From contig OX393550.1 in the NCBI GenBank assembly GCA_947650365.1, forward strand, positions 121,088,374-121,152,373: DNA of 64,000 nucleotides. The letters are read 5' to 3'. Source of the DNA: Chamaelirium japonicum (taxonomy: Eukaryota; Streptophyta; Magnoliopsida; Liliales; Melanthiaceae). Below, in pieces: positions 1 to 64,000 of this stretch (its first letter is position 1; every line of letters begins with the position of its first letter). The translations under genes and the position numbers were made by a program. Below the pieces are notes generated by a model. That model searched no databases. It was given only the letters and a program-made list of their open reading frames with translations, and was not told the DNA's origin.

Positions 1-1981
1 AGAATGGATCGTACGAATGAATTAGAATGGATCGTGGATTGTACTAATGTATCCATTCTAATTCATTCGTACGATCCACTCTAATTCCTTCGTACGATCC
101 ATTCTAATTCCTTCATACGATCCATTCTAATTCCTTTGTACGACCCATTATATTTCATTCGTATGATCCATTCTAATTCCTTTGGACGATCCATTCTTAT
201 TCATTCATACGATCCATTCTAATTCATTCGTACGATCCATTCTTATTCATTCGCACGATCCATTCTAATTCATTCGCACGAATGTATCCATTCTAATTCA
301 TTCGAATGAATTAGAATAGATTGTGCGAATGATTTATAATGGATCGTACGAATGAATTAGAATGGTTACATTCGTGCGAATGAATTAGAATGGATCGTAT
401 GAATGAATTAGAATAGATCGTATGAGTGAATTCGAATGGATCGTGCGAATGAATTAGAATGGATTGTACGAATGAATTAGAATGGATCGTATGAATGAAT
501 TAGAATGGATACATTCGTGCGAATCCATTCTATTTCATTCGTACGATCCATTCTAATTCATTCGTACGATCCATTCTTCCTCATTCGTACGATCCATTCT
601 TACTCATTCGTACGATCTATTCTAATTCATTCGCATACGAATGAATTATAATGGATCATACGAATGAATTAGAATAGATTGTTCGAATGAATTTGAATGG
701 ATCGTACGAATGAATTAGAATGGATACATTCGTGCGAATGAATTAGAATGGATACATTTGTGCGAAAGAATTAGAATAGATCGTATGAATGAATTAGAAT
801 GGATCGTATGAATGAATTAGAATGGATCGTGTGAATGAATTAGAATGGATCGTACGAATGAATTAGAATGGATCGTACGAAGGAATTAGAATGGATCGTA
901 CGAATGAATTAGAATGGATACATTCGTACAAGCCATTCTAATTCTTTCGTACGATCCATTCTAATTCATTCGTACGATTCATTCGTATGATCCATTCTAA
1001 TTCATTCGTACGAATGTATCCACTCTAATTCATTCATACGATGCTAATTCATTTGTACGATCCATTCTAATTCATTCGCACGATCCATTCTAATTCATTC
1101 ATACGATCCATTCTAATTCATTCGTACGATCTATTCTAATTCATTCGCACAATCTATTCTAATTCATTCGTACGATCCATTCTAATTCATTCGCACGATC
1201 CATTCTAATTCATTCGTATGATCCATTCTATTTCATTCGTATGATCCATTCTTACTCATTCGTACGATCCATTCTAATTCATTCGCTCGAATGTATCCAT
1301 TCTAATTCATTCGTACGATCCATTCTAATTCCTTCGTACGATCCATTCTAATTCCTTCGTACGATCCATTCTAATTCCTTTGTACGACCAATTATATTTC
1401 ATTCGTATGATCCATTCTAATTCCTTTGTACGATCCATTCTAATTCATTCCCATGAATGTATCCATTCTAATTCATACATACGATCCATTCTAATTCATT
1501 CATACGATCCAATCTAATTCATTCATACGATTCATTCTAATTCATTCGCATGAATGTATCCATTCTAATTCCTTCGTACGATCCATTCTAATTCCTTCGT
1601 ACGATCCATTCTAATTCATTCGCACAATCTATTCTGATTCATTCATACGTTACATTCTAATTCATTACGTACGTATGAATTAGAATAGATACATTCAAGG
1701 GAATGAATAAGAATGGATCGTACGAAGGAATTACAATGGATCACACGAATGAAATAGAATGGATCGTACAAAGGAATTAGAATGGATCGTACGAAGGAAT
1801 TAGAATGGATCGTACGAATGAATTAGAATGGATACATTCGTGCGAATGAATTAGAATGGATCGTATGAATGAATTAGATTGGATCATATGAATGAATTAG
1901 AATGGATCGTGTGAATGAATTAGAATGGATCGTACGAATGAATTAGAATGGATCGTATGAATGAATTAGAATGGATCATGT

Positions 1982-2029
1982 ATCCATTCTAATTCATTCG
2001 TACGATCGTACGAATGAATTAGAATGGAT
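1982..2029. repeat. Perfect 48-bp palindrome at an orientation switch
   Basis: One reverse monomer meets a forward monomer directly at a central GATC (2004-2007). The left arm reads ATCCATTCTAATTC... and the right arm is its exact reverse complement, ending ...GAATTAGAATGGAT. There is no spacer, so the strand can fold back completely. A degenerate version of the same joint is at about 18237-18276. Confidence 0.93.
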
Positions 2030-2227
2030 TGTACGAATGAATTAGAATGGATTGTACGAATGAATTAGAATAGATCGTGCGAATGAATTAGAATGGATAC
2101 ATTCGTGCGAATGAATTAGAATGGATCGTATGAATGAATTTGATTGGATCGTATGAATGAATTAGAATGGATCATACGAATGAAATATAATGGGTCGTAC
2201 AAAGGATTTAGAATGGATCGTACGAAG

Positions 2228-2444
2228 GAATTAGAATGGATCATACGAAGGAATTAGAATGGATCGTACGAAGGACTTAGAATGGATCGTATGAATGAAT
2301 TAGAATGGATACATTCGTGCGAATGAATTAGAATGGATCGTACGAATGAGTAAGAAAGGATCGTACGAATGAATTAGAATAGATCGTACAAATGAATTAG
2401 AATAGATATATTCGTGCGAATGAATTAGGATGCATTTTGCGAAT
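2228..2444 (+). repeat. 217-bp duplicated segment, copy 1
   Basis: The segment shares a run of uncommon variants with the next 216 bp: GAAGGACTTAG (2271), GAGTAAGAAAGG, AGATATATTCG and TTAGGATGCA (about 2425). The marker GACTTAG is at 2274 here and 2491 in copy 2. At its end this copy reads GCATTTTGCG where copy 2 reads GCATCGTGCG. Confidence 0.85.
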
Positions 2445-2660
2445 GAATTAGAATGGATCGTACGAAGGAATTAGAATGGATCGTACGAAGGACTTAGAAT
2501 GGATCGTATGAATGAATTAGAATGGATACATTCGTGCGAATGAATTAGAATGGATCGTACGAATGAGTAAGAAAGGATCGTACGAATGAATTAGAATAGA
2601 TCGTACAAATGAATTAGAATAGATATATTCGTGCGAATGAATTAGGATGCATCGTGCGAA
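2445..2660 (+). repeat. 216-bp duplicated segment, copy 2
   Basis: Tandem partner of the preceding segment, offset by 216-217 bp and nearly identical over about nine monomers, including the 28-bp monomer and the GGATGCA variant at 2645. It is a recent local duplication of nine monomers. Confidence 0.85.
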
Positions 2661-3612
2661 TGAATTAGAATGGATCGTACGAATGAATTAGAATGCCATT
2701 CTAATTCATTCGCACGATCCATTCTAATTCATTCATACAATCCATTCTAATTCTTTCACACGATCCATTCTAATTCATTCGTATGGATTCATTCGTGTGA
2801 ATAAATTAGAATGGATCGTGCGAATGAATTAGAATGGATCGTACGAATGGATTAGAATAGATTGTGCGAATGAATTAGAATGGATCGTACGAATGAATTA
2901 GAATGGATACATTCGTGCGAATGAATTAGAATGGATCGTATGAATGAATTAGAATGGATCGTGCGAATGACTTAGAATGGATACATTCGTGCGAATGAAT
3001 TAGAATGGATCGTATGAATGAATTAGATTAGATTGTATGAATGATTAGATTGGATCGTGCGAATGAATTAGAATGGATCGTACGAATGAATTAGAATGGA
3101 TCGTACGAATGAATTAGAATGGATTGTGTATCCATTCAAATTCTTTCGTATGAATGGATACATTCATGCAAAAGAATTAGAATGGACAGTATGAATGAAT
3201 TAGAATGGATCGTGCAAATGAATTAGAATGGATCGTGCGAATGAATTAGAATGGATCGTACGAATGAATTAGAATAGATTGTGCGAATGAATTAGAATGG
3301 ATAAATTCGTAAGTACGAATGTATCCACTCTAATTCATTCATACGATCCATTCTAATTTATTCGTACGATCCATTCTAATTCCTTCGTATGATCCATTCT
3401 AATTCATTCGTACGATCCATTCTAATTCATTCGCACAATCTATTCAAATTCATTCGTACGATCAATTCTAATTCATTTGCATGATCCATTCTAATTCATT
3501 CGCACAATCTATTCTAATTAATTCGTACGTTCTATTCTAATTCATTTGCACAAATGTATCCATTCTAATTCATTCGTACAATCCATTCTAATTCTTTCGC
3601 ACAATCTATTCT

Positions 3613-4565
3613 AATAGAATGGATCGTACAAATGAATTAGTATGGATCGTACGAATGAATTAGAATGGATCGAATGAATGAATTAGAATGGATACATTCG
3701 TGCGAATGAATTAGAATGGATCGTGCGAATGAATTAGAATGGATCGTACGAATGAATTGGAATGGATTGTACGAAGGAATCAGAATGGTTCGTACGAAGG
3801 AATTACAATGGATACATTCGTGCGAATGAATTAGAATGGATCGTACAAATGAGTAAGAATGGATCGTACGAATGAAATAGAATGGATTGTACGAATGAAT
3901 TAGAATGGATTCATTCGTGCGAATGAAATAGAATGGATCGTGCTAATGAATTAAAATTGATCGTACGAATGAATTAGAATAGATTGTGCGAATTAATTAG
4001 AATGGATCGTACGAATGAATTAGAATGGATCATACGAATGAATTAGAATGGATATATTCGTCCAAATGAATTAGACTGGATCGTATGAATGAATTAGAAT
4101 GGATCATACGAATGAATTAGAATGGATACATTCGTGTGAATGAATTAGAATGGATCGTACGAATGAATTAGAATGGATCGTATGAATGAATAAGAAAGGA
4201 TCGTGCGAAAGAATTAGAATGGATTGTATGAATGAATTAGAATGGATCGTGCGAATGAATTAGAATGGATCGTACGAATGACTTAGAATGGATTGTATGA
4301 ATGAATTAGAATGGATCGTGCGAATGAATTAGAATGGATCGTAGGAATGAATTAGAATGGATACATTCGTGCGAATGAATTAGAATGGATCGTACGAATG
4401 AATTAGAATGGATCGTACGAATGAAATAGAATGGATTATACGTATGAATTAGAAGGGATCGTGCGAATGAATTAGAATGGATCATATGAATCAATTAGAA
4501 TGGATACATTCGTGCGAATGAATTAGAATGGGTCATATGAATGAATTAGAGTAGATACATGCGTG
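3613..4565 (+). repeat. Forward satellite block, ~0.95 kb
   Basis: All monomers read forward. The block mixes 23-bp units and 28-bp units (for example near 3690, 3808, 3910, 4120, 4360 and 4500). It begins at the joint CTATTCTAATAGAATGG (about 3607) and ends at GATACATGCGTGCTCGTAC (about 4553), where reverse units start. A 62-codon open stretch on the minus strand at 4306-4494 is an accident of variant monomers; its translation is the same short motif repeated and it is not annotated as a gene. Confidence 0.93.
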
Positions 4566-4566
4566 C

Positions 4567-5992
4567 TCGTACGATCCATTCTAATTCATTCGTACAATCC
4601 ATTCTATTTCATTCGTATGATCCATTCTTACTCATTCGTACGATCCATTCTAATTCATTCGCACGAATGTATCCATTCTAATTCATTCGTACGATCCATT
4701 CTAATTCATTCGTACGATCCATTCTAATTCATTTGCACGATCCATTCTAATTCATTCGCACGAATGAATCCATTCTAATTCATTCGTGCAATCCATTCTA
4801 TTTCATTCGTACGATCCATTCTTACTCATTCGTACGATCCATTCTAATTCATTCGCGCGAATGTATCCATTCTAATTCATTCGTACGATCCATTCTAATT
4901 CATTCGTACGATCCATTCTAATTCATTCGCACGATCCATTCTAATTCATTCATACGATCCATTCTAATTCATTCTCACAATCTATTTTAATTCATTCGTA
5001 CGTTCCATTCTAATTCATTCGTACGATCCATTGTAATTCATTCATACGATCCACTTTAATTCATTTGCATGAATATATCCATTCTAATTCATTCGTACGA
5101 TCCATTCTAATTCCTTCGTACGATCCATTCTATTTCATTCGTATGATCCATTCTAATTCCTTTGTACGATCCATTCTTATTCATTTGCACAATCTATTCT
5201 AATTCATTCGTACGATCTATTCTAATTCATTCGCACGAATGTATCCATTCTAATTCATTCGTACGATCCATTCTATTTCATTCGTACGACCCATTCTAAT
5301 TCATTCGCACGAATTTATCCATTCTAATTCATTCGTACGATCCATTCTAATTCATTCGCACAATCTATTCTAATTCATTCGTACGTTCAATTCTAATTCA
5401 TTCGCACAAATGTATCCATTCTAATTCATTCGTACGATCCATTCTAATTCATTCGCACAATTTATTCTAATTCATTCATAAGATCCAATCTAATTCATTC
5501 ATACGATCCATTCTATTTAATTCGCACGAATGTATCCATTCTAATTCATTCGTCAGATCCGTTCTAATTCATTCATACGATCCATTCTAATTCATTCATA
5601 CGATCCATTCTAATTCATTCTAATTTATTTGTACGATCCATTCTAATTCATTCGTACGATCCATTCTAATTCATTCGCACGATCCATTCCAATTCATTCG
5701 CACGAATGTATCCATTCTAATTCCTTCGTACGATCCATTCTAATTCATTCGTACGATCTATTCTAATTCATTCGCACAATCTATTCTAATTCATTCGTAC
5801 GATCAATTCTAATTCATTCGTACGATCTATTCTATTTCATTCGCTCGATCCATTCTAATTCATTTATACGATCCATTCTAATTCATTCGCACGAATATAT
5901 CCATTCTAATTCCTTCGTACGATCCATTCTAATTCATATGATCCATTCTATTTCATTCGTACGATCCATTCTAATCCATTCGTACGATCCAT
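4567..5992 (-). repeat. Reverse satellite block, ~1.4 kb
   Basis: All monomers read in the reverse sense (CCATTCTAATTCATTCG...). Reverse 28-bp monomers (CGCACGAATGTATCC) recur through it. The right boundary is the joint GATCCATTGTATGAAGG near 5990, where forward units resume. Confidence 0.93.
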
Positions 5993-5994
5993 TG

Positions 5995-7750
5995 TATGAA
6001 GGAATTAGAATGGATCGTACGAATGAATTAGAATGGATACATTCGTGCGAATGAATTAGAATGGATACATTCGTGCGATAGAATTAGAATAGATTGTACG
6101 AATGAATTAGAATGGATCGTACGAATGAATTAGAATGGATACATTTGTGTGAATGAATTATAATGGATCGTACGAATGAGTAAGAATGGATCGTACGAAT
6201 GAAATAGAATGGATTGTACGAATGAATTAGAATGGATCGTACGAATGAATTAGATTGGATCATGTGAAAGAATTAGAATGGATTATATGAATGAATTAGA
6301 ATTGATTGTATGAATGAATTAGAATGGATCGTGCGAATGAATTAGAATGGATCGTACGAATGAATTAGAATGGATCCTATGAATGAATTAGAATTGGTCT
6401 TGCGAATGAATTAGAATTGATCGTGCGAATGAATTAGAATGGATCGTACGAATGAATTAGAATGGATCGTAATAATGGATCGTACCTATGAATTTGTACG
6501 TATGAATGAATTAGAATGGATCGTATGAAAGAATTAGAATGGATTGTATGAATGAATTAGAATGGATCGTATGAATGAATTAGAATGGATCGTATGAATG
6601 AATTAGAATGGATTGTACGAATGAATTAGAACGGATCGTACGAATGAATTATAATGGATACATTCGTGTGAATGAATTAGAATGGATCATACAGATCGTA
6701 TGAATGAATTAGAATGGATCGTACTTATGAATTAGAATGGATCGTATGAATCAATTAGAATGGATACACGATCCATTCTAATTCATTCGTACGATCCATT
6801 GTAATTCATTCGCACAATCTATTCTAATTCATTCGTACGATCCATTCTAATTCATTCATACAATCCATTCTAATTCTTTCACACGATCCATTCAAATTCA
6901 TTCGTACGATCCATTCTAATTCACAAGTACGATCCATTCTAATTAATTTGTTCATTCGCACGAATGTATCCATTCTAATTCATTCGTACGATCCATTCTA
7001 ATTCATTCGCACAATCCATTCTAATTCATTCATACGATCCATTCTAATTCATTCGTACGATCCATTCTAATTCAATCGTACAATCCATTCTTATTCATTC
7101 GTACGATCCATTCTAATTCATTCATACGATCCATTCTAATTCATTCGCACGAATGTATCCATTCTAATTCACTCATACGATCAATTCTAATTCATTCATA
7201 CGATCCATTCTAATTCATTCATACAATCCATTCTATTTCATTCGTACGATCCATTCTTACTCATTCGTACGATCCATTCTAATTCATTCGCACGAATATA
7301 TCCATTCTATTTCATTCGTACGATCCATTCTAATTCATTCATACGAACCATTCTAATTCATTCATACAATCCATTCTAATTATTTCACACGATCCATTCT
7401 AATTCATTCGTACGATCCATTCTAATTCATTTGCACAATCTATTCGAATTCATTCGTACGATCCATTGTAATTCATTCGCACGATCCATTCTAATTCATT
7501 CGCACGAATGAATCCATACGAATGAATTAGAATGGATCGTGTGAAAGAATTAGAATGGATTGTATGAAAGAATTAGAATGGATCGTATGAATGAATTAGA
7601 ATGGATCGTGCGAATGAATTAGAATGGATCGTACGAATGAATTAGAATAGATACATTCGTCCAAATGAATTAGAATGGATCGTGCGAATGAATTAGAATG
7701 GATCGTACGAATGAATTAGAATGGATTATACTAATGAAATAGAATGGATT
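5995..7750. repeat. Satellite: forward, reverse, forward blocks
   Basis: Forward 5995-6766, reverse 6767-7515, forward 7516-7750. The first switch (6759-6779) is the asymmetric joint GGATACACGATCC, seen again at about 16222 and 16812 and in reverse complement at other sites. The segment 6175-6335 holds a recurrent multi-monomer cassette (GAGTAAG unit, GAAATAG unit, GTGTGAAAG-type unit). The second switch reads GAATGAATCCATACGAATG. Confidence 0.9.
6469..6510 (+). repeat. Rare monomer variant paralogous to LTR target site (unoccupied)
   Basis: The sequence reads GGATCGTAATAATGG, then TATGAATTTGTACGTATG, the same variant that flanks the LTR at 46354-47505, here without an insertion. One base differs at the target (GTACC instead of GTACG, 6482-6486). 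Confidence 0.88.
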
Positions 7751-9908
7751 GTACGATCCATTCTAATTCATTCGCACAATCTATTCTAATTCATTCGTAC
7801 GATCAATTCTAATTCATTAGCACGATCCATTCTAATTCATTCGTACGATCTATTCTATTTCATTCGTACGATACATTCTTACTCAATCGTATGATCCATT
7901 CTAATTCATTCGCACGAATGTATCCATTCTAATTCATTCGTACGATCCATTCTAATTCCTTCGTACGATCCATACGAATAAATTAGAATGAATTAGAATG
8001 GATTGTATGAATGAATTAGAATGGATCGTGAATTAGAATGGATCGCGCGAATGAATTAGAATGGATCGTGCGAATGAATTAGAATGGATTGTGCGAATGA
8101 ATTCGAATGGATCGTATGAATGAATTAGATTGGATCGTATGAATGAATTAGAATGGATCTTGTGAATGAATTAGAATGGATCGTATGAGTGAATTAGAAT
8201 GGATCGTATGAATGAATTAGAATGGATCATACGAATGAAATATAATTGGTCGTACAAAGGAATTAGAATGGATCGTACGAAGGAATTAGAATGGATCGTA
8301 CGAATGAATTAGAATGGATACATTCGTACAATCCATTCTAATTCATTCGTACGATCCATTCTAATTCATTCGTACGATTCATTCGTATGATCCATTCTAA
8401 TTCATTCGTATGAATCCACTCTAATTCATTCATACGATACATTCTAATTCATTCGTACGATCCATTCTAATTCCTTCGTACGATCCAATTCTAATTCATT
8501 CATACGATCCATTTTAATTCATTCGTACGATCCATTCTAATTCATTCGCACGATCGATCCTAATTCATTCATACGATCCATTCTAATTCATTCATACGAT
8601 CTATTCTTATTCTTTCGCACGAATGTATCCATTCTAATTCATTCGCACGAATGTATCCATTCTAATTCATTTGTACGATCCATTCTAATTCATTCGCACA
8701 ATCTATTCTAATTCATTGGATCGTATGAAGGAATTAGAATGGATCGTACGAATGAATTAGAATAGATACATTCGTGCGAATGAATTAGAATGGATCGTAC
8801 GAATGAATTAGAATGGATTGTACGAATGTATCCATTCTAATTCATTCGTACGATCCATTCTAATTCCTTCATACGATCCATTCTAATTCCTTCGTACGAT
8901 CCATTCTAATTCCTTTGTACGACCCATTATATTTCATTCGTATGATCCATTCTAATTCCTTTGTACGATCTATTCTAATTCATTCATATGATCCATTCTA
9001 ATTCATTCATACGATCCATTCTTACTCATTCGTATGATCATAAATTAGAATGGATCGTACGAATGAGTAAGAATGGATCGTACGAATGAAATGGAATGGA
9101 TTGTACGAATGAATTAGAATGGATTCATTCATGTGAATGAATTAGAATGGATCTTGCGAATGAATTAGAATGGATCGTACGAATGAATTAGAATGGATCG
9201 TATGAATGAATCAGAATGGATACATTCGTGTGAATGAATTAGAATAGATTGTGCGAATGAATTAGAATGGATCGTACGAATGAATTAGAATGGATACATT
9301 CGTGCGAATGAATTAGAATGGATCTTACGAATGAGTAAGAATGGATCGTACGAATGAAATAGAATGGATTGTACGAATGAATTAGAATGGATCGTACGAA
9401 TGAATTAGAATGGATCGTGTGAAAGAATTAGAATGGATTGTATGAATGAATTAGAATGGATCGTATGAATGAATTAGAATGGATCGTGCGAATGAATTAG
9501 AATGGATCGTATGAATGAATTAAAATAGATCGTACGAATGAAATAGAATGGATCATACGAATGAATTAGAATGGATCGTGCTAATGAATTAGAATTGATC
9601 GTATGAATGAATTAGAATAGATTGCGCGAATGAATTAGAATGGATCGTACGAATGAAATAGAATGGATACATTCGTGCGAATGAATTAGACGTACGATCC
9701 ATTCTAATTCATTCGCACGAATGTATCTATTCTAATTCATTCGTACGATCCATTCTAATTCCTTCGCACGATCCATTCTAATTCATTCATATGATCCAAT
9801 CTAATTCATTCATACGATCCATTCTAATTCATTCGCACGAATGTATCCATTCTAATTCATTCGTACGATCCATTCAAATTCATTCGCACAAACTATTCAA
9901 ATTCATTC
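7751..9908. repeat. 2.16-kb higher-order unit, copy A
   Basis: First of three tandem copies. Its order is reverse 7751-7972, forward 7973-8325, reverse 8326-8717, forward 8718-8825, reverse 8826-9035, forward 9040-9690, reverse 9691-9908. Diagnostic variants shared by all copies are ACATTCTTACTCAATCG (about 7873), GATCGTGAATTAG (about 8025), ATAATTGGTCGTAC (about 8240), CATTGGATCGTATGAAGG (about 8716), GTATGATCATAAATTAG (about 9032) and GAATTAGACGTACG (about 9684). The period to copy B, measured on the TCAATCG marker, is 2158 bp. The unit is itself a chain of seven alternating blocks. Confidence 0.92.
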
Positions 9909-12070
9909 GTACGATCCATTCTAATTCATTCGCACAATCTATTCTAATTCATTCGTACGATCAATTCTAATTCATTAGCACGATCCATTCTAATTCATTC
10001 GTATGATCTATTCTATTTCATTCGTACGATACATTCTTACTCAATCGTATGATCCATTCTAATTCATTCGCACGAATGTATCCATTCTAATTCATTCGTA
10101 CGATCCATTCTAATTCCTTCGTACGATCCATACGAATAAATTAGAATGAATTAGAATGGATTGTATGAATGAATTAGAATGGATCGTGAATTAGAATGGA
10201 TCGCGCGAATGAATTAGAATGGATCGTGCGAATGAATTAGAATGGATTGTGCGAATGAATTCGAATGGATCGTATGAATGAATTAGATTGGATCGTATGA
10301 ATGAATTAGAATGGATCGTGTGAATGAATTAGAATGGATCGTACGAATAAATTAGAATGGATCGTATGAATGAATTAGAATGGATCATACGAATGAAATA
10401 TAATTGGTCGTACAAAGGAATTAGAATGGATCGTACGAAGGAATTGGAATGGATCGTACGAATGAATTAGAATGGATACATTCGTACAATCCATTCTTAT
10501 TCATTCGTACGATCCATTCTAATTCATTCGTACGATTCATTTGTATGATCCATTCTAATTCATTCGTACGAATGTATCCACTCTAATTCATTCATACGAT
10601 ACATTCTAATTCATTCGTACGATCCATTCTAATTCCTTCGTACGATCCAATTCTAATTCATTCATACGATCCACTCTAATTCATTCGTACGATCCATTCT
10701 AATTCATTCGCATGATTGATCCTAATTCATTCATACGATTCATTCTAATTCATTCATACGATCTATTCTAATTCTTTCGCACGAATGTATCCATTCTAAT
10801 TCATTCGCACGAATGTATCCATTCTAATTCATTTGTACGATCCATTCTAATTCATTCGCACAATCTATTCTAATTCATTGGATCGTATGAAGGAATTAGA
10901 ATGGATCGTACGAATGAATTAGAATGGATACATTCGTGCGAATGAATTAGAATGGATCGTACGAATGAATTAGAATGGATTGTACGAATGTATCCATTCT
11001 AATTCATTCGTACGATCCATTCTAATTCCTTCATACGAACCATTCTAATTCCTTCGTACGATCCATTCTAATTCCTTTGTACGACCCATTATATTTCATT
11101 CGTATGATCCATTCTAATTCCTTTGTATGATCTATTCTAATTCATTCATATGATCCATTCTAATTCATTCGTACGATCCATTCTTACTCATTCGTATGAT
11201 CATAAATTAGAATGGATCGTACGAATGAGTTAGAATGGATCGTACGAATGAAATGGAATGGATTGTACGAATGAATTAGAATGGATTCATTCATGTGAAT
11301 GAATTAGAATGGATCTTGCGAATGAATTAGAATGGATCGTACGAATGAATTAGAATGGATCGTATGAATGAATCAGAATGGATACATTCGTGCGAATGAA
11401 TTAGAATAGATTGTGCGAATGAATTAGAATGGATCGTACGAATGAATTAGAATGGATACATTCGTGCGAATGAATTAGAATGGATCATACGAATGAGTAA
11501 GAATGGATCGTACGAATGAAATAGAATGGATTGTATGAATGAATTAGAATGGATCGTACGAATGAATTAGAATGGATCGTGTGAAAGAATTAGAATGGAT
11601 TGTATGAATGAATTAGAATGGATCGTATGAATGAATTAGAATGGATCGTGCGAATGAATTAGAATGGATCGTATGAATGAATTAAAATGGATCGTACGAA
11701 TGAAATAGAATGGATCATACGAATGAATTAGAATGGATCATGCTAATGAATTAGAATTGATCGTATGAATGAATTAGAATAGATTGCGCGAATGAATTAG
11801 AATGGATCGTACGAATGAAATAGAATGGATACATTCGTGCGAATGAATTAGACGTACGATCCATTCTAATTAATTCGCACGAATGTATCTATTCTAATTC
11901 ATTCGTACGATCCATTCTAATTCCTTGGCACGATCCATTCTAATTCATTCATACGATCCAATCTAATTCATTCATACGATCCATTCTAATTCATTCGCAC
12001 GAATGTATCTATTCTAATTCATTCGTACGATCCATTCAAATTCATTCGCACAAACTATTCAAATTCATTC
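9909..12070. repeat. 2.16-kb higher-order unit, copy B
   Basis: Second tandem copy, with the same seven-block order and the same diagnostic joints as copy A (TCAATCG marker at 10041; GTATGATCATAAATTAG at about 11191; GAATTAGACGTACG at about 11846). The period to copy C is 2162 bp. Differences from A are scattered substitutions, many of them CG to TG or CA, plus small indels. Confidence 0.93.
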
Positions 12071-14233
12071 GTACGATCCATTCTAATTCATTCGCACAAT
12101 CTATTCTAATTCATTCGTACGATCAATTCTAATTCATTAGCACGATCCATTCTAATTCATTCGTATTATCTATTCTATTTCATTCGTACGATACATTCTT
12201 ACTCAATCGTATGATCCATTCTAATTCATTCGCACGAATGTATCCATTCTAATTCATTCGTACGATCCATTCTAATTCCTTCGTACGATCCATACGAATA
12301 AATTAGAATGAATTAGAATGGATTGTAAGAATGAATTAGAATGGATCGTGAATTAGAATGGATCGCGCGAATGAATTAGAATGGATCGTGCGAATGAATT
12401 AGAATGGATTGTGCGAATGAATTCTAATGGATCGTATGAATGAATTAGATTGGATCGTATGAATGAATTAGAATGGATCGTGTGAATGAATTAGAATGGA
12501 TCGTACGAATGAATTAGAATGGATCGTATGAATGAATTAGAATGGATCATACGAATGAAATATAATTGGTCGTACAAAGGAATTAGAATGGATCGTACGA
12601 AGGAATTAGAATGGATCGTACGAATGAATTAGAATGGATACATTCGTACAATCCATTCTATGTCATTCGTACGATCCATTTTAATTCATTCGTACGATTC
12701 ATTCGTATGATCCATTCTAATTCATTCGTACGAATGTATCCACTCTAATTCATTCATACGATACATTCTAATTCATTCGTACGATCCATTCTAATTCCTT
12801 CGTACGATCCAATTCTAATTCATTCATACGATCCACTCTAATTCATTCGTACGATCCATTCTAATTCATTCGCATGATCGATCCTAATTCATTCATACGA
12901 TCCATTCTAATTCATTCATACGATCTATTCTAATTCTTTCGCACGAATGTATCCATTCTAATTCATTCGCACGAATGTATCCATTCTAATTCATTAGTAC
13001 GATCCATTCTAATTCATTCGCACAATCTATTCTAATTCATTGGATCGTATGAAGGAATTAGAATGGATCGTACGAATGAATTAGAATGGATACATTCGTG
13101 GGAATGAATTAGAATGGATCGTACGAATGAATTAGAATGGATTGTACGAATGTATCCATTCTAATTCATTCGTACGATCCAGTCTAATTCCTTCATACGA
13201 TCCATTCTAATTCCTTCGTACGATCCATTCTAATTCCTTTGTACGACCCATTATATTTCATTCGTATGATCCATTCTAATTCCTTTGTACGATCTATTCT
13301 AATTCATTCATATGATCCATTCTAATTCATTCGTACGATCCATTCTTACTCATTCGTATGATCATAAATTAGAATGGATCGTACGAATGAGTAAGAATGG
13401 ATCGTACAAATGAAATGGAATGGATTGTACGAATGAATTAGAATGGATTCATTCATGTGAATGAATTAGAATGGATCTTGCGAATGAATTAGAATGGATC
13501 GTACGAATGAATTAGAATGGATCGTATGAATGAATCAGAATGGATACATTCGTGCGAATGAATTAGAATAGATTGTGCGAATGAATTAGAATGGATCGTA
13601 CGAATGAATTAGAATGGATACATTCGTGCGAATGAATTAGAATGGATCATACGAATGAGTAAGAATGGATCGTACGAATGAAATAGAATGGATTGTACGA
13701 ATGAATTAGAATGAATCGTACGAATGAATTAGAATAGATCGTGTAAAAGAATTAGAATGGATTGTATGAATGAATTAGAATGGATCGTATGAATGAATTA
13801 GAATGGGTCGTGCGAATGAATTAGAATGGATCGTATGAATGAATTAAAATGGATCATACGAATGAAATAGAATGGATCATACGAATGAATTAGAATGGAT
13901 CGTGCTAATGAATTAGAATTGATCGTATGAATGAATTAGAATAGATTGCGCGAATGAATTAGAATGGATCGTACGAATGAAATAGAATGGATACATTCGT
14001 GCGAATGAATTAGACGTACGATCCATTCTAATTCATTCGCACAAATGTATCTATTCTAATTCATTCGTACGATCCATTCTAATTCCTTCGCATGATCCAT
14101 TCTAATTCATTCATACGATCCAATCTAATTCATTCATACGATCCATTCTAATTCATTCGCACAAATGTATCCATTCTAATTCATTCGTACGATCCATTCA
14201 AATTCATTCGCACAAAATATTCAAATTCATTCG
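12071..14233. repeat. 2.16-kb higher-order unit, copy C
   Basis: Third tandem copy, with the TCAATCG marker at 12203 and the same block order. The final reverse block runs on into a fragment of a fourth copy. The near identity of A, B and C over inverted internal blocks shows the inversions existed before the tandem amplification. Confidence 0.92.
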
Positions 14234-14416
14234 TACGATCCATTCTAATTCATTCGTACGATCCATTCTAATTCATTCGTACGATCCATTCTAATTCATT
14301 CGCACGATCCATTCTAATTCATTCGCACAATCTATTCTAATTCATTTGTACGATCAATTCTAATTCATTAGCACGATCCATTCTAATTCATTCGTACGAT
14401 CTATTCTATTTCATTC
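14234..14416 (-). repeat. Fragment of a fourth 2.16-kb unit
   Basis: After copy C the sequence matches the start of the unit (CGCACAATCTATTC, GTACGATCAATTC, CATTAGCACGATCC, CTATTCTATTTCATTCG). About four extra monomers are inserted near 14250-14320. It diverges before the TCAATCG marker, so the tandem series ends here. Confidence 0.78.
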
Positions 14417-15037
14417 GTACGATCCATTCTAATTCATTCGCACGATCCATTTGAATTCACTCATATGATCCATTCTAATTCATTCGCACGAATGAATCCA
14501 TTCTAATTCATTCGTACAATCCATTCTATTTTATTTGTACGATCCATTCTTACTCATTCGTACCGTACGATCCATTCTAATTTATTCATACGATCCATTC
14601 TAATTCATTTGCACGAATATATCTATTCTAATTCATTCATATTTTCCATTCTAATTCATTCGTACGATCCATTCTAATTCATTCGCACAATCTATTCTAA
14701 TTCATTCGTACGATCAATTCTAATTCATTTGCACAATCCATTCTAATTCATTCGCACGAATGAATCCATTCTAATTCATTCGTACAATCCATTCTATTTC
14801 ATTCGTACGATCCATTCTTACTCATTCGTACGATCAATTCTAATTCATTCGCACGATCCATTCTAATTCATTCGTACGATCTATTCTATTTCATTCGTAC
14901 GATCCATTCTTACTCATTTGTACGATCCATTCTAATTCTTTCGCAGGAATGTATCCATTCTAATTCATTCGTACGATCCATTCTAATTCCTTCATATGAT
15001 CCATTCTAATTCCATCGTAAGATCCATTCTAATTCCA
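14417..15037 (-). repeat. Reverse satellite block
   Basis: Uniform reverse monomers continuing from the end of the higher-order series. There is an irregular spot at about 14560 (CATTCGTACCGTACGATCC), which looks like a 4-bp duplication. The block ends at CCATCGTGCGAATG near 15035, where forward units begin. Confidence 0.88.
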
Positions 15038-18000
15038 TCGTGCGAATGAATTAGAATGGATCGTACGAATGAGTAAGAATGGATCGTACGAATGAAATAG
15101 AATTAATGGATCGTACGAATAAATTAGAATGGATCGTGCTAATGAATTAGAATGGATCATACGAAGGAATTAGAATTGATTGTGCGAATGAATTAGAATG
15201 GATCGTACGAATGAATTAGAATGGATACATTCGTGCGATTGAATTAGAATGGATCGTACGAATGAATTAGAATGGATCGTTTGAGAGAATTAGAATGGAT
15301 ACGAAGGAATTAGAATGGATCGTACGAAGGAATTAGAATGGATCATACGAATGAATTAGAATGGATCGTATGAATGAATTAGATTGGATCGTATGACGAT
15401 CCATTCTAATTCATTCGCACAATCTATTCTAATTCATTCGTACGATCCATTCTAATTCATTAGCACGATCCATTCTAATTCCTTCGTACGATCCATTCTA
15501 ATTCATTCGCACGAATGTATCCATTCTAATTCATTCGTATGATCCATTCTAATTCATTCGCACAATCTATTCTAATTCATTCGTACGATCCATTCTAATT
15601 CATTCGCACGATCCATTCTAATTCATTCGCACGATCCATTCTAATTCATTTGCACAATCTATTCTAATTCATTCGTACGATCCATTCTAATTCATTCGTA
15701 CGATCCATTCTAATTCCTTCGTACGATCCATTCTATTTCATTCCTATGATCCATTCTAATTCTATTTCATTCATACGATCCATTCTAATTCCTTCGTATG
15801 ATCCATTCTATTTCATTCGTATGCGAATGAATTAGAATGGATCGTACGAATGAATTAGAATGGATCCATTCGTGCGAATGAATTAGAATGGATCGTATGA
15901 ATGAATTAGATTGGATCGTATGAATGAATTAGAATGGATCATGCGAATGAATTAGAATGGATCGTACGAATTAATTAGAATGGATCGTGCTAATGAATTA
16001 GAATTGATCATACGAATGAATTAGAATAAATTGTGCGAATGAATTAGAATGGATCGTACGAATGAATTAGAATGGATACACTCGTGCGAATGAATTAGAA
16101 TGGATCGTACGAATGAATTAGAATAGATTGTGCGAATGAATTAGAATGGAACGTACGAATGAATTAGAATGGATACATTCGTGCGAATGAATTAGAATGG
16201 ATCGTATGAATGAATTAGAATAGATACACGATCCATTCTAATTTATTCGCACGAATGTATCCATTCTAATTCATTCGTATGATCCATTCTAATTCATTCG
16301 CACAATCTATTCTAATTTATTCGTACAATCCATTCTAATTCATTCGCACGAATGTATCCATTCTAATTCACTCGTACGATCCATTCTAATTCATTCGCAC
16401 AATCTATTCTAATTCATTCGTACGATTAATTCTAATTCATTAGCACGATCCATTCTAATTCATTCGTACGATCTATTCTAATTTATTCGTAAAATCCATT
16501 CTAATTCATTCGCACGATCCATTCTAATTCATTCGTCGTACGAAGGAATTAGAATGGATACATTCGTGCGAATGAATTAGAATGGATCATGCGAATGAAT
16601 TAGAATCGATCGTACGAATGAATTAGAATGAATCGTACGAATGAATTAGAATGGAAACATTCGTGCGAATGGATCGTATGAAGGAATTAGAATGGATCGT
16701 ACGAATGAATTAGAATGGATACATTCGTGCGAATGAATTAGAATGGATCGTACAAATGAATTAGAATGGATCGTACTTATGAATTAGAATGGATCGTACG
16801 AATGAATTTGAATGGATACACGATCCATTCTAATTCATTCGTACGATCCATTCTAATTCATTCGCACGAATGTATCCATTCTAATTCATTCGTACGCACG
16901 ATCCATTCTAATTCATTCGCACGAATGTATCCATTCTAATTCATTCATACGATCCATTCTAATTCATTCGCACGATCCATTCTAATTCATTCATACAATC
17001 CATTATAATTCTTTTGCACAAATGTATCCATTCTAATTCATTCGTACGATCCATTCTAATTCATTCGTACGATCCATTCTAATTCATTCGCACGATCCAT
17101 TCTAATTCATACATACATGTATGAATGAATTAGAATGGATACATTCGTGCGAATAAATTAGAATAGATCGTATGAATGAATTAGAATGGATCGTGCGAAT
17201 GAATTAGAATGGATCGTACGAATGAATTAGAATGGATCGTACGAATGAATTAGAGTGGATACATTCGTGCAAAAGAATTAGAATGGATTGTATGAATGAA
17301 TTAGAATGGATCGTGCGAATGAATTAGAATGGATCGTACAAATGAATTAGAATGGATACATTCGTGCTAATGAATTAGAATGGATCGTGCGAATGAATTA
17401 GAATGGATCGTACGAATGAATTAGAATGGATCGTATGAATGAATTAGAATGGATCGTGCGAATGGATTAGAATGGATCATGCGAATGAATTAGAATGGAT
17501 CGTAAGAATGAATTAGAATGGATCGTATGAATGAATTAGAATGGATCGTACGAAGGAATTAAAATGGATCGTACGAATGAATTAGAATGGATCGTATGAA
17601 TGAATTAGAGTGGATACATTCGTACGCACGAATTTATCCATTCTAATTCATTCGTACGATCCATTCTAATTCATTCGCACGATCCATTCTAAATCATTCA
17701 TACAATCCATTCTAATTCATTCGTACGATCCATTCTAATTCATTCGCACAATCCATTCTATTTCATTCATACGTTCCAATCTAATTCATTCATACGATCC
17801 ATTCTAATTCATTCGCACAATCTATTCTAATTCATTCGTACGATCCATTCTAATTTATTCGTACGATCCATTCTAATTCATTCGTACGATCCATTTTAAT
17901 TCATTAATACGATCCAATCTAATTCATTCATACGATCCATTCTAATTCCTTCGTACGATCCATTCTAATTCATACGATCCATTCTATTTCATTCATACGA

Positions 18001-20596
18001 TCCATTCTAATTCATTCGCACGATCCATTCTACTTCATTCATACGATCCATTCTAATTCATTCATACGATCCATTCTAATTCATTCGAACGTTCCATTCT
18101 AATTCATTAGCATGATCCATGCTAATTCATTTGTGCGATCCATTCTAATTCATTCACACGATCCATTCTAATTCATTCGTACGATCCATTCTAATTCATT
18201 CGTACGATCCATTCTAATTCATTCGCATGATCCATTCTAATTCATTCGTACGATCGTATGAGTGAATTCGAATGGATCGTGCGAATGAATTAGAATGGAT
18301 TGTACGAATGAATTAGAATGGATCGTGTGAAAGAATTAGAATGGATTGTATGAATGAATTAGAATGGATCATATGAATGAATTAGAATGGATCGTAGAAT
18401 GAATTAGAATGGATCGTATGAATTGAATTAGAATGGATCGTACGAGAGAATTAGAATGGATCGTACGAATGAATTAGAATGGATACATTCGTGAATGAAT
18501 TAGAATGGATCGTGCGAATGAATTATAATGGATTGTACGAATAAATTAGAATGGATCGTATGACGTACGATCCATTCTTACTCATTCGTACGATCCATTC
18601 TAATTCATGATCATACGAATGAGTAAGAATGGATCGTACGAATGAATTAGAATGGATCGTATATATGAATTAGAATGGATCGTACAAAGGATTTAGAATG
18701 GATCATACGAATGAAATATAATGGGTCGTACAAAGGAATTAGAATGGATCGTATGAAGGAATTAGAATGGATCGTACGAAGGAATTAGAATGGATTGTAC
18801 GAATGAATTAGAATGGATACATTCGTATAATCCATTCTAATTCATTCGTACAATCCATTCTAATTCATTCGCACGAATGTATCCATTCTAATTCATTCGT
18901 ACGATCCATTCTAATTCCTTCGTACGATCCAATGAATTAGAATAGATTGTGCGAATGAATTAGAATGGATCACACGATCCATTCTAATTCATTCATACGT
19001 ACAAATTCATACGTACGATCCATTATTACGATCCATTCTAATTCATTCGTACGATCCATTTTAATTCATTTGAACGATCCATTCTAATTCATTCGTACGA
19101 TCCATTCTAATTCATTCATATGATCCATTCTAATTCATTCGTACGATCCATTCTATTTCATTCGAACGATCCATTCTTACTCATTCGTACGATCCATTCT
19201 AATTCATTCACAAGAATGTATCCATTCAAATTCATTGAGTAAGAATGGATCGTACGAAGGAATTAGAATAGATCGTGCTAATGAATTAGAATGGATCGTA
19301 CGAATGAATTAGAATAGATTGTGCGAATGAATTAGAATGGATCATACGAAATATTTAGAATGGATACATTCGTGCGAATGAATTAGAATGGATCGTATGA
19401 ATGAATTAGATTGGATCGTATTAATGAATTAGTATGGATCGTGCGAATGAATTAGAATTGATACATTCGTGCGAATGAATTAGAATGGATTATACGATTG
19501 AGTAAGAATGGATCGTATGAATGAAATAGAATAGATCGTACGAATGAATTAGAATGGATCGTGCTAATGAATTAGAATTGATCGTGGATCGTACAAAGGA
19601 TGGATACATTCGTACGAATGAATTAGAATGGATCGTACGAATGAATTTGAATGGATCGTATGAATGAATTAGAATGGATCGTGCGAATGAATTAGAATGG
19701 ATCGTACGAATAAATTAGAATGGATCGTATGAATGAATTAGAATAGATCGTGCGAATGAATTAGAATGGATCGTACGAATGAGTAAGAATGGATCGTACG
19801 GATGAAATAGAATAGATTGTACGAATGAAGTAAGAATGGATCGTACGAATGAAATATAATGATTGTACGAATGAATTAGAATGGATTCATTCATGCGAAT
19901 GAATTAGAATGGATCGTGCGAATGAATTAGAATGGATCGTATGAATGAATTAGAATGGATACATTCGTGTGAATGAATTAGAATAGATTGTGCGAATGAA
20001 TTAGAATGGATCATACGAATGAAATAGAATGGATCGTGCGAATGAATTAGAATGGATCATACGAATGAAATAGAATGGATCGTACGAAGGAATTAGAATG
20101 GATCGTACGATCCATTCTAATTCATTAGCACGATCCATTCTCCATTCTAATTTCTTCGTACGATCCATTCTAATTCCTTCGTATCTATTCTAATTCACTC
20201 ATACGATCCATTCTAATTCATTCGTACAATCCATTCTAATTCATTCGCACGAATGTATCCATTCTAATTCATTCGTACGATCCATTCTAATTCATTCGCA
20301 CAATCTATTCTAATTCATTCGTACGATCCATTCTAATTCATTCGCACGAATGTATCCATTCTAATTTATTCGTACAATCTATTCGATTTTTTTCATATGA
20401 TCCATTCTTACTCATTAATACGATCCATTCTAAATCATTAATACGATCCAATCTAATTCATTCATACAATCCATTCTAATTCCTTCGTACGATCCATTCT
20501 AATTCATACGATCCATTCTATTTCATTCATATGATCCATTCTAATTCATTCGCACGATACATTCTAATTCATTCATACGATCCATTCTAATTCATT
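15038..20596. repeat. Satellite mosaic, alternating blocks of 0.04-0.9 kb
   Basis: Approximate forward blocks: 15038-15397, 15825-16228, 16536-16814, 17116-17620, 18255-18565, 18611-18828, 18931-18973, 19235-20108. The intervening sequence is reverse. Joints of the GGATACACGATCC type are at about 16222 and 16812. A CATACATGTATG joint is at about 17110. The block 18931-18973 is only about two monomers long. No other sequence is present. Confidence 0.85.
18981..19040 (-). repeat. Unoccupied paralogue of the LTR target site (best match)
   Basis: Read on the minus strand, this stretch gives GGATCGTAATAATGG, then ATCGTACGTATGAATTTG and GTACGTATGAATGAATTAG. That is the sequence around the LTR insertion with one copy of the 5-bp duplication removed. 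The single target pentamer is at 19012-19016. Confidence 0.9.
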
Positions 20597-23500
20597 CGCA
20601 CGATCCATTCTAATTCCTTCGTACGATCCATTCTAATTCATTCGTACGATCCATTCTAATTGATTCATACGATCCATTCTATTTCATTCATACGATCCAA
20701 TCTAATTCATAAGTACGATCCATTCTAATTCATTCATACGATCCATTCTAACGTACGAATGAATTAGAATGGATCGTGCGAATGAATTAGAATGGATCGT
20801 ACGAATGAATTAGAATGGATCGTACTTATGAAATAGAATGGATTATACGAATGAATTAGAATGGATTCATTCGTGCGAATGAATTAGAATGGATCATGCT
20901 AATGAATTAGAATTGATCGTACGAATGAATTAGAATAGTTTGTGCGAATGAATTAGAATAGATTATGCGAATGAATTAGAATGGATCGTACGAATGAATT
21001 AGAATGGATACATTCGTGCGAATGAATTAGAATGGATCGTACGAATGAATTAGAATGGACCGTGTATCCATTCCAATTCATTCGTACGATCCATTCTAAT
21101 TCATAAATACGATCCATTCTAATTCATTCGTACGATCTATTCTAATTCATTCGCACGAATGTATCCATTCTAATTCATTCGTACGATCCATTCTAATTCC
21201 TTCGTACGATCCATTCGCACGAATGTATCCATTCTAATTCATTCGTACAATCCATTCTAATTTATTCGCACGATCCATTCTAATTCATTCGCACGAATGT
21301 ATCCATTCTAATTCCTTCGTACGACGAATGAATTAGAATGGATCGTGCGAATGTATTAGAATGGATCGTACGAATGAATTAGAATAGATTGTGCGAATGA
21401 ATTAGAATGGATCGTACGAATGAATTAGAATGGATCATACGAATGAATTAGAATGGATCGTATGAATGAATTCGAATGGATCGTGCGAATGAATTAGAAT
21501 GGATCGTACGAATGAATTTGCATGGATCGTGCTAATGAATTAGAATGGAACGTACATATGAATTAGAATGGATCGTGTGAAAGAATTAGAATGGATTGTA
21601 TGAATGAATTAGAATGGTTTGTACGAATGTATCCATTCTAATTCATTCGTACGATCCATTCTAATTCATTCGCACGATTCATTCTAATTCATTCGCACGA
21701 TCCATTCTAATTCATTCATACAATCCATTCTAATTCTTTCGCACGATCTTTTCTAATTCATTCGTACGATCCATTCTAATTCATTCGTATGATCCATTCA
21801 AATTCATTCGCAAGATCAATTCTAATTCATTAGCACGATCCACTCTAATTCAATTGCACGAATGTATCCATTCTAATTCATTCGCATGATCCATTCTAAT
21901 TCATTTATACGATCCAATCTAATTCATTCATACGATCCATTCTAATTCACTCGCACGAATGTATCCATTCTAATTCATTCGTACGATCCATTCTAATTCA
22001 TTCGCACGATCTATTCTAATTCATTCGTACGATCCATTCTAATTCATTCGTACGAATTAGAATGGATCGTACGAAGGAATTAGAATGGATCATACGAATG
22101 AATTAGAATGGATACATTTGTGCAAATGAATTAGAATAGATTGTGCGACACGATCCATTCTAATTCATTCGTACGATCCATTCTAATTCATTCGTGTGAT
22201 CCATTCTAATTCATTCGCACGATCCATTCTAATTCGTTCATACGATCCAATCTAAGTCATAAGTACGATCCATTCTAATTCATTCATACGATCCATTCTA
22301 ATTCATTCGCACGAATGTATCCATTCTAATTCAATCGTACGATCCATTCTAATTCATTCACACAATCTATTCTAATTCATTCGTATGATCCATTCTAATT
22401 CATTCATACGATCCATCCTAATTCATTCGTACGATCCATTCTAATTCATTTGCACGATCCATTCTAATTCATTCATACGATCCATTCTAATTCATTAATA
22501 CAATCCATTCTAATTCTTTCACACGATCCATTCTAATTCATTCGTACGTCACACGATCCATTCTAATTCATTCGTACGATCCATTCTAATTCATTCGTAC
22601 AATCCATTCTAATTTATTTGTACGATCCATTCTAATTCATTCGTACAATCCATTCTATTTCATTTGTACGATCTATTCTTACTCATTCGTACGATCCATT
22701 CTAATTCATTCACACGACTGTATCTATTCTAATTCATTCGTACATCACACGAATTTATCCATTCTAATTCATTCGTACGATCCATTCTAATTCCTTCGTA
22801 CGATCCATTCTAATTCTTTCGTATGATCCATTCTAATTCCTTTGTACGACCCATTATATTTCATTCATATGATCCATTCTAATTCCTTGGTATGATCCAT
22901 TCTAATTCATTCCCATGAATGTATCCATTCTAATTCATACGTACGATCCATTCTAATTCATTCATACGATCCAATCTAATTCATTCATACGATCCATTCT
23001 AATTCATTTGAACGAATGTATCCATTCTAATTCATTCGTACGATCCATTCTAATTCATTCGCACAATCTATTCTAATTCATTCGTATGATCCAATCTAAT
23101 TCATTCGCACAATCTATTCTAATTCATTCGCACGAATGTATCCATTCAAATTCATTCGTATGATCCATTCTAATTCATTCGCACGAATGTATCCATTCTA
23201 ATTCATTCACACGATCCATTCTAATTCATTCATACGATCCATTCTAATTCATTCATACAATCCATTCTAATTCTTTCACACGATCCATTCAAATTCATTC
23301 GTATGGATTCATTCGTGCGAATGAATTAGAATGGATCGTGCGAATGAATTAGAATGGATCGTATGAATGAATTAGAATGGATCGTGCGAATGAATTAGAA
23401 TGGATCATACGAATGAATTAGAATCGATTGTGTGAAAGAATTAGAATGGATTGTATGAATGAATTAGAATGGATCGTATTAATGAATTAGAATGGATCGT

Positions 23501-25622
23501 ACGAATGAATTAGAATGGATACATTCGTACGAATGAATTAGAATGGATCGTGCGAATGAATTAGAATGGATCGTGCGAATGAATTAGAATGGATCTGGAT
23601 ATATTCGTGCGAATGAATTAGAATGGATCGTACGAATGAATTAGAATGGATCGTACGAGTACGAATGAGTAAGAATGGATCGTACGAATGAAATAGAATG
23701 GATTGTACGAATGAATTAGAATGGATCATACGAATGAAATAGAATGGATCGTGTGAAAGAATTAGAATGGATTGTATGAATGAATTAGAATGGATCGTAT
23801 GAATGAATTAGAATGGATCGTGCGAATGAATTAGAATGGATTGTACGAATGAATTTGAATAGATTGTGCGAATGAATTAGAATGGAACGTACGAATGAAT
23901 TAGAATGGATACATTCGTACGAATGAATTAGAATGGATCATACGAATCAATTAGAATAGATCGTACGAATGAATTAGAATGGATCATCCGAATGAGTAAG
24001 AATGGATCGTACGAATGAAATAGAATGGATCGTACGAATGAATTAGAATTGATCGTACAAATAAAATAGAATGGATCGTATGAATTAGAATGGATCGTAC
24101 GAAGGAATTAGAATGGATCGTACGAATGAATTCGAAAGGATATATTCATGCAAATGAATTAGAATGGATCGTACGAATAAGTAAGAATGGATCGTACGAA
24201 TGAAATAGAATGGATCGTACGAATGAATTAGAATGGATTGTATGAATGAATTAGAATAGCTCGTACGAATGAATTAGAATGGATCGTACGAATGAATTAG
24301 AATGGATCGTGCGAATGAATTAGAATGGATCGTGCGAATGAATTAGAATGGATCGGACGAACGAATTAGAATGGATCGTACGAATGAATTAGAATGGATA
24401 CATTCATGCGAATTAATTAGAATGGATCGTACGAATAAGTAAGAATGGATCGTACGAACGAAATAGAATGGATTGTACGAATGAATTAGAATGGATCGTG
24501 CGAATGAATTAGAATGGATCGTATGAATGAATTAGAATGGATCGTATTAATGAATTAGAATGGATCGTGCGAATGAATTAGAATGGATCGTATGAATGAA
24601 TTAGAATGGATCGTACGAAGGAATTAGAATGGATGTACAAATGAATTAGAATGGATCGTATGAATGAATTAGAGTGGATACATTTGTACGCACAAATTTA
24701 TCCATTCGAATTCATTCGTATGATCCATTCTAATTCATTCGCACGATCCATTCTAATTCGTTCATAAAATCTATTCTAATTCATTCGTACGATCCATTCT
24801 AATTCATTCACACGATCCATTCTAATTTATTCATATGATCCAATCTAATTCATTCATACGATCCATTCTAATTTATTCGCACGAATGTATCCATTCTAAT
24901 TCATTCGTACGATCCATTCTAATTCATTAGCACGAAAAAACACGATCCACTCTAATTCATTCATACGATCCAATCTAATTCATTCATATAATCCAATATA
25001 ATTCTTTCACACGATGCATTCTAATTCATTCATACGATCCATTCTAATTCATTCGAACAATCCATTCTAATTCATTCATACGATCCATTTTAATTCATTC
25101 GCAAGATCCATTCTAATTCATTCATACGATCCATTCTAATTCATTCGCACAATCTTTTCACATTCATTCGTACGAACCATTCCAATTCCTTCGTACGATC
25201 CATTCTAATTCCTTCGTACGTACGATCCATTCCAATTCATTCGTACGATCCATTCTAATTTATTCGCACGATCCATTCTATTTCATTCATACGATCCAAT
25301 CTAATTCATTCATACGATCCTTTCTAATTCCTTCGTACGATCATACGATCCATTCTATTTCATTCGTATGATCAATTCTAATTCATTCATGCGATCCATT
25401 CTAATTCATTCGTACGATCCATTCTAATTCCTTGCGAATGAATTAGAATGGATCGTACGAATAAACTAGAATGGATCGTGTGAATGAATTAGAATGGATC
25501 GTACGAATGAATTAGAATGGATCGTATGAATGAATTAGAATGGATCGTACAAAGGAATTAGAATGGATCGTACGAATGAATTAGAATAGATCGTATGAAT
25601 AAATTAGAATGGATCGTGTATC
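20597..25622. repeat. 5-kb higher-order unit, copy 1
   Basis: First of two tandem copies of a long composite unit of inverted blocks. Shared landmarks with copy 2 are CATAAGTACG (about 20708 and 25735), CTAACGTACG (20748 and 25774), CGTCACACG (22547 and 27601), GGATCTGGATA (23591 and 29051), GTACGAGTACG (about 23652 and 29112), CACGAAAAAACACG (24931 and 30419), CCTTGCGAATG (25430 and 30918) and GGATCGTGTATCCG (25611 and 31099). The offset rises from 5026 to 5054, 5414, 5460 and 5488 bp along the unit, so copy 2 is longer. Confidence 0.9.
24927..24946. repeat. A6 interruption between reverse monomers
   Basis: TTAGCACG is followed by AAAAAACACGATCC. The six-A run fits neither monomer form and breaks the register. 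The same interruption is at 30415-30434 and 50501-50520, so it is a copied scar and a good marker of duplication history. Confidence 0.9.
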
Positions 25623-28600
25623 CGCACGATCCATTCTAATTCCTTCATACGATCCATTCTAATTCATTCGTACGATCCATTCTAATTCATTCACACGATC
25701 CATTCTAATTCATTCATACGATCCAATCTAATTCATAAGTACGATCCATTCTAATTCATTCATATGATCCATTCTAACGTACGAATGAATTAGAATGGAT
25801 CGTGCGAATGAATTAGAATGGATCGTACGAATGAATTAGAATGGATCGTACGAATGAAATAGAATGGATTGTACGAATGAATTAGAATGGATTCATTCGT
25901 GCGAATGAATTAGAATGGATCATGCTAATGAATTAGAATTGATCGTACGAATGAATTAGAATAGTTTGTGCGAATGAATTAGAATAGATTGTGCGAATGA
26001 ATTAGAATGGATCGTACGAATGAATTAGAATGGATACATTCGTGCGAATGAATTAGAATGGATACATTCGTGTGAATGAATTAGAATGGATCGTACGAAT
26101 GAATTAGAATGGATCGTGTATCCATTCCAATTCATTCATATGATCCATTCTAATTCATAAGTACGATCCATTCTAATTCATTCGTACGATCCATTCTAAT
26201 TCATTCGCACGAATATATCCATTCTAATTCATTCGTACGATCCATTCTAATTCCTTCGTATGATCCATTCGCACGAATGTATCCATTCTAATTCATTCGT
26301 ACGATCCATTCTAATTCATTCGTACGATCCATTCTAATTTATTCGCACGATCCATTCTAATTCATTCGCACGAATGTATCCATTCTAATTCCTTCGTACG
26401 ACGAATAAATTAGAATGGATCGTGCGAATGAATTAGAATGGATCGTACGAATGAATTAGAATAGATTGTGCGAATGAATTAGAATAGATCGTACGAATGA
26501 ATTAGAATGGATCGTACGAATGAATTAGAATGGATCGTATGAATGAATTCGAATGGATCGTGCGAATGAATTAGAATGGATCGTACGAATGAATTTGCAT
26601 TGATCGTGCTAATGAATTAGAATGGAACGTACATATGAATTAGAATGGATCGTGTGAAAGAATTAGAATGGATTGTATGAATGAATTAGAATGGTTTGTA
26701 CGAATGTATCCATTCTAATTCATTCGTACGATCCATTCTAATTCATTCGCACGATCCATTCTAATTCATTCATACAATCCATTCTAATTCTTTCGCACGA
26801 TCCTTTCTAATTCATTCGTACGATCCATTATAATTCATTCGTATGATCCATTCTAATTCATTCGCACGATCAATTCTAATTCATTAGCATGATCCATTCT
26901 AATTCAATTGCACGAATGTATCCATTCTAATTGATTCGCATGATCCATTCTAATTCATTTATACGATCCAATCTAATTCATTCATACGATCCATTCTAAT
27001 TCACTCGCACGAATGTATCCATTCTAATTCATTCGTAAGATCCATTCTAATTCATTCGCACGATCTATTATAATTCATTCGTACGATCCATTCTAATTCA
27101 TTCGTACGAATTAGAATGGATCGTACGAAGGAAGTAGAATGGATCGTACGAGTGAATTAGAATGGATACATTTGTGCGAATGAATTAGAATAGATTGTGC
27201 GACACGATTTATTCTAATTCATTCGTACGATCCATTCTAATTCATTCGTATGATCCATTCTAATACATTCGCACGATCCATTCTAATTCATTCATATGAT
27301 CTAATCTAATTCATAAGTACGATCCATTCTAATTCATTCATACGATCCTTTCTAATTCATTCGCACGAATGGATCCATTCTAATTCATTCGTACGATCCA
27401 TTCTAATTCATTCGCACAATCTATTCTAATTCATTCGTACGATCCATTCTAATTCATTCATACGATCCATTCTAATTCATTCGTACGATCCATTCTAATT
27501 CATTTGCACGATCCATTCTAATTCATTCATACGATCCATTCTAATTCATTAATACAATCCATTCTAATTCTTTCATACGATCCATTCTAATTCATTCATA
27601 CGTCACACGATCCAGTCTAATTCATTCGTACGATCCATTATAATTCATTCGTACAATCCATTCTAATTTATTTGTACGATCCATTCTAATTCATTCGTAC
27701 AATCCATTCTATTTCATTCGTACGATCTATTCTTACTCATTCGTATGATCCATTCTAATTCATTCACACGAATGTATCTATTCTAATTCATTCGTACATC
27801 GCACGAATTTATCCATTCTAATTCATTCGTACGATCCATTCTAATTCCTTCATACGATCCATTCTAATTCTTTCGTACGATCCATTCTAATTCCTTTGTA
27901 CGACCCATTATATTTCATTCATATGATCCATTCTAATTCCTTTGTACGATCCATTCTAATTCATTCCCATGAATGTATCCATTCTAATTCATACGTACGA
28001 TCCATTCTAATTCATTCATACGATCCAATCTAATTCATTCATACGATCCATTCTAATTCATTCGAACGAATGTATCCATTCTAATTCATTCATACGATCC
28101 ATTCAAATTCATTCGCACAATCTATACTAATTCATTCGTACGATCCATTCTAATTCATTAGCACGATCCATTCTAATTCATTCGTACGATCCATTCTATT
28201 TCATTCGTACGATCCATTCGAATTCACTCATACGATCCATTCTAATTCATTCATACGATCCATTCTAATTGATTCGCACGAAGGTATCCATTCTAATTCA
28301 TTCGCACGATCCATTCTAATTCATTCGCACGAATGTATCCATTCTAATTCATTCGCACGATCCATTCTAATTCATTTATACGATCCAATCTAATTCATTC
28401 ATACGATCCATTTTAATTCATTCGCACGAATGTATCCATTCTAATTCATTCATACGATCCATTCTAATTCATTCGCACAATCTATTCTAATTCATTCGTA
28501 CGATCCAATCTAATTCATTCGCACAATCTATTCTAATTCATTCGCACGAATGTATCCATTCTAATTCATTCGTACGATCCATTCTAATTCATTCGCACGA

Positions 28601-31110
28601 ATGTATCCATTCTAATTCATTCGCACGATCCATTCTAATTCATTCATACGATCCATTCTAATTCATTCATACAATCCATTCTAATTCTTTCACACGATCC
28701 ATTCTAATTCATTCGTATGGATTCATTCGTGCGAATGAATTAGAATGGATCGTTCGAATGAATTAGAATGGATCGTATGAATGAATTAGAATGGATCGTG
28801 CGAATGAATTAGAATGGATCGTACGAATGACTTAGAATAGATTGTGTGAAAGAATTAGAATGGATTGTATGAATGAATTAGAATGGATCGTATTAATGAA
28901 TTAGAATGGATCGTACGAATGAATTAGAATGGATACATTCGTGCAAATGAATTAGAATGGATCGTACGAATGAGTAAGAATGGATTGTACGAATGAATTA
29001 GAATGGATCATGCGAATGAATTAGAATAGATCGTGCGAATGAATTAGAATGGATCTGGATACATTCGTGCGAATGAATTAGAATGGATCGTACGAATGAA
29101 TTAGAATGGATCGTACGAGTACGAATGAGTAAGAATGGATCGTACGAATGAAATAGAATGGATTGTACGAATGAATTAGAATGGATGATACGAATGAAAT
29201 AGAATGGATCGTGTGAAAGAATTAGAATGGATTGTTTGAATGAATTAGAATGGATCGTATGAATGAATTAGAATGGATCGTGCGAATGAATTAGAATGGA
29301 TTGTACGAATGAATTTGAATAGATTGTGCGAATGAATTAGGATGGAACGTACGAATGAATTAGAATGGATACATTCGTGCGAATGAATTAGAATGGATCA
29401 TACGAATGAATTAGAATAGATCATGCGAATAAATTAGAATGGATCGTACAAATGAGTAAGAATGGATCGTACGAATGAAATAGAATGGATCGTACGAATG
29501 AATTAGAATTGATCGTACGAATGAAATAGAATGGATCGTATGAATTAGAATGGATCGTATGAAGGAATTAGAATGGATCGTACGAATGAATTCGAATGGA
29601 TATATTCGTGCAAATGAATTAGAATGGATCGTACGAATAAGTAAGAATGGATCGTACGAATGAAATAGAATGGATCGTACGAATGAATTAGAATGGATTG
29701 TATGAATGAATTAGAATAGATCGTACGAATGAATTAAAATGGATCGTACGAAGGAATTAGAATTGATACATTCGTGCAAATGAATTAGAATGGATCGTGC
29801 GAATGAATTAGAATGGATCGTATGAATGAATTAGAATGGATCGTACGAACGAATTAGAATGGATCGTATGAATGAATTAGAATAGATACATTCGTGCGAA
29901 TGAACTAGAATGGATCGTACGAATGAGTAAGAATAGATCGTACGAATGAAATAGAATGGATTGTACGAATGAATTAGAATGGATCGTGCGAATGAATTAG
30001 AATGGATCGTATGAATGAACTAGAATGGATCGTATGAATGAATTAGAATGGATCGTGCGAATGAATTAGAATGGATAGTATGAATGAATTAGAATGGATC
30101 GTACGAAGGAATTAGAATGGATGTACAAATGAATTAGAATGGATCGTATGAATGAATTAGAGTGGATACATTGGTACGCACAAATTTATCCATTCGAATT
30201 CATTCGTATGATCCATTCTAATTCATTCGCACGATCCATTCTAATTCATTCATAAAATCCATTCTAATTCATTCGTACGATCCATTCTAATTCATTCACA
30301 CGATCCATTCTAATTCATTCATACGATACAATCTAATTCATTCATACGATCCATTCTAATTTATTCGCACGAATGTATCCATTCTAATTCATTCGTACGA
30401 TCCATTCGAATTCATTAGCACGAAAAAACACGATCCACTCTAATTCATTCATACGATCCATTCTAATTCATTCATACAATCCAATATAATTCTTTCACAC
30501 GATGCATTCTAATTCATTCATACGATCCATTCTAATTCATTCGAACAATCCATTCTAATTCATTCATACGATCCATTCTAATTCATTCGCACAATCCATT
30601 CTAATTCATTCATACGATCCATTCTAATTCATTCGCACAATCTTTTCTCATTCATTCGTACGAACCATTCTAATTCCTTCGTACGATCCATTCTAATTCC
30701 TTCGTACGTACGATCCATTCTAATTCATTCGTACGATCCATTCTAATTCATTCGCACGATCCATTCTAATTCATTCATATGATCCAATCTAATTCATTCA
30801 TACGATCCATTCTAATTCATTCGTACGATCATACGATCCATTCTATTTCATTCGTATGATCAATTCTAATTCATTCATGCGATCCATTCTAATTCATTCG
30901 TACGATCCATTCTAATTCCTTGCGAATGAATTAGAATGGATCGTATGAATGAACTAGAATGGATCGTGTGAATGAATTAGAATGGATCGTACGAATGAAT
31001 TAGAATGGATCGTATGAATGAATTAGAATGGATCGTACAAAGGAACTAGAATGGATCGTACGAATGAATTAGAATGGATCGTATGAATAAATTAGAATGG
31101 ATCGTGTATC
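25623..31110. repeat. 5-kb higher-order unit, copy 2 (longer)
   Basis: Tandem partner of copy 1, starting at CGCACGATCC and ending at GTGTATCCG. It is about 460 bp longer. The main gain, about 360 bp of reverse monomers, lies between the 27795 and 28715 landmarks; smaller whole-monomer gains are near 26050 (one extra 28-bp monomer) and 28920-29010. Block order is otherwise the same, with forward stretches at 25778-26115, 26403-26705, 27110-27200, 28716-30172 and 30922-31108. Confidence 0.9.
30415..30434. repeat. A6 interruption, second copy
   Basis: Identical to the interruption at 24927-24946, as expected from the 5-kb duplication (offset 5488 bp). Confidence 0.9.
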
Positions 31111-34100
31111 CGTATGATCCATTCTAATTCATTCGCACGAATGTATCCATTCTAATTCATTCATACGATCCAATCTAATTCATTCGCACAATCTACTCTA
31201 ATTCATTTGTACGATCCATTCTAATTCATTCGTACGATCTATTCTAATTCATTCGTACGATTCATTCTAATTCATTCGCACGATTGTATCCATTCTAATT
31301 CATTCATACAATCTATTCTAATTCATTCGTATGATCCATTCTAATTCATTTGCACAATCCATTCTATTTCATTCGTACGATCCATTCTTACTCATTCGTA
31401 TGATCCATTCTAATTCATTCGCACGAATGTACCCATTCTAATTCATTCGTACGAATGGATTAGAATGGATCGTACGAATGAATTAGAATGGATCGTATGA
31501 ATGAATTAGAATGGATCGTGCAAATGAATTAGAATGGATCGTATGAATGAAAAAGAATGGATCGTACTTATGAATTAGAATGGATCGTACGAATTAATTA
31601 GAATGGATACATTCGTGCGACGTATGATCTATTCTAATTCATTCGCACGAATGTATCCATTCTAATTCATTCGTACGATCCGTTTTAATTCATTCGCACG
31701 ATCCATTCTAATTCATTCATACGATCCAATCTAATTCATTCATATGATCCATTCTAATTCATTCGCACAATCTATTCTAATTCATTCGTACGATCCATTC
31801 TAAATCCTTCGTACGATGCATTCTAATTCCTTCGTATGTACGATCCATTCTAATTCATTCGCACGATCCATTCTAATTCATTCATACGATCCATTCTAAT
31901 TCATTCGTATGATCCATTCTAATTCATTCGCACAATCTATTCTAATTCATTCGTACGATCCATTCTATTTCATTCGTACGATCCATTCTAATTCATACGA
32001 TCCATTCTAATTCATTCATACGATCCATTCTAATTCATTCGCACGATCCATTTTAATCCATCCATACGATCCATTTTAATTCATTCGTACGATCCATTCT
32101 AATTTCTTCGTACTTTCCATTCTAATTCCTTCGTACGATCCATTCTAATTCCTTCGTATTATCCATTCTATTTCATTCGTATGATCCATTCTAATTCCTT
32201 CATACGATCCATTCTAATTCCTTCGTACGATCCATTCTATTTCATTCGTATGATCCATTCTAATTCCTTTGTACGATCCATTCTTATTCATTCCCATGAA
32301 TGTATCCATTCTAATTCGTATGTATGATCCATTCTAATTCATTTATACGGTCCAATCTAACTCATTCATATAATCCATTCTAATTCATTCGCAGGAATTT
32401 ATCCATTCTAATTCATTCGTACGATCCATTCGAATTCATTCGCACGATGTATCCATTCTAATTCATTCGTATGATCCAATCCGTGCGAATGAATTAGAAT
32501 GGATCGTACGAATGAATTAGAATGGATCGTATGAATGAATTAGAATGGATCGTACAAAAGAATTAGAATGGATCATACGAATGAAATATAATAGGTCGTA
32601 CAAAGAAATTACAATGGATCGTACGAAGGAATTAGAATGGATCGTACGAAGGAATTAGAATGGATACATTCGTGCGAATGAATTAGAATGGATCGTACGA
32701 ATGAGTAAGAATGGATCGCACGAATGAATTAGAATGGATACATTCGTGCGAATGAATTAGAATGGATCGTGCGAATGAATTAGAATGGATCGTACGAATG
32801 AATTAGAATGGATCATAGGAATGAATTAGAATAGATTGTGCGAATGAATTAGAATGGATCGTATGAATGAATTAGATTGGATCGTATAAATGAATTAGAA
32901 TGGATCGTGCGAATGAATTAGAATGGATCGTGCGAATGAATTAGAATGGATCGTACGAATGTATTAGAATGGATCGTATGAATGAATTAGAATGGATCGT
33001 ACGAATGAATTAGAATGGATCGTGCTAATGAATTAGAATAGATCGTACGAATGAATTAGAATAGATTATTCGAATGAATTAGAATGGATCATACTAATGA
33101 ATTCGAATCGATACATTCGTGCGAATGAATTAGAATGGATCTTATGAATGAATTAGAATGGATCGTGCAAATGAATTAGAATGGATTGTAAGAATGAATT
33201 AGAATGGATCGTGCGAATGAGTTAGAATGGATCGTACGAATGACTTAGAATGGATCGTATGAATGAATTAGAATGGATCGTGTGAATGAATTAGAATGGA
33301 TCGTACGAATGAATTAGAATGGATACATTCGTGCGAATGAATTAGAATGGATTATACGAATGAGTAAGAATGGATCGTAAACATTCTAATTCATTCGTAC
33401 GATCCATTCTAATTCATTCGCACGATCCTTTCTAATTCATTCATACGATCTATTCTAATTCTTTCGCACGAATGTATCCATTCTAATTCATTCGTACGAA
33501 TGTATCCATTCTAATTCATTCGTACGATCCATTCTAATTCCTTCGTACGATCCATTCTAATTCCTTGGTATGATCCATTCTAATTCCTTTGTTCTAATTC
33601 ATTCATACGATCCATTCTAATTCATTCGTATGATTCATTCTAATTCAATCCATTCTAATTCATTCATACGATCCATTCTTACTCATTCATACAATCCATT
33701 CTAATTCATTCGCACGAATTTATCCATTCTAATTCATTCGTACGATCCATTATAATTCATTCGCATAATCTATTCTAATTCATTCGCACGAATGAATCCA
33801 TTCTAATTCATTCGTACAATCCATTCTATTTCATTCGTACGATCCATTCTTACTCATTCGTATGATCCATTCTAATTCATTCGCACGAATGTATCCATTC
33901 TAATTCATTCGTATGGATACATTCGTGCGAATGAATTAGAATGGATCGTATGAATGAAATAGAATAGATTGTGCGAATGAATTATAATGGATCGTACGAA
34001 TGAATTAGAATTTATACATTCGTGCGAATGAATCAGAATGGATCGTACGAATGAATTAGAATGGATCGTACGAATGAATTAGAAAGGATCGTACAAATGA

Positions 34101-35137
34101 AATAGAATAGATTGTACGAATGAATTAGAATGGATCGTACGAATGAATTAGAATGGATCGTGTGAAAGAATTAGAATGGATTGTATAAATGAATTAGAAT
34201 AGATCGTATGAATGAATTAGAATGGATACATTCATGCGAATGAATTAAAATGGATCGTGCGAATGAAATAGAATGGATCGTACTAATGAATTATAATGGA
34301 CCGTACGAATGAATTAGAATAGATTATGCGACGAATGTAACCATTCTAATTCATTCGTACAATCCATTCTAATTCCTTCGTACGATCCATTCTAATTCCT
34401 TCGTACGATCCATTCTAATTCATTCGTACGATCCATTCTAATTCATTCGCACGATCCATTCTAATTCATTCGCACGAATGTATCCATTCTAATTCATTCG
34501 TACGATCTATTCTAATTTATTCGTACGATCCATTCTAATTCCTTCATACGATCCATTCTAATTCCTTCGTACGAATGTATCCATTCTAATTCATTCGTAC
34601 GATCCATTCTAATTCATTCGCACAATCTATTCTAATTCATTCGTACGATCCATTCTAATTCATTAGCACGATCCATTCTAATTCCTTCGTACGATCCATT
34701 CTAATTCCTTCGTACGATCCATTCTAATTCCTTTGTACGACCCATTATATTTCATTCGTATGATCCATTCTAATTCCTTTGTACGATCCATTCTAATTCA
34801 TTCATACGATCCAATCTAATTCATTCATACGATCCATTCTAATGCATTCGCACGAATGTATCCATTCTAATTCATTCGTACGCACGATCCATTCTAATTC
34901 ATTCGCACGAATGTATCCATCCTAATTCATTCGTATGATCATTCTAATTCCTTCGTACGATCCATTCTAATTCATTCGCACGATCCATTCTAATTCATTT
35001 GCACGAATGTATCTATTCTAATTCATTCGTACGATCCATTCTAATTCATTCGCACAATCTATTCTTATTCAGTCGTTCGATCCATTCTAATTCATTAGCA
35101 CGATCCATTCTAATTCGTTCGTATGATCCATTCTTAC
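31111..35137. repeat. Satellite mosaic between the 5-kb units and the long forward block
   Basis: Approximate map: reverse 31111-31452, forward 31453-31621, reverse 31622-32482, forward 32483-33379, reverse 33380-33912, forward 33913-34333, reverse 34334-35137. The run with CCTTTGTACGACCC and ATTATATTTC at about 34727 also occurs near 120, 1378, 8918, 11077, 13238, 22841, 27893 and 43932, so it is a widely copied haplotype. Nothing but satellite is visible. Confidence 0.87.
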
Positions 35138-35546
35138 TCAATGAATTAGAATGGATATATTCGTGCGAATGAATTAGAATGGATCGTACGAATGAGTAAG
35201 AATGGATCGTACGAATGAAATAGAATGGATTGTACGAATGAATTAGAATGGATCGTGCTAATGAATTCGAATGGATCGTACGAATGAATTAGAATAGATT
35301 GTGCGAATGAATTAGAATGGATCGTACGAATGAATTAGAATGGATACATTCGTGCGAATGAATTAGAATGGATCGTATGAATGAATTAGATTGGATCGTA
35401 TGAATGAATTAGAATGGATCGTGCGAATGAATTAGTATGGATCGTATGAATGAATTAGAAAGGATACATTCGTGCGAATGAATTAGAATGGATCATACAA
35501 TTGAGTAAGAATAGATCGTACGAATGAAATAGAATAGATCATACGA

Positions 35547-35758
35547 ATGAATTAGAATGGATCGTGCTAATGAATTAGGATTGATCGTACAAATGAATTA
35601 AAATGGATCGTGCGAATGAGTAAGAATGGATCGTACGAATGAAATGGAATGGATTGTACGAATGAATTAGAATGGAGTCATTCGTGCAAATGAATTAGAA
35701 TGGATCGTGCAAATGAATTAGAATGGATCGTACGAATGAATTAGAATGGATCGTACGA
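35547..35758 (+). repeat. 212-bp tandem duplication, copy 1
   Basis: Nine monomers with the rare variants TTAGGATTG (35575), GAATTAAAATGG, GAAATGGAATGG and GGAGTCATTCG. The same series follows directly with an offset of 212 bp and essentially no differences. Confidence 0.92.
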
Positions 35759-35970
35759 ATGAATTAGAATGGATCGTGCTAATGAATTAGGATTGATCGT
35801 ACAAATGAATTAAAATGGATCGTGCGAATGAGTAAGAATGGATCGTACGAATGAAATGGAATGGATTGTACGAATGAATTAGAATGGAGTCATTCGTGCA
35901 AATGAATTAGAATGGATCGTGCAAATGAATTAGAATGGATCGTACGAATGAATTAGAATGGATCGTACGA
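35759..35970 (+). repeat. 212-bp tandem duplication, copy 2
   Basis: Repeats every rare variant of copy 1 in the same order (TTAGGATTG at 35787, GGAGTCATTCG at 35887). The apparent identity suggests this is among the youngest duplications in the window. Confidence 0.92.
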
Positions 35971-36284
35971 ATGAATTAGAATGGATACATTCGTGCGAAT
36001 GAATTAGATTGGATCGTATGAATGAGTAAGAATGGATCGTACGAATGAAATAGAATGGATTGTACGAATGAATTAGAATGGATCGTACGAATGAATTAGA
36101 ATAGATCGTGTGAAAGAATTAGAATGGATTGTATGAATGAATTAGAATGGATCGTATGAATGAATTAGAATGGATCGTGCGAATGAATTAGAATGCATCG
36201 TACGAATGAAATAGAATGGATCGTATGAATGAATTAGAATGGATCGTGCGAATGAATTAGAATGGATCGTACGAATGAATTAGA

Positions 36285-36335
36285 ATGGATCGTAAAAATG
36301 GATCGTACGTATGAATTTGTACGTATCAATGAATT
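36285..36335 (+). repeat. Unoccupied paralogue of the LTR target site
   Basis: GGATCGTAAAAATGG is followed by ATCGTACGTATGAATTTG and GTACGTATCAATG. The target pentamer GTACG is single-copy at 36305-36309 and no insertion is present. Confidence 0.9.
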
Positions 36336-38272
36336 AGAATGGATTGTATGAATGAATTAGAATGGATCGTATGAATGAATTAGAAAGGATCATAAGAATG
36401 AATTAGAATGGATCGTACGAATGAATTAGAATGGATACTTTCGTGCGAATGAATTAGAATGGATCGTGCGAATGAATTAGAATGGATCGTACGAAAGAAT
36501 TAGAAAGGATCATGCGGAAGAATTAGAATGGATTGTATGAATGAATTAGAATGGATTGTGCGAATGAATTAGAATGGATCGTACGAATGACTTAGAATAG
36601 ATCGTATGAATGAATTAGAATGGATCGTGCGAATGAAGTAGAATGGATCGTACGAATGAATTAGAATGGATACATTCGTGCGAATGAATTAGAATGGATC
36701 GTACGAATGAGTAAGAATGGTTCATACGATTGAAATAGAATGGATCGTATGAATTAATTAGAATGGATCGTCCTAATGAATTAGAATGGATTGTACGAAT
36801 AAATTAGAATAGATTGTGCGAATGAATTAGAATGGATCGTACGAATGAATTAGAATGGATACATTTGTGAGAATGAATTAGAATGGATCGTATGAATAAA
36901 TTAGATTGGATTGTATTAATGAATTAGAATGGATCGTGCGGATGAATTAGAATGGATCGTACGAATGAATTAGAATGGATACATTCGTGCGAATGAAATA
37001 GAATAGATCATACGATTGAGTAAGAATGGATCGTACGAATGAAATAGAATAGATCGTACGAATGAATTAGAATGGATCGTGCTAATGAATTAGAATTGAT
37101 CGTACGAATGAATTAGAATAGATACATTCATGGGAATGAATTAGAATGGATCGTACAAAGGAATTAGAATGGATCATACGAATAAAATATAATGGGTCGT
37201 ACAAAGGAATTGTAATGGATTGTACGAAAGAATTAGAATGGATCGTACGAAGGAATTAGAATGGATCATACGAATGAATTAGAATGGATAAATTCGTGCG
37301 ATGTACGAATGAATTAGAATGGATACATTCGTGCGAATGAATTAGAATGGATCGTATGAATGAGTAAGAATGGATCGTACGAATGAAATAGAATGGATTG
37401 TACGAATGAATTAGAATGGATCGTACGAATGAATTAGAATGGATTGTACAAATGAATTAGAATGGATCGTACTAATGAATTAGAATGGATCGTGTGACGT
37501 ATGAATGAATTAGAATGGATCATGTGAAAGAATTAGAATGGATTGTATGAATGAATTAGAATGGATCGTATGAATGAATTAGAATGGATCGTGCGAATGA
37601 ATTAGAGTGGATCGTACGAATGAATTAGAATGGATCGTATGAATGAATTAAAATGGGTCGTACGAAGGAATTAGAATGGATCGTACGAATGAATTAGAAT
37701 AGATTGTGCGAATGAATTAGAATGGATCGTACGAATGAATTAGAATGGATACATTCGTGCGAATGAATTAGAATGGATCGTATGAATGAATTAGAATGGA
37801 TCGTACTTATGAATTAGATTGGATCGTATGAATCAATTAGAATGGATCGTGCGAATGAACTAGAATGGATCGTACGAATGAATTAGAATGGATCGTACGA
37901 ATGAATTAGAATGGATCGTGCGAATGAATTAGAATGGATCGTACGAATGAATTAGAATGGATCATACGTATGAATTAGAATGTCGTACGAATGAATTAGA
38001 ATGGATCGTATGAATGAATAAGAATGGATCATGCGAATGAATTAGAATGAATCGTACGAAAGAATTAGAATGGATCGTATGAATGAATTAGAATAGATTG
38101 TGTGAATGAATTAGAATGGATCGTAAGAATGAATTACAATGGATACATTCATGGGAATGAATTAGAATGGATCGTACGAAGGAATTAGAATGGATCATTC
38201 GAATGAAATAGAATGGATCATACGAAGGAATTAGAATGGATCGTACGAATCAATTAGAATGGATACATTTGT

Positions 38273-41200
38273 ACGATCCATTCTAATTCATGGATCGTAC
38301 AAATAAATTAGAATGAATTAGAATGGATTGTATGAATGAATTAGAATGGATCGTATGAAGGAATTAGAATGGATCGTGCGAATGAATTAGAATGGATCGT
38401 GCGAATGAATTAGAATGGATCGTACGAAGGAATTAGAATGGATTGTACGAATGAATTCGAATGTATCCATTCTAATTCATTCGTACGATCTATTCTAATT
38501 CATTCGTACGATCCATTCTAATTCATTCGCACGATCCATTCAAATTCATTCATACGATCCAATCTAATTCATACGTACGATCCATTCTAATTCATTCATA
38601 CGATCCATTCTAACGTATGAATGAATTAGAATGGATCGTGCGAATGAATTAGAATGGATCGTACGAATGAATTAGAATGGATCGTATGAATGAAATAGAA
38701 TGGATTATACGAATGAATTAGAATGGAATCATTAGTGCGAATGAATTAGAATGGATCGTGCTAATGAATTAGATTTGATCGTACGAATGAATTAGAATAG
38801 ATTGTGCGAATGAATTAGAATAGATTGTGCGAATGAATTTGAATGGATCGTACGAATGAATTAGAATGGATACATTCGTGCGAATGAATTAGAATGGATC
38901 GTATGAATGAATTAAAATGGATCGTGTATCCATTCTAATTCATTCGTACGATCCATTCTAATTCATAAGTACGATCCATTCTAATTCATTCGTACGATCC
39001 ATTCTAATTCATTCGCACGAATATATCCATTCTAATTCATTCGTACGATCCATTCTAATTCCTTCGTACGTTAGAATGGATCCTATGAATGAATTAGAAT
39101 GGATCGTACTTATGAATTAGATTGGATCGTAGGAATGAATTAGAATGGATCGTGCGAATGAATTAGAATGGATCGTACGAATGAATTAGAATGGATCGTA
39201 CGAAGGAATTAGAATGGATTGTACGAATGAATTAGAATGGATACATTCGAATTCATTCGTACGATCCATTCTAATTCCTTCGTACAATCCATTCTAATTC
39301 ATTCGCACGATCCATTCTAATTCATTCGTACGATCCATTCAAATTCATTCATACGATCCATTCTAATTCATTCTAATTTATTCGTACGATCCATGAATTA
39401 GAATGGATCGCACGAATGTATCCATTCTAATTCATTCGTACGATCCATTCTAATTCCTTCGTACGATCCATTCTAATTTCTTCGTACGATCCATTCTAAT
39501 TCATTCGAATGATCCATTCTAATTCCTTCGTACAATCCATTCTAATTCATTCCCATAAATGTGTCCATTCTAATTCATTCGTGCGATCCATTCTAATTCA
39601 TTTACACAATCTATTCTAATTCATTCATACGATCCATTCTAATTCATTCGTACGATTCATTCTAATTCATTCGCACGATCCATTCTTATACATTCATACG
39701 ATCCATTCTAATTCATTCGTTTGACATTCTAATTCATACGTACGATCCATTCGAATTCATTCGTACGATCCATTCTAATTCATTCGCACGATCCATTCTA
39801 ATTCATTCGTACGATCCATTCTAATTCATTCGTACGATCCATTCTAATTCATTCGCACGATCCATTCTAATTCATTCATACGATCTAATCTAATTCATAA
39901 GTACGATCCATTCTAATTCATTCATACGATCCAATCTATTTCATTCATACGATCCATTCTAATTCATTCGTATGGTCCATTCTAATTCCTTCGTACGATC
40001 CATTCTATTTCATTCGTACGATCCATTCTTACTCAATCGTATGATCCATTCTAATTCATTCGCACGAATGTATCCATTCTAATTCATTCGTACGATCCAT
40101 TCTAATTCATTTGCACGATCCATTCTAATTCATTCATACGATCCATTCCAATTCATTCGTACAATCCATTCTTACTCATTCGTACGATCCATTCTAATTC
40201 ATTCATACATGTACGAATGAATTAGAATGGATACATTCGTGCGAATGAATTAGAATGGATCGTATGAATGAATTAGATTGGATCGTATGAATGAATTAGA
40301 ATGGATCGTGCGAATGAATTAGAATGGATCGTACGAATGAATTAGAATGGATCGTACGAATGAATTAGAATGGATACATTTGTGCAAAAGAATTAGAATG
40401 GATTGTATGAATGAATTAGAATGGATCGTGCGAATGAATTAGAATGGATCGTACGAATGAATTAGAATGGATACATTCGTGCGAAAGAATTAGAATAGAT
40501 CGTATGAATGAATTAAAATGGATCGTATGAATGAATTAGAATGGATCGTACGAATTAATTAGAATAGATCGAACGAATGAATTAGAATGGATCGTATGAA
40601 TGAATTAGAATGGATTGTGTATCCATTCTAATTCATTCGTACGATCCATTCTAATTCATTTGCACAATCTATTCTAATTCATTCGTACGATCCATTCTAA
40701 TTCATTCGCACGATCCATTCTAATTGATTCATACGATCCATTCTAATTCATTTGCACGAATATATCCATTCTAATTCATTCGTACGATCCATTCTAATTC
40801 ATTTGCACGATCCATTCTAATTCATTCATACAATCCATTCTAATTCTTTTGCACGAATGTATCGATTCTAATTCATTCATACGATCCATTCTAATTCATT
40901 CGTATGATCCATTCTAATTCATTCGTACGATCCATTCTAATCCATTCATACGATCCAATCTAATTTATTCATACGATCCATTCTAATTCATTCGGACGAA
41001 TGTTTCCATTCTAATTCATTCGTACATGTATGAATGAATTAGAATGGATCGTACGAATGAATTAGAGTTGATACATTCGTGCGAATGAATTAGAATGGAT
41101 CGTACGAATGAGTAAGAATGGATCGTACGAATGAATTAGAATGGATCGTGCGAATGAATTAGAATGGATCGTACGAATGAATTAGAATGGATACATTCGT

Positions 41201-42140
41201 GCGAATGAATTAGAATGGATCATACGAATGAGTAAGAATGGATCGTACAAATGTAATAGTATGGATCGTACGAATGAATTAGAATGGATTTTATGAATGA
41301 GTAAGATCTATTCTAATTCATTCTAATTCATTCGTACGATCTATTCTAATTCATTCGTACGATCTATTCTAATTCCTTCGTACGATCTATTTCCTTTGTA
41401 CGAATGAATTAGAATGGGTCGTACGAATGAATTAGAATGGATACATTCGTATGAATGAATTAGAGTGGATCGTACGAATGAATTAGAATAGATCGTGCGA
41501 ATGAATTAGAATGGATCGTGTGACGAATGAATTAGAATGGATCGTGCAAATGAATTAGAATGGATCCATTCTAATTCTTTCGCACGAATGTATCCATTCT
41601 AATTCATTCGTACGATCCATTCTAATTCATTCATACGATCCATTCTAATTCATGCATACAATCCATTCTAATTCTTTCACACGATCCATTCTAATTCATT
41701 CGTACGATCCATTCTAATTCATTCGCACAATCTGTTCTAATTCATTCGCACGATCCATTCTAATTCATTCATACGATCCATTCTAATTCATTCGCACGAT
41801 CCATTCTAATTCTAATTCATTCGCACGAATATATCGATTCTAATTCATTCGTACGATCCATTCTAATTCATTCGTACGATCTATTCTAATTCATTCGTAC
41901 GATCCATTCTAATTCATTCATACGATCCATTCTAATTCTTTCGCATGAATGTATCTATTCTAATTCATTCGTACGTTCCATTCTAATTCATTCGCACGAA
42001 TGTATCCATTCTAATTCATTCGTACGATCTATTCTAATTCATTCGCACAATCTATTCTAATTCATTCGCACGATCCATTCTAATTCATTCGCACGATCCA
42101 TTCTTATTCATTTATACGATCCATTCTAATTCATTCGTAC
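38273..42140. repeat. Satellite mosaic
   Basis: Approximate forward blocks: 38291-38462, 38615-38928, 39070-39248, 39394-39416, 40209-40618, 41031-41308, 41399-41565; the rest is reverse. The joint CTAACGTATGAATG at about 38612 matches the CTAACGTACG joint of the 5-kb units. Tail-to-tail joints with a TACATGTA core lie at about 40205 and 41030. The forward block at 39394-39416 is a single monomer. Confidence 0.85.
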
Positions 42141-43270
42141 GAATGAATTAGAATGGATACATTCATGGGAATGAATAAGAATGGATCGTACGAATGAATT
42201 AGAATGGATCGTATGAGTGAATTTGAATGGATCGTATGAAAGAATTAGAATGGATCATATGAATGAATTAGAATGGATCGTACGAATGAATTAGAGCAGA
42301 TCATACGAATGAATTAGAATGGATACATTCGTGCGAATGAATTAGAATGGATCATACGAATGATTAAGAATGGATCGTACGAATGAATTAGAATGGATCG
42401 TACGAATGAATTCATACATGTACGAATGAATTAGAATGGATACATTCGTACGAATGAATTAGAATTAGAATGGATCGTGCGAATGAATTAGAATGGATCG
42501 TATGAATGAATTAGAATAGATCGTGCGAATGAATTAGAATATATTGTGCGAATGAATTAGAATAGATCGTACGAATGAATTAGAATGGATACATTCGTGC
42601 GAATGAATTAGAATGGAACGTACGAATTAATTAGAATGGATACATTCGTGCGAAAGAATTAGAATGGATCGTATGAATGAATTAGAATGGATCGTACGAA
42701 TGAATTAGAATAGATTGTACGAATGAATTAGAATGGATCGTACGAATGAATTAGAATGGATACATTCGTGCGAATGAATTAGAATGGATCATACAAATGA
42801 GTAAGAATGGATCGTACGAATAAAATAGAATGGATTGTACGAATGAATTAGTATGGATCGTGTGAATGAATTAGAATGGATCGTACGAATGAGTAAGAAT
42901 GGATCGTACGAATGAAATAGAATGGATCGTACGAATGAATTAGAATGGATACATTCGTGCAAATGAATTAGAGTGGATTGTATGAATGAATTAGATTGGA
43001 TCGTATGAATGAAATAGAATGGATCGTACGAAGGAATTAGAATGGATCGTACGTACGAAGGAATTAGAATTAGATTGGATCGTGCGAATGAATTAGAATG
43101 GATCGTACAAATGAAATAGAATGGATCGTACTAATGAATTAGAATGGATAAATTCGTGCGAATGAATTAGAATGGATCATACGAATGAGTAAGAATGGAT
43201 CATACGAATGAGTAAGAATAGATCGTACGAATGAATTAGAATGGATCGTACGAATAAAATAGAATGGATT
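42141..43270 (+). repeat. Forward satellite block, ~1.1 kb
   Basis: All monomers read forward. At about 42405-42425 there is GAATTCATACATGTACG: the TACATGTA core of a switch joint is present although both flanks are forward, so a short inverted piece was probably lost or flipped back. The block ends at GGATTCGCACGAATG (43267). Confidence 0.9.
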
Positions 43271-45290
43271 CGCACGAATGTATCCATTCTAATTCATTCG
43301 TACGATCCATTCTAATTCCTTCGTACGATCCATTCTAATTCCTTCTTACGATCCATTCCAATTCATTCCCATAAATGTATCCATTCTAATTGATATGTAC
43401 GATCCATTCTATTTCATTCATACGATCCATTCTTATTCATTCGTACGATCCATTCTAATTCATTCGCACGAATGTATCCACTCTAATTCATTCATACGAT
43501 CCTTTCAAATTCTTTCGTATGATCCATTCTAATTCATTCGCACGAATGTATCCATTCTAATTCATTCATATGATCCATTCTAATTCATTCGCACGATCCA
43601 TTCGAATTCACTCATATGATCCATTCTAATTCATTCATACGATCCATTCTAATTCATTCGCACGAATGTATCCATTCTAATTCATTCGTATGATCCATTC
43701 TAATTCATTTGCATAATCTATTCTAATTCATTCATACGATCTATTCTAATTCATTTGCACGAATATATCCATTCTATTTCATTCATATGATCTATTCTTA
43801 CTCATTCGTACGATCCATTCTAATTCATTCGCACGAATGTATCCATTCTAATTCATTCGTACGATCCATTGTAATTCCTTCGTACGATCCATTCTAATTC
43901 CTTCATACGATCCATTCTAATTCCATTGTACGACCCATTATATTTCATTCGTATGATCCATTCTATTTCCTTCGTACGATCCATTCTTATTCATTCCCAT
44001 GAATGAATCAATGCTAATTCATACATACGATCCATTCTAATTCATTTATACGATCCAATCTAATTCATTCATACAATCCATTCTAATTCATTCGCACGAA
44101 TTTATCCATTCTATTTCATTCGTACGATCCATTCTTACTCATTCATACGATCCATTCTAATTCATTCGCACGAATGTATCCATTCTAATTCATTCGTACG
44201 ATCCATTCTAATTCATTCGCACGATCCATTCTAATTCATTCATACGATCCATTCTAATTCATTCATACGTACAAATTCATACGTACGATCCATTCTAATT
44301 CATTCGTACGATCCATTCTATTTCATTCATACGATCCATTCTAATTCCTACGTGCGATCCATTCTAATTCCTTCGTACGATCCATTCTATTTCATTCGTA
44401 CAATCCATTCTAATTAATTCGCACGATACATTCTAATTCATTCGTACAATCCATTTTTACTCATTCGTACGATCCATTCTAATTCATTCATACGATCCAT
44501 TCTAATTCATTCGTACGATCCATTCTAATTCATTCGCACGAGCCATTCTAATTCATTCATACGATCCATTCTAATTCATTCATACGATCTATTCTAATTC
44601 TTTCGCACGAATGTATCCATTCTAATTCATTCGCACGAATGTATCCATTCTAATTCATTCGTACGATCCATTCTAATTCATTCGCACAATCTATTCTATT
44701 TCATTCGTATGATCCATTCTATTTCATTCGTACGATCCACTCTAATTCCTTCGTATGATCCATTCTAATTCATTCGCACGAATGTATCCATTCTAATTCA
44801 TTCGTACGATCCATTCTAATTCATTCGTACGATACATTCTAATTCCTTCGTATGATCCATTCTAATTTATTCGCATGATTATATCCATTCTAATTCATTC
44901 GTACTATCTATTCTATTTCATTCGTACGATCCATTCTAATTCCTTCGTACGATCCATTCTAATTCCTTCGTACGAATGTATCCATTCATTCTAATTCCTT
45001 CGTACGAATGTATCCATTCTAATTTTTTCGTAATTCGTATGATCCATTCTAATTCATTAGCACGATCCATTCTAATTCATTCGTACGATCTATTCTAATT
45101 CATTCATACGATCCATTCTAATTCACTCGCACCAATGTATCCACTCTAATTCATTCATACAATCCATTCTAATTCATTCGTACGAATGTACGATCCATTC
45201 TTACTCATTCGTACGATCCATTCTAATTCATTTGTACGAATGTATCTACTCTAATTCATTCGTACGATCCATTCTAATTCATTCATACAT
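43271..45290 (-). repeat. Reverse satellite block, ~2.0 kb
   Basis: Uniform reverse monomers of both lengths. It contains the ATTATATTTC haplotype near 43937 and an unoccupied target-site paralogue at 44258-44300. Irregular monomers occur near 44985 (CCATTCATTCTAATTCC) and 45025 (TTTTTTCGTAATTCG). It ends at CATACATATACGAATG. Confidence 0.92.
44258..44300 (-). repeat. Unoccupied paralogue of the LTR target site
   Basis: On the minus strand it reads GGATCGTACGTATG, AATTTGTACGTATGAATG, with single-copy GTACG at 44282-44286. It lacks the extra TAATAATGG element found at 6469, 18981 and the LTR site. Confidence 0.85.
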
Positions 45291-46353
45291 ATACGAATGA
45301 ATTAGAATGGATACATTCGTGCGAATGAATTATAATGGATCGTACGAATGAATTAGAATGGATCGTGTGAAAGAATTAGAATGGATTGTATGAATGAAAT
45401 AGAATGGATCGTATGAATGAATTAGAATGGATCATACGAATGAATTAGAATGGATCGCACGAATGAATTAGAATGGATACAATCGTGCAAATGAATTAGA
45501 ATGGATCATACGAATGAGTAAGAATGGATCGTACGAATGAAACATAATGGATTAGAATGGATCGTATGAATGAATTAGAATGGATACATACGAATGAATT
45601 AGAATGGATCGTATGAATGAATTAGAATGGATTGTACGAATGAATTAGAATGGATCGTACGAATGAATTAGAATGTATACATTCGTGCGAATGAATTAGA
45701 ATGGATCGTACAAATAAATCAGAATAGATGGTGCGAATGAATTAGAATGGATCGTATGGATGAATTAGATTGGATCGTATGAATGAATTAGAATGGATCG
45801 TGCGAATGAATTAGAATGGATCGTACGAATGAATTAGAATGGATCGAATTAGAATGAATCATACGAATGAAATAGATGGATACATTCATGCGAATGAATT
45901 AGAATAGATCGTGCGAATGAGTAAGAATGGATCGTACGAATGAAATAGAATGGATTGTACGAAAGAATTAGAATGGATCGTACGAATGAATTAGAATGGA
46001 TCATATGCGTACGAATGAATTAGGATAGATTATGCGAATGAATTAGAATGGATCGTACGAATGAATTAGAATGGATACATTCGTGCGAATGAATTAGAAT
46101 GGATCGTATGAATGAATTAGAATGGATCGTGCGAATGAATTAGGATGGATCATATGAATGAATTAGAATGGATCGTACGAATGAATTAGAATGGATCGTA
46201 CGAATAAATTAGAATGGATCATGCGAATGAATTAGAATGGATCGTGCGAATGAATTAGAATGGATCGTACGAAGGAATTAGAATGGATCGTACGAAGGAA
46301 TTAGAATGGATCGTACGATTCAAATAGAATGGATCGTAATAATGGATCGTACG
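45291..46353 (+). repeat. Forward satellite block interrupted by the LTR
   Basis: Forward monomers run up to the insertion. The last ones are GGATCGTAATAATGG and ATCGTACG, the rare variant also seen at 6469 and 18981. The forward run continues after the LTR at 47511, so the insertion split one block. Confidence 0.93.
46349..46353. repeat. Target-site duplication GTACG, left
   Basis: The five bases directly before the LTR end TGTTTGGGGG are GTACG. They match the five bases after the other end (47506-47510) exactly. Confidence 0.92.
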
Positions 46354-46441
46354 TGTTTGGGGGATTTTTCACTGGTCCGTGCGGGCTGCCTGCAAAATAA
46401 AGAAAAAGCATGAGAACGGCTGGCTCCCTTAGGAGCGCAGA

Positions 46442-46459
46442 CCCTCCGACGCTCAAGTC
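46442..46459 (-). promoter_or_regulatory. Conserved LTR motif GACTTGAGCGTCGGAGGG
   Basis: It lies about 90 bp downstream of the TATA box on the minus strand. From memory, very similar sequences (TTGAGCGTCGGAG) occur in the R/U5 region of many plant gypsy-type LTRs. It supports both the strand and the plant assignment; its function is not established here. Confidence 0.6.
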
Positions 46460-46547
46460 AGTCTTAGGTGCACAACGGCGAGCTGTAGTAGACAAAAGTG
46501 GTAGGGAAAAGGGTTTCGAATCTGTACTCTAGAGCCTGGGGGTGGGC

Positions 46548-46554
46548 ATTTATA
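46548..46554 (-). promoter_or_regulatory. Putative LTR TATA box (TATAAAT)
   Basis: TATAAAT on the minus strand is followed by GCCCACCCCC. The expected start of transcription is about 25-35 bp further on, near 46515-46525, which leaves an R-U5 of about 165 bp. Position and context fit a plant LTR core promoter; there is no direct evidence of activity. Confidence 0.6.
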
Positions 46555-47083
46555 GACATTGGCGACCTATGGTGGCCCGACACGCGGAGATTTTTTCCAG
46601 CGCCGTCTAGACCCCCACGTTCCGGCTCGCGTGGGCCTCTGACAGTCCTTGGAACGTGCGCTCCTGACATTCTTTGTCGTTGAGCCTGCCAGGCGGTTTG
46701 AGTGGGGGAGAGCATCTTTCTTGTCGCTGCCAGGTGGCTACTCTGGAATGTTCAAGTCTGGGAGGTCTCGAACTGACTAGGGTGGGCTTCCGTGGACCAC
46801 GTTTGTCTTCGTAGCTTCCGTGGGTTTCGACACCTGGCATCCCTTCATGCTCCTCTAATGTGGTGACCTCAGGGTGGAAGCAAAGGCGAGCTCGTCCTTT
46901 GTTGCTCCACCTTCCCCTTCGTATCTATCAAGAGTCAGACCTCGTAGGAGCGACCTCTTCGATAAACAGGGGGGTCTGGCGAGCTGGGGGCGTCTATGGT
47001 GCCGGCGTCTTTGTTATGCATGACGGTCTAACTCCCGCTGCCACTGCAAGCGAATTCTCGTGCGGGCTTGGCGAACTCTTGCG

Positions 47084-47400
47084 CGAGCTTAAGCGAGCCC
47101 CCTGAGCGAGCTTAGGCGAGCTCCTGAGCGAGCTTTGGCGAGCTCCTGAGCGGGCTTTGGCGAGCTCCTGAGCGAGCTTTGGCGAGCTCCTGAGCGAGCT
47201 TAGGCGAGCTCCTGAGCGAGCTTTGGCGAGCTCCTGAGCGAGCTTAGGCGAGCTCCTGAGCGAGCTTTGGCGAGCTCCTGAGCGAGCTTAGGCGAGCTCC
47301 TGAGAGAGCTTAGGCGAGTTCCAGCGAGCTTAGGCGAGCTCCTGAGTGAGCTTAATCGAGCTCCTGAGCATGCTTGGGCGAGCTTTTGAGCGAGCTCTTT
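47084..47400. repeat. 22-bp minisatellite inside the LTR U3
   Basis: There are about 14 tandem units plus a partial one, built from CGAGCTTAGG and CGAGCTCCTGAG on the + strand. Nine units from 47107 to 47304 are near perfect. Positions 7-8 alternate TA and TT, and units from 47195 to 47304 follow an A,T,A,T,A order, which indicates a 44-bp dimer. The flanking units at 47084, 47305 (20 bp), 47347 and 47369 are degenerate. Each unit carries GAGCTC. U3 tandem repeats often hold enhancers, but nothing here shows that. Confidence 0.93.
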
Positions 47401-47460
47401 GCCTAGGCCCCTTCAGCCCAATGTGGATCTCGCTCCCTGTCAAGATGATTTGGTGAGCAT

Positions 47461-47471
47461 GGGGGGGGGGG
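47461..47471 (+). repeat. G11 homopolymer
   Basis: Eleven G in a row, 34 bp from the LTR end. The length is liable to sequencing or assembly error. Confidence 0.9.
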
Positions 47472-47505
47472 CGAACTCCTGGGCGAGTTTCAGCTACCCC
47501 CAACA

Positions 47506-47510
47506 GTACG
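47506..47510. repeat. Target-site duplication GTACG, right
   Basis: GTACG directly follows the LTR end CCCCCAACA and is followed by TATGAATTTGTACG of the satellite variant. It is identical to 46349-46353. Confidence 0.92.
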
Positions 47511-48672
47511 TATGAATTTGTACGTATGAATGAATTAGAATGGATTGAATTAGAATGGATCGTACGAAGGAATTAGAATGGATCGTACGAATGAATTAGA
47601 GTGGATACATTCGTGCGAATGAATTAGAATGGATCGTACGAATGAAATAGAATGGATCGTACGTATCAATTAGAATGGATACATTCATGGGAATGAATTA
47701 GAATGGATCGTGTGAAGGAATTAGAATGGATCGTACGAATGAATTAGAATGGATACATTCGTGCGAATCCATTCTATTTCATTCGTACGATCCATTCTAA
47801 TTCATTCGTACGATCCATTCTTACTCATTCGTACGATCCATTCTTACTCATTCGTATGCATTCTAATTCATTCGTACGATCCATTCTAATTCATTCATAC
47901 GATCCATTCTAATTCATTCGCATAATCTATTCTAATTCATTCGTTACGATCCATTCTAATTCATTCGTACTATCCATTCTAATGAATGAATTAGAATGGA
48001 TTGTACGAAAGAATTAGAATGGATCGTATTAATGAATTAGAATGGACCGTGCGAATGAATTAGAATCGATCGTACGAATGAATTAGAATGGATCGTATGA
48101 ATGAATTAGAATGGATACATACGAATGAATTAGAATAGATCGTATGAATGAATTAGATTGGATCGTATTAATGAATTAGAATGGATCGTACGAATGAATT
48201 AGAATGGATACATTCGTGCGAATGAATTAGAATGGATCGTACGAATGAATTAGAATGGATCGTACGAAGGAATTAGAATGGATACATTCGTGTGAATAAA
48301 TTAGAATGGATCGAACGTGTGAGTAAGAATGGATCGTACGAATGAAATAGAATAGATCGTACAAATGAATTAGAATGGATCGTGCTAATGAATTAGAATT
48401 TATCGTACGAATGAATTAGAATAGATTGTGCGAATGAATTAGAATGGATCATACGAATGAATTAGAATGGATCGTACGAATGAATTAGAGTAGATCGTAT
48501 GAATGAATTAGAATGGATCGTACGAATGAATTAGAATGGATACATTCGTGAAAGAATTAGAATAGAATTAGAATGGATCGTACGAAGGAATTAGAATGGA
48601 TCGTACGAAGGAATTAGAATGGATCGTATGAATGAATTAGAATGGATCGTACGAATGAATTAGAATGGATCG
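47511..48672. repeat. Satellite: forward, reverse, forward
   Basis: Forward 47511-47767, reverse 47768-47980, forward 47981-48672. Near 47938 there is CATTCGTTACGATCC, with an extra T that also occurs at about 50733 close to another reverse-to-forward switch, so the two joints are related. Confidence 0.88.
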
Positions 48673-50750
48673 TATCATACAATCCATTCTAATGATTCGC
48701 ACGAATTTATCCATTCTAATTCATTCGTACGATCCATTCCAATTCATTCGCACAAACCATTCTAATTCATTCATACGATCCATTCTAATTCATTCGCATG
48801 ATCCATTCTAATTCATTTGCATGAATGAATCCATTCTAATTCATTCATATGATCCATTCTATTTCATTCGTACGATCAAATCTAATTCATTCGTACGATC
48901 CATTCTAATTCATTCGCACGATCCATTCTAATTCATTCATACGATTCATTCTAATTCATTCATACGATCCATTCAAATTCCTTCGTACGATCCATTCTAA
49001 TTCATTCATACGATCCATTCTAATTCTTTCACACGATCCATTCTAATCCATTCGTACGATCCATTCTAATTCATTTGTACGATCCATTCTTATTTAATCG
49101 TATGATCCATTCTAATTCATACATACGATCCATTCTAATTCATTCGTATGATCCATTCTAATTCATTCACACGAATGTATCCATTCTAATTCATTCGTAC
49201 GATCCATTCTAATTCATTCGTACGATCCATTCTTATTCATTCCCATGAATGTATCCATTATAATTCATTCATACGATCCATTCTAATTCATTCATACAAT
49301 CCTTTCTAATTCTTTCGCACGATCCATTCTAATTCCTTCGCACCATTCTAATTCATTCGCACAATCTATTCTAATTCATTCGTACGATCAATTCTAATTC
49401 ATTCGTACGATCCATTCTAATTCCTTCGTACGATCTATTCTAATTCATTCATACGATCCATTCTAATTCATTCCTATGTATCCATTCTAATTTATTCATA
49501 CGATCCATTCTAATTCATTCATACGATCCATTCTAATTCATTCGTACAATCCATTCTATTTCATTCGTACGATCTATTCTTACTCATTCGTACGATCTAT
49601 TCTAATTCATTCGTACGATCCATTCTATATCATTCGTACGATCTATTCTAATTCATTCGTACGATCCCTTCTAATTCATTCGTATGATCCATTCTAATTC
49701 ATTCGCACGATCCATTCGAATTCACTCATACGATCCACTCTAATTTATTCGTATGATCCATTCTAATTCATTTGTTTCCATTCTATTTCATTCGCACGAT
49801 CCATTCGAATTCATTCACACAATCCATTCTAATTCATTCATACGATCCATTCTAATTCATTCATACAATCCATTCTTACTCATTCGTACGATCCATTCTA
49901 ATTCATTCATACAATCCATTCTAATTCTTTTATGATCCATTCTAATTCATTCATACGATCCATTCTAATTCATTCGTACGATCCATTCTAATTCATTCGC
50001 ACGATCCATTCTAATTCATTAATACGATCCATTCTAATTCATTCGTACGACGCATGATCCATTCTAATTCATTCATATGATCCATTCTAAGTCATTCATA
50101 CGATCCATTCTAATTCATTCATACAATCCATTCTAATTCTTTCACACGATCCATTCTAATTCATTCGTACGATCCATTCTAATTCATTCGTACAGTCCAT
50201 TCTATTTCATTCGTACGATCCATTCTTACTCATTCGTATGATCCATTCTAATTCATTCGCACGAATGTATCCATTCTAGTTCATTCGTACGATCCATTCT
50301 AATTCATTTGTACGATCCATTCTAATTCATTCATACGATCCATTCTAATTCATTCATACAATCCATTCTAATTCTTTCACATGATCCATTCTAATTCATT
50401 CGCACGAATGTATCCATTGTAATTCATTCGTACGATCCATTCTAATTCATTCGTACAATCCATTCTATTTCATTCGTACGTACGATCCATTCTAATTCAT
50501 TAGCACGAAAAAACACGATCCACTCTAATTCATTCTAATTCTTTCACACGATCCATTCTAATTCATTCGTACGATCCATTCTAATTCATTCGTACAATCC
50601 ATTCTAATTCATTCGCACGATCCATTCTAATTCAATCATACAGTCCATTCCATTCTAATTCAATCGTACGATCCATTCTAATTCATTCATATGATCCATT
50701 CTAATTCATTCGCACAATCTATTCTAATTCATTCGTTACGATCCATTCTA
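48673..50750 (-). repeat. Reverse satellite block, ~2.1 kb
   Basis: Uniform reverse monomers. Short irregularities are at about 49327 (a truncated monomer, CGCACCATTCTAATTC), 50049 (GTACGACGCATGATCC) and 50501-50520 (A6 interruption). It ends at CCATTCTAAATGTATTAG near 50750. Confidence 0.92.
50501..50520. repeat. A6 interruption, third copy
   Basis: It shares CATTAGCACG, the A6 run and ACACGATCCACTC with the copies at 24927 and 30415. Downstream it loses about 120 bp relative to them (CTAATTCATTCTAATTCTTTC follows directly), so it is a deleted or rearranged copy. Confidence 0.88.
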
Positions 50751-53540
50751 AATGTATTAGAATAGATTGTGTGAATGAATTAGAATGGATTGTACGTAAT
50801 GAATTAGAATGGAACGTACGAATGAATTAGAATAAATTGTGCGAATGAATTAGAATGGATCGTACGAATGAATTAGAATGGATAAATTCGTGCGAATGAA
50901 TTAGAATGGATTGTACGAATGAATTAGAATGGATCGTACTAATGAATTAGAATGGATCGTACGAATGAATTAGAATGGATATATTCGTGCGAATAAATTA
51001 GAATGGATCATACGAATGAGTAAGAATGGATCGTACGAATGAAATAGAATGGATTGTACGAATGAATTAGAATGGATCGTATGAATGAATTAGAATAGAT
51101 ACATTCGTGCGAATGAATTAGAATGGATCGTGCGAATGAATTAGAATGGATCGTGCGAATGAATTAGAATGGATCGTATGAAAGAAATAGAATAGATCGT
51201 ACGAATGAATTAGAATGGGTCGTACGAATGAATTAGAATGGATCATACGAAGCAATTAGAATGGATCGTATGAATGAATTAGAATAGATCGTACGTAATG
51301 AATTAGAATGGATCGTACGTAATGAATTAGAATGGAACGTACGAATGAATTAGAATAGATTGTGCGAATGAATTAGAATGGATCATACGAATGAATTAGA
51401 ATGGATCGTGTGAAAGAATTAGAATGGATCGTACGAATGAATTAGAATGGATCGTACGAATGAATTAGAATGGATCGTATGAATGATCCATTCGAATTCA
51501 TTCGCATGAATGTATCCATTCTAAATCATTCGTACAATCCATTCTAATTCATTCACACGATCCATTTGAATTCACTCATACAATCCATTCTAATTCATTC
51601 GTATGATCCATTCTAATTCATTTGTATCCATTCTATTTCATTCGCACGATCCATTCAAATTCATTCACACGATCCATTCTAATTCATTCATACAATCCAT
51701 TCAAATTCATTCGTACGATCCATTCTAATTCATTCGTATGTATCCATTGTAATTCATTCATACGATCCATTCTAATTCATTCGTACGATCCATTCTAATT
51801 CATTCGCACGAATGTATCCATTCCAATTTATTCGTACGATCCATTCTAATTCATTCGTACAATCCATTCTACTTCATTCGTACGATCCATTCTTACTCAT
51901 TCGTATGATCCATTCTAATTCATTCGCACGAATGTATCCATTCTAATTCATTCGTACGATCCATTCTTACTCATTCGTACGATCCATTCTTACTCATTAG
52001 AATGGATACATTCGTGCGAATGAATTAGAATGGATCGTACAAATGAGTAAGAATGATTCATACGAAGGCATTCTAATTCATTCGCACGATCCATTCTAAT
52101 TCATTCGCACGATCCATTCTAATTCATTCATACGATCCATTCTAATTCATTCATACGATCTATTCTAATTCATTCATATGATCCAATCTAATTCATTCAT
52201 ATGATCCATTCTAATTCATTCGTACGATCTATTCTAATTCATTCATACGATCCATTCTAATTCATTCGTATGTATCCATTCTAATTCATTCATACGATCC
52301 ATTGAATTAGAATGGATATATTCATGGAAATGAATTAGTATGGATCATACGAATGAGTAAGAATGGATTGTATGAATGAATTAGAATGGATCGTATGAAT
52401 GAAATAGAATGGATTGTACGAATGATTAGAATGGATCATACGAATGAATTAGAATGGATCGTATGAATGAATTAGAATGGATCGTGTGAATGAATTAGAA
52501 TGGATCGTATGAATGAATTAGAATAGATTGTGCAAATGAATTAGAATGGATTGTACGAATGAATTAGAATGGATACATTCGTGCGAATGAATTAGAATGG
52601 ATCGTATGAATGAATTAGAATGGATCGTACGAATGAATTAGAATGGATCGTACGCGTACGATCCATTCTAATTCATTCGCACGATCTATTCTAATTCATT
52701 CGCACGAATGTATCCGATCCATTCTAATTCATTCTTACGATCCATTCTAATTCATTCATACGATCCATTCTAATTCATTCGCACGAATGTATCCATTCTA
52801 ATTCATTCGTATGATCCATTCTAATTCATTCGCACGATCCATTCTAATTCATTCGCATGAATATATCCATTCTATTTCATTCGTACGATCCAGATCCATT
52901 CTAATTCATTCGTACGATCCATTCTAATTCATTCGTATAATCCATTCTATTTCATTCGTACGATCCATTCTTACTCATTCGTACGATCCATTCTAATTCA
53001 TTCGTACGATCCATTCTAATTCATTCGTACAATCCATTCTATTTCATTCGTACGATCCATTCTAATTCATTCATACGATCCATTCTAATTCAATCAGACG
53101 ATCCATTCTAATTCATTCGTACGATCCATTCTAATTCATTCGTACAATCCATTCTATTTCATTCGTAAGATCCATTCTTACTTATTCGTATGATCCATTC
53201 TAATTCATTCATACGATCCATTCTAATTCATTCGTACGATCCATTCTAAATCCTTCGTATGATCCATTCTAATTCTTTCGCACGATCCATTCTAATTCAT
53301 TCATACGATCTATTCTAATTCTTTCGCATGAATGTATCCATTCTAATTCATTCGTACGATCCATTCTAATTCATTCGAACAATCTATTCTAATTCATTCG
53401 TACGATCCATTCTAATTCATTCGTACAATCCATTCTATTTCATTCGTACGATCCATTCTAATTCATTCATACAATCCATTCTAACTCATTCGTATGATCC
53501 ATTCTAATTCATTTGCACGAATATATCCTTTCTAATTCAA
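50751..53540. repeat. Satellite mosaic
   Basis: Approximate map: forward 50751-51486, reverse 51487-51997, forward 51998-52068, reverse 52069-52303, forward 52304-52655, reverse 52656-53540. The CGTACGTAATGAATTAG variant recurs at about 50794, 51293 and 51316. A fused monomer (GATCCAGATCC) is at about 52888. Confidence 0.86.
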
Positions 53541-54762
53541 TGGATCGTATGAATGAATTAGAATTGATACATACGAATGAATTAGAATGGATCGTATGAA
53601 TGAATTAGAATAGATCGTACGAATGAATTAGAATGGATCGTTTGAATGAATTAGATTGGATCGTATGAATGAATTAGAATAGATCGTATGAATGAATTAG
53701 AATGGATCGTATGAATGAATTAGAATGGATCGTACGAATGAAATAGAATGGATAATACGAATGAATTAGAATGGATCGTGCGAATGAATTAGAATAGATC
53801 GTATGAATGAATTAAAATGGATATATTCGTGCAAATGAATTAGAATGGATCATACGAATGTGTAAGAATGGATCGTACTAATGAATTAGAATGGATCGTG
53901 CGAATGAATTATAATGGATCGTACGAATGAGTAAGAATGGATCGTGCGAATGAATTAGAATGGATCGTACGAATGAATTAGACTGGATACATTCGTGCGA
54001 ATGAATTAGAATGGATCATACAAATGAGTAAGAATGGATCGTAAGAATGAAATAGAATGGATTGTACGAATGAATTAGAATGGATCGTACGAATGAATTA
54101 GAACGGATACATTCATGCGAATGAATTAGATTGGATCGTACGAATGAGTAAGAATGGATCGTGCGAATGAAATAGAATGGATCGTGCGAATGAATTAGAA
54201 TGGATCGTACGAATGTATTAGAATGGATCGTATGAATAAATTAGAATGGATACATACGAATGAATTAGAATGGATCATATGTATGAATTAGAATGGATCG
54301 TATCAATGAATTAGAATGGATCGTACGAATGAATTAGAATAGATCGCGCGAATGAATTAGAATGGATCGTACGAATGAATTAGAATGGATTGTGCGTATC
54401 AATTAGAATGGATACATTCGTTCGAATGAATTAGAATGGATCGTACGAATGAATTAGAATGGATCGTATGAATGAATTAGAATGGATCGTACGAAGGAAT
54501 TAGAATGGATCGTACGAATGAATTAGAATAGATTGTGCAAATGAATTAGAATGGATCGTATGAATAAATTAGAATGGATCGTACGAATGAATTAGAATGG
54601 AATAGATTGTACGAATGAATTAGAATGGATCGTGCGAATGAATTAGAATGGATTGTACGAATGAATTAGAATGGATAGTACGAATGAATTAGAATGGATC
54701 GTGTGAAAGAATTAGAATGGATTGTATGAATGAATTAGAATGGATCGTATGAATGAATTAGA
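53541..54762 (+). repeat. Forward satellite block, ~1.2 kb
   Basis: Uniform forward monomers. It begins at CTAATTCAATGGATCGTATG, a joint that recurs at about 58705 and 59262 with the same flanks, and ends at GAATTAGAGATCCATTC. Confidence 0.92.
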
Positions 54763-55933
54763 GATCCATTCTAATTCATTAGAATTAGATTGGATCGTAC
54801 GATCCATTCTAATCCATTCTAATTCATTCGCACGAATGTATCCATTCTAATTCATTCGCACGATCCATTCAAATTCATTCATATAATCTAGAATGGATCA
54901 TGCGAATGAATTAGAATGGATCGTATGATCGTACGAATGAATTAGAATAGATCTATTCTAATTCATTCGTACGATCTATTCTAATTCATTCGTAAGATCT
55001 ATTCTAGTTCCTTCGTACGATCTATTCTAATTCATTCGTACGATCCATTCTAATTCATTCGTATGATCTATTCTAATTCATTCGTACGATCCATTCTAAT
55101 TCATTCGCACTAATGTATCCATTCTAATTCATTCATACAATCTATTCTAATTCATTCGTACGATCCATTCTAATTCATTCGTACAATCCATTCTATTTCA
55201 TTCGTACGATCCATTCTTACTCATTCGTATGATCCATTCTAATTCATTCGCACGAATGTATCCATTCTAATTCATTCGTACGATCCATTCTAATTCATTC
55301 GTACGATAAATTCTAATTCATTCGTACAATCCATTCTAATTCATTCATACGATCCATTCTAATTCATTCATATGATCTATTCTAATTCTTTCGCACGAAT
55401 GTATCCATTCTAATTCATTCGTATGATCCATTCTAATTCCTTCGTACGATCCATTCTAATTCCTTCGTACGATCTATTCTAATTCATTCCTACGATTCAT
55501 TATAATTCATTCGTACGATCTATTCTAATTCATTCGAACGATCCATTCTAATTCATTCGCATGAATGTATCCATTCTAATTCATTCATACAATCTATTCT
55601 AATTTATTCGTACGATCCATTCTAATTCATTCGTACAATCGATTCTATTTCATTCGTACGATCCATTCTTACTCATTCCTATGATCCATTCTAATTCATT
55701 CGCACGAGGGTATCCATTCTAATTCATTCGTACGATCCATTCTAATTCTTTCGTATGATCCATTCTTACTCATTCATACGATCCATTCTAATTCATTCGC
55801 ACGAATATATCCATTCTAATTCATTCGAACGATCCATTCTAATTCATTCGTACGATCCATTCTAATTCATTCGTACGATCCATTCTAATTCATAAGTACG
55901 ATCCATTCTATTTCATTCGTACGATCTATTCTA
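54763..55933. repeat. Mostly reverse block with a scrambled start
   Basis: Between 54763 and 54953 the orientation changes several times within single monomers (GAGATCC; CATTAGAATTAGATTGG; ATCTAGAATGG; AATAGATCTATTC). From 54954 to 55933 it is uniformly reverse. The short flips near 54760-54955 are the densest rearrangement in the right part. Confidence 0.86.
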
Positions 55934-57335
55934 ATGAAATAAAATGGATTGTACGAATGAATTAGAATGGATCGTACGAATGAATTAGAATGGATACATT
56001 CGTGCGAATGAATTAGTATGGATCATACGAATGAGTAAGAATGGATCGTACGAATGAAATAGAATGGATTGTAAGAATGAATTAGAATGGATCGTAGTAT
56101 TGAATTAGAATAGATTGTATGAATGAATTAGAATGGATATATTCATGCGAATAAATTAGAATGGATCGTACGAATGAATTAGAATAGATCGTACGAATGA
56201 ATTAGAATGGATCGTACGAATGAATTATAATAGATCGTACAAAGGAATTAGAATGGATCGCACGAAGGAATTAGAATGGATCGTACGAATGAATTAGAAT
56301 GGATACATTCGTGCGAAAGAATTAGAATAGATCGTATGAATGAATTAGAATGGATCGTATGAATGAATTAGAATGGATTGTACGAATGAATTAGAATTGA
56401 TCGTACGAATGAATTAGAATGGATCGTACGAATGAATTAGAATGGATACATTCGTGCGAATGAATAAAAATGGATCATACTAATGAGTAAGAATGGATCG
56501 TACGAATGAAATAGAATGGATTGTACAAATGAATTAGAATGGATCGTATGAATGAATTAGAATAGATTGTATGAATGAATTAGAATGGATACATTCGTGC
56601 GAATGAATTAGAATGGATCGTACGAATGAATTAGAATAGATCGTATGAATGAATTAGAATGAATCGTACGAATGAATTAGAATAGATCGTACGAAGGAAT
56701 TAGAATGTATCGTACGAAGGAATTAGAATGGATCGTACAGATGAATTAGAATGGATACATTCGTGCGAAAGAATTAGAATAGATCGTATGAATGAATTAG
56801 AATGGATCGTACGAATGAATTAGAATAGATTGTGCGAATGAATTAGAAGGGATCGTACGAATGAATTAGAATGGATACATTCGTGCGAATAAATTAGAAT
56901 GGATCGTATGAATGAATTAGAATGGATCGTATGAATGAATTAGAATGTATCGTACAAATAAATTAGAATGGATACATTCGTGCGAATGAATTCGAATAGA
57001 TCATACGATTGAGTAAGAATGGATCGTACGAATGAAATAGAATGGATCGTACGAAGGAATTAGAATGGATCATACGAATGAATTAGAATGGATCGTATGA
57101 AAGAATTAGAATGGATTGTATGAATGAATTAGAATGGATCGTATGAATGAATTAGAATGGATTGTGCGAATGAATTAGAATGGATCGTACGAATGAACTA
57201 GAATGGATACATTCGTGCGAATGAATTAGAATGGATCATACGAACAAGTAAGAATGGATCGTACGAATGAAATAGAATGGATTGTACGAATGAATTAGAA
57301 TGGATCGCACGAATGAAATAGAATGGATCATAATC
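55934..57335 (+). repeat. Forward satellite block, ~1.4 kb
   Basis: Uniform forward monomers with regularly recurring 28-bp units (for example near 55988, 56288, 56440, 56585, 56750, 56870 and 57200). Two internal stretches (about 55960-56300 and 56400-56740) share the same order of variants, suggesting a duplication of about 0.44 kb. Confidence 0.88.
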
Positions 57336-57500
57336 TAATTCATTCATATGATCCATTCTAATGCGAATGAATTAGAATGGATCGTATGAATGAATTAGAT
57401 TACGATCCATTCTATTTCATTCGTACGATCCATTCTAATTCATTCGTACAATCCATTCTATTTCATTCGTACGACGCACGATCCATTCTAATTCATTCGT
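57325..57500. repeat. Compound inversion segment, copy 1
   Basis: A forward block is followed by about 28 bp reverse, about 40 bp forward, then a long reverse block (CATAATCTAATTC; CTAATGCGAATG; GATTACGATCC; GTACGACGCACG). The same order is found at 62089-62260, offset 4764 bp, so it is a copied compound joint. Confidence 0.87.
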
Positions 57501-60500
57501 ATGATCCATTCTAATTCATACGCACGAATGAATCCATTCTAATTTATTCGTACGATCCATTCTAATTCATTCGTACAATCCATTCTAATTCATTCGTACG
57601 ATCCATTCTAATTCATTCATACAATCCATTCTAATTCATTCGTACAATCCATTCTAATACTTTCACACGATCCATTCTATTTCATTCGTACGATCCATTC
57701 TAATTCATTCGTACAATCCATTCTATTTCATTCGTACAACGCACGATCCATTCTAATTCATTCGTATGATCCATTCTAATTCATTCGCACGAATATATCC
57801 ATTCTAATTCATTCGTAAGATCCATTCTAATTCATTCGTACAATCCATTCTAATCCATTCGTACGATCCATTCTAATTCATTCATACGATCCATTCTAAT
57901 TCATTCATACAATCCATTCTAATTCTTTCACACGATCCATTCTAATTCATTCGTACGATCCATTCTAATTGATACATAGAATCCATTCTATTTCATTCGT
58001 AAGATCCATTCTAATTCATTAGCACGAATGTATCTATTCTAATTCATTCGTATGATCCATTCTAATTCATTCATACGATCCATTCTAATTCATACATACA
58101 ATCCATTCTAATTCTTTCACATGATCCATTCTAATTCATTCGTACGATCCATTCTAATTCATTCGTACGATCCATTCTAATTTATTCGTACGATCCATTC
58201 TAATTCATTTGTACGATCCATTCTAATTCATTCGTACAATCCATTCTATTTCATTCGTACGATCCATTCTTACTCATTCGTATGATCCATTCTAATTCAT
58301 TCGCTCGAATGTATCCATTCTAATTCATTCGTACGATCCATTCTAATTCATTCGTATGATCCATTCTAATTCATTCATACGATCCATTCTAATTCATTCA
58401 TAATATCCATTCTAATTCATTCACACGAATGTATCCATTCTAATTCATTCGTACGATCCATTCTAATTCATTAGCACGATCCATTCTAATTCATTCGTAC
58501 TATCCATTCTTACTCATTCGTAAGATCCATTCTAATTCATTCGCACGAATGTATCCATTCTAATTCATTCGTACGATCCATTCTAATTCATTCGCACGAT
58601 CAATTCTAATTCATTCGTACGATCCATTCTAATTCATTCATACAATCCATTCTTACTCATTCGTATGATCCATTCTAATTCATTTGCACGAATATATCCA
58701 TTCTAATTCAATGGATCGTATGAATGAATTAGAATGGATACATACGAATGAATTAGAATGAATCGTATAAATGAATTACAATAGATCGTACGAAGGTATT
58801 AGAATGGATCGTACGGATGAATTAGAATTGATCGTACGAATGAATTAGAATAGATTGTGCGAATGAATTAGAATGGTGCGAATGAATTAGAATGGATCGT
58901 GCGAATGAATTAGAATGGATCGTACGAATGAATTAGAATGGATCGCGTACAATCCATTCTATTTCATTCGTACGATCCATTCTTACTCATAGCACGATCC
59001 ATTCTAATTCATTCGTACAATCCATTCTAATTCATTCGCACGATCCATTCGAATTCACTCATACAATCTATTCTAATTCATTCGTATGATCCATTCTAAT
59101 TCATTTGTATCCATTCTATTTCATTCGCACGATCCATTCGAATTCATTCGCATGATCCATTCTAATTCATTTATACGATCCATTCTAATTCATTCATACA
59201 ATCCATTCTTACTCATTCGTATGATCCATTCTAATTCTTTTGCACGAATATATCCATTCTAATTCAATGGATCGTATGAATGAATTAGAATGGATACATA
59301 CGAATGAATTAGAATGGATCATATGAATGAATTAGATTGGATCGTATGAATGAATTAGAATGGATCGTGCATCATACGAATGAATTGGAATGGATCGTAT
59401 TAATGAATTAGAATGGATCGTGCGAATGAATTAGAATGGATCGTACGAATGAATTAGAATGGATCGTATGAATGAATTAGAATAGATTGTGCGAATGAAT
59501 TAGAATGGATTGTACGAATGAATTAGAATGGATACGAATGAATTAGAATGGATCATTCGTGCGAATGAATTAGAATGGATCATACGAATGAGTAAGAATG
59601 GATCGTAAGCATGAATTAGAATGGATCGTATGAATGAATTAGAATTGATCGTGCGAATGAATTAGAATGGATTGTGCGAATAAATTAGAATGGATCGTAC
59701 GAATGAATTAGAATGGATACATTCCTGTGAATGAATTAGAATGGATCATACGAATGAGTAAGAATGGAACGTACGAATGTATTCGTGCAAATGAATTAGA
59801 ATGGATCGTATGAATGAGTAAGAATGGATCGTACGAATGAAATAGAATGGATTGTACGAATGAATTAGAATGGATCGTACGAATGAATTAGAATGAATGT
59901 ATCCATTCTAATTTATTTGTACGATCCATTCTAATTCATTCGTACGATACATTCTAATTCATTCATACGATCCATTCTAATTCATTCATACAATCCATTC
60001 TAATTCTTTCACACGATCCATTCTAATTCATTCGTACGATCCATTCTAATTCATTCATACTATCTATTCTAATTCATTCGTACAATCCATTCTAATTCAT
60101 TCGCACGAATGTATCCATTTTAATTCATTCGTACGATCCATTCTAATTCATTAGCATGAATGTGTCCATTCTAATTCCTTCGTACGATCCATTCTAATTC
60201 CTTTGTACGAATCATTCTTACTCATTCGTACGATCCATTCTAATTCATTCGCACGAATGTATCCATTCTAATTCCCTCGTACGATCCATTCTAATTCATT
60301 CGTACGATCCATTCTATTTCATTCGCACGATCCATTCTAACTCATTCGCTCGATCCATTCTAATTCATTCGCACGATCCATTCTAATTCATTCGCACGAT
60401 CCATTCGAATTCATTCATTCAATCCATTCTAATTCTTTCACACGATCCATTCTAATTCATTCGTACGATCCTTTCAAATTCATTCGTACAATCCATTCTA

Positions 60501-60702
60501 TTTCATTCGTACGATCCATTCTTACTCATTCGTACGATCTATTCTAATTCATTCGTACGATCCATTATAATTCATTCGTACGATCTATTCTAATTCATTC
60601 GTACGATCCATTCTAATTCATTCGCACGAATGTATCCATTCTATTTCATTCGTACGATCCATTCTTACTCATTCATATGATCCATTTTAATTCATTCGTG
60701 CG
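57336..60702. repeat. Satellite mosaic, mainly reverse
   Basis: Approximate map: reverse 57336-57363, forward 57364-57403, reverse 57404-58708, forward 58709-58945, reverse 58946-59268, forward 59269-59895, reverse 59896-60702. The segment with CATTTGCACGAATATATCC and then CAATGGATCGTATG occurs at about 58679-58735 and 59237-59290, and again near 53511-53560. Confidence 0.86.
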
Positions 60703-62095
60703 AAGGAATTAGAATGGATCGTACGAAGGAATTAGAATGGATACATTCGTGCGAATGAATTAGAATGGATACATTCGTGCGAATGAATTAGAATTGATCG
60801 TACGAATGAATTAGAGTGGATCGTGTGAAAGAATTAGAATGGATTGTATGAATGAATTAGAATGGATCGTATGAATGAATTAGAATGGATCGTGCGAATG
60901 AATTCGAATGGATCGTGCGAATGAAATAGAATGGATACAAATGAATTCGAATGGATCATACGAATGAATTAGAATGGATCGTATGAGTGAATTCGAATGG
61001 ATCGTGCGAATGAATTAGAATGGATCGTACGAATGAATTAGAATGGATACATTCTTGCGAATGAATTAGAATGGATCGTGCGAATGAATTAGAATGGATC
61101 GTACGAATGAATAAGAATAGATCGTACGAATGAATTAGAATGGATACGAATGGATTAGAATGGATACATTCGTGCGAATGAATTAGAATGGATCATACGA
61201 ATGAGTAAGAAAGGATCGTACGAATGAATTAGAATGGATCGTATGAATGAATTAGAATTGATCGTGCGAATGAATTAGAATGGATTGTGCGAATGAATTA
61301 GAATGAATCGTACGAATGAATTAGAATGGATACATTCGTGCGAATAAATTAGAATGGATCATACGAATGAGTAAGAATGGATCATTCAAATGTATTCGTG
61401 CAATTTAATTAGAATGGATCGTATGTATGAATGAATTAAAATGGATCGCACGAATGAGTAAGAATGGATCGTACGAATGAAATAGAATGGATTGTACGAA
61501 TGAATTAGAATGGATACATTCGTGCGAAAGAATTAGAATAGGTCGTAAGAATAAATTAGAATGGATCGTATGAATGAATTAGAATGGATCATACGAATGA
61601 GTAAGAATGGATCGTATGAATGAATTAGAATGGATCGTACGAATGAATTAGAATGAATTAGAATGGATCGTACGAATGAATTAGAATGGATATATTCGTG
61701 CAAATGAATTAGAATAGATCGTACGAATGAATTAGAATAGATCGTACGAATGAGTAAGAATCGATCGTACGAATGAAATAGAATGGATTGTACGAATAAA
61801 TTAGAATGGATCGTACGAATGAATTAGAATGGATCGTGTGAAAGAATTAGAATGGATTGTATGAATGAAGTAGAATGGATCGTATGAATGAATTAGAATG
61901 GATCGTACGAATGAATTAGAATGGATTGTACGAACGAATTAGAATGGATCGTACGAATGAATTAAAATGGATACATTCGTGCAAATGAATTAGAATGGAT
62001 CATACGAATGAGTAAGAATGGATTGTACGAATGAAATAGAATGGATTGTACGAATGAATTAGAATAGATTGTACGGATGAAATAGAATGGATCGT
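60703..62095 (+). repeat. Forward satellite block, ~1.4 kb
   Basis: Uniform forward monomers. A shortened monomer GGATACAAATGAATTCG (60933) recurs at about 63937 with the same flanks, offset about 3004 bp. The recurrent cassette is at 61749-61910. Confidence 0.9.
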
Positions 62096-62260
62096 AATCT
62101 AATTCATCGATACGATCCATTCTAATGCAAATGAATTAGAATGGATCGTATGAATAAATTAGATCACGATCCATTCTATTTCATTCGTACGATCCATTCT
62201 AATTCATTCGTACAATCCATTCTATTTCATTCGTACGCCGCACGATCAATTCTAATTCAT
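62089..62260. repeat. Compound inversion segment, copy 2
   Basis: The same series of micro-blocks as 57325-57500 (CGTAATCTAATTC; CTAATGCAAATG; GATCACGATCC; GTACGCCGCACG). Small differences include CATCGATACG for CATTCATATG. Confidence 0.87.
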
Positions 62261-64000
62261 TCGTATGATCCATTCTAAATCATTCGCACGAATGTATCCA
62301 TTCTAATTCATTCGTACGATCCATTCTAATTCATTCGTACAATACATTCTAATTCATTCGTACGATCCATTCTAATTCATTCATACGATCCATTCTAATT
62401 CATTCATACCATCCATTCTAATTCTTTCACACGATCCATTCTAATTCATTCGTACGATCCATTCTAATTCATTCGTACAATCCATTCTATTCCATTCGTA
62501 CGATCCATTCTTACTCATTCGTACGATCCATTCTAATTCATTCGTACGATCTATTCTAATTCATTTGCACGAATGTATCTATTCTAATTCGTAAGAATGA
62601 TTCGTACGATCCATTCTAATTCATTCGCACAATCCATTCTTATTCATTCTTACTCATTAGCACGATCCATTTTAATTCATTCGTACAATCCATTCTAATT
62701 TATTCGCACGATCCATTCGAATTCACTCATACGATCCATTCTAATTCCTTCGTATGATCCATTCTAATTCAATTGTATCCATTCTAATTCATTCATACGA
62801 TCCATTCTAATTCATTCATACAATCCATTCTTACTCATTCGTATGATCCATTCTAATTCATTTGCACGAATATATCCATTCTAATTCATTCATACTAGCC
62901 ATTCTAATTCATTCATACGATCCATTCTAATTCATTCGCACAATCTATTCTAATTCATTCGTACGATCCATTCTAATTCATTAGCACGATCCATTCTAAT
63001 TCATTCATACAATCCATTCTAATTCTTTCACACGATCCATTCTAATTCATTCGTACAATCTATTATAATTCTTTCGAATGGATCATCGTATGAATGAGTA
63101 AGAATTAGAATGGATTGTATGAATGAATTAGAATGAATTAGAGTGGATCGTACGAATGAAATAGATCGTATGAATGAATTAGAATGGATCGTGCAAATGA
63201 ATTAGAATGGATCGTACGAATGAATTAGAATGGATCGTACGAATGAATTAGAATGGATACATTCGTGCGAATGAATTAGATTGGATCGTATGAATGAGTA
63301 AGAATGGATCGTACGAATGAAATAGAATGGATTGTACGAATGAATTAGAATGGATCGTACGACTGAATTAGAATGGATCGTGTGAAAGAATTAGAATGGA
63401 TTGTATGAATGAATTAGAATGGATCGTATCAATGAATTAGAATGGATACATTTGTGTGAATGAATTAGAATGGATCGTGCGAATGAAATAGAATGGATCG
63501 TACGAATGAGTAGGAATGGATCGTACGAATGAAATAGAATGGATCGTACGAATGAATTAGAATGGATACATTCGTGCGAATGAATTACAATGGATCGTAC
63601 GAATGAATTAGAATGGATCGTACGAATGAATTAGAATGGATCGTACTAATGAATTAGAATGGATCGTACGAATAAAATAGAATGGATCGTACGATTGAAT
63701 TAGAATGGATCGTACGAATGAAATAGAATGAATTGTACGAATGAATTAGAATGGATCGTACGAATGAATTAGAATGGATCGTATGAATGAATTAGAATGG
63801 ATCGTGTGAATGAATTAGAATGGATCGTACGAATGAATTAGAATGGATTGCATGAATGAATTAGAATGGACCATATGAATGAATTAGAATGGATCGTGCG
63901 AATGAATTCGAATGGATCGTGCGAATGAAATAGAATGGATACAAATGAATTAGAATGGATCATACGAATGAATTAGAATGGATCGTATGAGTGAATTCGA
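62096..64000. repeat. Satellite mosaic to the window end
   Basis: Approximate map: reverse 62096-62127, forward 62128-62164, reverse 62165-63080, forward 63081-64000. There are short irregular spots at about 62590 (GTAAGAATGATTCG) and 63072-63170 (truncated monomers). The cassette is at 63294-63430. The array runs off the end of the window. Confidence 0.87.

What the first reader, a model, noticed from the sequence alone, without database searches (positions are those of the whole stretch)
1..64000. Satellite array that reverses orientation about a hundred times in 64 kb
The 23/28-bp monomers form alternating forward and reverse blocks, from a single monomer to about 3.1 kb. Classical satellites are overwhelmingly head-to-tail over such distances. 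Transcripts across adjoining blocks could fold into long duplexes, which would favour small-RNA silencing; that last point is inference. Repeated template switching or fold-back replication at palindromic monomers would explain the pattern.
Basis: partly seen in the sequence, partly recalled or inferred. Interest (0 to 1): 0.8.

Follow-up and report, generated by a model that had tools for sequence, protein, structure and literature searches.

The report
Orientation-flipping centromere repeat of Chionographis
The stretch is part of a centromere of a plant whose chromosomes carry many centromeres (Chionographis, a lilioid), built from short repeats that change direction about every 500 bases; the flipping is real and already published for this plant, and the sequence at the flip points suggests they arise through error-prone copying or joining and are then duplicated and spread.

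Summary
Confirmed, and already known. All but about 1.2 kb of the window is one satellite of 23- and 28-bp monomers that switches strand 126 times (87-120 under harsher penalties, 0 in controls). matK and scaffold sizes identify the published Chionographis japonica assembly. The repeat is Chio1/Chio2, the CENH3-bound satellite of its holocentromere units; its mixture of forward and reverse arrays was published in 2023 and called "frequently alternating" in 2025. Assembly error is unlikely: closely matching block patterns recur at about 96% identity on scaffolds 10 and 12 and two other contigs. The 126 switches fall into about 78 junction families, because multi-kb units carrying several switches were duplicated. 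Joins show excess microhomology and a roughly threefold excess at the TCGTACGA dyad. Small reversed blocks lack the signature of in-place inversions, and flanks are on average not fold-back copies, though local inverted duplications exist. Best reading: microhomology-assisted, copy-type joining, then direct amplification and spread between units. Small-RNA silencing was not tested; published low CHH methylation and low transcription do not favour it. The join analysis adds to the published description.

The parts
1..46338 (.). Chio1/Chio2 (23/28-bp) satellite array, alternating forward and reverse blocks
   Evidence: profile parse
47523..64000 (.). the same satellite array, continuing; it extends beyond both window ends
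46354..47505 (+). solo-LTR-like insert (TGTTTGGGGG...CCCCCAACA) flanked by a 5-bp direct repeat GTACG (46349-46353 and 47506-47510); non-satellite and richer in G+C than the array
   Evidence: sequence; composition; dispersed copies, most sharing the left edge; same edges in one copy on another contig
47062..47396 (+). 22-bp tandem repeat inside the LTR-like insert
   Evidence: Tandem Repeats Finder
7751..14325 (+). three copies of a unit of about 2.16 kb, about 98% alike, with the same order of six strand switches (the third copy is cut short)
   Evidence: (12 of 12 switches in the aligned 4.4 kb agree)
21227..31130 (+). direct duplication of a segment of about 5 kb with its switches, 96-97% alike in pieces
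40176..41060 (.). inverted duplication without spacer (885-bp palindrome, 94%); forward 40211-40617, reverse 40618-41027
   Evidence: folds as one long hairpin
54955..56752 (.). inverted duplication, arms 54955-55755 and 55952-56752 (95%), spacer 197 bp
37761..39946 (.). inverted duplication, arms 37761-38264 and 39443-39946 (95%), spacer about 1.18 kb
52069..53773 (.). inverted duplication, arms 52069-52505 and 53336-53773 (438 bp, 94.7%), spacer about 0.83 kb
1..2264 (+). segment with eight switches found at 96.5% identity on scaffold C10 (L036); its first part also on C12, C103 and C143

Best explanation
The window is part of the distal holocentromere unit of chromosome scaffold 2 of Chionographis japonica, made of the centromeric satellite Chio1 (23 bp) and Chio2 (28 bp). 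The strand mosaic is a record of microhomology-assisted, copy-type joining, such as template switching during break-induced replication or templated insertion during break repair. The joins fall preferentially, though not mainly, at the monomer's TCGTACGA dyad. Segments of tens of bp to a few kb were pasted in either orientation; multi-kb units already carrying several switches were then multiplied by direct duplication and copied between centromere units on different scaffolds. Shown: identity of the satellite and genome, switch counts, families, shared patterns across loci, microhomology and dyad excess. Inferred: the enzymology, the copy nature of each join, and that this takes place in CENH3 chromatin.
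For: Identity: matK from this genome is 100% identical over 338 aa to Chionographis. The twelve large scaffolds sum to 1,090.67 Mb and the eighth is 81.1 Mb; the paper gives 1090.73 Mb and N50 81.11 Mb. Orientation mixture published. Joins, one value per family: microhomology mean 1.57 bp against 0.63 for simulated blunt joins of the same material; 4 bp or more in 26 of 183 families against 18 of 723 joins (Fisher p 6.5e-9). Dyad axis: 25 of 183 families against 38 of 930 simulated joins (odds ratio 3.7, p 4.4e-6). Among alignment pairs within 164 kb at 94% or more, direct ones prevail over inverted ones: 64 to 11 at 500 bp or more, 19 to 1 at 1 kb or more (pairs, not events). Inverted copies are often local: 5 of 25 within 1.5 kb against a random mean of 0.63. 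Ends of duplicated segments lie within 10 bp of a switch in 30 of 404 cases (7.4%) against 3.2% of random positions. Multi-switch segments are shared with C10, C12, C103 and C143.
Against: Most joins (157 of 183 families) have less than 4 bp of microhomology, so blunt or near-blunt joining is common. In the window alone only 8 of 78 families lie on the dyad axis, and another axis (22: 16 against 6.9 expected) has no palindrome to explain it. Counting exact palindromes at the joins gave mixed results. At 300 bp or more the excess of direct over inverted pairs is weaker, 152 to 85 within 164 kb, and for pairs involving the other loci it is 238 to 184 (55 to 24 at 500 bp or more). The related Chamaelirium luteum shares TTCGTACGA but has consistently oriented arrays (PMC12722358), so the dyad is not sufficient. 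Large overlapping inversions and end joining of loose fragments are not excluded.
Confidence: 0.55

Rival explanations
1. Random-orientation integration of linear fragments or extrachromosomal circles of Chio into breaks, joined by microhomology-mediated end joining. Nothing is template-switched; pre-made pieces are pasted in.
For: Microhomology excess fits end joining as well as template switching; block lengths are compatible with an exponential distribution (KS p 0.155); eccDNA integration is among the authors' own proposals (PMC10264360 section 14).
Against: Whole-monomer circles inserted in reverse should give a phase step near 2 between the two ends of a block (my derivation). A step of 1 to 3 is found in 4 of 53 distinct blocks under 150 bp, 6.9 expected by chance. 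Linear fragments are not excluded. Inverted copies are enriched next to their source, which a free pool of fragments would not give.
Confidence: 0.22
2. Many in-place inversions of array segments, with breaks anywhere in the monomer.
For: Forward and reverse totals are balanced in the window (31,304 and 31,512 bp); blocks of 150 bp or more show a slight excess of the inversion phase step, 42 of 258 (33.7 expected), or 18 of 88 (11.5 expected) in the strict subset.
Against: Small reversed blocks lack the inversion signature (4 of 53 under 150 bp, 6.9 expected; strict subset 2 of 20, 2.6 expected), whereas 103 of 120 simulated in-place inversions show it. Duplicated and inverted-duplicated copies are plentiful, which inversions alone cannot make. 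Large overlapping inversions remain possible, since their ends no longer bound one block.
Confidence: 0.13
3. Fold-back (hairpin-primed) replication at the palindromic monomer is the main source; each switch is the axis of an inverted duplication.
For: Dyad-axis excess; local inverted duplications in the window with spacers 0, 197, 831 and 1,179 bp; at 200-bp arms 5 of 210 junctions exceed the null 99th percentile (2.1 expected) and 2 the 99.9th; the 28-bp monomer contains CATTCG-TG-CGAATG, which looks like a tiny fold-back variant of the 23-bp monomer (sequence, inference).
Against: Mean arm-to-arm similarity at switches equals that of mismatched arms: 65.0 against 65.2 at 100 bp, with 0 of 271 above the null 99th percentile, and 132.3 against 132.3 at 200 bp; one per family at 300 bp, 197.8 against 198.0 in 85 families. 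Old fold-backs could have decayed beyond recognition.
Confidence: 0.07
4. Assembly error: the switches are artefacts of assembly or scaffolding.
For: Scaffold 2 ends inside the array, and scaffolds 8, 9 and 12 begin in it, so the assembly breaks there; no raw reads could be inspected here.
Against: The assembly is from HiFi reads (PMC10264360), whose usual length far exceeds the mean block of about 0.6 kb (read length recalled, not looked up); closely matching multi-switch patterns occur at five loci on different contigs; the authors report the same mixture.
Confidence: 0.03

Closest known systems
Chio1/Chio2 centromeric satellite of Chionographis japonica (Kuo et al. 2023, PMC10264360; Kuo et al. 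2025, PMC12722358)
   Same: 23- and 28-bp monomers, 8-bp dyad, megabase array, mixture of forward and reverse arrays, same assembly by scaffold sizes
   Different: Nothing in the object itself; the switch count, junction families, microhomology, dyad excess and cross-scaffold switch patterns are additions to what I saw. Of the 2023 paper I saw the outline with abstract, sections 8, 14 and 23 and search passages; of the 2025 paper search passages only. Figures and supplements were not seen.
Chama satellite of Chamaelirium luteum (60 bp)
   Same: sister genus, shares TTCGTACGA, CENH3-bound (PMC12722358, passages)
   Different: arrays consistently oriented, with higher-order repeats over several hundred kb
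Mouse major and minor satellite arrays with direction switches (PMC10880262, passages)
   Same: centromeric and pericentric satellites with occasional strand switches, read by the authors as possible inversions
   Different: switches in only about 1-2% of arrays there, against about 2 per kb in this window
CUS-TR24 heterochromatin of Cuscuta europaea (PMC8091179, passages)
   Same: short-monomer satellite in a holocentric plant, some neighbouring arrays in opposite orientation (10-15%)
   Different: neighbouring arrays are mostly in the same orientation (40-45%) and are broken up by SSRs and LINEs
Microhomology-mediated break-induced replication and templated insertions (PMC2621351, PMC11724301; search listing with the beginnings of abstracts only)
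   Same: complex direct and inverted copying, microhomology
   Different: described there for human copy-number variants and yeast breaks, not for a satellite array

Membership tests
Chio1/Chio2 centromeric satellite | 23-bp and 28-bp monomers, the 23-mer being the 28-mer less 5 bp with 1 substitution, 23-mer dominant | tested here: met
   5,949 23-mers and 899 28-mers in 164 kb; the two consensus words differ as the paper says
Chio1/Chio2 centromeric satellite | 8-bp dyad; TTCGTACGA in the monomer | tested here: met
   TCGTACGA in the monomer consensus (TTCGTACGA on the other strand); longest self-complementary run of the 23-mer is 8, at that axis; motif named
Chio1/Chio2 centromeric satellite | mixture of forward and reverse arrays | tested here: met
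   126 switches in the window, 258 in 164 kb; published
Chio1/Chio2 centromeric satellite | lies in Chionographis japonica | tested here: met
   matK 100% to Chionographis, next genus listed 89%. The species rests on the twelve scaffold sizes. The set held has 3,253 records and 1,518.7 Mb, the paper's primary assembly 3,786 contigs and 1,526.1 Mb before scaffolding
Chio1/Chio2 centromeric satellite | megabase-size unit | tested here: met
   17 of 18 fetched 10-kb stretches of C2 outside the window, all 17 from 120.69 to 122.16 Mb, are 38-100% satellite; the one at 120.09 Mb has none. C2 ends in satellite. The gaps between samples were not read
Chio1/Chio2 centromeric satellite | bound by CENH3 | not testable with these tools
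   published for Chio arrays; no ChIP data here
Chio1/Chio2 centromeric satellite | letter-for-letter match to the published monomers | not testable with these tools
   the monomers are in a figure that is not held; a full-text search for six monomer words found 0 papers
In-place inversion array | ends of a small reversed block are reciprocal in monomer phase | tested here: not met
   4 of 53 blocks under 150 bp, 6.9 by chance; control 103 of 120
Fold-back duplication at each switch | arms on the two sides are copies of each other | tested here: not met
   mean arm similarity equals null; a few local exceptions

The most novel reading that the evidence does not exclude
Orientation switches in holocentromere units are scars of ongoing microhomology-mediated copy-and-paste repair, seeded in part at the TCGTACGA dyad, and serve as heritable barcodes that show multi-kb centromere segments moving between units on different chromosomes. 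This would be the mechanism by which the holocentromere spread.
Probability: 0.4. Interest if true: 0.6.

Novelty: already known. Interest (0 to 1): 0.35.

Why it matters
How a holocentromere made of a few megabase satellite units spread along the chromosomes is open. The authors propose ectopic recombination, gene conversion or eccDNA integration. Patterns of strand switches are distinctive enough to tell common descent from chance, so they give a direct way to trace copies between units. The join analysis here is a sequence-level test of the authors' idea that the shared dyad provokes breaks; it supports the dyad as a hotspot but not as the main site.

Tried and rejected
Assembly artefact: rejected on closely matching patterns on other contigs. 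Fold-back as main route: rejected on arm similarity. Small in-place inversions: rejected on phase bookkeeping with a positive control. Conservation of switches inside local alignments (233 of 235) was not used as evidence of stability, because a local alignment stops where orientation differs. The exact-palindrome count at joins gave weak and mixed p-values (lowest 0.007 for F-to-R at 14 bp or more and 0.008 for R-to-F at 10 bp or more, of ten tests; the plain 8-mer TCGTACGA was not above null) and is inconclusive; the axis test is the better-defined form, and I name both. An early reading of the phase sums took the R-to-F dyad class at the wrong sum; it was corrected. In one search the harsher penalties gave 116, 54, 0 and 0 switches because the parser slipped through the background state; one search repeated them with both costs raised. 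Family number depends on the cut: 121 families at 62, 183 at 68. Rfam: 0 matches in the window. Pfam: 0 families for 3 of the 5 short frames found around the LTR insert. Literature search for six monomer words: 0 papers. Structure prediction and fold search were not used; there is no protein to fold.
Full report
What was checked. I parsed the window with forward and reverse copies of a 23-bp and a 28-bp monomer and a background state. The result is 126 direct strand switches, 31,304 bp forward, 31,512 bp reverse and one non-satellite stretch at 46339-47522. The count depends mildly on the penalty: 128 at -8 and 126 at -10, then 120, 112, 106, 99 and 87 at -14, -20, -30, -45 and -60 with the background cost raised in step. 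With the background cost left low, the harsher penalties gave 116, 54, 0 and 0, because the parser crossed between strands through the background. At -6 the count is 194, probably overcalled. Controls gave no switches: all blocks turned to one strand, and a simulated head-to-tail array, each came back as one block, and shuffled sequence came back as background.

Where it is. The window is C2:121,088,374-121,152,373 of a genome of 1,518.7 Mb in 3,253 records. C2 is 122.50 Mb long, so the window lies 1.35 Mb from its end. The matK gene of the genome is 100% identical over 338 residues to Chionographis and 89% to the next genus listed. The twelve large scaffolds (lengths) add up to 1,090.67 Mb, and the eighth is 81.1 Mb; the Chionographis japonica paper gives 1090.73 Mb and N50 81.11 Mb for its twelve scaffolds (PMC10264360, section 8). 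[quoted passage not shown] The 2025 follow-up speaks of 'frequently alternating orientation' (PMC12722358, passages). The finding is therefore a known property of a known centromere satellite, in what is by all signs the assembly in which it was published.

Scale. In the 164 kb made of the window and its 50-kb flanks there are 258 switches in 161,834 bp of satellite (1.59 per kb); block lengths average 620 bp, median 364, sd 696, range 15 to 5,427, compatible with an exponential (KS p 0.155). Seven other 10-kb samples of C2 with satellite hold 52 switches in 61,356 bp, about 0.85 per kb; an eighth, at 120.09 Mb, has no satellite and was left out. Switch density thus varies, and the window is on the dense side.

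Not independent events. I clustered 394 switches from 15 sources by 80-bp flank similarity; they form 183 families, and the window's 126 form 78, 22 of them with two or more members in the window. Single linkage at a score cut of 68, chosen in the valley of the score histogram, makes this a rough number; a cut of 62 gave 121 and 57. Within the window a unit of about 2.16 kb with six switches occurs three times at about 98%, and all 12 switches in the aligned 4.4 kb agree. A segment of about 5 kb is duplicated at 96-97% in pieces.

Copies elsewhere. The first 600 bases match C12, C103, C10 and C143 at 96% (40 of 3,625 first-look candidates were scored), and there the block lengths agree closely: reverse 264, forward 220, reverse 113, forward 285, reverse 746 in the window, against 264, 220, 109, 285, 777 on C12, 264, 220, 113, 308, 746 on C103 and 264, 220, 111, 287, 754 on C10; C143 shows the same order on the other strand (267, 216, 111, 315, 740). 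Over 2,287 bp the window start and C10 share 8 of 8 switches at 96.5%. The 2.16-kb unit has a 1.4-kb match on C12 at 95%, one on C5 at 88%, and parts on C143 at 93% (40 of 8,879 candidates scored, so a lower bound). Such patterns are very unlikely to arise repeatedly by assembly error, and they show copying between loci. Placement of satellite contigs by Hi-C may itself be imperfect, so 'different chromosomes' is as good as the scaffolding.

The joins. One value per family: mean microhomology is 1.57 bp against 0.63 for simulated blunt joins of the same material parsed in the same way; 26 of 183 families have 4 bp or more against 18 of 723 simulated joins (Fisher p 6.5e-9); families seen once (127) and families seen twice or more (56) both lie above the null (means 1.69 and 1.29) (first seen). 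On the axis of the TCGTACGA dyad lie 25 of 183 families (13.7%) against 38 of 930 simulated joins (4.1%; odds ratio 3.7, p 4.4e-6); enrichment per axis correlates with the length of the self-complementary run (Spearman 0.52, p 0.012). Against this: only 8 of 78 families with a window member lie on that axis, axis 22 is also high (16 against 6.9) without a palindrome to explain it, and counting exact palindromes at the joins gave mixed results.

What the joins are not. In an in-place inversion the two ends of the reversed block are reciprocal in monomer phase. Of 120 simulated inversions 103 show it; of 53 distinct real blocks under 150 bp 4 do, 6.9 being expected by chance (strict subset 2 of 20, 2.6 expected). 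For longer blocks there is a slight excess (42 of 258, 33.7 expected; strict 18 of 88, 11.5 expected), so perhaps 4 to 10% may be inversions (my estimate), and large overlapping inversions cannot be excluded in this way. Fold-back replication predicts that the two sides of a switch are copies; mean arm similarity equals that of mismatched arms (65.0 and 65.2 at 100 bp, 271 junctions, none above the null 99th percentile; 132.3 and 132.3 at 200 bp, 210 junctions, 5 above the 99th and 2 above the 99.9th). Local inverted duplications are nevertheless visible in the window, three of 500 bp or more with spacers of 0, 197 and 1,179 bp, and one of 438 bp with a spacer of 831 bp. Among alignment pairs at 94% or more within 164 kb, direct ones prevail: 152 to 85 at 300 bp, 64 to 11 at 500 bp, 19 to 1 at 1 kb or more; for pairs that involve the other loci the ratios are 238 to 184, 55 to 24 and 16 to 8. 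These are pairs of alignments, not events. At 400 bp or more, inverted and direct pairs within 164 kb are both clustered near their partner (5 of 25 and 15 of 84 within 1.5 kb, random means 0.63 and 2.38). Ends of duplicated segments fall at switches more often than random positions do (30 of 404 against 3.2%).

Mechanism. These features fit copy-type, microhomology-assisted joining in either orientation, followed by direct amplification and exchange between units. End joining of loose fragments fits nearly as well, except that inverted copies lie near their source. [quoted passage not shown] The sister genus with the same motif but uniform arrays shows that the motif alone is not enough.

Small RNAs. 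A transcript over 40211-41027 would fold into one hairpin of about 400 bp (predicted -625.7 kcal/mol against a mean of -192.8 for 20 shuffles), so the raw possibility exists. The paper reports lower CHH methylation at Chio, similar to genes, and a negative correlation of CENH3 chromatin with transcripts (passages), which is not what strong RNA-directed silencing would leave (established knowledge of RNA-directed DNA methylation). No small-RNA data were available.

Verdict. Confirmed, real, already known; the added value is the analysis of the joins and of the shared switch patterns. I met no published junction analysis of Chio, but looked little: 19 papers hold 'Chionographis', 'satellite' and 'holocentr', and only two of them were opened, for sections or passages.

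Noticed in passing
46349-47510: Solo-LTR-like insert of 1,152 bp (TG...CA ends, direct repeat GTACG on both sides) with an internal 22-bp tandem repeat; the family is dispersed, and LTR pairs about 5 to 15 kb apart exist elsewhere (40 of 5,194 candidates scored).
   Followed up: partly
L013 1460-1501 (C218): Another copy of this LTR begins directly next to Chio-like satellite sequence, so the family may have inserted into centromere arrays more than once.
   Followed up: no
L020 2491-3472: A non-satellite stretch of 982 bp in the array upstream of the window, not identified.
   Followed up: no
L037, L045, L046, L049: Scaffold C2 ends, and C8, C9 and C12 begin, inside Chio satellite without telomere repeats in the 1-2 kb read, so these scaffold ends are probably assembly breaks; C3 begins with CCCTAAA telomere repeats.
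   Followed up: no
28-bp monomer, whole window: The 28-mer carries CATTCG-TG-CGAATG where the 23-mer has CGTACGAATG; it looks like a tiny fold-back variant of the 23-mer, the same kind of event at base scale (inference).
   Followed up: no
joins on axis 22 (all sources): A second excess of joins (16 families, 6.9 expected) at an axis of the monomer with no long palindrome.
   Followed up: no
G000, many small contigs: 121 matK matches, nearly all with the same score and on small unplaced contigs: many plastid fragments seem to remain in the assembly.
   Followed up: no
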